Below are positions 1 through 64,000 of a stretch of DNA of 64,000 bases, piece by piece. The translations under genes and the position numbers were made by a program. The notes under the pieces were generated by a model. It had not been told where the DNA came from and ran no database searches. It was given only the letters and a program-made list of their open reading frames with translations. Within the stretch, counting starts at the first letter, position 1, and every line of letters begins with the position of its first letter. Origin of the DNA: Artemia franciscana (taxonomy: Eukaryota; Arthropoda; Branchiopoda; Anostraca; Artemiidae); contig NC_088867.1 in the NCBI RefSeq assembly GCF_032884065.1, positions 1 to 64,000 of the forward strand, written 5' to 3'.

Positions 1-731
1 CTTCAGATCACTGTTTTCATGCATAGAGTTCCAGGTAAATTTTCTGTTTTCTCCCGATCCCTTCTGTGAATTTTTTTTCTTGCTGTTCACTTCAACTAGA
101 CTCAACCTTCTTATTTTTCCTCTTTTTATTTCTTGAGACAAGAGTCCTTCGGTTGGTGGGCTGTTGTACATTTTTACAGACACAGGCTCTCTGATTTCAA
201 TTTCCTTGCAACCCTTGAGTCTAAGAATTTTCAGGAGGTAAGGATTCATTCCAAAAGGCTTCAAGCTTCGAAATATTTTTCCCCAGTATTCTTTCGATCG
301 GTGAACAGTAATTATTTCCCAATCGTCAATAGTTAAGTGGCATATCGTCTTATTCAGTATCTCCAGTTGGCCATGTATCCGAGCGAAATACCTGTGATTT
401 TCTTATAGCTGAAGACCTTCACTGGATGATTCAAGAAAAAATCCTTTAACTAAATTTTTTGACTGAGCCACATCAAAAAATGGTTTTGAACTCTGGTATA
501 TTATGCACAGTTCTTATCTCTATAGGTTTGCATTAGGGAGAAATCCTTCTACAGATAAAGCAAGATACCGATGCTGTGGATGCACACTGAGTTCTATTTC
601 ATCTCTCTATGACTTTTAGGTTGAATTTGTTGTCATTTGCTTCTAGTGCCACTAATTCTAAATCTAAGCCCTTTTTTATTAGGGCAGAGTAGAATCTAGG
701 TCCCAAGTTTCAATTTGCTTAACAATTGGGG
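1..731. repeat. Left arm of a ~0.73-kb inverted repeat
   Basis: This stretch is, by eye, the reverse complement of 3051-3787, with scattered substitutions and 1-nt indels. The arms are separated by about 2.3 kb. The outer end of this arm lies at the window edge, so the repeat may extend further left. Both arms encode the same nuclease segment, so this is an inverted duplication of coding sequence and not a simple terminal inverted repeat. Confidence 0.85.
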
Positions 732-1452
732 CAACTCTGGTGCTATTTTTTCTGGTTGCAATTATGTGGAAGTAACTACTAGTTATTCTCTCAGATCTTT
801 CTTCAAACGCAATTTTGATTTTTGGATTGGCCCTTGGTAATGTTGAACAAAAGCTTTACTGGCAAAATCCAATTTTAAATACTGGTCAGTGTGTTTTCGT
901 ATGGTCAAATTTATTTCATCAGAAGTCACGTCTGGCTTATTGCAATTTGGTCCATAGTCACGATCACCAACGTTATAATTTCTATTTTTTAACTTAGCAA
1001 CGTGTTTCCTCCAAGAGCACTATAATAACTGGTTTAGCCGTTACACGAAGTTTTAGCTGTTTTATTGCAATAATTTTTTTGTTACGCTAGAAGGACTAAG
1101 CCCAAAAATATTTTTCCACGCTAATTGATGCCATTTTGGACCTGAATTGTAAGCAAGACTTACTCCATTAACTCTTGCATGGTATGGCCTCGTTTAGACC
1201 GGCTTATTTGCTTTCCTTCGATGATTTGCAACAACTGACATGTAGCTTTCAGCTAAGTTTGTAGTTATGTCATTTCAAAGCTGCTCTGCTTTTTGACACA
1301 ACATCAACCCCTCTCATAACATCTTCAAACACGCGCAGGGAAGAAGTATTCCTTCGAACTTCTATTTTACCGTTCACGGTCAATTCAGCAATCTTAGGAC
1401 AGCCAGTATCACATTTTGTATGGTTTCCGAAAACACGGAAACCATAAACCAT
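1..1452 (-). pseudogene. Degenerate transposon-type protein with YqaJ-like nuclease domain
   Basis: Read on the minus strand, a broken coding sequence runs from about 1452 to the window edge. The first part has a CDTGCPKIAEL segment, then FEDVMRGVDVV. After a frameshift it has TNLAESYMSVVA (about 1260-1220), GPKWHQLAWKNIFGLSPSSV (about 1150-1090) and a DRDYGPNCNKPD segment (about 960-930). Then RITSSYFHIIATRK-like sequence (about 790-750) leads into a frame with IELSVHPQHRYLALSVEGF. From memory this order matches a widespread arthropod transposon-associated protein: an N-terminal cysteine region, a T-N-x-x-E-x-Y-M block, then a YqaJ-like PD-(D/E)XK nuclease. Several stops and frameshifts make it non-functional. 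Family assignment is from motif recall, not a search. Confidence 0.55.
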
Positions 1453-2785
1453 ACACGGAAAACATCTTTTTTTCTAGTTTTTCAATTCTCCCGTTCAGGC
1501 ACGTACACAGGAATTTTTGCGGGGGGGGGGGGGGCAAAACCTTCCAAATAGCAGAAATAAAATAGCACTTTGTTTATTTAGTAACTAAATAAATGCAAAA
1601 AGCACGTATATCGGAAAATACAGATTAACTTTAATCTGTAGTATTGTAGTCGATGGGGGGAAGAAGGACTGAAGCCTCAAAAGCAGGTTTTAGCTCAGAT
1701 TATGTTCATAGCGATTTAGAACTAGTGATTAATCTTTTATATCCCACTGAAAGGAAGGATTTTAGGATTAACAGTGCAATATGGAGCTGTGTGTGGTAGT
1801 TCTTCTACTGCGAAAACGTCGATTTTAATGACAAATGATAGTTTCCAAAATTGATCCATTAAAAGCTGTACTTTATCCTCAAAAAGGAGGATAAACGCCC
1901 TAATATCAAGGATAGTTCTATTTTGCTTGTGGAAAGCAAACTCTCTTTACAAAAATGAATAAATAAAAAATAACAGTACAATCGCTAATTACTTCAAAGA
2001 GGGTAAAATTTTAGACAGGAAAATGGGTTAATAATGGACAGTGGTTTGATCGGATAATTGCATGCTGTAAAACTAAAAAAAAGGGGCTTTCCACATGTAT
2101 CTAGATTCTTAATAAATATCCTACTTTTGCCAGAAATACCAAGAAACCATGGGGAAATTAAACATTTCACCAAATTTCGGGAGGGGGGGGGTCCCGAAGA
2201 CCCCCCTCCCCCTGCAGACATACCAGCTTCCGCTGTTCCATTATTTTCAGAATTTATTTTTAATCGCACCCCTTAAGTTTTTTGTCAGGTCCCTGGATAA
2301 TTTCTCTGGGAAGAAGTTTTGTGTAAAAACCTTTTTTATTTTTGCACAAATTATATAGATGGGTTATATAATTTTTTTGATGTGATTTGCACATTCATGT
2401 TTCCGTATGTTGGAACTGTAGGAAACGCTTTGTTTTAGCTTATAAAAAACCACTAGAATCGCCGTCACCGATAAAACTAAAAACTGTAATCCTTGCATCT
2501 CCTCACTGGAACGAAAGCCTTCAACTAGAATATCTGTTTCCATAATTTCCGTTATAATTCGGAAAGCATAAATGATCTTTGGTATTACTTTGGTGTTTGC
2601 AGAAGAAAAAACATATAGAACAGTATTTAATTTTTTATGCCAACATATAACAGTTTTTTCGTAAATATATCTATGATAGCTGCAACACATCCTTTGGCCG
2701 AATAATCATGTGCTTTGCTACGCTTATTCCAGCCTCCATCACGTATCACTTTTTGTCCAGTATGAGTTGTCCTTATACCTATATC
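1453..2785. other. Spacer of the inverted repeat, no gene recognised
   Basis: No supported coding sequence is seen. There is a run of 14 G at 1521-1534. A G-run/C-run pair at about 2179-2212 (GGGAGGGGG... then GACCCCCCTCCCCC) could pair as a short GC-rich hairpin. The small open frames that cross this hairpin on both strands are not convincing. Confidence 0.5.
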
Positions 2786-3048
2786 TAATTCCGGTCCTTA
2801 TACCTAATGCCGGTTGGGACTTAAATAAAAGCTCTGACACACAAGGTCCTTCTAAATATCAAAAATTCATTAAGATTCGATCACCCACTCGTAAGTTAAA
2901 AATACCTCATTTTTTCTAATTATTCTGAATTAACACCCCCCTCCCAACTCCCCTAAGGAGAGTGGATCCATTCCAATTATATCGATGACGTATCTAGAAC
3001 TCGTGCTTATTCTTCCATCAAGCTTCATACCGCTCTCTCCAATTGTTA
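2786..3048 (+). repeat. Single monomer of the ~295-bp poly-C repeat family
   Basis: This segment contains the landmarks of the monomer repeated at 6.7-8.5 kb in the same order. They are GCCGGTTGGGACTTAAATAAAAGCTCTGA (split here by small changes), a TCATTAAGATTCGATCACCC block, CGTAAGTTAAAAATACCTCA, a C-rich stretch, GAGTGGATCCATTCC, and a TTCCATCAAGCTTCAT block. It sits just inside the right arm of the inverted repeat. Confidence 0.75.
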
Positions 3049-3050
3049 AG

Positions 3051-3787
3051 CCCCAATTGTTAAGCAAATTCGAAACTTGGGACCTAGATTCTGCTCTGCC
3101 CTAATAAAAAAGGGCTTATATTTAGAAGTGGTGGCACTAGAAGCATATGATAACAAATTCAACTTAAAAGTAATAAAGGGAGATGAAATAGAACTCAGTG
3201 TGCATCCACAGCATCGGTATCTTGCTGTATCTGTAGAAGGGTTTCTCCCTAATGGCAAACCTATAGAGATAAAAACTGTGCATAATATACCAGAGTTCAA
3301 ACCATTTTTGATGTGGCTCAGTCAAAAAATTTAGTTAAAGGATTTTTTCTTGAATCATCCAGTGAAGGTCTTCAGCTATAAGAAAATCACAGGTATTTCG
3401 CTCGGATACATGGCCAACTGGAGATACTGAATAAGACGATATGCCACTTTACTATTGACGATTGGGAAATAATTACTGTTCACCGATCGAAAGAATACTG
3501 GGGAAAAATATTTCGAAGCTTGAAGCCTTTTGGAATGAATCCTTACCTCCTGAAATTCTTAGACTCAAGGGTTGCAAGGAATATTGAAATCAGAAGCCTG
3601 TGTCTGTAAAATGTACAACAGCCCACCAACCGAAGGACTCTTGTCTCAAGAAATAAAAAGAGGAAAAATAAGAAGGTTGAGTCTAGTTGAAGTGAACAGC
3701 AAGAAAAAAAATTCACAGAAGGGATCGGGAGAAAACATAAAATTCACCTGGAACTCTATGCATGAAAACAGTGATTTTGAAGAGATA
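3051..3787. repeat. Right arm of the ~0.73-kb inverted repeat
   Basis: It is the reverse complement of 1-731. The inner junctions are marked by the shared CCCCAATTGTTAAGCAAATT at 3051 and its complement at about 712-731. This arm is the better preserved one: its 85-codon nuclease frame is unbroken, whereas the left arm has small indels in the same place. Confidence 0.85.
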
Positions 3788-3811
3788 ATTTGGCCTGATT
3801 TGAATAGATAA
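3051..3811 (+). pseudogene. YqaJ-like nuclease fragment, inverted duplicate
   Basis: An 85-codon frame (3077-3334) reads GLYLEVVALEAYDNKF, later AVSVEGFLPNGKPIEIKT. The layout resembles the core of YqaJ-like PD-(D/E)XK exonucleases, where A-S-P-D-G and a later E-I-K supply catalytic residues. Here the D position appears as E (SVEG) while EIK is kept. After a break, about 3335-3560 reads a block with NHRYFARIHGQLEIL and DDWEIITVHRSKEYW, as expected downstream in the same family. A further frame (3572-3811) ends in DFEEIIWPDLNR and may be the C-terminus after a frameshift. No start or promoter is visible. The piece lacks the N-terminal half found at 780-1452, so it is called a fragment. Confidence 0.55.
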
Positions 3812-5176
3812 ATCTTCGTGTTTGATAAAAAAAAATTTTTTTAAATGTTGGTAAGGAAAATTCTTTTTTTCCTCCATAAATTTCTATCTCATTCTTCGTC
3901 AATGTGCAAAAATAATGAAGTTTCTTATCTGGTCTGAAGTATATTAAATACATTTAATACAAACAATTTTAGTTTTTCATTAATTTCTTTTATGTTACTT
4001 GGGATTAATATTTTGATTTTTATAGTTTGTTCTACAATTCTTACGTTTTTGTACAATTCGTTCAATTTTGGTATTTAATTAAAGCATCATTAAGTCTCTT
4101 TTCAAAATCTTGTGCATGTCACCCTAACACAAAATAATGTTAATGCCCTAATCTTATTATAAGGAAAATACCTTTCATGTTATTAATATTTATATCTTAG
4201 ATAGTGTAGTTGATTGGCTAAATGAAAATCATGTTAAATTCTTCGTTGAAGTGGCTGAACTTGTACTGTTACTATTCCACGAGGGGTGCCCACTTTTCAC
4301 CACCTGCTTGACATATTGGAACCCCACGTGTGCCGAACAGTTTTGTCGCTCTTGGTGCAGTTCCGCATGCTTGGTAGTTTATGCTACTCTTGGTACACTT
4401 AAGGCACACTTGGCCCCATTTCTACCACACTTGTAACACTTGTTCCGCGCATGGTACGATTCCGCCATAAAATTATTTGCAATAATTTTTGTGTTTCTCT
4501 ACGCTTTACATTACCGGGTTATTCGAAAAATTTAGGATCCTCAGTGCGCGAGATATCACTAGCTAAGCTTAGTTTTCAAACAAAAAAGTGTGTTAGTTTC
4601 CGCACAAATAAAGTAAAAACAAATTATGGACTTAAAAATAAATATCCTAAAAGCCCCTCGAAAATGGCGTCAAAAATGGTGGAGTTTTCGCCCAAAACGA
4701 ATGAAACTATTTGTCTTTTTGTCTGAAATAGTGTGCTTCAGTTTCCAAAATACTGACAAAAAAAAGAAGAAAAAAAATCCTTATAAAATCAAGGTGACTG
4801 AAAAAAACTATTGAAAATGAACTGAATGTTTGATGTATAATTGTTTAATGTTTGATATACTAATTACAGGATTCATCAACAATTAAAGCTTACAGATTCT
4901 ATTTAGCGACAATTTTTTTTTCTCCCACCACGAAAATAAAAGATTTTTTAATTTTTCGTACAAGTTCTACCATTTACACTCAATGCACATTGAATCAAAA
5001 TCTCTGCGCGAAAAAAATATAGGATTACCCTTTAATTTGATGTACAAAAGAAAACACTATTTTTAGCTCAGCAGTAGGTATATTTTCTTTTACATTTCTC
5101 TTGCATAATCTGTTCATCTAAATTAATCTTCGTAGAATCTAACGTGCTTTTACTAAATTTGTTTTTTTTTTCTCCA
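3812..5176. other. AT-rich intergenic stretch
   Basis: No coding sequence or known element is recognised. Between about 4270 and 4450 the sequence is less AT-rich and repeatedly uses CACTTG/CTTGGT words (for example around 4390-4440), like a decayed short tandem repeat. The stretch lies just left of the 12.4-kb duplication and is not part of it. Confidence 0.5.
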
Positions 5177-6586
5177 ACTGGATTAAACTTAACGCAAAAA
5201 CATGCAAACTAATTATATTTTTGTCAAAGGGTTTGCAATAAAATGGTTTGCTATCGAATAGATACCAGCAGTGGCGTTATTAAGATTCTTAGGATCTGTT
5301 TCAAAAATTGAGCAGGAACAAAAAAGATGATTAGCCTTAAGATGAAAAATATCCTAATTTTGTGCATATAGCTACCTAATTTGATTGTCCCGTTTGAAGG
5401 TTCATCTTTTAGCCTAATGATTCGAAACTAGAATAGAGATTTACACATAATACAAAGGCAAAAAAAAACACCACAGCTTCTTTAACTTATCTTAGGCTGC
5501 AGCTAAGCAAAAGACATCATTAAAAATGTGCAACTTATAAAATTTCAAGAAAATCGTTTGACACTACAATCCTTCAAAATCTTCAGCCATCATTATGCAT
5601 TATTTCTTTCTTCATTCGTTCTGTCCAGTAATCTTTTAGGATCTTTTTGAATCCCAATTTCCTGAAAATAATGTCATTAATTAATTCCCCAGAATCAAAT
5701 TTTCTGGCGACTTGGCATCCACAAACCTTGATTAGCGGTTTAATATTCTTCTGATTCTATATTTGGGCTAACAAGTAGTATTTTCTCTGCTGCTTACATG
5801 AAAACTATTTAAATAATAAAGTTCATTTGAGCCCCAGTGAAAAGACTTTTTCAAGAAAAAATGATTATAATGAAAGTAGAGTGAAAAAAATCACATGAAC
5901 AGAACCAATTGCTCCTTAGCCCATGCAAAAAATCTATAACTAGCTCAAACAAATTAACCACTGAAGTTTTCATATGCTTGTACTTAGGCAAAGACAGAAC
6001 TTAAAAGGAAACCCAAACCTTCTCCCCCAAAATATACATTTTATTTTACTAAAAGTTTCTTAAGTAACCCTTAGACAAAAAGACTAAACCGTAAAATTAT
6101 AATCTAAGTGTTCCCTTTATTGTTTTTTTTTTTCGACTAAGATGTATTTTGGCTTAAGGGTATATAGACAGAAATTATCATAAACCAGACTATCGTTTCT
6201 ATTCCTTTTAAAGTAAAATACAAATAATTTGAAATTTAGGAAAGTATAATCTAGGAGAAGCAGTAAGGACTGTCGCATTCTGAGATGATATAATGTCAGA
6301 GTAAAGTTAAACATTAACGAATTAACAAAATAAAATGTTTTTTTCTATAGTCATTTTTTATTATCTTTCTACCGAAGTTCCTTCATCAAAATGTTTTAAT
6401 ACTGTTTCATATATTTCCCTAATATTATGCTGATCTTTCTGAGGAGAACGGGGGGGGGGTCAAAAGTACACTGATGTGACATTGACAGAGAAAGGTAGCG
6501 TAACTCAATAACCGTTTTGTAGCCGCTTATCTTTGCTGTAAAATTGGGTTTAATCAACTAATCTTTGTTTCACGTTTTCCTACGAA

Positions 6587-8740
6587 AACAAGAGATAAGA
6601 GCTCATATGGCACTTGTGACGAGGCGAGAAGAGCTAAGAGCCAAGAGATCATATGGTATGAGCTCTAACAAAATTCTACGAATCAATAGATTGATTCATA
6701 TATTGCTGCATCCCGATTCCTACTCTCCTCCAAAAGTGTTTTTCCAAGATTTCCCCCTCCAACTCCCCCTAATGTCAAACGATCTGGCCGGGATTTGAAA
6801 CAAGAGCTCTGAGACATTAATTCTTTCTAAAAATCAAATTTCATTAAGATCCGATCATCGTAAGATAAAAATACCCCAATTTTCACGTTTTCAGAGAACT
6901 CCGGTTTCCCCCTCCAACTCCCCCCAACATCACAGGATCTGGTTGGAATTTAAAATAAAAACTTTAAAGCACAAGATCCTTCTAAATATCAAATTTCATT
7001 AAGATCTATTCACCCTTTCTTAAGTTACAAATACCTCAATTTTCAAAATTACCCCCCTCCAATTCCACCAAAGAGAGCATATCCGGTCTGGTTATGTCAG
7101 TCACGTATCTTAGACAGGTTTTTATTCTTCCATCCAGTTTCATCCTGATCTCACCGCTTAAGCATTTTCTAAGCTTTGCGCCCCCCCCCCCCAACTGCAC
7201 TCCCCAATTATGCTTGATCCGGTTGAGATTTAAAATAAGAGATCTGAGTTACGTGGTACTTCTAATATGAAGTTTCATGAAGATCCGATCACTCCTCCGT
7301 AAGTTAAAAATACGTCATTTTTTTCTTATTTTTCAGAATTAACCCCCCCCCCCCCAATAGATTGGATCCTTTCCAATTATTTGAATCACGTATTTAAGAC
7401 TTCTGCTTATTTTTCCCACCAGGTTTCATCCCGATCCCTCCAATCTAAGCGTTTTCTATGATTTTAGGTTCCCCCACCCCAAACTCCCCCAACATCACCA
7501 GATCAGTCAGTATTTAAAATAAGAGCTTTGAGACACGATATCCTTCTAAATGTCGAATCTCATTGAGATCCGATAACCCGTTCGTAAGTTAAAAATACAT
7601 CATTATTTCTAATTTTTCAGAATTAACCCCTCCCCCAACTACCCCAAGGAGAGCGGAACCATTCCGGTTATGTCAATCATGTATCTAGGACTCGTGATTA
7701 TTTTTTCCACCAAGTATCATCCCAATCCCTCCACTCTATGTTTTTTTCAAGTTTTAGGTTTCCCCCCTCCCAACTACCCCCCCCCCCCCAATGTCACCAG
7801 ATCTGGGTCTAATTTAAAAAAAGAGCTCTGAGCCACGATATTCTTCTAAATTTCAATTTCATTGAGATCTGATCACCTGTTCGTAAGTTAAAAATACCTC
7901 ATTTTTTCTAATTTTTCAGAACCCCCCCCCCCCCAACTATCCCAAAGAGAACGGATCCATTCCGTTTATGTCAATCATGTATCTAGCTCTTGTGTTTATT
8001 TTTCCCACCAAGTTTCATCCCGATCCCCTCCACTCCAAGTGTTTTCCAAGTTTTAGGTTTCCCCCTCAACTCCTCCACCCCCCCCCAACGTCACCAGATC
8101 CGGTCAGTCTTTAATATAAGAGCTCTAAGATACGAGATCTTTCTAAACATCAAATTTCATTGAGATCCGATCACCCGTTCGTAAGTTAAAATACCTCACT
8201 TTTTCTAATTTTTCAGAATTACCCCCCCCCCCCCAACTACCGCAAAGAGAACGGATCCGTTCCGATTATGTCAATCATGTATCTGGGACTTGTGCTTATT
8301 TTTTCCCATCAAGTTTCATCCCGATCCCTCCACTCCAAGTGTTTTCCAAGATTTTAGGTTTCCCCCCCTCCAACTCCCCCCAATGTCATCAGATCTGGTC
8401 AGGATTTAAAATAAGAGCTCTGAGACACAATATCATTCCAAACGTCAAATTTTATTAAGATTTCATCACCCATTCAAAAGTTAAAAATACTTCATTTTTT
8501 TCTATTTTTTCTGAAATAACCGGCCCCTCACTCCCCCCCCCCAGATGATCAAATTAAGAAAACGACTATTTTTTCATTTAAGCTGGTCCCGTCCCTGATA
8601 CGCCTGCCAAATTTCATTGTCCTAGCTTACCTGGAAATGCCTAAAGTAGCAAAACCGGGACCGACAGACAGACAGACCGACCGACAGAATTGGCGATTGC
8701 TATATGTTACTTGGTTAATACCAAGTGCCCATAAAAAAAT
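6587..8740 (+). mobile_element. Poly-C tandem-repeat element (copy in duplication A)
   Basis: The element begins with AACAAGAGATAAGAGCTCAT and the conserved GAAGAGCTAAGAGCCAAGAG block. It continues as repeats of about 270-300 bp and ends with a conserved tail (about 8655-8735): ACCGGGACCGACAGACAGAC, then GGCGATTGCTATATGTTACT and a short palindrome CTTGGTTAATACCAAG. Each monomer carries GATCCGATCACCC, GTAAGTTAAAAATAC, a poly-C run, GGATCC, and a TTTCATCCCGATCCCTCCA block. No protein is credible. The same head and tail recur at 18968-21107, in inverted form at 34013-35455, and the head at 63848, so it is a dispersed non-autonomous family. Its mobilising class is unknown. Confidence 0.7.
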
Positions 8741-9224
8741 GTATAGCATTATAAGAGTGGGGTTGACTCAACCTGAACCAAAGTGCTATATCTGATTTAA
8801 TCTTTAAGTACAAAGGACATCAAACTTAAAGTTTTTTTTTCTTCCCCGGTTCCATCTTAGGTCTAATCAGCCAGTTTCCTTGGCGGTTCCTTGGATCCCA
8901 AGCAGTATCCTTTGATCTCTTCTAATTGTTATTGACGGTTTTATTTGAGTTGTTATGACATTATCAAGGTTAGATCCCTGCTTAAAGCTTCCCCCAAACA
9001 TAGTGTTTGAAATTAAATTTTTTTTTTTTCATATGAAAGCATGAACTCTTCTGATGAAATTTTAGAGGATAGAATTGTCCAAGGGGAATTTTACGGGGGG
9101 GGGGGGTTGTGGTTTACATTAGAGAATTTTTCAATGACAAGTTTCCCATAAACAAAGTGCATTTTTCACGAAGGGAAAATCAGATTTACCAGAATTATTT
9201 AAAAAATAATCAGAAACTTAATAA
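8741..9224. other. Unassigned stretch after the poly-C element
   Basis: Nothing coding is recognised. A run of 10 or more G at about 9096-9107 differs in length from the matching run in copy B. A TTTACATTAGAGAATTTTTC block follows, which usually flanks the neighbouring foldback-related hairpin. Confidence 0.45.
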
Positions 9225-9512
9225 AAGTTTTTTCGACTGAAAGTAAGGAGCATCCCTAAACTGAAAACAGTGGGAAATTATTCCATATATGAGGGAGTTC
9301 GACTATTTGTCCCAAGTTTTAAGAGTGACTCCTGAAGCCCAAAGGGTATCTAATTAGAATAAAAAGCTCTTTCAAAAGGACTAAAAGCACTAGCATAAAT
9401 AGCAAGGTATCTAGGAGCAAGATAAAGAACAAAGTATGACCCCCCCCCCCTTATATGTGGAATAATTCCTGTTCGTTTTTACTTTTAATGCTGCTCCTAA
9501 TTTTCAATTGTT
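9225..9512. repeat. Diverged hairpin of the foldback family
   Basis: The left side (GACTGAAAGTAAGGAGCAT at about 9235) and the right side (GCTGCTCCTAATTTTCAATTG near 9490-9512) are related in inverted orientation. They match the ends of the hairpin at 15762-16015. The interior includes ATATGAGGGAGTTCG and ACTCCTGAAGCCCAAAGG, as in other family members. It is non-coding. Confidence 0.6.
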
Positions 9513-11050
9513 TTTTTTTATTATTTACACAAAAAGGAATGGACAGTTCATAGATTAAAAATAGGCACCAACTACAGATTGAACATTTGAATATGGCTAT
9601 GAATTGTACTTTTTCGACGACTAACTTTCAGAAATATGGTCAATTATGTGAACAATTTAGAGAGCCTTAGCTGGAATAATTATTTTCTCTTACAGCTAGG
9701 ATTGAAGCTGAATGAGTTCCGTACCTATTTCGTATATTTCATTAAATCTACTCAAATCGGGTTCATTTTCTTGTTTTATTTACTATGTTTTATGGCACAG
9801 ATAAAGGAATAGTATTAAAAGTACCTCTTGATGTCATAATTCCTTAATTTTTAAAGAAATTAGAGCTTATCAACGGCCCCTTTCATGACAGTAATATATA
9901 AAGTTGGTATACATTTCTTAAAGTCAAATTTTACTGAACATAACATATATACGTTTTTTAAACGTTAGTAATAACTCTTAAACATGGTAATATTAATTAA
10001 ATCCTATTCGAAATAATCATTAAGTAACACACGCTTTTGAAGCATCATGGGATCTTTTGTTTCATTGTATTAGTTAATTACCAGAAAAAGCTGGATAGAT
10101 AAGCTTAAAGTAAGCTCCTTAAAATAAAAAAGCCCTTAAAATAAAATTCTGACACATTAAAAAAAAGAACAAAGACTATATTAAGCCTGAAAACAAACAA
10201 AAATAAGCTGTGGATGGTTATTTAACTTAGAGTTGCTCGTACATAGATAACAAGAAATGAACTAGTTAAGCTGGGAATGTGAAGGAATTTTTATAGTTAG
10301 AACTAAGGAAAAAAAGTTATCCCCTGGTTTCTCTGACATTTCTTGTCTTCTCTAATTTTTAGCTAAAGCACCCTTTTAGGAGTGGTACCATGCAGTAGAT
10401 TTATATTTTTATATTGTCAGTGCTACAAAAAGAGGACGTGGCCTATCTGATGGCAACGTTCACCTCTAACTTCTCAGCAGAAAGCTAGGCAGTTACTTTC
10501 CACTAATTGGTTTAAAAAGTTAGAACATGGTAACGATCAGATTCTGATTTGAATTTGCCTCTAGGAAAAAAACTCTTTGACTTCGTGTGTGCAACCGAAT
10601 TCTTCTAGTCTTTTTTTGTTTGTTTTTTTTGTTTTTTTTAACAGCTTTTGTAGACTCGGGTTTCAAGTGTTTTATGAATTTCTATTTTTGTTTCGGAACG
10701 GTGTCTGTATTTCATGATAAAAAATACCGTCGGTACATACCCGTGAAAATTTCATGGCGCGAAGATAAAACGAAAATTCATTTATTAAGGCATTTGGTGA
10801 TTTTTAATCTGAAGCAAAACTACACATGATGACCATTTAACAGAGAGTTAGGTATATGTCAATCAAAATTGAATGGTCATAGAATACGAATCAGTAAGTG
10901 TCATATAATTCGAAACACTAGAACAGTATTAGTATTAAACACAAACTAATCATTTTTTAGCCCTAAAAATAAAAAGTAAAAAGCGAATAATATTGAAAAA
11001 TACTAGCAGTCTCCATTGCATCAACAGTTCGTGGCAACAAGCTGTAAGGA
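9513..11050. other. AT-rich stretch without recognised features
   Basis: No supported gene or element was found. An 80-codon plus-strand frame at 10587-10829 starts within a T-rich run (LFFLFFLTAF) and has no recognisable motif. It recurs in copy B with a frame change at its start, so it is not called. Confidence 0.5.
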
Positions 11051-11054
11051 CTGG

Positions 11055-11440
11055 GTGACCCGCTCAAGAGTTATCGAAATCCTAAAACACAAAAGATTTG
11101 ATAATAGCACATACTAACAAAAGAATCGAACATTCAAGTTGATTTCAAAAATATAAGGCTCATTAAGCTTAATGGTACCCATTAAAAGTTACGAGCCAGT
11201 GAAAACATGACCTATGTCTGAAAGAGGGAAAGCAACCAAAACAGGTGATCTAAATGGAAATCACACCATCATATTCAGCACATCAAATAACCCTATTTTC
11301 AAGTTTCAAGGTCCTATATACCAAAATGCGGAATTTAAAATTTTTACCACAAACAAAATCACGTATGTTTCTTGTGTTTGTTGTTTTTTTTTTCCAGGAG
11401 TGACCAAATCTGACACGGTGATCCTATAAGATTGGGAGAC
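11055..11440 (+). repeat. Diverged single arm of the large foldback element
   Basis: The order of blocks matches the left arm at 14995-15360: GACCCGCTCAAGAGTTATCG, then AAGTTGATTTCAAAAATATA, CCCATTAAAAGTTACGAGCC, a TCAGCACATCAAATAACCCT block, and a T-run with CCAGGAGTGACC. The 71-codon open frame across it is a by-product. It recurs at 23425-23813. Confidence 0.65.
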
Positions 11441-12279
11441 GGCTTACATACATTCGATGCAAAAAGAAAGAATTAAATTATTTTTTTGCACAATATACCT
11501 TACTTTTCCGCAAAGCGGTTTTAAATTATAAATAAACATGAACTTACCCTTGCACAAAGTAGAGTACTTTAGAAACACCGTTTGAAAGGCCATTTTTTGA
11601 GCACATCTCAACATTTTGACTCTTGACTAGCTAAATTTTGCTTCAAATTTGACATCTCTCAATCCAAAACAGATTCTTTTTCTCAAATAGCCACATTTTC
11701 ATGAAAAATGAAAAAGATGAGTTTCCTTATAATTTTTTGATGCGATAAAATAATATTATTGAGTATTAAGCCTGTGATTTCGTAGTTTTCCTCCTATAGA
11801 AATTATAAATTTTACTTTTGAAATATTCTATAATGATTGAAACAAGCAAGCACGGCAACATTAAACATGGCACTGAGATTAGTGAAAGAAGGTGTGGTAC
11901 ATTAATCGAGTTCTAAAGTGTCTGGTAATGGTATGTCTTTCTCGTTCAAACAGTAAATTTGGAATAAATCAATGTATTATGCTCTTGTGTCTTTTGCGGT
12001 TTTGGCCTAGCGGTCCCTTGAACCCTTCTTGAAATAATATTATTGAATTGTAATCAAGTAGGTGTGGGCATCTAGCCATGGCTAATTGAAGAAAAAGCTA
12101 AGACAAATAGTCCGATAGAGTGAGGGACAAATCTTACATGAGCCCTTACTAGGATTGTATAAAAATGATGTCAGTTCATTTGTTTTAGTTAGAAGTGGGC
12201 TAAAATTTACCGGCAACTGCATATTCATAAATTTCATTTGTGGGTTTGGTCAATCTGTCAGATGAACCTGTGGCCTAGA
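11441..12279. other. AT-rich stretch without recognised features
   Basis: No gene is supported. Stops are dense on both strands and no known element boundary is seen. The segment is repeated in copy B (about 23814-24649). Confidence 0.45.
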
Positions 12280-12754
12280 CAATATTTATGGCGCTTGGGT
12301 CGGTTACAGCTCGGCCAAGGGGTTATCCGACTGCTCCGAGTGTGGTATTTCTATTGTGTTTGAGAAAGTCTTGTGGTTGCAAACAATTTTTGCTCAGAGC
12401 AGAAAAGACCCTTCCTTGGCCCATTAGCGTCACTCGACCAACCTCGTCGAAAGCAGATCGACCAAGGGGTGTTCTGACTGCTCCGACAAAACAAACAATT
12501 CTGTCACAACAAAATCAGTTTCTATCATAAGATATCGAATCATGTTACATGCGTCTTTGGATATCATGCTTTTTCTGGCCAAAGAAAAGGCGTCGTTTAC
12601 CTGCCTCTGACTTCTTGGAACATTTGTCTGCAGCTCATTCACAGTCTTTTGTTGTTATGTTTTTTGTCTTGTTTTTTCTTTTTGTGTGTGTTTACCTCCA
12701 CAGTTTAATGTACTTTGTGGGTTATAAATAAATTATTATTATTATTATTATTAT
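12280..12754 (+). mobile_element. Retroposon 3' end with (ATT)n tail
   Basis: The segment ends GGGTTATAAATAAATTATT followed by a short (ATT)n run at about 12731-12754, a typical microsatellite-like 3' end of CR1/L2/RTE-type LINEs or SINEs mobilised by them. The preceding 450 bp has an internal near-repeat (GGCCAAGGGGTTATCCGACT near 12313 and GACCAAGGGGTGTTCTGACT near 12460). No reverse transcriptase is present, so it is a 5'-truncated LINE end or a SINE. Confidence 0.5.
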
Positions 12755-14096
12755 GTCTTACTAAACTCCCCATGAAAATATTCTCGGGGCGTCATTATTG
12801 TGGTCTTTGCTATTGTTTTTGCTCTTATTAATACAGATTTCTCAGAAGGCACAAATGGGGTGGTTTTTACTCCTTCTTTCTTTTTATGGTTTCCATGGGG
12901 GTCACAAATTGACTTTCTGTCACAAGTACCAACATAATGAATAACCGTGTATAGGCAGTGCTCAGGTGGACAGTTGAATACGCAGGGCTCATATCGAAAG
13001 ATATATATCTTCAAATCAACCGTCTTGCCTTCATCAGCCGTTGATTATCTCTCTTTCTGAAGTTTGGATGAACAGAGGGTACAGTTACCGAGTGTCACCC
13101 AATAGTACTGCTATAACAGTAACCATCGGCCTTGTAGTCTTGTATGCGTTCAATACTATCTGAATATACTAAAGAAATACTACCTGCAGCAGGATAGGAC
13201 GAAACAGTGTTTTTTCACAGTTTAAACCTTGATATAGCAGTTTCGTGAGCGGTCTTCAAGATTATGGCAGTCTCAGTAGATTTAAGTGCCGATTTCTTGG
13301 TTTCGTAAACATGTAGATCCACTGGTTTACAAAGTGATGTCCCACGTGTTTCCTGAATAACACTCGGTCGATCCTTTTGAAAATTTTGTACTTTTTTGGA
13401 CAAACTGCTATATTTCATGGCTTCGTTAAGATGTGGGTCCACTGGATTACAAAGTGATGCGCCATGATTTACCTGAATAACACTTGGTCGATCCTTTTGA
13501 AAATCTTCTTCTTTTTTGGACAAAAGAGAAACATTCAAAAAAGACTTATTAAGAGTCGATTTATTTTTTTCAGACTATGTACTATAAATCTGTGCTTCGT
13601 AAGAGTCCAGGTCTTTGTCTTTACATAATTCATTGGCTGTGTACACCGTTTTGTTAACGTTACTTCTTTGTTGTGGGGTCATTTTATCATTGTTTTCATT
13701 ATAGACGTCATTAACCTGGAACTCATTTTCTTCTTCCAGCTCAAAATATTCCAGCATACTCTCTTGGAGGTCAACCTTTTCCATATCCTTGCACTCCTTA
13801 ATTTCCATGCACTCTTTGTACTTCATGCCTAGCTTATCATTTTCAAAATTCCCTTCGATATCAATCTTTTCTAACACCTTTGCTTCAAAGTGCGTTTGGA
13901 AACCATCCTCGTTGATTTCATCTCCCTGTTGTCCACCTTCTTCCCTGGATTTGCAAATAGTACTTACCATTTCGTACTCATATTCTGTCGAATACTCCTG
14001 GTTACTTCTTTGAACCTTGATTTTTTCTTGTATTTCTTTGTATTTGTTAATGAACTTTTTACCACGAGAGCCTCTTTTCCTCGTTTTTTTTACCCA
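12751..14096 (-). pseudogene. Unknown protein frame with amber codon (copy A)
   Basis: On the minus strand a single frame is open from 14096 to 13539 apart from one TAG at 13575-13577. It then runs to a TGA at 13215-13217, where copy B has TGC (Cys). The product would start with a basic segment (KKTRKRGSRGKKFINKYKEI), followed by a Glu/Asp-rich region (MEKVDLQESMLEYFELEEEN). After the TAG comes an internal tandem repeat of about 41 residues, marked twice by FQKDRPSVIQ and SLCNPVDPH/SLCKPVDLH. Another frame further on (13014-12751) reads a Cys-rich RYEPCVFNCPPEHCLYTV segment. I recognise no family. A GTAAGT donor-like site follows ATG near 13965, so spliced exons are an alternative. It is called pseudogene because of the in-frame stops. 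Confidence 0.45.
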
Positions 14097-14994
14097 TCAT
14101 CGAAAGAGAACTTATAAGTGAAACTAAAAAGAAATATATTTGATTGTTTCGAAAACTATATCCACAGTTCTTTTAAAGGGGATCCAAAATTAAATGAGTA
14201 AACCATTACTGGAAATTACTTGGATGTCAAATCCCCCTAAAAAGGGGGGCTAAAACTGCTTCTTGTTCAATGGCTTACTAAAGTCTCCTTACATATATCT
14301 CACAGCTTACCAATAGGACCTAATCTCTTAGTAAATTTGAATTTGTAAAACAATCGTCGAGTGCTATAAGGCACCTAAAAGCTCACGTATGATACCTGCA
14401 AAAATTGTCGAAGCTGAAATAATTTCTGCATTCCAAGTGGTATAAATTTTGGACTAAGAACTTAAACAAGAATTTTCCCCAAAATGTTGAAATATCTATT
14501 TGAGCCGCTGTCAGAGAACAAGATAACTTTGTCTATTTGAGACTCAGCTCTTTCAATCTAACATTAGTTTGAGTCAGAAATACCTCTGGTGTAAGACCAC
14601 GTTGATGGAGATCTAAATTCGACAAGCCCCTGACGACTGCGTATCAGGATAAATATAATGAAATTTTACAAATGTTATAGGAAGCTTGGTTCAGAGGAAA
14701 ATTTACTAATGCTTCATTTTCCGTTAAAAAAGAGCTAGTGACTCACATCAAACGGGTCCGTTGGTTTGCAATGCCCGAGGGAGCAGCAAAAGCATTAAAT
14801 TTGTCGAATAAACACTCGATGTTCTGAAGAACGTGGGTAATAACAATTTTCATCCAAACACTGATTCTTAGTTTTTAAAATTTTTACCAATTCTTTTAAA
14901 TTCAGGAAAACGTTTATTCTTAACGTATCTTAACGTTAATACTATACTATACTTAACGTATAGTATCTGTTACTGGGAAGAATGTATACATTTT
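14097..14994. other. AT-rich stretch, short TA palindromes near its end
   Basis: No gene is recognised. Near 14925-14975 the words TTAACGTATCTTAACGTTAA and ACTATACTTAACGTATAGTA form short palindromes just left of the large foldback element. Similar words occur inside that element at about 15560-15600. Confidence 0.45.
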
Positions 14995-17414
14995 GACCCG
15001 GCTCAATAGTAACCAAAACTCTAAAAAATTAGATTTTGATATCAATAGCCACATCAAAAGAATCGCATTTTAATGTTGATTTCAAATATATAAGTTTCAT
15101 CAAGTTTAGTTTTACCAATCAAAAGTTAAGAGCCTGAGAAAATTTGCCTTATTTAAGAAAATAGGGGGAAACCCCCCCTAAAAATCTTAGCGAAAATGAC
15201 ACCATCAGATTCAGCGTATCAGAGAGCCCTACTGTAGAAGTTTCAAGCTCCTATCTACAAAAATGTGGAATTTTGTTTTTTTTTTCCAGAAGACAAATCA
15301 CGGGTGCGCGTTTTTTTTTTTCAGGGGTCATCGTATCGACAAAGTGGTCCTAGAATGTCGCAAGAGGGCTCATTCTAACGGAAATGAAAAGTTCTAGTTC
15401 CCTTTTTAAGTGACCAAAAAAATTGGAGGGCACCTAGGCCCCCTCCCACGCTCATTTTTTCTCCAAAGTCAACGGATCAAAATTTTGAGATAGCCATTTT
15501 GTTTACCATAGTCGAAAACATAATAACTATGTCTTTGGGGATGACTTATAGTATCTGTTACGTATACGTATAGTTTATACTATACTTAACGTATATGTAG
15601 TAATGCTATACCCCTCATATATGTAGTAAAAATATGAGATTAAAAAAGTTCGTTACGTAAGCTAATTTATAAGTTACGTTTATCTTTTACTAACAAAAAC
15701 ATTCGTAAAAAATTTAAAGCTTTAGGTGCCTTTTTACGTAACTACATAAAAAAAACTAGTTTTTTTTAACTGAAAGTAAGGAGCGACAATAAAACTTAAA
15801 ACGAACAGAAATTACTCCAGATATGAAATGGGCTGTCCCCTCTGCAATCCCTCGCTAATTACGCTAAAGCTTTTAATTGTTTTAAAAAGCAGAATTGTGG
15901 CAAAGAGTCAAATTTAGCGTAAAGAGCGAGGGATTGCGGAAGGGACAACCCATTTCATATACGGAGTAATTTCTGTTCGTTTTAATGTCGCTCCTTACTT
16001 TCAGTTAAAAAAAATAGTTTTTTTTTATATAATTTCTGAACGTTTTTGAATTAATGCATGTTTGATTTTGGCTCTCTAAACATAAATTATTAAAATAAAG
16101 TTTACATATTAATTCCTTTTTGGCTAAATGGCTTTCTCTTAGTTTTGATCAGACGATTTTGAGAAATAAGGGATGGGGAAGGATGCCTAGTTGCGATGCA
16201 ATTTTTTGGTTACATAAAAGGGCAACTATAAATTTTAATTTTTAACGAATTTTTTTATTAGTAAAAAATATACGTAACTTAAGAATTAACTTACGTAACA
16301 AACTTTTATATTCTTAAATTTTTATTATGTATATGAGGGGATTTGTACTCTCCTTAATACCTCGTTCTTTACACTAAATCGTAAGTTTTGTCCCAATTCT
16401 TTAAGAATGACCCCTGAATCAGAAAGGCCGTAGAATAAATAGTTGAAATTACTAAAAATACTATAGCATAAAGAGCGAGGTATTTATCTCCTCCTCAATA
16501 CCTCGCTCTTTATGCTAAAATATATTTAGAACCCCTCATATGCGTAATAATCTCTGTTCGTTTTAAGTTTCAATGTTACTCCTTACTTTCAATTGAAAAA
16601 ACTTTTCCATGTTATTTTTTCATTGTTTTTTTTTATAGTAATTTTAGAAAATCCTGCACCCTTTTCATGAATTTCTTTTCCCCCATAACATTTTTCTCCA
16701 AGGAAAGATCCTCCCACATAGCCCCCTCCCCTCAGCCCCACCCCCCAAACCAAAAAAAAATCCCCTGAAAACGTCTGTACACTTCCCAATTACCATTATT
16801 ATATGTAAACACTGGTCGAAGTTTGTAACTTGCAGCCCCTACCCCAGGGACTGTGAGGGAGTAAATCATTCCCAAATACATAGTTATAATGATTTTGGAC
16901 TATGCAGAACAAAATGGCTATCTCAAATTTTGATCCGTTGACTTTGGAGAAAAAATGAGCGTGGGAGGGGGCCTAGGTGCCCTCTAATTTTTTCGGTCAC
17001 TTAAAAAGGGCACTAGAACTTTTCATTTTCGTTAGAATGAGCCCTCTTGCGACATTCTAGGACCACTTTGTCGATACGATGACCCCTGGAAAAAAAAACG
17101 CGTACCCGTGATTTGTCTTCTGGGAAAAAAAAAACGAAATTCCACATTTTTGTAGATAGGAGCTTGAAACTTCTACAGTAGGGCTCCCTGATACGCTGAA
17201 TCTGATGGTGTCATTTTCGCTAAGATTTTTAGGGGGTGTTTCCCCCTATTTTCTTAAATAAGGCAAATTTTCTCAGGCTCGTAACTTTTGATTGGTAAAA
17301 CTAAACTTGATGAAACTTATATATTTGAAATCAGCATTAAATCCGATTCTTTTGATGTGGCTATTGATATCAAAATTTAATTTCTTAGAGTTTTGGTTAC
17401 TATTGAGCCGGGTC
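14995..17414. mobile_element. Foldback element with ~0.55-kb inverted ends (copy A)
   Basis: The left end GACCCGGCTCAATAGTAACC (14995) is matched in inverted orientation by the right end, GGTTACTATTGAGCCGGGTC (to 17414). The arms are complementary for about 0.55 kb (14995-15545 and about 16870-17414). The centre holds two further palindromes at 15762-16015 and about 16340-16600. Sequence outside the right end (TACAGTTCGTTAGCACGAACTG) is itself a small hairpin and also follows other members. No transposase is seen. Loose or partial members occur at 9225, 11055, 30673 and 32715. It fits foldback or MITE-like non-autonomous DNA elements. Confidence 0.75.
15762..16015. repeat. Nested ~250-bp hairpin within the foldback element
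   Basis: TTTAACTGAAAGTAAGGAGC on the left pairs with GCTCCTTACTTTCAGTTAAA on the right. Both arms continue with AACGAACAGAAATTACTCC and the ATATGAAATGGG block. The core reads CTCGCTAATTACGCTAAAGC against a complementary GCGTAAAGAGCGAGGGATTG. This hairpin is the most repeated unit of the family in the window. Confidence 0.8.
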
Positions 17415-17448
17415 GTTCCTTACTACAGTTCGTTAGCACGAACTGTTT

Positions 17449-17555
17449 GATACCAGACAAATACATTTAGGTGATCAGTGCTGTGTACGAGAATAACACT
17501 GCGCGGTTAAGGTAGGAAATGAGGTTTGTAGCTGGTTGCATTTTAAAGAAGGAGG
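17449..17555 (+). pseudogene. LINE reverse-transcriptase fragment cut at the duplication junction
   Basis: About 100 nt starting ATACCAGACAAATACATTTA match the RT gene at about 42648-42760, ending at TTTTAAAGAAGGAG where copy A stops. The reading continues only after copy B (29820-30552). The duplication breakpoint therefore lies inside this RT frame. Confidence 0.8.
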
Positions 17556-18967
17556 ACTAAACTAAACACTGGATTAAACTTAACGCAAAAACATGCAAAC
17601 TAATTATATTTTTGTCAAAGGGTTTGCAATAAAATGGTTTGCTATCGAATAGATACCAGCAGTGGCGTTATTAAGATTCTTAGGATCTGTTTCAAAAATT
17701 GAGCAGGAACAAAAAAGATGATTAGCCTTAAGATGAAAAATATCCTAATTTTGTGCATATAGTTACCTAATTTGATTGTCCCGTTTGAAGGTTCATCTTT
17801 AGCCTAATGATTCGAAACTAGAATAGAGATTTACACATAATACAAAGGCAAAAAAAACACCACAGCTTCTTTAACTTATCTTAGGCTGCAGCTAAGCAAA
17901 AGACATCATTAAAAATGTGCAACTTATAAAATTTCAGAAAATCGTTTGACACTACAATCCTTCAAAATCTTCAGCCATCATTATGCATTATTTCTTTCTT
18001 CATTCGTTCTGTCCAGTAATCTTTTAGGATCTTTTTGAATCCCAATTTCCTGAAAATAATGTCATTAATTAATTCCCCAGAATCAAATTTTCTGGCGACT
18101 TGGCATCCACAAACCTTGATTAGCGGTTTAATATTCTTCTGATTCTATATTTGGGCTAACAACTAGTATTTTCTCTGCTGCTTACATGAAATTATTTAAA
18201 TAATAAAGCTCATTTGAGCCCCAGTGAAAAGACTTTTTCAAGAAAAAATGATTATAATGAAAGTAGAATGAAAAAATCACATGAACAGAACCAATTGCTC
18301 CTTAGCCATGCAAAAAATCTATAACTAGCTCAAACAAATTAACCACTGAAGTTTTCATATACTTGTACTTAGGCAAAGACAGAACTTAAAAGGAAACCAA
18401 ACCTTCTCCCCCAAATATACATTTATTTTGCTAAAAGTTCTTAAGTAACCCTTAGACAAAAAGACTAAACCGTAAAATTATAATCTAAGTGTTCCCTTTA
18501 TTGTTTTTTTTTTTTACTAAGATGAATTTTGGCTTAAGGGTATACAGACAGAAATTATCATAAACCAGACTATCGTTTCTATTCCTTTTAAAGTAAAATA
18601 CAAATAATTTGAATTTAGGAAAGTATAATCTAGGAGAAGCAGTAAGGACTGTCGCATTCTGAGATGATATAATGTCAGAGTAAAGTTAAACATTAACGAA
18701 TTAACAAAATAAAATGTTTTTTTCTTATAGTCATTTTTATTATCTTTCTACCGAAGTTCCTTCATCAAAATGTTTTAATACTGTTTCATATATTTCCTAA
18801 TATTATGCTGATCTTTCTGAGGAGAACGGGGGGGGGGGGGGTCAAAAGTACACTGATGTGACATTGACAGAGAAAGGTAGCGTAACTCAATAACCGTTTG
18901 TAGCCACTTATCTTTGCTGTAAAATTGGGTTTAATCAACTAATCTTTGTTTCACGTTTTCCTACGAA

Positions 18968-21107
18968 AACAAGAGATAAGAGCTCATATGGCACTTGTGA
19001 CGAGGCGAGAAGAGCTAAGAGCCAAGAGATCATATGGTATGAGCTCTAACAAAATTCTACGAATCAATAGATTGATTCATATATTGCTTCATCCCGATTC
19101 CTACTCTCCTCCAAAAGTGTTTTTCCAAGATTTCCCCCTCCAACTCCCCTAATGTCAAACGATCTGGTCGGATTTGAAATAAGAGCTCTGAGACATTAAT
19201 TCTTTCTAAAAATCAAATTTCATTAAGATCCGATCATCGTAAGATAAAATACCCCAATTTTCACATTTTCAGAGAACTCCGGTTTCCCCTCCAACTCCCC
19301 CAACATCACAGGATCTGGTTGGAATTTAAAATAAAAACTTCAAAGCACAAGATCCTTCTAAATATCAAATTTCATTAAATCTGTTCACCCTTTCTTAAGT
19401 TACAAATACCTCAATTTTCAAATTACCCCCCCTCCAATTCCACCAAAGAGAGCATATCCGGTCCGGTTATGTCAGTCACGTATCTTAGACAGGTTTTTAT
19501 TCTTCCCATCCAGTTTCATCCTGATCTCACCGCTTTAAGCATTTTCTAAGCTTTGCGCCCCCCCCCCCAACTGCACTCCCCAATTATGCTTGATCCGGTT
19601 GAGATTTAAAATAAGAGATCTGAGTTACGTGGTACTTCTAAATATGAAGTTTCATGAAGATCCGATCACTCCTCCGTAAGTTAAAAATACGTCATTTTTT
19701 CTTATTTTCAGAATTACCCCCCCCCCCAATAGATTGGATCCTTTCCAATTATTTGAATCACGTATTTAAGACTTCTGCTTATTTTTCCCACCAGGTTTCA
19801 TCCCGATCCCTCCAATCTAAGCGTTTTCTATGATTTTAGGTTCCCCCACCCCAAACTTCCCCCAACATCACCAGATCCAGTCAGTATTTAAAATAAGAGC
19901 TTTGAGACACGATATCCTTCTAAATGTCGAATCTCATTGAGATCCGATAACCCGTTCGTAAGTTAAAAATACATCATTATTCTAATTTTTCAGAATTAAC
20001 CCCTCCCCCAACTACCCCAAGGAGAGCGGAACCTTTCCGGTTATGTCAATCATGTATCTAGGACTCGTGATTATTTTTTCCACCAAGTATCATCCCGATC
20101 CCTCCACTCTATGATTTTTTCAAGTTTTAGGTTTCCCCCTCCCAACTACCCCCCCCCCCAATGTCACCAGATCTGGTCTAATTTAAAAAAAGAGCTCTGA
20201 GCCACGATATTCTTCTAAATTTCAATTTCATTGAGATCTGATCACCTGTTCGTAAGTTAAAAATACCTCATTTTTTCTAATTTTTCAGAACCCCCCCCCC
20301 AACTATCCCAAAGAGAACGGATCCATTCCGTTTATGTCAATCATGTATCTAGCTCTTGTGTTTATTTTTCCCACCAAGTTTCATCCCGATCCCTCCACTC
20401 CAAGTGTTTTCCAAGTTTTAGGTTTCCCCCTCAACTCCCCCCCCCCCCAACGTCACCAGATCCGGTCAGTCTTTAATATAAGAGCTCTAAGATACGAGAT
20501 CTTTCTAAACATCAAATTTCATTGAGATCCGATCACCCGTTCGTAAGTTAAAATACCTCACTTTTTCTAATTTTTCAGAATTACCCCCCCCCCCCCCCAA
20601 CTACCGCAAAGAGAACGGATCCGTTCCGATTATGTCAATCATGTATCTGGGACTTGTGCTTATTTTCCCATCAAGTTTCATCCCGTTCCCTCCACTCTAA
20701 GTGTTTTCCAAGATTTAGGTTTCCCCCCCTCCAACTCCCCCCAATGTCATCAGATCTGGTCAGGATTTAAATAAGAGCTCTGAGACACAATATCATTCCC
20801 AACATCAAATTTTATTAAGATTTCATCACCCATTCAAAAGTTAAAAATACTTCATTTTTTCTATTTTTTCTGAAATAACTGGCCCCTCACTCCCCCCCCC
20901 CAGATGGTCAAATTAAGAAAACGACTATTTTTCATTTAAGCTGGTCCCGTCCCTGATACGCCTGCCAATTTCATTGTCCTAGCTTACCTGGAAATGCCTA
21001 AAGTAGCAAAACCGGGACCGACAGACAGACAGACCGACAGACAGACCGACCGACAGAATTGGCGATTGCTATATGTCACTTGGTTAATACCAAGTGCAAT
21101 AAAAAAT
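18968..21107 (+). mobile_element. Poly-C tandem-repeat element (copy in duplication B)
   Basis: It has the same head (AACAAGAGATAAGAGCTCAT), the same ~295-bp monomers and the same GACAGAC-rich tail with the CTTGGTTAATACCAAG palindrome as the copy at 6587-8740. The GACAGAC/GACCGAC tract at about 21017-21055 is longer than in copy A, and many C-runs differ in length. Open frames here (for example 20334-20525) lie within the repeat and are not genes. Confidence 0.7.
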
Positions 21108-21599
21108 GTATAGCATTATAAGAGTGGGGTTGACTCAACCTGAAACCAAAGTTCTATATCTGATTTAATCTTTAAGTACAAAGGACATCAAACTTAAAGT
21201 TTTTTTTTTCTTCCCCGGTTCCATCTTAGGTCTAATCAGCCAGTTTCCTTGGCGGTTCCTTGGATCCCAAGCAGTATCCTTTGGTCTCTTCTAATTGTTA
21301 TTTACGGTTTTATTTGAGTTGTTATGACATTATCAAGGTTAGATCCCTGCTTAAAGCTTCCCCAAACATAGTGTTTGAAATTAAATTATTTTTTTTCATA
21401 TGAAAGCATGAACTCTTCTGATGAAATTTTAAGAGGATAGAATTGTTCAAGGGGAATTTTACGGGGGGGGGGGGGGTTGTGGTTTACATTAGAGAATTTT
21501 TCAATGACAAGTTTCCCATAAACAAAGTGCATTTTTCACGAAGGGAAAATCAGATTTACCAGAATTATTTAAAAAATAATCAGAAACTTATAAAAGTTT

Positions 21600-21890
21600 T
21601 TTCTACTGAAAGAAAGGAGCATCCCTAAAACTGAAAACAGTGGGAAATTATTCCATATATGAGGGAGTTCGACTATTTGTCCCAAGTTTTAAGAGTGACT
21701 CCTGAAGCCCAAAGGGTATCTAATTAGAATAAAAAGCTCTTTCAAAAGGACTAAAAGCACTAGCATAAATAGCAAGGTATCTAGGAGCAAGATAAAGAGC
21801 AAAGTATGACCCCTCCCCCTTATATGTGGAATAATTCCTGTTCGTTTTTACTTTTAATACTGCTCCTAATTTTCAATTGTTTTTTTTTTA
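21600..21890. repeat. Diverged foldback-family hairpin (copy B)
   Basis: It is the counterpart of 9225-9512, with TACTGAAAGAAAGGAGCAT at the left and GCTCCTAATTTTCAATTG at the right. The poly-C stretch inside is interrupted here (CCCCTCCCCC) where copy A has an uninterrupted C-run. Confidence 0.6.
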
Positions 21891-23424
21891 TTATTTACAC
21901 AAAAAGGAATGGACAGTTCATAGATTAAAAATAGGCACCAACTACAGATTGAACATTTGAATATGGCTATGAATTGTACTTTTTCGACGACTAACTTTCA
22001 GAAATATGGTCAATTATGTGAACAATTTAGAGAGCCTTAGCTGGAATAATTATTTTCTCTTACAGCTAGGATTGAAGCTGAATGAGTTCCGTACCTATTT
22101 CGTATATTTCATTAAATCTACTCAAATCGGGTTCATTTTCTTGTTTTATTTACTATGTTTTATGGCACAGATAAAGGAATAGTATTAAAAGTACCTCTTG
22201 ATGTCATAATTCCTTCATTTTTAAAGAAATTAGAGCTTATCAAAGGCCCCTTTCATGACAGTAATATTATAAAGTTGGTATACATTTCTTAAAGTCAAAT
22301 TTTACTGAACATAACATATATACGTTTTTTAAACGTTAGTAAATAACTCTTAACATGGTAATATTAATTAAATCCTATTCGAAATAATCATTAAGTTAAC
22401 ACACGCTTTTGAAAGCATCATGGGATCTTTTGTTTCATTGTATTAGTTAATTACCAAGAAAAAGCTGGATAGATAATGCTTAAAGTAAGCTCCTTAAAAT
22501 AAAAAAGCCCTTAAAATAAAATTCTGACACATTAAAAAAAGAACAAAGACTATATTAAGCCTGAAAACAAACAAAAATAAGCTGTGGATGGTTATTTAAC
22601 TTAGAGTTGCTCGTAGATAGATAACAAGAAATGAACTAGTTAAGCTGGGAATGTGAAGGAATTTCTATAGTTAGAACTAAGGAAAAAAGTTATCCCCTGG
22701 TTTCTCTGACATTCCTTGTCTTCTAATTTTTAGCTGAAGCACCCTTTTAGGAGTGGTACCATGCAGTAGATTTATATTTTTATATTGTCAGTGCTACAAA
22801 AAGAGGACGTGGCCTATCTGATGGCAACGTTCACCTCTAACTTCTCAGCAGAAAGCTAGGCAGTTACTTTCACTAATTGGTTTAAAAGTTAGAACATGGT
22901 AACGATCAGATTCTGATTTGAATTTGCCTCCAGGAAAAAAAACTCTTTGACTTCGTGTGTGCAACCGAATTCTTCTAGTCTTTTTTTGTTTCTTTTTTTG
23001 TTTTTTTTAACAGCTTTTGTAGACTCGGGTTTCAAGTGTTTTATGAATTTCTATTTTTTGTTTCGGAACGTGTCTGTATTTCATGATAAAAAATACCGTC
23101 GGTACATACCCGTGAAAATTTCATGGCACGAAGATAAAACGAAAATTCATTTATTAAGGCATTTGGTGATTTTTAATCTGAAGCAAAACTACACATGATG
23201 ACCATTTAACAGAGAGTTAGGTATAATGTCAATCAAAATTGAATGGTCATAGAATACGAATCAATAAGTGTCATATAATTCGAAACACTAGAACAGTATT
23301 AGTATTAAACACAAACTAATCATTTTTTAGCCCTAAGAATATAAAGTAAAAAGCGAATAATATTGAAAAATACTAGCAGTCTCCATTGCATCAAACAATT
23401 CGTGGCAACAAGCTATAAGGACTG
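21891..23424. other. AT-rich stretch without recognised features (copy B)
   Basis: This is the counterpart of 9513-11050 in copy A. No supported gene or element was found. Confidence 0.45.
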
Positions 23425-23813
23425 GGTGACCCGGCTCAAGAGTAATCGAAATCCTAAAACACAAAAGATTTGATAATAGCACATACTACAAAAGAATCGA
23501 ACATTCAAGTTGATTTCAAAAATATAAAGCTCATTAAGCTTAATGGTACCCATTAAAAGTTACGAGCCAGTGAAAACATGACCTATGTCTGAAAGAGGGG
23601 AAGCAACCAAAACAGGTGATCTAAATGGAAATCACACCCTCATATTCAGCACATCAAATAACCCTATTTTCAAGTTTCAAGGTCCTATATACCAAAATGC
23701 GGAATTTAAAATTTTTACCACAAACAAAATCACGTATGTTTCTTGTGTTTGTTGTTTTTTTTTTCCAGGAGTGACCAAATCTGACACGGTGATCCTATAA
23801 GATTGGGAGACGG
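23425..23813 (+). repeat. Diverged foldback arm (copy B)
   Basis: Counterpart of 11055-11440, beginning GACCCGGCTCAAGAGTAATC. It is closer to the intact terminus (GACCCGGCTCAATAGTAACC) than copy A, which has lost one G. Confidence 0.65.
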
Positions 23814-24649
23814 CTTACATACATTCGATGCAAAAAGAAAGAATTAAATTATTTTTTTGCACAATATACCTTACTTCTCCGCAAAGCGGTTTTAAATTAT
23901 AAATAAACATGGACTTACCCTTGTACAAAGTAGAGTACTTTAGAATCTCCATTTGAAAGGCCATTGTTTGAGCACATCTCAACATTTTGACTCTTGACTA
24001 GCTAAATTTTGCTTCAAATTTGACATCTCTCAATCCAAAATAGATTCTTTTTCTCAAATAGCCACATTTTCATGAAAAATGAAAAAGATGAGTTTCCTTA
24101 TAATTTTTTGATGCGATAAAATAATATTATTGAGTATTAAGCCTGTAATTTCGTAGTTTCCTCCTATAGAAATTATAAATTTTACTTTTGAAATATTCTA
24201 TGACGATTGAAACAAGCAAGCACGGCAACATAAAACATGGCACTGAGATTAGTGAAAGAAGGTGTGCTACATTAATCGAGTTCTAAAGTGTCTGGTAATG
24301 GTATGTCTTTCTCGTTCAAACAGTAAATTTGGAATAAATCAATGTATTATGCTCTTGTGTCTTTTGCGGTTTTGGCCTAGCGGTCCCTTGAACCCTTCTT
24401 GAAATAATATTATTGAATTGTAATCAAGTAGGTGTGGGCATCTAGCCATGGCTAATTGAAGAAAAAGCTAAGACAAATAGTCCGATAGAGTGAGGGACAA
24501 ATCTTACATGAGCCCTTACTAGGATTGTATAAAAATGATGTCAGTTCATTTGTTTTAGTTAGAAGTGGGCTAAAATTTACCGGCAACTGCATATTCATAA
24601 ATTTCATTTGTGGGTTTGGTCAATCTGTCAGATGAACCTGTGGCCTAGA

Positions 24650-25120
24650 CAATATTTATGGCGCTTGGGTCGGTTACAGCTCGACCAAGGGGTTATCCGA
24701 CTGCTCCGAGTGTGGTATTTCTATTGTGTTTGAGAAAGTCTTGTGGGTGCAAACAATTTTTGCTCAGAGCAGAAAAGACCCTTTCTTGGCCCATTAGCGT
24801 CACTCGACCAACCTCGTCGAAAGCAGATCGACCAAGGGGTGTTCTGACTGCTCCGACAAAACAACCAATTCTGTCACAACAAAATCAGTTTCTATCATAA
24901 GATATCGAATCATGTTACATGCGTCTTTCGATATCATGCTTTTTCTGGCCAAAGAAAAGGCGTCGTTTACCTGCCTCTGACTTCTTGGAACATTTGTCTG
25001 CAGCTCATTCACAGTCTTTTGTTGTTATGTTTTTTGTCTTGTTTTTTCTTTTTGTGTGTGTTTACTCCACAGTTTAATGTACTTTGTGGGTTATAAATAA
25101 ATTATTATTATTATTATTAT
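24650..25120 (+). mobile_element. Retroposon 3' end with (ATT)n tail (copy B)
   Basis: Counterpart of 12280-12754, with a shorter (ATT)n tail at about 25101-25120. It carries the same internal near-repeat. Confidence 0.5.
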
Positions 25121-26462
25121 GTCTTACTAAACTCCCCATGAAAATATTCTCGGGGCGTCATTATTGTGGTCTTTGCTATTGTTTTTGCTCTTATTAATAC
25201 AGATTTCTCAGAAGGCACAAATGGGGTGGTTTTTACTCCTTCTTTCTTTTTATGGTTTCCATGGGGGTCACAAATTGATTTTCTGTCACAAGTACCAACG
25301 TAATGAATAACCGTATATAGGCAGTGCTCAGGTGGACAGTTGAATACGCAGGGCTCATATCGAAAGATATATCTCTTCAAATCAACCGTCTTGCCTTCAT
25401 CAGCCGTTGATTATCTCTCTTTCTGAAGTTTGGATGAACAGAGGGTACAGTTACCGAGTGTCCCCCAATAGTACTGCTATAACGGTAACCATCGGCCTTA
25501 TAGTCTTGTATGCGTTCAATACTATCTGAATATAATAAAGAAATACTACCTGCAGCAGGATAGGACGAAACAGTGTTTTTGCACAGTTTAAACCTTGATA
25601 TAGCAGTTTCGTGAGCGGTCTTCAAGATTATGGCAGTCTCAGTAGATTTAAGTGCCGATTTCTTGGTTTCGTAAACATGTAGATCCACTGGTTTACAAAG
25701 TGATGTCCCTCGTGTTTCCTGAATAACACTTGGTCGATCCTTTTGAAAATTTTGTACTTTTTCGGACAAACTGCTATATTTCATGGCTTCGTTAAGATGT
25801 GGGTCCACTGGATTACAAAGTGATGCGCCATGATTAACCTGAATAACACTTGGTCGATCCTTTTGAAAATCTTCTTCTTTTTTGGACAAAAGAGAAACAT
25901 TCAAAAAAGACTTATTAAGAGTCGATTTATTTTTTTCAGACTATGTACTATAAATCTGTGCTTCGTAAGAGTCCAGGTCTTTGTCTTTACATAATTCATT
26001 GGCTGTGTACACCGTTTTGTTAACGTTACTTCTTTTTTGTGGGGTCATTTTATCATTGTTTTCATTATAGACGTTATTAACCTGGAACTCATTTTCTTCT
26101 TCCAGCTCAAAATATTCCAGCATACTCTCTTGGAGGTCAACCTTTTCCATATCCTTGCAATCCTTAATTTCCATGCACTCTTTGTACTTCATGCCCAGCT
26201 TATCATTTTCAAAATTCCCTTCGATATCAATCTTTTCTAACACCTTTGCTTCAAAGTGCGTTTGGAAACCATCCTCGTTGATTTCATCTCCCTGTTGTCC
26301 ACCTTCTTCCCTGGATTTGCAAATAGTACTTACCATTTCGTACTCATATTCTGTCGAATACTCCTGGTTACTTCTTTGAACCTTGATTTTTTCTTGTATT
26401 TCTTTGTATTTGTTAATGAACTTTTTACCACGAGAGCCTCTTTTCCTCGTTTTTTTTACCCA
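25117..26462 (-). pseudogene. Unknown protein frame with one amber codon (copy B)
   Basis: This is the better preserved copy. From 26462 to 25377 the minus strand is open for 362 codons, interrupted only by a TAG at 25941-25943. ATG codons lie at 26336 (before the TAG) and 25904 (after it). The order of regions is: basic N-terminal segment; acidic region with LEYFELEEENEFQV; the TAG; then two tandem copies of about 41 residues sharing FQKDRPSVIQ and SLC(N/K)PVD; then a Ser/Tyr-rich stretch (AAGSISLLYSDSIERI) and a basic tail ending RLMKARRLI. A second, overlapping frame (25380-25117) has a Cys-rich start and ends REYFHGEFSKT. I know no family for it. A degraded gene, a stop-readthrough product, or exons misread across introns are all possible. 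A TTTCTTTTTAG acceptor-like site lies near 26490 and a GTAAGT after ATG near 26333. Confidence 0.5.
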
Positions 26463-27360
26463 TCATCGAAAGAGAACTTATAAGTGAAACTAAAAAGAAA
26501 TATATTTGATTGTTTTGAAAACTATATCCACAGTTCTTTTAAAGGGGATCCAAAGTTAAATGAGTAAACCATTACTGGAAATTACTTGGATGTCAAATCC
26601 CCCTAAAAAGGGGGGCTAAAACTGCTTTTCTTTCAATGGCTTACTGAAGTCTCCTTACATATATCTCACAGCTTACCAATAAAACCTAATCTCTTTGTAA
26701 ATTTGAATTTATAAACAATCGTCAAGTGCTATAAGGCACCTAAAAGCTCACGTATGATACCTGCAAAAATTGTCGAAGCTGAAATAATTTCTGCATTCCA
26801 AGTGGTATAAATTTTGGACTAAGAACTTAAACAAGAATTTTCCCCAAAATGTTGAAATATCTATTTGAGCCGCTGTCAGAGAACAAGATAACTTTGTCTA
26901 TTTGAGACTCAGCTCTTTCAATCTAACATTAGTTTGAGTCAGAAATACCTCTGGTGTAAGACCACGTTGATGGAGATCTAAATTCGACAAGCCCCTGACG
27001 ACTGCGTATCAGGATAAATATAGTGAAATTTTACAAATGTTATAGGAAGCTTGGTTCAGAGGAAAATTTACTAATGCTTCATTTTCCTTCAAAAAAGAGA
27101 TAGTGACTCACATCAAAAGGGTCCGTTGGCTTGCAATGCCCGAGGGAGCAGCAAAAGCATTAAATTTGTCGAATAAACACTCGATGTTCTGAAGAACGTG
27201 TGTAATAACAGTTTTCATCCAAACACTGATTCTTAGTTTTTAAAATTTTTACCAATTCTTTTAAATTCAGGATAAACGTTTATTCTTAACGTATCTTAAC
27301 GTTAATACTATACTATACTTAACGTATAGTATCTGTTACTGGGAAGAATGTATACATTTT
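26463..27360. other. AT-rich stretch without recognised features (copy B)
   Basis: Counterpart of 14097-14994. It ends with the same short TA-rich palindromes before the foldback element. Confidence 0.45.
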
Positions 27361-29785
27361 GACCCGGCTCAATAGTAACCAAAACTCTAAAAAATTAGAT
27401 TTTGATATCAATAGCCACATCAAAAGAATTGCATTTTAATGCTGATTTCAAATATATAAGTTTCATCAAGTTTAGTTTTACCAATCAAAAGTTACGAGCC
27501 TGAGAAAATTTGCCTTATTTAAGAAAATAGGGGGAAACACCCCCTAAAAATCTTAGCGAAAATGACACCATCAGATTCAGCGTATCAGAGAGCCCTACTG
27601 TAGAAGTTTCAAGCTCCTATCTACAAAAATGTGGAATTTTGTTTTTTTTTCCCAGAAGACAAATCACGGGTGCGCGTTTTTTTTTTTTCAGGGGTCATCG
27701 TATCGACAAAGTGGTCCTAGAATGTCGCAAGAGGGCTCATTCTAACGGAAATGAAAAGTTCTAGTGCCCTTTTTAAGTGACCAAAAAAATTGGAGGGCAC
27801 TTAGGCCCCCTCCCACGCTCATTTTTTCTCCAAAGTCAACGGATCAAAATTTTGAGATAGCCATTTTGTTCAGCATAGTCGAAAACCATAATAACTATGT
27901 CTTTGGGGATGACTTATAGTATCTGTTACGTATACGTATAGTTAATACTATACTTAACGTATATGTAGTAATACTATACCCCTCATATATGTAGTAAAAA
28001 TATGAGATTAAAAAAGTTCGTTACATAAGCTAATTTATAAGTTACGTTTATCTTTTACTAACAAAAACATTCGTAAAAAATTTAAAGCTTTAGTTGCCTT
28101 TTTACGTAACTACATAAAAAAAACTAGTTTTTTTTAACTGAAAGTAAGGAGCGACAATAAAACTTAAAACGAACAGAAATTACTCCGTATATGAAATGGG
28201 TTGTCCCCTCTGCAATCCCTCGCTAATTACGCTAAAGCTTTTAATTGTTTTAAAAAGCAGAATTGTGGCAAAGAGTCAAATTTTAGCGTAAAGAGCGAGG
28301 GATTGCGGAAGGGACAACCCATTTCATATACGGAGTAATTTCTGTTCGTTTTAATGTCGCTCCTTACTTTCAGTTAAAAAAAATGGTTTTTTTTATATAA
28401 TTTCTGAACGTTTTTGAATTAATGCATGTTTGATTTTGGCTCTCTACACATAAATTATTAAAATAAAGTTTACATATTAATTCCTTTTTTGGCTAAATGG
28501 CTTTCTCTTAGTTTTGATCAGACGATTTTGAGAAATAAGGGATGGGGAAGGATGCCTAGTTGCGATGCAATTTTTTGGTTACATAAAAAGGCAACTATAA
28601 ATTTTAATTTTTAACGAATTTTTTTTTTAGTAAAAAATATACGTAACTTAAGAATTAACTTACGTAACAAACTTTTATATTCTTAAATTTTTATTATGTA
28701 TATGAGGGGATTTGTACTCTCCTTAATACCTCGTTCTTTACACTAAATCGTAAGTTTTGTCCCAATTCTTTAAGAATGACCCCTGAATCAGAAAGGCCGT
28801 AGAATAAATAGTTGAAATTACTAAAAATACTATAGCATAAAGAGCGAGGTATTTATCTCCTCCTCAATACCTCGCTCTTTATGCTAAAATATATTTAGAA
28901 CCCCTCATATGCGTAATAATCTCTGTTCGTTTTAAGTTTCAATGTTACTCCTTACTTTCAATTGAAAAAACTTTTCCATGTTTATTTTTTCATTGTTTTT
29001 TTATAGTAATTTTAGAAAATCCTACGCCCTTTTCATTGAATTTCTTTTCCCCCATAACATATTTCTCCAAGGAAAGATCCTCCCACATAGCCCCCTCCCC
29101 TCAGCCCCACCCCCCAAACCAAAAAAAATCCCCTGAAAACGTCTGTACACTTCCCAATTACCATTATTATATGTGAACACTGGTCGAAGTTTGTAACTTG
29201 CAGCCCCTCCCCCAGGGACTGTGAGGGAGTAAATCATTCCCAAATACATAGTTATAATGATTTCGGACTATGCAGAACAAAATGGCTATCTCAAAATTTT
29301 GATCCGTTGACTTTGGAGAAAAAATGAGCGTGGGAGGGGGCCTATGTGCCCTCCAATTTTTTTGGTCACTTAAAAAGGACACTAGAACTTTTCATTTCCG
29401 TTAGAATGAGCCCTCTTGCGACATTCTAGGACCACTTTGTCGATACGATGACCCCTGGAAAAAAAAAACGCGCACCCGTGATTTGTCTTCTGGGAAAAAA
29501 AAAACGAAATTCCACATTTTTGTAGATAGGAGCTTGAAACTTCTACAGTAGGGCTCCCTGATACGCTGAATCTGATGGTGTCATTTTCGCTAAGATTATT
29601 AGGGGGTGTTTCCCCCTATTTTCTTAAATAAGACAAATTTTCTCAGGCTCGTAACTTTTGATTGGTAAAACTAAACTTGATGAAACTTATATATTTGAAA
29701 TCAGCATTAAAATGCGATTCTTTTGATGTGGCTATTGATATCAAAATTTAATTTTTTAGAGTTTTGGTTACTATTGAGCCGGGTC
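27361..29785. mobile_element. Foldback element with ~0.55-kb inverted ends (copy B)
   Basis: GACCCGGCTCAATAGTAACC at 27361 pairs with GGTTACTATTGAGCCGGGTC ending at 29785. The nested hairpin lies at 28128-28383 and a second one at about 28700-28985. It lies immediately upstream of the LINE fragment that starts at 29820. Open frames on the minus strand at 29022-29382 come from the arm and are not genes. Confidence 0.75.
28128..28383. repeat. Nested ~250-bp hairpin (copy B)
   Basis: Same structure as 15762-16015. The left arm here reads TTACTCCGTATATGAAATGG, matching the right arm better than in copy A (TTACTCCAGATATGAAATGG). Confidence 0.8.
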
Positions 29786-29819
29786 GCTCCTTACTACAGT
29801 TCGTTACCACGAACTGTTT

Positions 29820-30552
29820 GATACCAGACAAATACATTTAGGTGATCAGTGCTGTGTACGAGAATAACACTGCGCGGTTAAGGTAGGAAATGAGGTTTGT
29901 AGCTGGTTGCATTTTAAAGAAGGAGTTCAGCAGGGTTGTGTTCTTTCCCCATTTATATGGATCATTTTGATGGACTTTGTCTTAAGGAGCGCAGCAAAGG
30001 CAATGGGAAAACATGGAGTCAAATGGGGAAGAAAAACTTTCCTGTATTTAGATTATGCTGATGATTTCAGCATCCTAAATGAAAGTGTGGGCAAAATGAA
30101 TGAACTCTTAGAGGTTACAAGTTCAGGGAGCTTGAATAGGTTTGAAAATTAATGTTAAGAAGACTAAGTCACTAAGGCAAGGATTAAATGAAGATGGAAA
30201 AATGACGCTGGGTAACGAAAAGACTGATGAGGTGGACAGCTTCACTTACCTTAATAGTATTAATAGAAAAGACGATGGGAGTAGTGAAGATATTAAAAAT
30301 AGAATAGCCAACACTAAGGGTGTTTTTTCACAGTTGAAAAAAGTTTAGAAGGATAGAAAGATAATCTGCCAATCAGGAATAGAATACTTGAAGATACAGG
30401 GATGACAGTGCTCAAATATGGTTCCAAAACATGGGCGCTCCGAAAGGCAGATGAAGATTTGCTAGGTGTTTTCCAGAGTAATTTCCTACGGATTGTTCTG
30501 GGTACACGGCTGACTGACCGTATTTCAAATAGTAGGCTGTTAAAGTGTAGTT
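29820..30552 (+). pseudogene. RTE-like LINE reverse-transcriptase fragment
   Basis: The translation shows the RT motifs VQQGCVLSPFIWIILMDF (from about 29925) and LYLDYADDFSILNES (about 30045-30090). The YADD aspartate pair is the RT catalytic site. Further on come INVKKTKSLRQG, a DSFTYLNSI block and KYGSKTWALRKADEDLLGVF. It is closely related to the LINE at 42255-43678. The 5' part is missing (abuts the foldback element) and the 3' end stops at an AT microsatellite after about 30552. Two frame changes (near 30145 and 30348) make it inactive. Confidence 0.8.
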
Positions 30553-30554
30553 TG

Positions 30555-30672
<118 letters not shown>

Positions 30673-31102
30673 GGTATCAAAATTCCATTTTTTAGAGTTT
30701 CGTTTACTATTGAGCCAGGTCGCTCCTTACTACAGTTCGTTACCACGAACTGTTTGACCAAAAAATCGCAGGGCAACTAGGCTTCCTCTCCCGTTCCTTT
30801 TTTTCTCAAAATCATTCGATCAAAACCATGAGAAAGCCATTTAGCCAAAAAAAACTTGCAAATTTCGTGTTAATTATTCCTCTGCGGAGAGCCAAAATCA
30901 AAACATGCATTGGTTCAAAAACGTTCAGAAATTAAATAAAAAAAAAGTTTTTTTAGCTGAAAGTAAGGAGCAACATTAAGACTTAAAACGAACAGAAATT
31001 ACTTCGTATATGAAAAGGGCTGGTTCCTCATCAACGCCCCGCTCTTTGCGCTAAAGTTTTGTACTGTTTTAAAAAGTAGAGTTGAGAGAAAGAGTCAAAC
31101 GT
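30673..31102. repeat. Partial foldback-family element
   Basis: It starts within the right arm of the family (TTTTTTAGAGTTTCGTTTACTATTGAGCC, split by small changes) and passes the small GTTCGTTACCACGAACTG hairpin. It then enters a GCTGAAAGTAAGGAGCAACA arm with AACGAACAGAAATTACTTCG. The second half of the hairpin is missing. Confidence 0.65.
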
Positions 31103-31162
31103 AATCTATCCTCTCTTTTTATTTAGAATAAACGTGAATAAATAAGAATACAATAACATTTA

Positions 31163-31793
31163 CGGTAGAACTCTAGTTAATTGACTTCTTGCTATCTTGG
31201 AAAGGGTTTAGGTAAGGAAAATGAAACTTTCAGGGATGGGTCTATAGGCTAAAGTATGTCCTGGGAAGGTATTTTGAAGTACCTACCTCTACTCCTTCTC
31301 CCTCTAGAGGGCCCTGAAATTTGCCTACATGACAGGTCTATACCTATTGAAATTTTGACAAAACAACACTTTACATTAATATTCAGTTACTATTTGGTTT
31401 TTCTCAGCCTTTAGTTCTGAAAATGCAATTCCTGTTATTTGAATAGAATTTTGAGCCAAATCAATAGTTTTTTTTCACAAAATTTAGGAAATATATTTGC
31501 ATATCTTTAAAACCTTGTAAAATGGAATTGAGCGAAGTTATGAAGCTGAAAACAATTTGTTGTACTTCAATTAAGCAGGAGACCTATTTTGCAAGGTTTC
31601 ACTTTTGTAACACACATATTTTTAAAGGTTATTAAAGATCAAGCCCCTCTAGAAGGAGAAGGAGTGGAGGTAGCTGCTTCAAAATACCTTCCCGGGACAT
31701 ACTTTAGTCTGTAGATTCATCCCTGAAAGTTTCATTTTCCTAACCTAAACCCTTTCTGAGATAGCAAGAAGTCAATTAACTAAAATTTTACCG
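31163..31793. mobile_element. 631-bp palindromic MITE-like element
   Basis: The left end is CGGTAGAACTCTAGTTAATTGACTTCTTGC (shown in part) and the right end is its inverted counterpart, AGAAGTCAATTAACTAAAAT then TTTACCG. The arms stay complementary for about 170 bp (about 31163-31335 and 31635-31793), including the AAAGGGTTTAGGTAAGGAAA / TTTCCTAACCTAAACCCTTT pair. The centre (about 31340-31630) is unique and AT-rich. There is no coding capacity. No clear target-site duplication was found. Confidence 0.7.
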
Positions 31794-31795
31794 AG

Positions 31796-31895
31796 GTGGG
31801 TACTTTAAGATACCTTCTCAGGATATACTTTAGAATGTAGAGCCATCCCTGAAAGTTTCATTTTCGTAACCTAAACCCTTTTCGTGATAGCAAGT
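31796..31895. repeat. Extra half-arm of the palindromic MITE
   Basis: About 100 bp repeat the right arm of the element at 31163-31793 in the same direction: GATATACTTTAGAATGTAGA, then CATCCCTGAAAGTTTCATTT and CGTAACCTAAACCC. It lies directly after that element, so a second truncated copy or a local duplication is likely. Confidence 0.65.
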
Positions 31896-32870
31896 GTAAA
31901 AAAGGTTTGGTACAATTATTTTGTATATTATGAAGTAAGAGTTGTTTTCTGTCTTCGAACTGTTCAAATACTTTACCCAAACCTCCTTATTTGCAAATGT
32001 ATAGCCCAAATTATATATATTTCCTATCTATTCTATCACTTGTCTTTGTCTTGTCTCACGTAAAGCTAAAAGAAATAAACTAAGAAACCGGTATGTTTGC
32101 TCGATTTTTACACAGCGTAAACTTGAGTGATTGGCCTATAATGCACGGGTACCAAAATTCCTTCCCCCTACAAAAAAAACTCAAACAGAATTCTCGAATT
32201 TGAAAAGCCTTATTATCCGCTAGGGGTATTTTCTGGGGGAGGGGGTATTTACTTGGGGGGTCGTGTATTTTTACGTGGGGGTATTTCTCAAGGGGAGGGG
32301 GGTCAGGGAGTATGTTTTGGGATGGTAAATGACATGTGTAGAGCTCAAAACCTAATTTAATGTTGGGAATGGGGGAAACTGCCACCTCAGGACCCAAGCA
32401 TTCCCCTTCCCCCTGCTGAAATTTAGTTTTTGCAAAAAATCTTGTCAGAACTAAGTTGAGCCTGAATAATTAAAGTGTCCATAGAAATAGGTCAGTTTTT
32501 TAGTAAATATTTGCCCTTATGGTGATATATATTAAAGATACTCTACACCACAAATTCGATTTATATTTCAGAGAGAGACGTTTTCAAGGGGGGGATTTTA
32601 TCGGGCGGAGGGGTTGGTGGGAGGGTTTACGTTGTAGGATCTCTACATAGAGGAATTTATGGGGGTAGAAGAGAATTTCCATGAAGGGGGAGGGGGACTG
32701 GATTTTCCAAGCATAATAAAAAAAACGAAAAAAAGTTTTTTTCAACTGAAACTAAGGAGTAAAATCGAAACTTAAACAACCGGGAATTATTATTTATATG
32801 AGGGGGTTCGTCCCTTCCTCAGTGCCTCGCTCCTGATGCTAAAGTATTTTTAGTAATTTCAAAGGTTAAC
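31896..32870. other. Non-coding stretch with G-runs and a foldback piece
   Basis: No gene is supported. G-rich words such as GGGGGAGGGGGTATTT (about 32235-32250) alternate with short AT segments at 32220-32310. At about 32730-32870, TCAACTGAAACTAAGGAGTA with ATATGAGGGGGTTCG is a diverged piece of the foldback-family hairpin. Confidence 0.5.
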
Positions 32871-32953
32871 ACTCAAAATGCCCGCGAAAAAAAGCCAATA
32901 ACTCAAAATGCTCACGACTCTAAATGCCCACGGCTCAAAATGCTAACGATTGG
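32871..32953. repeat. Decayed short tandem repeat
   Basis: The phrase CTCAAAATGC(C/T)(C/A)ACG recurs about every 19-26 bp over about 80 bp, near 32873, 32901, 32918 and 32933. Confidence 0.55.
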
Positions 32954-34012
32954 ATAAATTTTAGGTTTCAGTCCCTAATTGGGAATGAGACGAGGAGCTG
33001 CTCACTCCCCAAACCCGTGTACTCCGGGTGCCGGTGCTGGGAGGATGCCATTTCATCCTAGACAGGGTAAAAACTGAAAAAAGTAGAAGGTGCCGGGTGG
33101 GTGATGGGAGTAACTGGTGAATTTGTAATCTCCTGGTTTTGCTTTCTGTGTTGGCACAATTTTATACGACATTGCTTCTTTACTTGAATGCAAACAATTC
33201 TAAACTGATTAAGAAACACAGAAAACAATTATTTTTCAAACTTTTTCGTTGGTTAAGCCTGTCACTTATAATGTCATAGTCCGCTGTCCCAGGATGATTT
33301 TGGCCTCCCCTGTGGAAGGTTTCGGCTGTCGGCATTGTAAACTAGGATGATGTTAATATCCCATGTGACCAGTTTGAACTGTTGGCATCTGGAACTGTCA
33401 AAATCGTTAATGAAGTTTTCCTCAGAATAAATTTTGAGCAGTAATTGAAATCTGGTAAGGTCATCAGCACATAACTGTTTTCAATTGAACATAAATCAGA
33501 ATTTGCAATGAAATAGATTGAACTTGCAAGTAAGGTCACTTTGCTCTTCATCAACTTTTGAGATTTTTAAACGTGTCATTGCCAAATTTCAGACCTTGTA
33601 TCCAGAGAAAAAAATATTGATTATGTATCATGAATGTAGAACGTGTTTCATGTAAATAAGTATAAGAATAACTTGGAGTTTCTATAAATTAACTTATAAC
33701 ATTGTTATGCTGTAGTGGCAAAACTAGAAAAAAAAAACACTAGTCGACTTATGCCCTGATGTCGTGCTTATCCAAGAACCTTATATTAATAAATCTAGTA
33801 AACTTTAATTTGTACCGAATATGTACAATATCTTTTCAAAGACAAAATTTGAGAACTGACTTTTTAGTGCTGCTATACTTGTCCGCAAATCCCAAAAATG
33901 CGATATACACTAAGGAATCTCGACCAAAGAATGTGTTACAGATCTGATCACTTGTATATCAACTTAGTTTAGTTCACTTAGTTTAACCTAGTTTAATAAT
34001 TTTGGTTTTTTT
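32954..34012. other. Unassigned stretch
   Basis: No gene or known element is recognised. At about 32995-33065 a GC-richer block (ACCCGTGTACTCCGGGTGCC) stands out from the AT-rich background and could be part of an unidentified repeat. Confidence 0.4.
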
Positions 34013-35455
34013 ATGGCACTTGATAATAACCAAGTGACATATAGCAATCGCCAATTCTGTTGATCTGACTGTCTGTCGGTCCCGGTTTTGCTACTTTAGG
34101 GACTTCCAGGTAAGCTAGGACGATTAAATTTGGCAGACGTATCAGGGACGGGACCAGCTTAAATTAAAAACAGTTATTTCCCCAATTTGACCATCTGGGG
34201 GGAGTGGGGGGCTGGTTAATTCGGAAAAAATAGAAAAAAATAAGTATTTTTAACTTATGAATGGTTGTTGGAATCTTAATGAAATTCGATGTTTGGAGTG
34301 ATATTGTGTCTCAGAGCTTTTATTTTAAATTCCGACCGGATCTGATGACATTGGGGGGATTTGGAGGGGGGAAACCAAAAATCTTGGAAAACACTTAGAG
34401 TGGAGGGATCGGGATGAAACTTGGTGAGAAAAATAAACACGAGTGCTAGATACATGATTGACATAAACGGAACGGATCCGCTCTCTTTGGTATAGTTTGG
34501 GGGGAGGGGGGTATTTCTGAAAAATAAAAAAAATGAGGTATTTTTAACTTACAAAGGAGTGATCAGATCTTCATGAAACTTCATATTTAGAAGTACCTCG
34601 TAACTCAGATCTTTTGTTTTAAATCTCAACCAGATCAAGTGTAATTGGGGGGGGGGGACGGAAATCTTAGAAAATACTTAAAGCGGTGAGATCAGGATGA
34701 AACTGGATGGGAAGAATAAAAACCTGTCTAAAATCCGTGACTGACATAACCGGACCGGATCTGCTCTCTTTGGTGGAATTGGAGGGGGGTAATTTTGAAA
34801 ATTGAGGTATTTGTAACTTACGAAAGGGTGACCAGATCTTATTGGAATTGGATATTTAGAAGGATCTTGTGCTTTAAAGTTCTTATTTTAAATTCCGACC
34901 AGATCTTTTGACGCTGGGGGGAGTTGAAGGGGGAAACTGTAATTCTTGGAAAACGTGAAAATTGGGGTATTTTTATCTTACGAATAGATGATTGGATCTT
35001 AGTGAAATTTGATTTTTAGAAAGAATTCATGTCTAAGAGCTCTTGTTTCAAAGCCCGACCAGATCGTTGGATATTGGGGGGAGTTGGAGGGGGAAATTTT
35101 GGAAAAACACTTGGAGTGGAGGAATCGGGATGAAGCTTGGTGGATAGAATAAACAAATGTCCTTGATACGTGATTGACAGAATCGTACTAGATTCGCTCT
35201 CTTTGGGGAAGTTGGGGGGAGGGGTTCAGTGATTTGGCGAGTTTGGTGGTTCTTGACGTGCTAGGACGATGAAAATTGATAGGTGTGTCAGGGAGCTGCA
35301 CAATTTGACTTGATAAAGTCGTTTTCCCAGATTCGACCATCTGGGGGGCTAAAGGGAGAGGAAAAATTGGAAAAAATTAGGTACTTATAACTTACTAGTG
35401 GGTGATCGGATCTTAATGAATATTGATATTTAGAAGGAAATCGTGACTCGGAGAC
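34013..35455 (-). mobile_element. Poly-C tandem-repeat element, inverted copy
   Basis: Read on the minus strand it ends with the family tail (now at 34013-34140: palindrome, GCAATCGCCAATTCTG complement, GTCTGTCGGTCCCGGTTTTG). Upstream come several ~270-300-bp monomers with their poly-C runs (seen here as G-runs near 34195, 34355, 34500, 34645, 34785, 35070 and 35210). The head sequence with GAAGAGCTAAGAGCC is absent, so the 5' part is missing. It is clearly more diverged than the pair at 6.6 and 19.0 kb. Confidence 0.7.
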
Positions 35456-35593
35456 ATATATATTGTCTCAAAGTGTTTGGTATGTTTATACTTTGAACAC
35501 TTTTGATTATATGATCATAGTCTAAATGCTCCCTGATTACATCCCGGGACATTGATTTGAGTGAACCGTCAGAGTCATTGAAGGCAAGTCTTG

Positions 35594-36478
35594 CTAGTCT
35601 CCAAAACCATTTTTTTTTGGAGGTAGTTTTCGAGTATAATGTAATATTTCCCTGAGTCTTTCTTGGTACATTATTTTAGCATCTATTGGTGTTACAAGTG
35701 AATAATAAAGTGTATCATTTTCTAAAATATATTTGGCTATGGCAAAACGCTTTTTGATATGAAAAAAAAATAAAGCAATTACCAAGGTTGTCTCAAATTG
35801 CACACTCCCTTCTACGTTTGGGTCGGCTCCTTTGCTCAGCAGTAGCTGACAAATATCCAGTGTGCCTTCTTCAGCAGCGTAATGCAAAGCAGTTTTTTTA
35901 CTACTATCCTTCAGATTCGGGTCTGCCCAATTGCTCAGTAGTAGCTGACAAACATCCAATGTGCCTTTTTTAGCAGCGTAATGCAAAGCAGTTTGTTTAC
36001 TACTATCCTTCAGATTCAGGTCTGCCCCATTGCTCAGTAGTAGTTGACAAACATCCAATGTGCCTATTGCAGCAGCATAATGCAAAGCTGTCTTTTTGTT
36101 CAAGTCTTTAATGTTTGGGTCAGCTCTATTGCTCAGCAGTAGCTGACAAACATCCAATGTGCCTCTTAAAGCAGCAAAATGCAAAGCTGTCCTTTTGAGA
36201 AAGTCTTGTATATTAGGGTCGCCTCTATTGTTGAGCAGCAGCTGACAAATATCCAGTCTGCCTCTTTCAGCAGCATAATGCAAAGCTGTGTATTCCTTCC
36301 TATCTTTCAGATCTTTCAGATTCGGGTCAGCCCCTTTACGTAGCTGCTTTTGGAGAATGTTCAGTTTCGTGTCTTTTTTTTTCATCTCTTTTAATAATAT
36401 GTTTTTCTTGTTTGATACTGAAAAGAGGAAATAATCCAATAGATGGAAAAATGCTCTTGAAATTCTGTTACACGGCAT
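35594..36478 (-). CDS. Ankyrin-repeat protein (294 aa)
   Basis: A continuous 294-codon frame begins at ATG 36478. The N-terminal ~60 residues are Lys-rich with no clear motif (KEMKKKDTKLNILQKQLRKG). Residues ~50-225 form about five ankyrin repeats of 33 residues with the signature TALHYAA..GTLDVCQLLLSNGADPN. A ~70-residue C-terminal tail follows (AIAKYILENDTLYYSL), ending KKNGFGD. Ankyrin arrays bind protein partners; a specific role cannot be read here. The repeats are unusually alike (DVCQLLLSN or DICQLLLSN in nearly all), which suggests recent expansion. A related broken array lies upstream (36905-37744). It may be the last exon(s) of a larger gene or a free-standing retained copy. No promoter is identified. 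Confidence 0.75.
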   Translation of the reverse strand: MPCNRISRAFFHLLDYFLFSVSNKKNILLKEMKKKDTKLNILQKQLRKGADPNLKDLKDRKEYTALHYAAERGRLDICQLLLNNRGDPNIQDFLKRTALHFAALRGTLDVCQLLLSNRADPNIKDLNKKTALHYAAAIGTLDVCQLLLSNGADLNLKDSSKQTALHYAAKKGTLDVCQLLLSNWADPNLKDSSKKTALHYAAEEGTLDICQLLLSKGADPNVEGSVQFETTLVIALFFFHIKKRFAIAKYILENDTLYYSLVTPIDAKIMYQERLREILHYTRKLPPKKNGFGD

Positions 36479-36498
36479 GTTTATGTCGTTTTATTTCT

Positions 36499-36632
36499 GT
36501 AATATACTTGATACTATATTGTTTCATTAAAATCATGAGTCGAGTTGTTTAAATCGACCAAATATTAACTAATTTCAAAATTTTCAGTTATTTTTCAGGT
36601 TTGATTTAAAATATGAATATTATTGTTGAGAC
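36499..36632. repeat. ~135-bp direct repeat, unit 1
   Basis: Shares TACTTGATACTATATTGTTT, GAGTCGAGTTGTTTAAATCG and TTTTCAGTTATTTTTCAGGT with 36742-36875 in the same order. It lies between the two ankyrin frames and is non-coding. Confidence 0.85.
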
Positions 36633-36741
36633 GCCATTAATATTTTTGCAGTTTATGTACTAACTTAAGTTATTCTGAAATCAAAACTAAAATTCAAAAA
36701 ATTATTTTTTTTTTTAATTGAAATATAAGACAACCCTAATA

Positions 36742-36875
36742 GAGTAATACACTTGATACTATATTGTTCCATTAAAATCACGAGTCGAGTTGTTTAAATC
36801 GACCGAAAAAATAACTAATTTCAAAATTTTCAGTTATTTTTCAGGTTTGATTTAAAATATTAATATTATTGTTGA
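36742..36875. repeat. ~135-bp direct repeat, unit 2
   Basis: Second copy of the repeat at 36499-36632, offset by about 243 bp, with a few substitutions (for example ACACTTGATAC versus ATACTTGATAC). It sits just downstream of the broken ankyrin array on the minus strand. Confidence 0.85.
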
Positions 36876-36904
36876 GCATATCTGCATGTGATATAAGCCT
36901 CATT

Positions 36905-37744
36905 CAGTCCAGAGCTGCATTGTTCAGCAGTAGCTGACAAATATCCAGTGTGCCTTTTTCAGCAGCATAATGCAAATCTGTTTCGTCATACTAGTCTTTA
37001 ACGTTTGGGTCAGCTCTATTGCTCAGCAGTAGCTGGCAAATATACAGCGTGCCTCTTTCAGCAGCATAATGCAAAGCATTCCTTTTATCACTATCCTTCA
37101 GATTCGGTTGTGCCCCTTTGCTTAGCAGCAGCTGACAAATATCCAATATGCCTCTTTCAGCACCAAAATGCAAAGCTGTCCTTTTGAAAAAGTCCTGTAT
37201 ATTAGGGTCGCCAATATTGTTGAGCAGCAGCTGACAAATATCCAATGTGCCTCTTTTAGCAACATAATGCAAAGCTGTTTCGTCATACAAGTCTTTAAAG
37301 TTTGGGTCAGCTCTATTGCTCAGCAGTAGCTGACAAATATCCAGTCTGCCTCTTTCAGCAGCATAATGCAAAGCTTTGGTTTTATCACTCTCGTCCAGAT
37401 TCAGGTCTGCCCCATTGCTCAGCAGCAGCTGACAAATATCCAATTTGCCTCTTTCACCAGCAAAATGCAAAGCTGTCCTTTTGAAAAAGTCCTGTATATT
37501 AGGGTCGCCTCTATTGTTGAGCAGCAGCTGACAAATATCCAATGTGCCTGTTTTAGCAGCATAATGCAAAGCTGTTTCGTCGTACAAGTCTTTAACTTTT
37601 GGGTCAGCTCTATTGCTCAGCAGTAACTGACAAATATCCAATGTGCTTCTTTCAGCAGCAAAATGCAAAGCTGTCCTTTTATTACCATCCTTTAGATTCA
37701 AGTCTGCCCCATTGCTTAGCAGCAGCTGAGAAATATCCAATTTG
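36905..37744 (-). pseudogene. Ankyrin-repeat array fragment broken by a stop and a LINE
   Basis: From 37744 downwards the minus strand encodes about eight ankyrin repeats of 33 residues (DICQLLLSNRADPN, TALHYAAKTGTLDIC and similar). The 249-codon frame stops at a TAG at 36991-36993, where sister repeats have a Leu codon (VKDLYDETALHY elsewhere, VKD-stop-YDETDLHY here). The frame then goes on for one more repeat to about 36905. The upstream end is cut exactly where a CR1/Jockey-like LINE tail begins, so the first repeats were lost or displaced. Sequence and motif match the intact frame at 35594-36478, so both derive from one array or a local duplication. Confidence 0.75.
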
Positions 37745-40330
37745 CCTTTTTCAATTCAATTTATTCAATTCAATTTATTCAAAAAGAAAAGAAAACACAT
37801 AACAACAATAATAATAAAGATCCTAGAAGCGAACTTGTTAAGGACCAAAACGACAAGAAATTGAAAATGAAGAATAGAGAAAAAAAGAAAAGAGAAAACA
37901 AGGGTAATTAAAACAAATTGAATAAACATTTAGAGAAATGTAATATCAAGATTTTAGTACATTGTTATATAGCGTCTGAAAACTTGTGGATAGCTTGACA
38001 CTGGAGGGTATTAAATTCCATTGAATTATAGATTTATAAATTGGGGATTGCTGGGTGGAACTAGAGATACACCTGGGGACAATTAAGGAATGGTTGGATG
38101 AACGGAGACAGTGGCCTTCAGAATTATTACTATTAAAATAAGATAATAAGTGGGGAGGAAGATTTTTATAGTAAGCGGAGTATGCGAGGGATAGATTTAA
38201 CTTTTTGATAATTTGTTCAAAAGGGATAATACCAAAATCGGAGTACAAGTCCTTGGTGGGATATAGTCGTGGCAACCAAAAAACTGCTTTGACGGCACGG
38301 TTTTGAGCAGATTTTAGTTTATTGGTAACTGAAGGATAAGTATTGCCCCATACAGATCCGCAGTATGCGATATATGGGTAAATAACGAATAATAAAGGGT
38401 GATAAGGATATCGGGAGGAAGAAAATAATTCACACGATTAATCATACTTACCTGTCGCAAAATTATGGCTCTGATATAGGACACATGTTTTGCAAATGAT
38501 AGGCAGGAGTCTATGTGGACACCAAGAAACTTGGCAGCTTCGACCTGCGGGAGGAGATTTGTAGAATATTTTAGGCCAAGTGCTGGCTGAGCTTCATTTT
38601 TTTGTAAGGGGTTCGAAATAATACCACCTGACTTTTCTTGCTGTTAATGGTCATGCAGTTAACGAGACACCACTCCTGTACTCTATTCAGAAGGGTTTGA
38701 GTAAAGGTGACGACGGATGGTAAATTAGGACCGGTGATGAAAAAGTTGCTATCGTCAGCAAAAAGTATTGGGTGCACTGATGGACCCAGGTCTGTAATCA
38801 AATCATTAATATAAAGGAGAAAAAGTATTGGACCAAGAACAGAGCCCTATAGGATGCCCCTCCGGATAGGTAGGGGATGTGAAGTCACCCCACCCAGTCT
38901 CACACTCTGTACTCTACCAGAGAGATAAGAGCCGAACCATGAGAAAGGAACTCCACGATTCCCTAGGCTATTGAGTTTACTTAATAAAACACTGTGATCA
39001 ACCATGTCAAAGGCCTTTGAAGAATCCAGAAATAAGCCCAATACAGTATTTTTACGGTCAAGTTGGGAACGTATAAACTGTGTGGTGTGTATTAGTGCAT
39101 GAGCAGTTAAAAATTTGGTACGGAAGCCATATTGATGAGGATAAATCAACGAATCTGATGAATGATCCCCAAATACAAAGGGAGAAAGACGTCGGAATAT
39201 AATTCTCTCGAGCACCTTAGATATAACTGGGAGAAGTAAGATTTGAGGATGATAATTGCTTATCTCAGACGGATCGCCTTTTTTATGAATCGGGATAACA
39301 ATTGCTGATTTAAATATTTCTGGGAAGACTCCATTGGTCATAGACAGGTTTGCTATGCGCACAATGGGTTCACAGATATAGGAAGATACGGTCCTAAGAA
39401 GCTTATTACTTATACCAAAGAAGTCAGGTGTACTACTATTAGAGAGAGATTCGATAACTTGAAGCACCTCTTTGCGATCAGTTGGAGAGAAAAACATGGA
39501 TCAGGGATTTTTGCTAGGGTGTACTGACTGTGAGAAGGAACAGGAGTTAGCATTTGGAATATTAGTGATATAATTATTAAAAGCATCCGGTACTGAAAGT
39601 GGGTCAATTAATCTGCCACTGATGTCCCTAAGGTTAATAGGAACAGATCTTGAATCCTTTTTTTTAAAGAATTTCATTCATTGTAGACCAAATTTTTTCC
39701 AAGTTCCCTTTGCAGTGAGAGATTTTTGAATAATAATAATTTTGCTTTGCTTCCCGGATGAGTTTGGTATATATGCTTTTGTATTTTTTATAATTAGTCA
39801 GGTCAATAACGCTACTGGTTTTGCAAGCTAACTTATATAGGTCATTTTTTCGGTATGAAGAGATTATCAGGCTTTTTGACATCCAGGGACGTATATGGGT
39901 AGTTTTTCGGTTTGATTTACGAACTGGAAAGGTTGAAATGATAAAATCAATCATTCCCTGTGTAAAACTACTTGTGGTTGAATTAATATCCTGACAATCC
40001 AAAGTCTTGGACCAGTCGAAGGATTTCAAACAATCCGTGAACCGTTTCATATTCACAGTATTATATATTCTATTAGACGTAGGGCTATTAGTTCTACGGG
40101 GTTGAGTAGCTGATAGGGAGGGTAAGGAAAGATAGATTGGAAAGTGATCTGACAAGTCAGAAAATATTATTTTGGAGGACAGATGGTTTCCCAGGGAAGT
40201 GGATACAAAAATGTTATCAATTAAAGCAGCAGTAGACCTCATGGGATCACCTCTAGTAGGAAAAAGGATTGTGGGAAGAAGACCACTTGAGGTAAATGTT
40301 TCAAAGAAGGTATCACAATCATTGTTATTA
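37745..40330 (-). mobile_element. CR1/Jockey-like LINE relic, 5'-truncated
   Basis: On the minus strand, 40330-39664 encodes the end of the endonuclease domain and the linker (STAALIDNIFVSTSLGNHL, SDHFPIYLSLPS). The RT follows at 39497-38847 with VIPIHKKGDPSEISNY, GLFLDSSKAFDMVDHSVL and RRGIL-stop-GSVLGPILFLLYIND; the stop is in the codon where CR1-like RTs have Gln (PQGSVLGP). FADDSNFF (about 38745) is the catalytic motif. The C-terminal part with YYKNLPPHLLSYF ends at 37946. A ~200-bp 3' region closes with a TTGAATAAATTGAATTGAAT tail at about 37750-37790. A frameshift near 39600 also breaks the frame. The 5' end abuts the RTE-like element at 40331. Confidence 0.8.
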
Positions 40331-41960
40331 CCTTACCTTAGACCTTAGATCCTCCAGAGCCAGGGGTGGATCATAGGGCGTCTACGAAACCTTGCCAGAC
40401 ATATCGGAGCTGAGCTGCAGCCACGAATTCCTCCCACTTTGGTTGAAGAGACAACTCCGCATTCCTCAGGTCTCGGTCGTACTGTCGTCGTAAGGTGTGT
40501 CTTGGTCGACCTCTTTTTCGCCTCCCCTTGGGATGCCAATCATATACTGTATTCGGGAGTCAATCCTCTTGCATATGGAGGACGTGGCCAAGGTATGTCC
40601 ATATCCTACGTTTCAGAAGGTCAGTAACTAATGGTAGACCGGTTTGCCGGCAAACTTCTATGTTGGTGACCTTTTCCTGCCACGATATGTTCAGGATTCG
40701 CCTAAGGTACATGTTTTCAAAGGCTAGGACACGTTTCTCTAGCTGGGTGTTTAGTTTCCAGCATTCACTAGCATAGAGGAGGATGGACATCATATTGCTA
40801 CTCAGGAGGCGGAGCTTCAAGCGCATAGAGTATTTACTACTGCGCCAGACTGGTTTCAACTTGCTAAAAACCGATGTCGCTTGTCCAATTTTCTTCTTGA
40901 TTTTGTAGGCTATTTCACCATCGTATTTGATCCAACTCCCGAGATATTTAAATTCCTTGACCTGCTCAATAATTTTATTTTTGCATTTTAATATGAGTGG
41001 GGAGTCAGATGTGGCCATACTCTTTTTTTTCTGACATTTACTGCAAATCTCATTTTCTCGGCCTTTTCGTCTACGGCGTCGAGTAGCAGCTGTAGTCGCA
41101 GTTTTGCTTCTTCAAGAAGAACAACGTCATCTGCAAAGTCCAGATCGGAGATCTGTCGGCTCCTAATCTTCACTCCAATGCCTGAAGACTGCCGTAGAAT
41201 ATAGTCCATTACAATGACAAACAGAAACGGGGATAGGACACACCCTTGTTTGACGCCAGACATTATCTTGAAGAAACGTGTGTCCCCATTTTCTGTGCGT
41301 ACACAGCATTCACTATCCTCATATAGTGCGATTATCATTTTGACTAGTTTATCAGGTACTCCGTAATATTTCAAAATCTTCCATAAAGTGTCTTGGTCAA
41401 CAGAATCGAACGCCTTTTCAAAATCAATGAAGAGCAGGTACAGCTTTTTTTTCCATTATCTGGACTCTTCCACCATCAGTCTAAGAATGAAAATAAGATC
41501 TGTCATTATACGTTCGTTAACTGGGTTCCAGTTTGTCATTGCTTTGTGTGCAAGAGGTGACATCAGAAGTCCTACACCAGCACGGTGGACGGAAGGGTGA
41601 CCACTAAATGCCATGACATATTCATCACCGAACTTCTCTAATCCATTTCCAGTCCACCTTATTTCACTGAGAACGAGTATATCGATGAGGTATTGTCTCA
41701 TCTCTTTAAGAACTTGATCTGTCTTGGATATCTGTTTCATCGTTCTCACGTTCCAAAAACCCATCTTTAGATTCTGTTTCGCAGTCAAAAATCGGTTCCG
41801 GGGGCATGCAGGGGTGGTTATCTGGGGAGGTGATGTATCCGAGGCTGTTGTAGACGTTTCAGTTGCAGTTGTTTTTGCCCTGAGGGTTGCCCCTCAAGGT
41901 CCCGGGTTTGGGCTGCAAGCCCACGGCCCAACCCTCCTCATTTGTGGACCTGGGAGCGTT
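40331..41960 (-). mobile_element. RTE-like LINE with internal deletion
   Basis: Minus strand. 41788-41456 encodes the start of an APE-type endonuclease (LKMGFWNVRTMKQISKTDQV, then VLSEIRWTGNG). The frame then meets a stop and jumps directly to RT motifs (LLFIDFEKAFDSVDQDTLWK, GVKQGCVLSPFLFVIVMDYI, ISDLDFADDVVLLEEA with the catalytic FADD), so the endonuclease end and RT start are deleted. The C-terminal region follows at 41018-40560 (EFKYLGSWIKYDGEIAYKI, YLGHVLHMQED). After another stop, about 40540-40345 reads a block with GRPRHTLRRQYDRDLRN and WEEFVAAAQLRYVWQ. A Ser/Thr-rich lead (about 41870-41790) precedes the endonuclease. Clade is inferred from motif style only. Confidence 0.75.
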
Positions 41961-42254
41961 TTGCTCCCCCGACCTATGTGAGGCAAGGATCCTTACATGG
42001 TTGAGTTAATTAAACTATTGCCTTCTTTTGTGGTAAATTAATAAAACTAGAAAAATCATCATACAGATTACAAAAGAAAGGTTGCGGAAATTAGGGTGGT
42101 TTATAAAATAACGAAAAAATAGAAGAATTCTCGTCTACACTTATGTCGACGATTATTGAATAAATGCATCTGTTATTTATAGGTTGCGAGAACAAGAATT
42201 TACAGTCTAATAGTCTGGTGAATTTTAGACTTGATCTGATGTAAAGAGAAATGC

Positions 42255-43678
42255 TGCCAGAGGACTTGCCAGAGAAAAGGACTGCCAGAGAAAAGGGGAA
42301 GTACCCAATGATTTTAGGAAAACCTTAATTAAGCCACTGTATAAGAAAGGTGACAAAAGAGAGTGTCGTAATTATCGAGGCATTAGTCTGGTCTCTGTAG
42401 GTAGCAAACTACTGAGTAATATGATACGTTTTAGACTGAGAGATGCTGTAGACAGAGTTTTAAGGAAAGAACAATGCAGTTTTAGAAAAGGTAGAGGATG
42501 TATCGACCAAGTTTTCACTCTTAGGTTAATAATTGAGAAGTCCCTTCGTTGTAAAACACCTTGGGTCCTCAGTTTCATCGATTATGAGCAAGCTTTTGAT
42601 TCTGTTTATAGAAGAGCGTTAACAAAGGACTTATCGTTATATTGTATACCAGAAAAATACATTAAAGTGATTTGTTCTATGTACGAGAGTAATACTGCTG
42701 CGGTTAAGGTAGGAAATGAGGTTAACAACTGGTTTTGTATTAAATCAGGAGTTAAGCAGGGTTGTGTTCTATCCCCCTTTGTGTGAATCATTTTGATAGA
42801 CTTTGCCTTAAGGAGCACAGGAAAGGCAATTGGAGACCACGGAATCAAATAGGGAGGAAACACTCTCCTGGACTTAGATTATGCTGATGATTTAAGCATA
42901 TTAGATGAAAGTGTGAGCAAAATGAATGAATTTTTAGAGGTTTTGCGAGTTCAGGGTGCTAAAATAGGCTTGAAAATTAATGTTAAGAAGACTAAGTCAC
43001 TAAGGCTAGGAATAAGTGTAGATGAAGAGGTAACATTAGGTAACGAAAAGATTGAACAGGTTGGGAGCTTCACTTACCTTGGTAGTATTATTAGTAAATA
43101 TGGTGGAAGCAGTGAAGATGTTAAAAGTAGAATGGCTAAGGCTCAGAATTTTTTTTCACAGCTAAAAAAAGTTTGGAAGAATAGAAATATAATTCTGTAA
43201 ACCAAGATTAGAATATTGGAAGCTACAGTGATGACAGTGGTCAAATATGGCTCTGAAGCATGGGCGCCCTGAAAAGCGGATGAAGATTTACTAGATGTTT
43301 TCCAGAGAAATTGCCTACGGATTGTTCTGGGTACCCGGCTGACTGACCGTATTTCAAACAGTTGGTTTTACGAAAAATGTGGTTCAATCCCACTTTCTAG
43401 GGCTATAATGAAAGAAAAGTTGAGATGGCTAGGCCACATTCTACGGATGAAGGATGAAAGATTACCGAAGATTGTCCTTTTTACCCAACCGTCTGGGGCT
43501 ACATGAAAAGCAGGTCGTCCTTGTCAGGCTTGGGAGGATGTCATAAATAAAGATTTAAAGGAAATGGGAACTTCCTGGGAGGCTGTAAAGAGGGAGGCTT
43601 TAAATAAATTGGGTTGGTGGAGGAGCGTGCGTAGCTGTGTTGACCTCAGCCGGCTTATTGCTGCAGTGAGTTATTAGT
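42255..43678 (+). mobile_element. RTE-like LINE reverse-transcriptase relic
   Basis: Plus strand. KRECRNYRGISLVSVGSKLL leads to QCSFRKGRGCIDQVFTLRLI, VLSFIDYEQAFDSVYRRAL and GVKQGCVLSPFV, then a TGA at 42784. It continues with LDLDYADDLSILDESVSKMN (catalytic YADD), INVKKTKSLRLG and VGSFTYLGSIIS. After further stops, about 43250-43676 reads LRWLGHILRMKDERLPKI, AGRPCQAWEDVINKDLKEMG and ends RSCVDLSRLIAAVSY. At least four in-frame stops inactivate it. The endonuclease is missing. It is close kin of the fragment at 29820-30552. It ends next to a Helitron helicase relic at about 43690. Confidence 0.82.
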
Positions 43679-43689
43679 AATAGTATACT

Positions 43690-45350
43690 AACATCGTGCT
43701 CTCCTTCAGCTCCTACAGAGCTATGGGAGAAATATAAATTGAAAATAGCCGATCATATACTACATCAAAAACGGTTAGAGACGTCAGATATGACCTTTGA
43801 TGTTACATCAAAAATTAACTACACTTTAGATATTATTGAAGATTTGTGCGCATGTATGGCAAACAAACCTCTTCAGGATTTGGGAGTGCCTTCACCTAAT
43901 CGTTACGCTGCTGTTTCGACGTGTGTAGAATTGGATCGTGAACGAAGTTATAACACGAGTTACACAAAACCAAAGTTACAAAACCAAAGTTACCAAAGTT
44001 ACACAAAAAGACATTTATGATAAGATAATGCATTGTGTAGATAACAACGTTGGAGAAGTCTTCTTTTTGGATGCGCCTGGAGGTATTGGTAAAACGTTTG
44101 TGATAAAATTGATTCTGGCTTCAATTCGATCAAAAAATGACATAGCGTTGGCAATTGCTTCGTCCGGAATAGCCAAAACGTTGCTACCTGGTGGAAGAAC
44201 TGCTCATTCCGCTTTGAAATTGCCTCTGAATTTGCATTCTACAGAAACTCCTAAGTGCCATATTTCCAAATCGTCTGGGATGGGTAAAATATTGCAGTAA
44301 TGCAAACTTATTATTTGGGACGAGCGCACAATGTCACCCAAAAAATCGCTCGAAGCTTTGGAGCAATCATTACAAGATTTGCAAGGAAATTTGAAACCCT
44401 TTGGCACCATATTAATATTGCTTACGGGAGATTTCAGGCAAACATTACCTATAATACTTAGATCAACCCCTGCGGACGAAATGAATGCTTGCCTGAAAAA
44501 TTCTAATTTATGAACACACGTAAAGACATTAAAATTACCTATAAATACGCGTGTCTGATTGCAAAACGATGACTCTGGTGAAATATTTTCAGAACAATTG
44601 CTGGGAATTGGAAACGGAAAGCTCACAGTAGACTCAATTCAAGGACGTATACAACTGCCCGCTGAATTCTGTAATTTAGTGATGTCAAAAAATGAATTGG
44701 TTGAAAAGGTATTTTCGAATATTCTAACCAATTATAAAAATCATAAATGGCTCAGTAAACGAGCGATAGTGGCAGCCAAGAATAAAGACGTCCACGAAAT
44801 CAACGATATTATTTTGACCAGGATTCGAGACCAGGAAGTAATTTACAAGTCAGTTGACACAGTTCTGGAACCAAATGAAACGGTTAATTATCCATCTTAA
44901 TTTTTAAATTTCCTGGATCTCCCATGGTTTCCACCACACGCGCTACTACTAAAAATGGGCGTACCAATAATACTGTTATGAAATATTAACCCACCAAAGC
45001 TTTACAATGGCTTGCGACTTGCCGTAAAAAAAAACCAAAAACAATGGAAAACGTAATAGAGGCAACAATCTTGAGAGAGCCTTTTGAGGGTGAGACTGTT
45101 CTTATTTCTCGCATCAGCATGATTCCAACGAATCTGCCTTTTCAATTTTAAAGATTACAATACCGAATTCGATTACCATTTGCAATCAACAAAGCTCAAG
45201 GGTAATCATTAGAAAAATGCGGTAAAGATCTTAATACAGATTGTTTTTCCCATGGACAATTGTAATTTGCATATTCGAGGGTCGGTAAACCTGACAATCT
45301 ATTATATGCACAGACAATGGGACAGCGAAGAATGTTGTATATTTGCAAGT
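43690..45350 (+). pseudogene. Helitron PIF1-type helicase relic 1
   Basis: Broken frames carry the PIF1 helicase motifs of animal Helitrons: FFLDAPGGIGKTFVIKL (Walker A, ~44060), IASSGIAKTLLPGGRTAHSA, IIWDERTMSPKKS (Walker B with C to R next to DE, ~44310), LLTGDFRQTLPII (~44420) and the C-terminal GKLTVDSIQGRIQLPAEFCN. The last motifs (INKAQG..., NTDCFSHGQL) survive at 45170-45270 with stops and small deletions. A helitron-type lead-in (ELWEKYKLKIADHILHQKRL) precedes. PIF1 helicases unwind DNA during rolling-circle transposition. This copy has many stops and is the most decayed in the cluster. Its 5' part (Rep) is missing. Confidence 0.85.
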
Positions 45351-45726
45351 TGTACGTAGTTAATTTATATTGTATATGTATAACTATTTACCGATCTAGC
45401 TATATAAAAATAAGTCGTATTTATGCATGTTTGTCTGTTTGTAAGAAGCTTTGCTTATGACGTCATTATAGGTATATAAGGCTTTGTATATGCACAGACA
45501 CTAAGACAGCGAAGAATCTTGTATATTCGCAAGTTTTACGTAGTTAAAAACATATATCTATCTCTATATATATAAAAATAAGTTGTCTGTCTGTCTGTGG
45601 ATCAGGCGACGTCATGTTTCTGTGTCGACTGACGTCATGAAGTTAGTTGTCGTCATTTTTGCTATGACGGTGACGTCATTAACGGTATTTAAGGCATTTG
45701 TTCCTGGAAAAATGTTTAATTGTAAA

Positions 45727-46076
45727 ATGACTGAAGAACCTACAATGGCAACAGCCGAGGAAGCTGCTCAAAGAGTTTATGCCAAAAAACTTGCTGCTGA
45801 TAGAGAAAGTAAGAAAAGAAAGCGTTCCGAGGAATCACAAGAACAGCAAGAAAACAGGCTTGCAGCTGATAGAGAAAGTAAGAAAAGAAAGCGTGCCGGG
45901 GAATCACAAGAATAGCAAGAAAACAGGCTTGCGGCTAAAGAACGCAAAACCGCGCAGTTAGATGAAAATCCACCTGGACAGCGAGAGTCAAACATATCAA
46001 AACTGAAAATGATAGCGATGATGATTGGGTTTGGAATTTTGACTTGGATAAGGTCATCAATGCCTACCAGATTTAA
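45727..46076 (+). pseudogene. Helitron N-terminal charged-repeat protein remnant
   Basis: From ATG 45727 the frame reads MTEEPTMATAEEAAQRVYAK, then repeats of ~22 residues (LAADRESKKRKRSEESQEQQ), a predicted coiled, highly charged segment. A TAG at 45913-45915 stops it where sister copies have Gln. The same frame goes on to DENPPGQRES; in the +1 frame an acidic end ENDSDDDWVWNFDLDKVINA reaches a stop at 46076 and looks more like a natural C-terminus. Related repeats occur at 50940-51110 and 56743-57120, where they precede Rep or helicase sequence. So this is the N-terminal region of the Helitron protein or a separate small ORF. Confidence 0.6.
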
Positions 46077-46204
46077 GTTAAAAAAACAAAGGTTCGTCGA
46101 TATGTACTTCATAGTGACGCTGAAAAATAAAGAAGAAAAAGAAAACTGAAAAAAGAAAAAAGGTAAAAAACTAAAAAAAAAGAAAAAGAAAAAACACTCC
46201 AAGA

Positions 46205-46600
46205 GAAATTACAGACCGGGACACAAATGACGACCGAGACAGAGGGAATATAAGTGACGACCGGGAACCTCAAAGAGAAATTACAGACTGGGACACCCGG
46301 ACACAAATCACGACCAGGACACAGGGAATATAAATGACGACCGGGACACAGGGACACAACTACAACGGGGATACCGGGGGCACAGGCGGGATATATAAAT
46401 GACGACCGGGACACAAGGATTGTTCGAATAGAAATTACAGACCGGGACACCGGGACACAAATGACGACCGGGACACAGGGAATATAAATGACGACCTGGA
46501 CACTCAAAGAGAAATTACAAACTGGGACACTGGGGCCCAAATGACGACCGGGACACAGGGAATATAAATGACGACCGGGACACAGGGACACATCATTAGA
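46205..46600. repeat. Minisatellite of GACGACCGGGACACAGGG type
   Basis: Units built on AAATGACGACCGGGACACAG and GGAATAT or GGACACAACTACAACGG recur irregularly every ~27-50 bp. Reverse-complement versions fill 59280-59680 and 61760-62440 inside other Helitrons, so the array travels with this Helitron family. Confidence 0.85.
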
Positions 46601-46891
46601 ATAATGAGGTATAGATCTGAATACGGATTGTTTTTCCCATGGACAATTATATGTTGCATGTTCAAGAGTCAGTAAACCTGACAATCTATTTATATGCACA
46701 GACAATGGGACAGCGAAGAATGTTGTATATTCGCATGTTTTACGTAGTTAAAAACATATATTTATATCTATCTCTATTCACAGGTGGGACACAGGGACAC
46801 AACTACAATGGCGCGTAACTAATATGGCGCGTAACGATTTACGCACGCGGGGGGGCTTGGGGGGGGCGCGAAGCACCCCACCAACTAGGTG

Positions 46892-46892
<1 letters not shown>

Positions 46893-46961
<69 letters not shown>
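46893..46961. repeat. (AT)n microsatellite between two Helitrons
   Basis: An uninterrupted TA run joining the truncated 3' end of one Helitron to the 5' start (AAGTTGTCTGTGTGTCTGTC) of the next. Confidence 0.95.
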
Positions 46962-46962
<1 letters not shown>

Positions 46963-47051
46963 TTGTCTGTGTGTCTGTCGAGTGACGTCACTGTCTGCAT
47001 ATGACGCCCGAATTATTTCATCACATACCAATTCAAAAACAAATATATTCA

Positions 47052-47244
47052 AGCCGAAGTAGCTCAGTTGAATAACTACCTGTGTTGGCGCAGTGGGTTT
47101 AACCTTAGCGTGGTAATACGGGACCCAGAGATCGAACCATGCTGCAGGAATGCACTACAGGGCCGACGCAGGGACCTTAGTAGTCAAGAAGCGTCGTTAA
47201 TCCGATACAAATACAGTAGCTCAGTTGGTCAAGCGTTATGTTCC
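47052..47244 (+). repeat. tRNA-like modules (SINE-type) in Helitron 2
   Basis: Three tRNA-like pieces follow each other. The first is AGCCGAAGTAGCTCAGTTGA (start of a tRNA with an A box). The second is TTGGCGCAGTGGGTTTAACC ... CAGAGATCGAACC (A-box and weak B-box). The third is CAGTAGCTCAGTTGGTCAAG, cut off at 47244 by the Penelope-like piece. The same order recurs at 63148-63385, where the third unit is complete. A functional tRNA is unlikely. Confidence 0.6.
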
Positions 47245-47815
47245 AGTCAAAATCAAAATCATCCGTTTTATTATACATTTTAAAACTTAAGTTATTATTA
47301 TCACAAATATTTACGTTTAAATCTAAGAAATGATCTTCATGACTAGTGCCATGACTAGGTTCACGAGTAAGCTCTGATGGATATATATTTTTAGAAATAT
47401 CAATGAAATCCTTACAATTTAAGACCAAAATATTATCTAAATATCTTTTATTATTTGACAAAATATGTTTTAAATTATTTGGATTATTCTTATCCATCAT
47501 TTATTTATATTCTAGTTGACTTAGTTGAATTAATGGGCTGGCATTCCCCCCCATGGGAATTCCCACGATTTGCTTGTACAAATCACCACCAAATCTTATA
47601 TAAGTATTGTATAAAACAAATTCTAATAACTCAAAAATCATATCCAAGCTGTAACATCTCAAGTTAACTGTGGTATTAAAGCAATTTGTCCATATAGCTT
47701 TTTTATTAAAAGTGTCTATTTTTAAGAACCTTTTACTAGATAAGAGGAAAGATTTTTTGATAACAGTCTTTAAATTATCTAACACTATATTAAGTGATAA
47801 ATTCACTTAATTTAA
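47244..47815 (-). pseudogene. Penelope-like reverse-transcriptase fragment
   Basis: On the minus strand, GGDLYKQIVGIPMGGNASPL (about 47590-47535) is the G-I-P-M-G RT motif used by Penelope-like elements. After a stop, RYLDNILVLN stands where the catalytic Y-x-D-D is expected; the second Asp is Asn. SHEDHFLDLNVNICDNN and SFKMYNKTDDFDFDWN follow, in the order seen in this group. Both ends are abrupt and coincide with Helitron sequence, so the fragment appears to be carried inside the Helitron. Both the stop and the lost Asp make it inactive. Confidence 0.65.
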
Positions 47816-48050
47816 ATCAGGGACACAACTACAATGGCGCGTAACTAATATGGCGCATAACGACTTACGCGCGCGGGGGGCTTGGGGGAGGCGCGAAGCG
47901 CCCCCACCAACTAGGTGTTGGGGTGGCGCGAAGCGCCATCCCAACAGCTAGTATATATCTATCTATATATATAAAAATAAGTTGTCTGTCTGTGGATCTG
48001 TGGATCAGGTGACGTCATATTTCTGTGTCGGCTAACGTCATAAGTCAAAA

Positions 48051-49677
48051 ATGTCCGAAGATATACTTCATCGAAAACAGTTAGAGACGTCAGATATGAC
48101 TTTTGATTTTACATCAGAAATTTATAACTACACTTTAGTTGTTATAGAAGATTTGTGCGTAAGTATGGCAAACAAACCTCTTCAGGATTTGGGAATGCCT
48201 TCACCTAACCGTATCGCTGCTGTTTCGACATGTGTAGAATTGGATCGTGAACAAAGTTACAGTACGAGTGATGTATTGTCGTATGTACAAAATAACATTT
48301 CCAAGTTAACGTCGGAACAAAAAGACATTTATGATACGATAATGCATAGTGTCGATAACAACGTTGGAGAAATTTTCTTTTTGGATGCGCCAGGAGGTAC
48401 TGGTAAAACGTTTGTGATAAAACTGATTCTGGCATCAATTAGATCAAAAAATGATATAGCGTTGGCAATTGCGTCGTCTGGAATAGCCGCAACATTGCTG
48501 CCTGGTGGAAGAACTGCTCATTCCGCTTTGAAATTGCCTCTGAACTTGTATTCTACAGAAACTCCCACGTGCAATATTTCCAAATCATCTTGGATGGGTA
48601 AAGTATTGCAGCAATGCAAACTTATTATTTGGGATGAGTGCACAATGGCACACAAAAAATCGCTCGAGGCTCTGGATCAATGCTTGAAAGATTTGCGAGG
48701 GAAGTCGAAACCCTTTGGCAGCACCTTAATATTGCTTGCGGGATATTTCAGGCAAACATTACCTATAATACTTAGATCAACTCCTGCAGACGGAATGAAT
48801 GCTTGCCTGAAAAATTCTAATTTATCGGCACACGTAAAAACATTAAAATTAACTACAAATATGCGTGTCCGATAGCAAAAAGATGACTCTGGTCAAACAT
48901 TTTCAGATCAATTACTGGCAATTGGAAACGGAAAGCTCCCAGTAGACTCAATTTCAGGACGTACACAACTACCTGCTGAATTCTGTAATTTAGTGACGTC
49001 CAAAAATGAATTGATTGAAAAAGTATTTCCGAATATTCTAAAAAATTATAAAAATAATAAATGGCTAAGTGAAAGAGCGATTCTCGCACCCAAAAATATA
49101 GACGTCCACGAAATCAACAATATTGTTTTGACCAAGATTCAAGACCAGGCAGTCCTTTACAAGTCAGTCGACACAGTTTTGGAACCAAATGAAGCGGTTA
49201 ATTATCCATCTGAATTTTTAAATTCCATAGATCTTTCAGGGTTTCCACCACACGTGCTACAACTAAAAATAGGCGTACCAATAATACTTTTAAGAAATAT
49301 AAACCCACCAAAGCTTTGCAATGGCACTCGACTTGCCGTAAAAAAAAACAATGGAAAACCTAATAGAGGCCACAATCTTGACAGGGCCTTTTGAGGGTGA
49401 GGCTGTTCTTATTCCTCGCATTCCCATGATTCCAGCGGATCTGCCTTTTCAATTTAAAAGATTGCAATTCCCAATTCGATTAGCATTTGCAATCACCATT
49501 AACAAAGCTCAAGGTCAATCATTAGAAAAATGTGGTATTGATCTTAATACTGATTGTTTTTCCCATGGACAATTGTACGTTGCATGTTCGAGGGTCGGTA
49601 AACCTGACAATCTATTTATATGCAGCGACAATTGGACAGCGAAGAGTGTTGTATATTCGCAAGTTTTACGCAGTTAA
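48051..49677 (+). pseudogene. Helitron PIF1-type helicase, two point lesions
   Basis: A 274-codon frame from 48051 has EIFFLDAPGGTGKTFVIKLI (Walker A), IASSGIAATLLPGGRTAHSA, KLIIWDECTMAHKKSLEALD (Walker B) and LILLAGYFRQTLPIILRS, where the usual AGDFRQ has Tyr for Asp. It stops at a TAG (48873-48875) where sister copies have a Leu codon. The frame resumes and later shifts at a run of nine A (about 49340) that is eight A in the sister copy at 57690. The final part has [20 protein letters not shown] and [20 protein letters not shown], ending at 49677. Intact apart from these lesions. Confidence 0.85.
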
Positions 49678-49682
49678 TTTGT

Positions 49683-50184
49683 ATTTTGGAACCAAATGAA
49701 GCGGTTAATTATCCATCTGAATTTTTAAATTCCATAGATCCTTCAGGGTTTCCACCACACGTGCTACAACTAAAAATAGGCGTACCAATAATACTTTTAA
49801 GAAATATCAACCCACCAAAGCTCTGCAATGGCACGCGACTTGCCGTAAAAAAAAACAATGGAAAACCTAATAGAGGCCACAATCTTGACAGGGCCTTATG
49901 AGGGTGAGGCTGTTCTTATTCCTCGCATTCCCATGATTCCAACGGATCTGCTTTTTCAATTTAAAAGATTGCAATTCCCAATTCGATTAGCATTTGTAAC
50001 CACCATCAACAAAGCTCAAGGGCAATCACTAGAAAAATGCGGTATAGATCTTAATACAGATTGCTTTACCAATGTACAATTGTATGTTGCATCTTTGAGG
50101 GTCGGTAAACCTGACAATCTATTTATACGCACAGACAATGGGACAGCGAAGACTGTTGTATATTCACAAGTTTTACGTAGTTAA
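49683..50184 (+). pseudogene. Tandem duplicate of the helicase C-terminal third
   Basis: Directly after the first helicase stop, about 500 bp repeat 49179-49677 from LEPNEAVNYPSEFLNSID to VYSQVLRS. There are several substitutions (NTDCFTNVQLYVASLRVGKP instead of [20 protein letters not shown]) and the same A-run frameshift. The same duplication exists at 58029-58535. Confidence 0.85.
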
Positions 50185-50454
50185 TTTGTATTGTATCTAT
50201 CTATCTATCTATCTATATAAAAACGAGTTGTGTTTATGCATGTTTGTTTGTTTGTAAAAAGAGCGTTTGCATATGACGTCATTATTAGTACATACGGCTT
50301 TGTATATGGACAGACAATGGGAAAGCCAAGAATGTTGTATATTCGCAATTTTTACGTAGTTTGAAACACATATATAAATCTATCTATATTCACAGGTGGG
50401 ACACAGGGACACAACTACAATGGCGCGTAACTAATATGGCGCGTAACGACTTAC

Positions 50455-50536
50455 GCGCGCGGGGGGGCTTGGGGGGGCGCGAAGCGCCCCACCAACTAGG
50501 TGTTGGGGTGGCGCGAAGCGCCACCCTAACAGCTAG
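50455..50536 (+). other. Helitron 3' terminus with two hairpin-CTAG modules
   Basis: Two GC-rich hairpins with GAA loops follow each other. GGGGCGCGAAGCGCCCC is followed by ACCAACTAG, then TGTTGGGGTGGCGCGAAGCG pairs with the following CCACCCTAACA and is followed by GCTAG. Helitron 3' ends are defined by one hairpin just before CTRR. The same double structure is seen at 47879-47951 and, inverted, at 58821-58890 and 61393-61462. Confidence 0.8.
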
Positions 50537-50819
50537 TATATATATAAAAATAAGTTGTCTGTCCGTTACGCCAGATTATATCTTATCTATATATAAAAAT
50601 GAAACTAAACTGAAAAGCAAACTGAAACTAAAAATGTAGAAACTGGAAATTGCATAAATATTTCTATATATTTTGACAATAAATTAAAGTAATTCGACAA
50701 CCTTATAACAGATATTTATAATTTGAGGTTTATTATAAATTGTTGAAGGTTAGCCTGCTTGGCACGTAAATTTTTTTTCTTCTAACAGTCAATTTTTTTC
50801 TAACAGTCCATGTTAGAAT
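50537..50819. other. Truncated Helitron 5' end and AT-rich leader
   Basis: ATATATAAAAATAAGTTGTC (about 50539) is a Helitron start cut after about 40 bp. A second start-like TCTATATATAAAAATGAAAC at about 50586 may be the 5' end of the RepHel relic that follows. No coding before 50820. Confidence 0.5.
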
Positions 50820-53800
50820 GAACATTGACAAACTGAAAAACATTGAAAAAGATAGAATGTTACCAAAAAGCAAAACCAGGCTTGCGGTTCAAATAGAAAG
50901 GGCCAGATTAAGAATGTGCAATTTACGTCAATGAAGGCGTGTCGAGGAACTACCAGAGCAACGCGAAACCAGACTTGCTTCTGAAAGAGAAAGTAAAAAA
51001 AGAAGGCTTGCCGAGGTATCACAATAACAGCAAGAAAACAGGCTTGCGGCTGATAGAGAAAGTAAGAAAAGAAATCGTGCCGAGGAATTACAAGAGCAAC
51101 CTGAAAATTATCGCCTGGCATTCAGGTACAGCCCAGTCAATGATTATAGTAGATGTTTTCAAATCGGGACTAAAATTTGTCCCTATTGCAAGGCCCTGAA
51201 ATTCAATGGTGAAACAATGGGAATGTGTTGCGCCTCAGGAAAAGTTAAACTTCCTCTATTGGCTGCACCACCAGAGCCATTGAAAACTTTGCTTACTGGA
51301 ACTACGTCAGAATCTAAGCGTTTTCTTAGCACAGATCAGAAAATATAACGCATGTTTCCAAATGACGTCGTTTGGTGCCCAAATCAAAAATCCAGATCAA
51401 TTTATGCCTACTTTCAAAGTAAAAGGACAAATTTATCATAAAGCAGGGTCCCTTCTACCATTCTCAGGCGAGAATCATAAATTTTTACAATTGTACTTCA
51501 TCAGTGATAGAAATTCTGAATTGAATGCAAGTTGCGAAATTTCTCCCAACATTGAAAGGACAATCGTTTCCCAATTGCTACATCTTTCTATAATATTTTA
51601 GTGCGTCTGTTCAAAACAGCCATCAATTTGATGCCTACTGATACGCATAAAATTGTTATTTCCGCTGACAAAACACCTCCTGGCCAGCATGTGCGTAGAT
51701 ACAATGCTCCAACTATCGACAAAGTGGCAATCGTTATGGTCGGTGATCAGTTTTTACATCGAGATATTATTCTTCATAAGCGAAACGCTCAGTTGGTAAG
51801 AATTGCTGAAACTCATCGATGCTACGATGCCCTACAATATCCTATCAGTATTTGGGATGGAGCCGACGGCTATCACTTTAATATTAAATTAATGAATCCA
51901 GCCACTAACAAAGAAATGAATAAGAAATGCAGGGCAGTGCATTATTATTCCTATAGACCAATGATTCGGTAGGATGAAGAGAATTATATTTTAAAATGCC
52001 GTCAATTGTTTTACCAATATGTCGTTGATATGTATGCAAAAATTGAATCATAACGTTTGCTATATATCTGCCTGAATCAGACCAAGCTCCGCTCTGAACA
52101 ATACATTCATTTGCGAGATGCAGTTGTAAATGACGGTAATACCACAAACGTTGGAAGATTAATGATTTTACCTTCGTCATATGCTGGCAGTCCCCGTCAT
52201 ATGCATGAATATGCTCAAGATGCTATTGCGTATGTTCGTCTCTATGGTTGTCCAGATTTATTTATTACATTTACATGCAATCAATCTGGGGACGAGATAC
52301 AGCAGCTTTTACTTCAAGGACAATCGGCGGTTCATAGACATGACATTACGGCCCGTGTCTTCCGGCAAAAGTTTAAATCACTGATGAACTACAGAGTAAC
52401 ACTTGAAGTGTTTGGGTCAGTGCGATGCTGGATGTACTCAGTGGAATGGCAAAAACGAGGTTTGCCACACGCACATATGCTAATCTGGCTACATAATAAA
52501 ATTATGTCTAACGAAATTGATGATGTGATTTCCGCTGAAATACCTGATGAAAATGTCGATAAGGGGTTATATGATACATGGACCTTGCGGTGCATTGAAC
52601 GAAAATTCACCATGCCAAAGGCCAAAGGAAGGTGCACAAAGCAATATTCTCGACTTTTAGTATCCAACACAATTACTGGCAATGATGGTTACCCACAATA
52701 TAGAAGAAGATCTACTGAAGATGGTGGTAAAACAGCAATAATAAAGAAGCATAACGGTACCACCATCGAAGTAGATAACCAGTGGGTTGTTCCATATTCC
52801 CCATTATTATCAAAAAAATTTAATGCACACATAAACGTTGAATACTGTAACTCCGTAAAGGCAATCAAATACATATGTAAAAACGTCAAAAAAGGCAGTG
52901 ACATGGCAGTTTTTGGCTTGTAGTCTGAAATCAAAGATATCGACGAAATCGTACAATATCAGGCTGGAAGATCCATAAACAGTAATGAAGCTGTTTGGCG
53001 AATTCTTTCATTTCCGATACATGAACGTAGTCCAGCTGTTGTTCACTGAGCGGCACATTTACAGAATGGTCAACGTATGTATTTCTGGGACACCAACGTG
53101 CAACAAAGAGCCCTGAATCCACCGGATACAAAGTTAACTGCTTTCTTTTCGCTATGCAAAAATGATTCTTTTGCAAAATAACTGCTGTGTACTGAAGTGC
53201 CTTCGTATTACACATGGAATACTAAAAATAAAGTATTTGAACGTCGAAAGAAGGGTAAGTCGGTCGACGGCCAAACCTACCATCTTTAAAGATACCACGA
53301 TAGGAAGACTCTACACCGTTCATCCCAATCAACATGAATGGTTCTTTCTACGCCTGCTTTTGGTGAATGTACCCGGTCCGACGTCCTTTGAGTGTTTGAG
53401 AACTGTAAACGCTACTATACATGACATTTACCGTAGTGCATGCCAATCTCTGAATTTGTTGGAGAATGACCAACATTGGGATAACTGCATCAATGACGCG
53501 TGCGAAACGTAAACTCCAGGTCAAATTCGTGCATTGTTTGGCATCTTACTAACAACTTGCTCTCCATCAGCTTCTACAGTGCTATGGGAAAAATATAAAT
53601 CAAAAATGTCCGAAGATATACTCCATCGAAAACGGTTAGAGACGTCAGATATGACTTTTGATTTTACATCAGAAATTTAGAACTACACTTTAGTTATTAT
53701 AGAAGATTTGTGCGTATGTGTAGCAAACAAACCTCTTCAGGATTGGGGAATGCCTTCATCTAATCGTACCGCTGCTGTTTCGACATGTGTAAAATTGGAT

Positions 53801-55230
53801 CGTAAACAAAACTACAGTACAAGTGATCTATTGTCGTATCTACAAAATAACATTTCCAAGTTAACGTCAGAACAAAAAGACATTTATGATACGATAATGC
53901 ATTGTGTCGATAACAACGTTGGAGAAATTTTGTTTTTGGATGCGCCAGGAAGTACTGGTAAAACGTTTATGATAAAACTGATTCTGGCATCAATTCGATC
54001 AAAAAATGATATAGCGTTGGCAATTGCGTCGTCCGGAATAGCCGCAACGTTGCTGCCTGGTGGAAGAACTGCTCATTCCGCTTTGACATTGCCTCTGAAT
54101 TTGAATTCTGCAGAGACTCCCACGTGCAATATTTCCAAATCATCTGGAATGGGTAAAGTATTGCAGAAATGCAAACTTATTATTTGGGACGAGTGCACAA
54201 TGGCACACAAAAAATCGCTCGAGACTCTGTATCAATCTTTTAAAGATTTGCGAGGGAATTCAAAACCCTTTGGCAGCACATTAATATTGCTTGCGGGAAA
54301 TTTCAGGCAAACATTACCTATAATACCTAGATCAATCCCTGCAGACAAAATGAATGTTCGCCTGAAAAATTCTAATTTTTGGGCAAACGTAAAAACATTA
54401 TAATTAACTACAAATATGCGTGTCCGATTGCAAAACGATGACTCTGGTCAAACATTTTCAGATCAATTACTGGCAATTGGAAACGGAAAGCTCCCAGTAG
54501 ACTCAATTTCAGGACGTATACAACTACCTGCTGAATTCTGTAATTTAGTGACGTCCAAAAATGAATTGATTGAAAAAGTATTTCCGAATATTCTAAGCCA
54601 TTACAACAATAAAAAATGGCTAAGTGAAAGAGCGAGTCTTGCAACCAAAAATATAGACGTCCAAGAAATCAACAATATTGTTTTGACCAGGATTCGAGAC
54701 CAGGCAGTCCTTTATAAGTCAGTCGACACAGTCTTGGAACCAAATGAGGCGGCTAATTGTCCATCTGAATATTTAAATTCCGTAGATCTTTCAGGGTTTC
54801 CACCACACGTGCTACAACTAAAAATAGGCGTACCAATAATACTGTTTTAAATATCAACCCACCAAAGCTTTGCAATGGCACGCGACTAGCCGTAAAAAAA
54901 ACATTGGAAAACGTAATAGAGGCCACAATCTTGACAGGGCCTTTTCAGGGTGAGGCTGTTCTTATTCCTCGCATTCCCATGATTCCAACGGATCTACCTA
55001 TTCAATTTAAAAGATTGCAATTCCCAATTCGATTAGCATTCGCAATCACCATCAACAAAGCTCAAGGTCAATCATTAGAAAAATGTGGTATTGATCTTAA
55101 TACTGATTGTTTTTCCCATGGACAATTGTACGTTAAATGTTCGAGGGTCGGTAAGCCTGACAATCTATTTATATGCAACGACAATTGGACAGCGAATAAT
55201 GTTGTATATTCGCAATTTTTACGCAGTTAA
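50820..55230 (+). pseudogene. Helitron RepHel protein relic (Rep plus PIF1 helicase)
   Basis: This is the only copy with both halves of the Helitron replicase-helicase. In order: charged repeats (50880-51110, RLAADRESKKRNRAEE-like); a CPYCKALKF ... CCASG zinc-binding block (~51180-51245); TSFGAQIKNPDQFMPTFKVK (51362); the Rep domain with LFITFTCNQSGDEI (~52255) and the HUH motif GLPHAHMLIW (~52460); then KYICKNVKKGSDMA (~52867), where the second catalytic Tyr of the expected Y-x-x-x-Y is Asn. Linker and helicase follow: LDAPGSTGKTFMIKL, WDECTMAHKKS, LLAGNFRQTLPII, INKAQGQSLEKCGIDL, ending at 55230. Rep nicks DNA and the helicase unwinds it in rolling-circle transposition. At least eight in-frame stops or shifts (for example 51970, 52051, 52921, 53046, 53176, 53681, 54402) show it is dead. 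Confidence 0.88.
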
Positions 55231-55461
55231 TTTGTATTGTAACTATCTATCTATCTATCTATATAAAAACTAGTTGTATTTATGCATGTTTGTTTGTTTG
55301 TAAAAAGAGCGTTTGCATATGACGTCGTTATTAGTACATAAGGCTTTGTATATGCACAGACATTGGGAAAGCCAAGAATGTTGTATATTCGCAAGTTTTA
55401 CGTAGTTCAAAACACATATATAATTCTATCTATATTCATAGGTGGTACAGAGGGACACACC

Positions 55462-56259
55462 TCATGGTACATCCAAGAAAATTTCTCCAACGTTATTATC
55501 GACACAATGCATTATTGTATCATAAATGTCTTTTTGTTCCAACATTAACATGGAAATGTTTTTTTGTAGATACGACAATAGATCACTCGTACTGTAACTT
55601 TGTTCACGATCCAATTCTACACGTGTCGAATCAGCAGCAGTACGATTAGGTGAAGGCATTCCCAAATCCTGAAGAGGTTTGTTTGCCATACATACGCACA
55701 AATCTTCTATAATAACTAAAGTGTAGTTATAAATTTCTGATGTAAAATCAAAAGTCATATCTGACGTCTCTAACCGTTTTCGATGGAGTATATCTTCGGA
55801 TATTTTTGATTTATATTTTTCCCATAAATCTTCAGGAGCTGATGGAGAGCAAGTTGTTAGTATGATGCCAAACAATGCACGAATTTGACTTGGAGTTGAC
55901 GTTTCGCACGCGTCTTTGATGCAGTTATCCCAGTGTTGATTATTCTCCAATAAATTCAGAGCTTGGTATGCACTACGGAAAGTGTCCTGTATAGTACCGT
56001 TTACAGTTCTCAAATACTCAAAGGACGTCGGACCGGGTACATTCACCAAAAGCAGACGTAGAAAGAAGCATTCATGTTGATTGGGGTGAACGGTGTAAAA
56101 TCTTCCTATCGTGGTATCTTTGAAGATGAAAGGCTGGCCGTCGACTGACTTACCCTGTTTTCGACGTCCAAATACTTTATTTTTAGTATTCCACGTGTAA
56201 TACGAAGGCACTTCAGTATACAGCAGTTTTTTTGCAAAAGAATCATTTTTATGGCGCAA
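55462..56259 (-). pseudogene. Inverted copy of the Rep-helicase linker region
   Basis: A 265-codon minus-strand frame equals, in inverted orientation, about 53155-53955 of the RepHel relic: YYTWNTKNKVFGRRKQGKSV, TVHPNQHECFFLRLLLVNVP, RLETSDMTFDFTSEIYNY, and NNVGEIFLDVP, where it breaks off just before Walker A. Unlike the forward copy it is free of stops, but it has neither the Rep nor the ATPase core. The left end joins Helitron 3'-region sequence with GGTGGTACAGAGGGACACAC; the right end joins A-rich sequence. Confidence 0.85.
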
Positions 56260-56476
56260 AACTGAAAAAAAATAAAAAATAGCGTAAAAAACTAAAAACT
56301 AAAAAAGTAAAAAAAACTAAAAAAAAACTAAAAAGATGTAAAAACTACAAAAAAAGGAAAAAAAATAAAACTAATAAAAAACTAAAAAAACTAAAAAACT
56401 AAAAACTGAAAAAGAAAAAAAAAACTAAAAAAAGGAAAAAAACTGACAAATAAAGGAGAAAAAGAAAACTAAAAAA
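56260..56476. repeat. A-rich low-complexity tract
   Basis: Irregular repeats of ACTAAAAA and AAAAAGGAAAAAA, the complement of the T-rich tract in the inverted Helitrons at 59850-60400. Part of the Helitron family's non-coding body. Confidence 0.8.
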
Positions 56477-56584
<108 letters not shown>

Positions 56585-56742
56585 ATATATATAAAAATAA
56601 GTTGTCTGTCTGTGGATCTGTGGATCAGGTGACGTCATGTTTCTGTGTCGGCTGACGTCATGAAATTAGTTGTCGTCATTTTTGCTTTGACGGTGACATC
56701 ACTCAAGATATTTAAGATATATGTTCACGTAGAAATCTATTA

Positions 56743-57120
56743 ATGTTTAAGTTTACAATGACTGATGAACTTACCATGGCAAAAGCCGATGAAGATGCTC
56801 AAAGAGTCTATGCCAAAAAACTTGCTGCTGATAGAGAAAGTCAGAAAAGAAAGCGTGCCAAGGAACTACCAGAGCAACGCGAAAGCAAACTTGCTGCTAA
56901 AAGAGAAAGTGAAAAAAGAAGGCGTGCCGAGGAATCAAAAGAACAGAAGGGAAACAGGCTTGAGGCTGATAGAGAAAGAAAGAACAGAAAGCTTGCCGAG
57001 GAATCAAAAGAACAGCAAGGAAACAGGCTTGAGGCTGATAGAGAAAGAAAGAACAGAAAGCGTGCCGAGGAACTACCAGAGCAACGCGGAAGCGAGATTT
57101 CAGGCAAACATTACCTATAA
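56743..57120 (+). CDS. Charged-repeat N-terminal ORF of Helitron 4
   Basis: An unbroken 125-codon frame: MFKFTMTDELTMAKADEDAQ, then five ~21-residue repeats (KLAADRESQKRKRAKELPEQ, RLEADRERKNRKLAEESKEQ). It ends shortly after the deletion junction with EISGKHYL, in a different frame from the helicase motif DFRQTLPII that uses the same bases. Long charged helices are expected; the function in Helitrons is unknown. Whether it is translated is not known. Confidence 0.5.
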   Translation: MFKFTMTDELTMAKADEDAQRVYAKKLAADRESQKRKRAKELPEQRESKLAAKRESEKRRRAEESKEQKGNRLEADRERKNRKLAEESKEQQGNRLEADRERKNRKRAEELPEQRGSEISGKHYL

Positions 57121-58028
57121 TACCTAGATCAACTCCTGCAGACGAAATGAATGCTTGCCTGAAAAATTCTAATTTATGGGCACACGTAAAAACATTAAAA
57201 TTAACTACAAATATGCGTGTCCGATTGCAAAACGATGACTCTGGTCAAACATTTTCAGATCAATTGCTGGCAATGGGAAACGGAAAGCTCCCAGTAGACT
57301 CAATTTCAGGACGTATACAACTACCTGCTGATTTCTGTAATTTAGTGACGTCCAAAAATGAATTGATTGAAAAAATATTTCCGAATATTCTAAAAAATTC
57401 TAAAAATAATAAATGGCTAAGTGAAAGAGCGATTCTCGCACCCAAAAATATAGAATACCACGAAATCAACAATATTGTTTTGACCAAGATTCGAGACCAG
57501 GCAGTCCTTTACAAGTCAGTCGACACAGTTTTGGAACCAAATGAAGCGGTTAATTATCCATCTGAATTTTTAAATTCCATAGATCTTTTAGGGTTTCCAC
57601 CACACGTGCTACAACTAAAAATAGGCGTACCAATAATACTTTTAAGAAATATAAACCAACCAAAGCTTTGCAATGGCACTCGACTTGCCGTAAAAAAAAC
57701 AATGGAAAACCTAATAGAGGCCACAATCTTGACAGGGCCTTTTGAGGGTGAGGCTGTTCTTATTCCTCGCATTCCCATGATTCCAACGGATCTGCCTTTT
57801 CAATTTAAAAGATTGCAATTCCCAATTCGATTAGCATTTGCAATCGCCATTTACAAAGCTCAAGGTCAATCATTAGAAAAATGTGGTATAGATCTTAATA
57901 CTGATTGTTTTTCCCATGGACAATTGTACGTTGCATGTTCGAGGGTCGGTAAACCTGACAATCTATTTATATGCAGCGACAATTGGACAGCGAAGAATGT
58001 TGTATATTCGCAAGTTTTACGCAGTTAA
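57100..58028 (+). pseudogene. Helitron helicase C-terminal frame, uninterrupted
   Basis: From the deletion junction the frame starts within DFRQTLPIIPRSTPADEMNA and is open for 293 codons from ATG 57147 to the natural end VVYSQVLRS at 58028. It contains LTTNMRVRLQNDDSGQTFSD, LPADFCNLVTSKNELIEKIF, LAVKKTMENLIEATILTGPF (the A-run is in frame here) and [34 protein letters not shown] has Tyr where sister copies have Asn (INKAQGQS). Walker A and B are deleted, so no ATPase activity is possible. Confidence 0.85.
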
Positions 58029-58535
58029 TTTGTATTTTGGAACCAAATGAAGCGGTTAATTATCCATCTGAATTTTTAAATTCCATAGATCCTTCAGGGT
58101 TTCCACCACACGTGCTACAACTAAAAATAGGCGTAGCAATAATACTTTTAAGAAATATCAACCCACCAAAGCTTTGCAATGGCACGAGACTTGCCGTAAA
58201 AAAAAACAATGGAAAACCTAATAGAGGTCACAATCTTGACAGGGCCTTATGAGGGTGAGGCTGTTCTTATTCCTCGCATTCCCATGATTCCAACGGATCT
58301 GCTTTTTCAATTTAAAAGATTGCAATTCCCAATTCGATTAGCATTTGCAACCACCATCAACAAAGCTCATGGGCAATCACTAGAAAAATGCGGTATAGAT
58401 CTTAATACAGATTGCTTTACCAATGTACAATTGTATGTTGCATCTTTCAGGGTCGGTAAACCTGACAATCTATTTATACGCACAGACAATGGGACAGCGA
58501 AGACTGTTGTATATTCACAAGTTTTACGTAGTTAA
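58029..58535 (+). pseudogene. Tandem duplicate of the helicase C-terminal third (Helitron 4)
   Basis: It is the counterpart of 49683-50184 with the same diagnostic changes (NTDCFTNVQLYVAS, TDNGTAKTVVYSQ) and the same A-run frameshift. A few private changes are present (AHGQSLEKC, ASFRVGKP). This shows that Helitrons 3 and 4 share one ancestor that already had the duplication. Confidence 0.85.
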
Positions 58536-58977
58536 TTTGTATTGTATCTATCTATCTATCTATCTATATAAAAACGAGTTGTGTGTATGCATGTTTGTTT
58601 GTTTGTAAAAAGAGCGTTTGCATATGACGTCATTATTAGTACATATGGCTTTGTATATGGACAGACAATGGGAAAGCCAAGAATGTTGTATATTCGCAAT
58701 TTTTACGTAGTTTGAAACACATACATAAATCTATCTATATTCACAGGTGGAACACAGGGACACAACTACAATGGCGCGTAACTAATATGGCGCGTAACGA
58801 CTTATATATATATATATATACTAGCTGTTGGGGTGGCGCTTCGCGCCACCCCAACACCTAGTTGGTGGGGGCGCTTCGCGCCCCCCCCAAGCCCCCCCGC
58901 GCGCGTAAGTCGTTACGCGCCATAATAGTTACGCGCCATTGTAGTTGTGTCCCTATGTCCCACCTGTGAATATAGAT

Positions 58978-59079
<102 letters not shown>

Positions 59080-59084
59080 GGTTT

Positions 59085-59275
59085 TAACTACGTAAAACTT
59101 GCGAATATACAACATTCTTTGCTGTCCCATTGTCTTTGCATATAAATAGATTGTCAGGTTTACCGACTCTTGAACATGCAACATATAATGGTCCATGGGA
59201 AAACAATCTGTATTCAGATCTATACCTCATGATTCTAATGATTGCCCTTGAGCTTTGTTGATGGTGATTGCTAAT
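59085..59275 (-). pseudogene. Helicase C-terminal remnant in Helitron 5
   Basis: Minus-strand words match the end of the helicase: the complement of ATCACCATCAACAAAGCTCA (encoding INKAQ) near 59255, CAGATTGTTTTCCCATGGAC near 59205, and the GTCGGTAAACCTGACAATCT block near 59160. The core between is deleted by about 20-30 bp and frames are broken. It shows descent of the non-autonomous element from the autonomous one. Confidence 0.75.
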
Positions 59276-59279
59276 CGAC

Positions 59280-59680
59280 CATTCCCTGTCCCGGTGTCCC
59301 GGTCGTCATTTACATCCCCCTGTTTCCCCCGGTGTCCCCGTTGTAGTTGTGTCCCTGTGTCCCGGTCGTCATTTATATTCCCTGTGTCCCGGTCGGCATT
59401 TGTATCCCGGTGTCCCGGTCTGTATATACATTCGTTTTTTAGTTTTGTTTTTCTCCTTTATTTTTTTCCTTTTTTTGTCTTTTTTAGCTTATTTAGATTT
59501 TTAGATTTTTTAGTTTTTTTATTAGTTTTTAGTTTTTTTTTCTTTTTAGTTTTTTTGCCCCGGTCGTCATTTATATCCCCCTGTTTCCCCCGGTGTCCCC
59601 GTTGTAGTTGTGTCCCTGTGTCCCGGTCGTCATTTATATTCCCTGTGTCCCGGTCGTCATTTGTATCCCGGTGTACCGGT
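59280..59680. repeat. Minisatellite, complement of the GACGACCGGGACACAGGG array
   Basis: Two long units (59280-59560 and 59560-59820), each with CCCGGTCGTCATTTATAT-type repeats followed by the same T-rich block. The 188-codon open frame across it (repeated Pro/Cys/Ser then Phe-rich) is a by-product of a unit length divisible by three. Confidence 0.85.
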
Positions 59681-59819
59681 CTGTATATACATTCGTTTTT
59701 TAGTTTTGTTTTTCTCCTTTATTTTTTTCCTTTTTTTTTCTTTTTTAGTTTATTTAGATTTTTAGATTTTTTAGTTTTTTTATTAGTTTTTAGTTTTTTT
59801 TTCTTTTTAGTTTTTTTGT

Positions 59820-60400
59820 AGTTTTTACCTTCTTTTTAGTTTTGTTAATTTTTTTTTTTACTTATGTCCTGGTCGTCATTTATACTCCCTGTGTCCCGGT
59901 GCTTTGTTGATTGCTAATCGAACATTCCTTTTGTCCTGGTCGCTTTCTCTTTGAGTGTCGTCATTTATTTTTTTCTTTTTATAGTTTTTGCCTTTTTTTA
60001 GTTTTTTCAGTTTTTTTTTTAGTTTTTTATTGGTTTTTACCTTTATTTTAGCTTATTTTTCAGTTTTTTCCTTTTTTTTAGTTTTTTTTTAGTTTTTAGT
60101 TTTTTTAGTTTTTTACCTTTTTTTAGTTTTTTTAGTTTTTTTAGTTTTTTAGCTTTTTTATTTTTTTTATTAGTTTTTAGTTTTTTTTGTAGTTTTTGCC
60201 TTTTTTTTAGTTTTTTTAGTTTTTTAGCTTTTTTATTAGTTTTTAGTTTTTTTTGTAGTTTTTGCCTTTTTTTAGTTTTTTTAGTTTTTTAGCTTTTTTA
60301 TTTTTTTTATTAGTTTTTAGTTTTTTTTGTAGTTTTTGCCTTTTTTTTGTTTTTTCAGTTTTGACGTAGTTTTTGCCTTTTTTTTGTTTTTTCAGTTTTG
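59820..60400. repeat. T-rich low-complexity tract (TTTTTTAGTTTTT)
   Basis: Irregular repetition of AGTTTTTT, GTAGTTTTTGCC and TTATTAGTTTTTAG, without coding potential. Equivalent tracts fill 60600-61255 and 62520-62945. Confidence 0.85.
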
Positions 60401-60485
60401 ACGTCACCTGATCCAGTTTTTTCAGGTGACGTCACCTGATCCACGATCCACAGATCCACAGACAACTTATTTTTATATATATAGA

Positions 60486-61325
60486 TAGTTTTTTTTTTTA
60501 CTTATGTCCTGGTCGTCATTTATACTCCCTGTGTCCCGGTGCTTTGTTGATTGCTAATCGAACATTCCTTTTGTCCTGGTCGCTTTCTCTTTGAGTTTCT
60601 TCATTTATTTTTTTCTTTTTTAGTTCTTTTAGTTTTTACCTTTTTTAGTTTTTTTTAGTTTTTTAGATGAAAATTTTTTTTAGTTTTTTCCTTTTTTTCT
60701 TTTTAGTTTTTTATTGGTTTTTACCTTTATTTTAGCTTATTTTTCAGTTTTTTCCTTTTTTTTAGTTTTTTTTTTATTTTTTATTTTTTTTTAGTTTTTT
60801 ACCTTTTTTTTAGTTTTTTTAGTTTTTTTAGTTTTTTAGCTTTTTTACTTTTTTTATTAGTTTTTAGTTTTTTTTTTGTAGTTTTTGCCTTTTTTTAGTT
60901 TTTTCAGTTTTTTTTTAGTTTTTTATTGGTTTTTACCTTTAATTTAGCTTATTTTTCAGTTTTTTCCTTTTTTTTTAGTTTTTTTTTAGTTTTTAGTTTT
61001 TTTAGTTTTTTACCTTTTTTTAGTTTTTTTTAGTTTTTTTAGTTTTTTAGCTTTTTTATTTTTTTTATTAGTTTTTAGTTTTTTTTGTAGTTTTTGCCTT
61101 TTTTTTAGTTTTTTTAGTTTTTTAGCTTTTTTATTAGTTTTTAGTTTTTTTTTGTAGTTTTTGCCTTTTTTTAGTTTTTTTAGTTTTTTAGCTTTTTTAT
61201 TTTTTTTTATTAGTTTTTAGTTTTTTTGTAGTTTTTGCCTTTTTTTAGTTTTTTCAGTTTTGACGTCACCTGATCCAGTTTTTTCAGGTGACGTCACCTG
61301 ATCCATCCACAGACAGACAGACAAC

Positions 61326-61341
<16 letters not shown>
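60486..61341 (-). mobile_element. Truncated Helitron, 5' half only (inverted)
   Basis: It repeats 59848-60480 with changes: CTTATGTCCTGGTCGTCATT, the T-rich tract, then the GACGTCACCTGATCC pair and the CAGACAACTTATTTTTATAT end at about 61322-61341. The 3' half with minisatellite and hairpins is missing. It is placed head-to-tail with Helitron 5 and is followed by an AT run. Confidence 0.7.

Positions 61342-61392
<51 letters not shown>
61335..61392. repeat. (AT)n microsatellite between two inverted Helitrons
   Basis: TA run joining the 5' end of the truncated unit to the CTAG 3' end of the next inverted Helitron at 61393. Confidence 0.93.
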
Positions 61393-61393
<1 letters not shown>

Positions 61394-63043
61394 TAGCTGT
61401 TGGGGTGGCGCTTCGCGCCACCCCAACACCTAGTTGGTGGGGGCGCTTCGCGCCCCCCCCAAGCCCCCCCGCGCGCGTAAGTCGTTACGCGCCATAATAG
61501 TTACGCGCCATTGTAGTTGTGTCCCTATGTCCCACCTGTGAATATAGATAGATATATATATATGGTTTTAACTACGTAAAACTTGCGAATATACAACATT
61601 CTTTGCTGTCCCATTGTCTTTGCATATAAATAGATTGTCAGGTTTACCGACTCTTGAACATGCAACATATAATGGTCCATGGGAAAACAATCTGTATTCA
61701 GATCTATACCTCATGATTCTAATGATTGCCCTTGAGCTTTGTTGATGGTGATTGCTAATCGACCATTCCCTGTCCCGGTGTCCCGGTCGTCATTTACATC
61801 TCCCTGTTTCCCCCGGTGTCCCCGTTGTAGTTGTGTCCCTGTGTCCCGGTCGTCATTTATATTCCCTGTGTCCCGGGTCCCGGTCGTCATTTGTATCCCG
61901 GTGTCCCGGTCTGTATATACATTCGTTTTTTAGTTTTGTTTTTCTCCTTTACTTTTTTCCTTTTTTTTTCTTTTTTAGCTTATTTAGATTTTTAGATTTT
62001 TTAGTTTTTTTATTAGTTTTTAGTTTTTTTTTCTTTTTAGTTTTTTTGTCCCGGTCGTCATTTATATCCCCCTGTTTCCCCCGGTGTCCCCGTTGTAGTT
62101 GTGTCCCTGTGTCCCGGTCGTCATTTATATTCCCTGTGTCCCGGTCGTCATTTGTATCCCGGTGTACCGGAGTTGTGTCCCTGTGTCCCGGTCGTCATTT
62201 ATATTCCCTGTGTCCCGGGTCCCGGTCGTCATTTGTATCCCGGTGTCCCGGTCTGTATATACATTCGTTTTTTAGTTTTGTTTTTCTCCTTTATTTTTTT
62301 CCTTTTTTTTTCTTTTTTAGCTTATTTAGATTTTTAGATTTTTTAGTTTTTTTATTAGTTTTTAGTTTTTTTTTCTTTTTAGTTTTTTTGTCCCGGTCGT
62401 CATTTATATCCCCCTGTTTCCCCCGGGTCGTCATTTATACTCCCTGTGTCCCGGTGCTTTGTTGATTGCTAATCGAACATTCCTTTTGTCCTGGTCGCTT
62501 TCTCTTTGAGTGTCGTCATTTATTTTTTTCTTTTTTAGTTCTTTTAGTTTTTACCTTTTTTAGTTTTTTTTAGTTTTTAGTTTTTTTAGTTTTTTACCTT
62601 TTTTTAGTTTTTTTAGTTTTTTTTAGTTTTTTAGCTTTTTTATTTTTTTTATTAGTTTTTAGTTTTTTTGTAGTTTTTGCCTTTTTTTAGTTTTTTTAGT
62701 TTTTTAGCTTTTTTATTAGTTTTTAGTTTTTTTTGTAGTTTTTGCCTTTTTTTAGTTTTTTTAGTTTTTTAGCTTTTTTATTTTTTTTATTAGTTTTTAG
62801 TTTTTTTTGTAGTTTTTGCCTTTTTTTTCTCTTTGAGTGTCGTCATTTATTAGTTTTTTCCTTTTTTTTTTTAGTTTTTTATTGGTTTTTATTTTTTTAT
62901 TAGTTTTTAGTTTTTTTTGTAGTTTTTGCCTTTTTTTAGTTTTTTCAGTTTTGACGTCACCTGATCCAGTTTTTTCAGGTGACGTCACCTGACACATCCA
63001 TCCATCCATCCATCCACAGACAACTTATTTTTATATATATAGA
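61393..63043 (-). mobile_element. Non-autonomous Helitron 6 (inverted)
   Basis: CTAG at 61393-61396 with the double hairpin (61393-61462); 5' TC end at 63043. Same plan and nearly the same length as Helitron 5 (1651 versus 1665 bp), including the helicase remnant (61565-61755), minisatellite (61760-62440) and T-rich tract. A (CATC)n run (62996-63014) lies just inside the 5' end. Its minisatellite block is rearranged relative to Helitron 5, with an extra partial unit near 62170. Confidence 0.82.
61760..62440. repeat. Minisatellite in Helitron 6
   Basis: CCCGGTCGTCATTTATATCC-type units interleaved with two copies of the T-rich block. The 237-codon open frame (61752-62465) lies entirely in this array and is not a gene. 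Confidence 0.85.
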
Positions 63044-63148
63044 TATATATAAATAAGTTGTCTGTGTGTCTGTCGAGTGACGTCACTGTCTGCATATGAC
63101 GTCTGAATTATTTCATCACATACCAATTCAAAAACGAATGTATTCAAG

Positions 63149-63242
63149 CCAAAGTAGCTCAGTTATATAACTACCTGTGTTGGCGCAGTGGGTTTGACCT
63201 TAGCGTGCTAATACGGGACCCAGAGATCAAACAATGCTGCAG
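63149..63242 (+). repeat. Two tRNA-like modules
   Basis: AGCCAAAGTAGCTCAGTTAT (partial tRNA start) runs into TTGGCGCAGTGGGTTTGACC and CCTTAGCGTGCTAATACGGG, with a weak B-box-like AGAGATCAAAC. It matches 47052-47149 with few changes. Confidence 0.55.
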
Positions 63243-63308
63243 GAATGCACTACAAGGCCGACGTAGGGACCTTAGTAGTCAAGAAGCGTCGTTAATCCGA
63301 TACAAATA

Positions 63309-63382
63309 CAGTAGCTCAGTTGGTAAATCGCTCTGTTCAAGGCTCTAGGTCCGAGAGGTTCCAGGTTCGAACCTTGGCTTTA
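63309..63382 (+). repeat. tRNA-like unit with A and B boxes
   Basis: TAGCTCAGTTGG (A box) and GGTTCGAACC (B box) lie about 45 bp apart, ending CCTTGGCTT. A tRNA-like T arm is present; the 5' acceptor strand (ACAGTAG) does not pair with CTTGGCTT, so this is a tRNA relic or SINE head. Confidence 0.6.
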
Positions 63383-63399
63383 GCATTAATACAAAAGAA

Positions 63400-63720
63400 G
63401 AAAATAAACTAAAAAAGATAAAAACTACAAAAAACTAAAAAGAAAATACTAAAAAAAAACCAAAAAAGCTAAAAAACTAAAAAACTAAAAAAAAGGATAA
63501 AAAACTAAAAAAGTAATAAAAACTAAAACAAAAATAAAAAAGGTAAAAACTGCAAAAAAATTAAAAAGAAAAAAACTAAAAACTAATAAAAAACTAAATA
63601 AAAACTAAAGAAAAACTAAAAACTGAAAAAGAAAAAAAAGAAAAAAAGGAAAAAAACTGACAAAGGAGAAAAAGAAAACTAAAAAAGTAAAAATAAAAAT
63701 AAAAAAAAAACGAAAAAGGT
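63400..63720. repeat. A-rich low-complexity tract
   Basis: Irregular ACTAAAAA / AAAAAGGAAAAA repeats, as at 56260-56476. No gene. Confidence 0.8.
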
Positions 63721-63730
63721 ATATGTATTC

Positions 63731-63810
63731 AAGCTGAAGTAGCTGAGTTGGTAAAGCGTTATGTTCCAGGTTCTAGGTCCGAGAGGTTCCAGGTTCGAAC
63801 CTTGGCTTTA
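63731..63810 (+). repeat. tRNA-like unit with near-complete cloverleaf parts
   Basis: AAGCTGAAGTAGCTGAGTTG to GGTTCGAACCTTGGCTTTA. The A box is TAGCTGAGTTGG and the B box GGTTCGAACC. The 3' TTGGCTT would pair perfectly with AAGCCAA; the 5' strand here is AAGCTGA, so one or two pairs are weak. The long middle (about 33 nt between D and T arms) suggests a long variable arm or a degenerate anticodon arm. A-rich sequence follows, as in tRNA-derived SINEs. The amino acid identity cannot be assigned. Confidence 0.55.
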
Positions 63811-63847
63811 AAAAAACAAAAAAATAAAAAAAAAATAAAAAAAACTA

Positions 63848-64000
63848 AACAAGAGCTAAGAACTCATATGGCACTTGTGACGAGGGGAGAAGAGCTAAGA
63901 GCCAAGAGATCATATGGTATGAGCTCTAACAAAATTCAATGAATCAATAGATTGATTTAAAAAGGAAAATAAGAGGCTCAATGCCGGTCAAGATTTAAAA
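63848..64000 (+). mobile_element. Head of another poly-C tandem-repeat element
   Basis: AACAAGAGCTAAGAACTCAT, then GAAGAGCTAAGAGCCAAGAG and GAGCTCTAACAAAATTCAAT match the element heads at 6587 and 18968. The final bases AATGCCGGTCAAGATTTAAA match the monomer start. The element is cut by the window edge. The small open frame beginning at 63748 is not a gene. Confidence 0.75.

Follow-up and report, generated by a model that had tools for sequence, protein, structure and literature searches.

A probable 12.4-kb tandem duplication, or a similarly shaped assembly artefact, amid transposon debris at a scaffold start

The first 64,000 bases of contig C5 (60.9 Mb, from an assembly of 1.27 Gb in 6,468 contigs), hereafter "the window", contain a 12.4-kb unit that is present twice, in direct orientation, collinear and adjacent. 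The two copies are separated by a single novel join, have continuous outer edges and both carry private substitutions. We consider a real ~12.4-kb tandem duplication by end joining the most likely reading, and a reasonably probable one. In sum, the window shows either a tandem duplication of an ordinary kind or an assembly artefact that looks like one, amid transposon remains; as the unit consists of such remains, we propose no function for it. The features referred to below are, in window coordinates:

~3802 to 5340, no strand: TE-L, a dispersed repeat containing the left edge; its last ~160 bp lie within the duplicated unit
5152 to 17554, plus strand: copy A; the matching block starts at 5177, the putative true start being ACTAAA at ~5152
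17555 to 17567, plus strand: the novel join, i.e., one extra G, then ACTAAACTAAAC
17556 to 29925, plus strand: copy B, matching from 17568 onwards; we interpret 17556–17567 as the beginning of the unit itself, after which ~22 bp were lost
5337 to 34013, no strand: element E, here a truncated and internally deleted copy; E is large and dispersed, and its window copy is broken up by the duplication and the reverse transcriptase fragment
12754 to 14096 in copy A, minus strand: three gene-like open pieces, part of E, with counterparts in copy B at 25120–26462
29823 to 30557, plus strand: LINE-type reverse transcriptase fragment, whose first 103 bp equal the last 103 bp of copy A (17452–17554)

In the window, 5177–17554 and 17568–29925 form a single direct BLAST match (97.8% identity, 149 mismatches, 100 gap openings), and a collinear match of 12.4 kb far exceeds a chance origin. 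A gap-tolerant alignment yielded 142 substitutions over 12,301 aligned bases, i.e., 1.15% divergence, comprising 87 transitions and 55 transversions spread across the unit, together with 105 indels, 91 of them of one base. Both comparisons bear out the two collinear, nearly identical head-to-tail copies that the initial annotation had described. MAFFT returned 193 substitutions and 85 indels for the same pair; it renders some shifts between the copies as runs of mismatches, and we prefer the count of 142. The further proposal that differences are concentrated in homopolymer lengths stands for indels (57 of the 85 in the MAFFT alignment fall in homopolymers) but not for the 142 substitutions, and much of the indel excess looks like local consensus error (see below).

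We next consider the outer edges. For a query covering 5060–5310, the best 40 of 213 candidates include the window itself and copy B, and base 5177 is traversed in all 38 other genome copies listed. A transposon terminus at the left edge, suggested by a query over the join (17450–17700), most of whose listed matches start there, is ruled out by these copies running through 5177. At the right edge the sequence belongs to a LINE-type reverse transcriptase: an RVT_1 match (E 8.7e-9) within 29868–30149 has matched residues spanning 29925, in agreement with the earlier observation of a reverse transcriptase frame cut at the right breakpoint and continuing only past copy B. Since the left edge is continuous in the other listed copies and the RVT_1 match is continuous over the right edge, the left side of copy A and the right side of copy B both look ancestral, and the join appears to be the sole novelty. 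None of the 39 other rows obtained with 17450–17700 (best 40 of 1,711 candidates scored) crosses the join, this query including, at the right-edge side, no more than the final 105 bp of copy A. With one novel join and two ancestral-looking outer edges, the suggestion of a tandem duplication whose ends share little homology is supported.

A read-free aid in telling consensus error from true divergence is to determine, at every difference, whether A or B disagrees with copies elsewhere in the genome. We assigned differences in this way over 9,284 bp of the unit, in ten regions, with two to five outgroup copies in four regions and one in the other six. Private substitutions were nearly even, as would favour a real duplication, with 75 in A, 77 in B and 2 undecided, although in the first region the B-private count of 17 is inflated by shifts turned into mismatch runs. 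Private indels (38 in A, 31 in B) were patchy: B carried 27 and A 16 in the three regions of 5337–8739, A carried 14 and B 1 in the two regions of 9932–11129, only 2 (A) and 1 (B) occurred in the four regions of 11129–14921, and 6 (A) and 2 (B) in 16021–17451. Calls in the satellite part are shaky, as 2 of 15 indels scored with two different outgroups switched sides; this and the single outgroup copy in six of the ten regions count against a real duplication. The indel excess stops sharply near 11.13 kb, within one repeat family and with no biological reason seen, and because of this step much of it is probably uncorrected consensus error. The partly complementary pattern suggests polishing in which reads could be assigned to one or the other of a near-identical pair. 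A consensus that is poor only in copy A is ruled out by the indel-rich patches in B. A first, cruder vote tended the same way: among 164 substitution groups, the derived state fell to A in 20 and to B in 13, with one tie and 130 groups lacking an outgroup.

The strongest alternative, which we regard as clearly less probable than a real duplication, is that A and B are two alleles of one 12.4-kb stretch, which a chimeric read, an erroneous graph path or gap filling close to the scaffold start placed one after the other. The divergence of 1.15% is allele-sized and equally compatible with alleles, the join lies close to the scaffold start, and private-indel-rich patches occur in both copies. Moreover, the unplaced contig C4521 equals C4416 over 3,000 of 3,000 bases and C630 over 1,500 of 1,500 bases, from base 1 in each case (L050, L051, L052), so that the assembly is not redundancy-free. 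Against this, the window consists only of A, C, G and T, i.e., there is no N and no assembly gap at the join; the ends of the unit share no overlap usable by an assembler; and the sequence is clean on either side of the join. A real duplication is further favored by A and B being identical in the 195 aligned columns at the beginning of the unit and the 118 at its end, by the position of the earliest B-private indel of 5337–6591, ~620 bp into B, and by small losses that differ between the start of A and the start of B. Among the matches listed, and A and B apart, none surpasses 95% over the edges, nor 96% over the greater part of the dispersed-stretch query; we counted both results as neutral between a real and a false duplication.

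In the available text of Ko et al. (PMC9516828), false duplications are marked by gaps between the copies, and further by half read depth, discordant pairs and single-copy k-mers. As in the heterotype duplications described there, the copies analyzed here are adjacent and near-identical, lie on one scaffold and show allele-sized divergence, whereas no gap separates A and B. If the duplication is false, it warns that a haplotype artefact at a scaffold start may show a join with no gap and clean-looking sequence, and go unnoticed by the customary gap criterion. If it is real, another decayed transposon region has been duplicated via homology-free joining, with no single-copy gene found in it.

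For a real duplication, the sequence suggests the following course. The segment copied would have run from the interior of TE-L (~5152) through the left part of the decayed large transposon E to 103 bp into the reverse transcriptase fragment, and end joining that used no homology would have linked the copies head to tail, adding one base. Afterwards, A and B would each have acquired their own substitutions and small deletions, with ~22 bp of a T-rich tract lost near the start of B and ~9 other bases lost at the matching place in A. We infer the existence of the join in the DNA, the order of these events and the end-joining route.

The join itself comprises 13 bases (17555–17567), which the initial annotation had reported as about 12 unmatched bases. 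This does not hold as stated: 12 of the 13, ACTAAACTAAAC, match ACTAAATAAAC of TE-L family copies, which ends ~15–25 bp outside the apparent edge in other TE-L copies. Among 29 TE-L copies tried, 25 could be anchored (those without an anchor being L017, L028, L029 and L037), and the best join-match score of 9.5 was reached in 20 of these 25, in 0.33% of background 60-bp stretches and in none of 2,000 shuffles; the 20 matching copies are kin, hence not 20 independent tests. Scores were below the best in L025, L026, L030, L031 and L042. Copy A's own flank matches the junction bases weakly, with a score of just 7.0 that 9.9% of the background attains, which counts against a real duplication. On the simplest reading, the unit starts with ACTAAA, at ~5152 in A and 17556 in B, and the residue at the join is one extra G, without evident microhomology.

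A test for microhomology or templated insertion found the same 12 of 13 join bases matching nearby family sequence, which is explicable also as the unit's own start. Provided that the join is real, we think it less likely than not that these bases are a templated insertion from polymerase-theta-type end joining instead of the unit's start followed by the ~22-bp loss. A match no farther than a few tens of bases from the break, as found in 20 of the 25 anchored family copies, would fit such an insertion, and insertions of this kind are described at end-joining scars in the available text of PMC8654963; but the match has the order and orientation expected for the unit's own start, and the same tract in copy A lost different bases, i.e., losses do occur there. 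A foreign 13-bp filler is ruled out by the 12 bases matching TE-L family sequence.

The same source, as far as its available text goes, describes tandem duplications of ~100 bp to 10 kb in Caenorhabditis elegans helq-1 mutants and attributes them to end joining. A real duplication in the window would resemble these in its head-to-tail copies, one novel join, little or no homology and possible templated bases. It would differ in being old enough for 1.15% divergence and in a repair path that is inferred here, and its 12.4 kb slightly exceed the size range given for the mutant worms, which counts against it.

The unit includes the left part of element E. Blocks at 5337–6591, ~9.9–12.49 kb and 12.75–14.92 kb, together with a flank block at 31.1–34.0 kb, recur elsewhere in the same order, e.g., at C5:676–704 kb, C18:29.73–29.76 Mb and C15:12.71–12.74 Mb, with varying spacing. 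Position 5337 is the shared start base of 23 of the 42 listed rows. Compared with other copies, the one in the window is truncated on either side, and 5337 and 34013 are ruled out as the ends of E by other copies running past both places. There was no convincing inverted match between these two places, which are not E's true ends (best local score 11). A stretch at 33397–34100 matches C7:21723150–21723851 at 99%, spanning the place (34013) where the window copy of E stops. The open pieces at 12754–14096 have no Pfam match and differ between A and B by 7 synonymous and 5 nonsynonymous changes; a single-copy gene is ruled out there, as the stretch is dispersed and placed in E. No single-copy gene was found in the duplicated unit, the tested parts of which are dispersed repeats.

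For an assignment of E to the MULEs we looked for a transposase domain, terminal inverted repeats and a ~9 bp target site duplication. In the relative of E at C5:0.69 Mb, minus-strand open pieces (L053, L054; C5:683500–703499) match the MULE transposase domain PF10551 (E 3.7e-6) just over the cut-off (27.7 bits vs 27.6), and give a weak Ulp1-like match (PF02902, E 0.055) below it. Such a domain would be a likeness to MULEs as described in the available text of PMC6446971, while the window copy differs from them in having no PF10551 part: the MULE part of the C5 relative has no match in the window at E <= 1e-20 over 150 bp. For E we found neither its own ends nor any inverted repeats or target duplication. 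Its recurring blocks span ~28 kb at C5:676–704 kb, vs 1.4–10.0 kb for arthropod MULEs in the available text of PMC13359780. It is a rather doubtful proposition, offered tentatively, that E represents a large MULE-type transposon not described before, ~28 kb or more in length, possibly with a Ulp1-like protease, and with ~147-bp tandem repeat arrays, dispersed at at least 20 genome places, the window showing one decayed, part-duplicated copy. Alternatively, E could be a nest of smaller elements that spread jointly.

Further features occur in the remainder of the window. At the scaffold start, an inverted repeat pairs 1–732 with 3050–3782 (96%, 16 substitutions, 10 indels), with a YqaJ-like match below the cut-off at 3050–3331, and the TTAGGG-type telomere repeat is absent from 1–64000 (two units, one mismatch allowed). 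A Helitron-type cluster at 43685–58804 includes a PIF1 helicase (48036–48872), a Helitron_like_N match (52054–52920) and direct repeats, e.g., 48742–50453 and 57094–58804 at 98%. An ankyrin-repeat open frame lies on the minus strand (Ank_2, E 5.1e-52; in the area of 35597–36490 and 36994–37755), and a second frame near it, similar in look, covers a ~99-bp tandem array. Finally, runs of the TA dinucleotide, 60–114 bp long, occur in five places: 30559–30672, 46893–46960, 56480–56593, 58970–59079 and 61333–61392.
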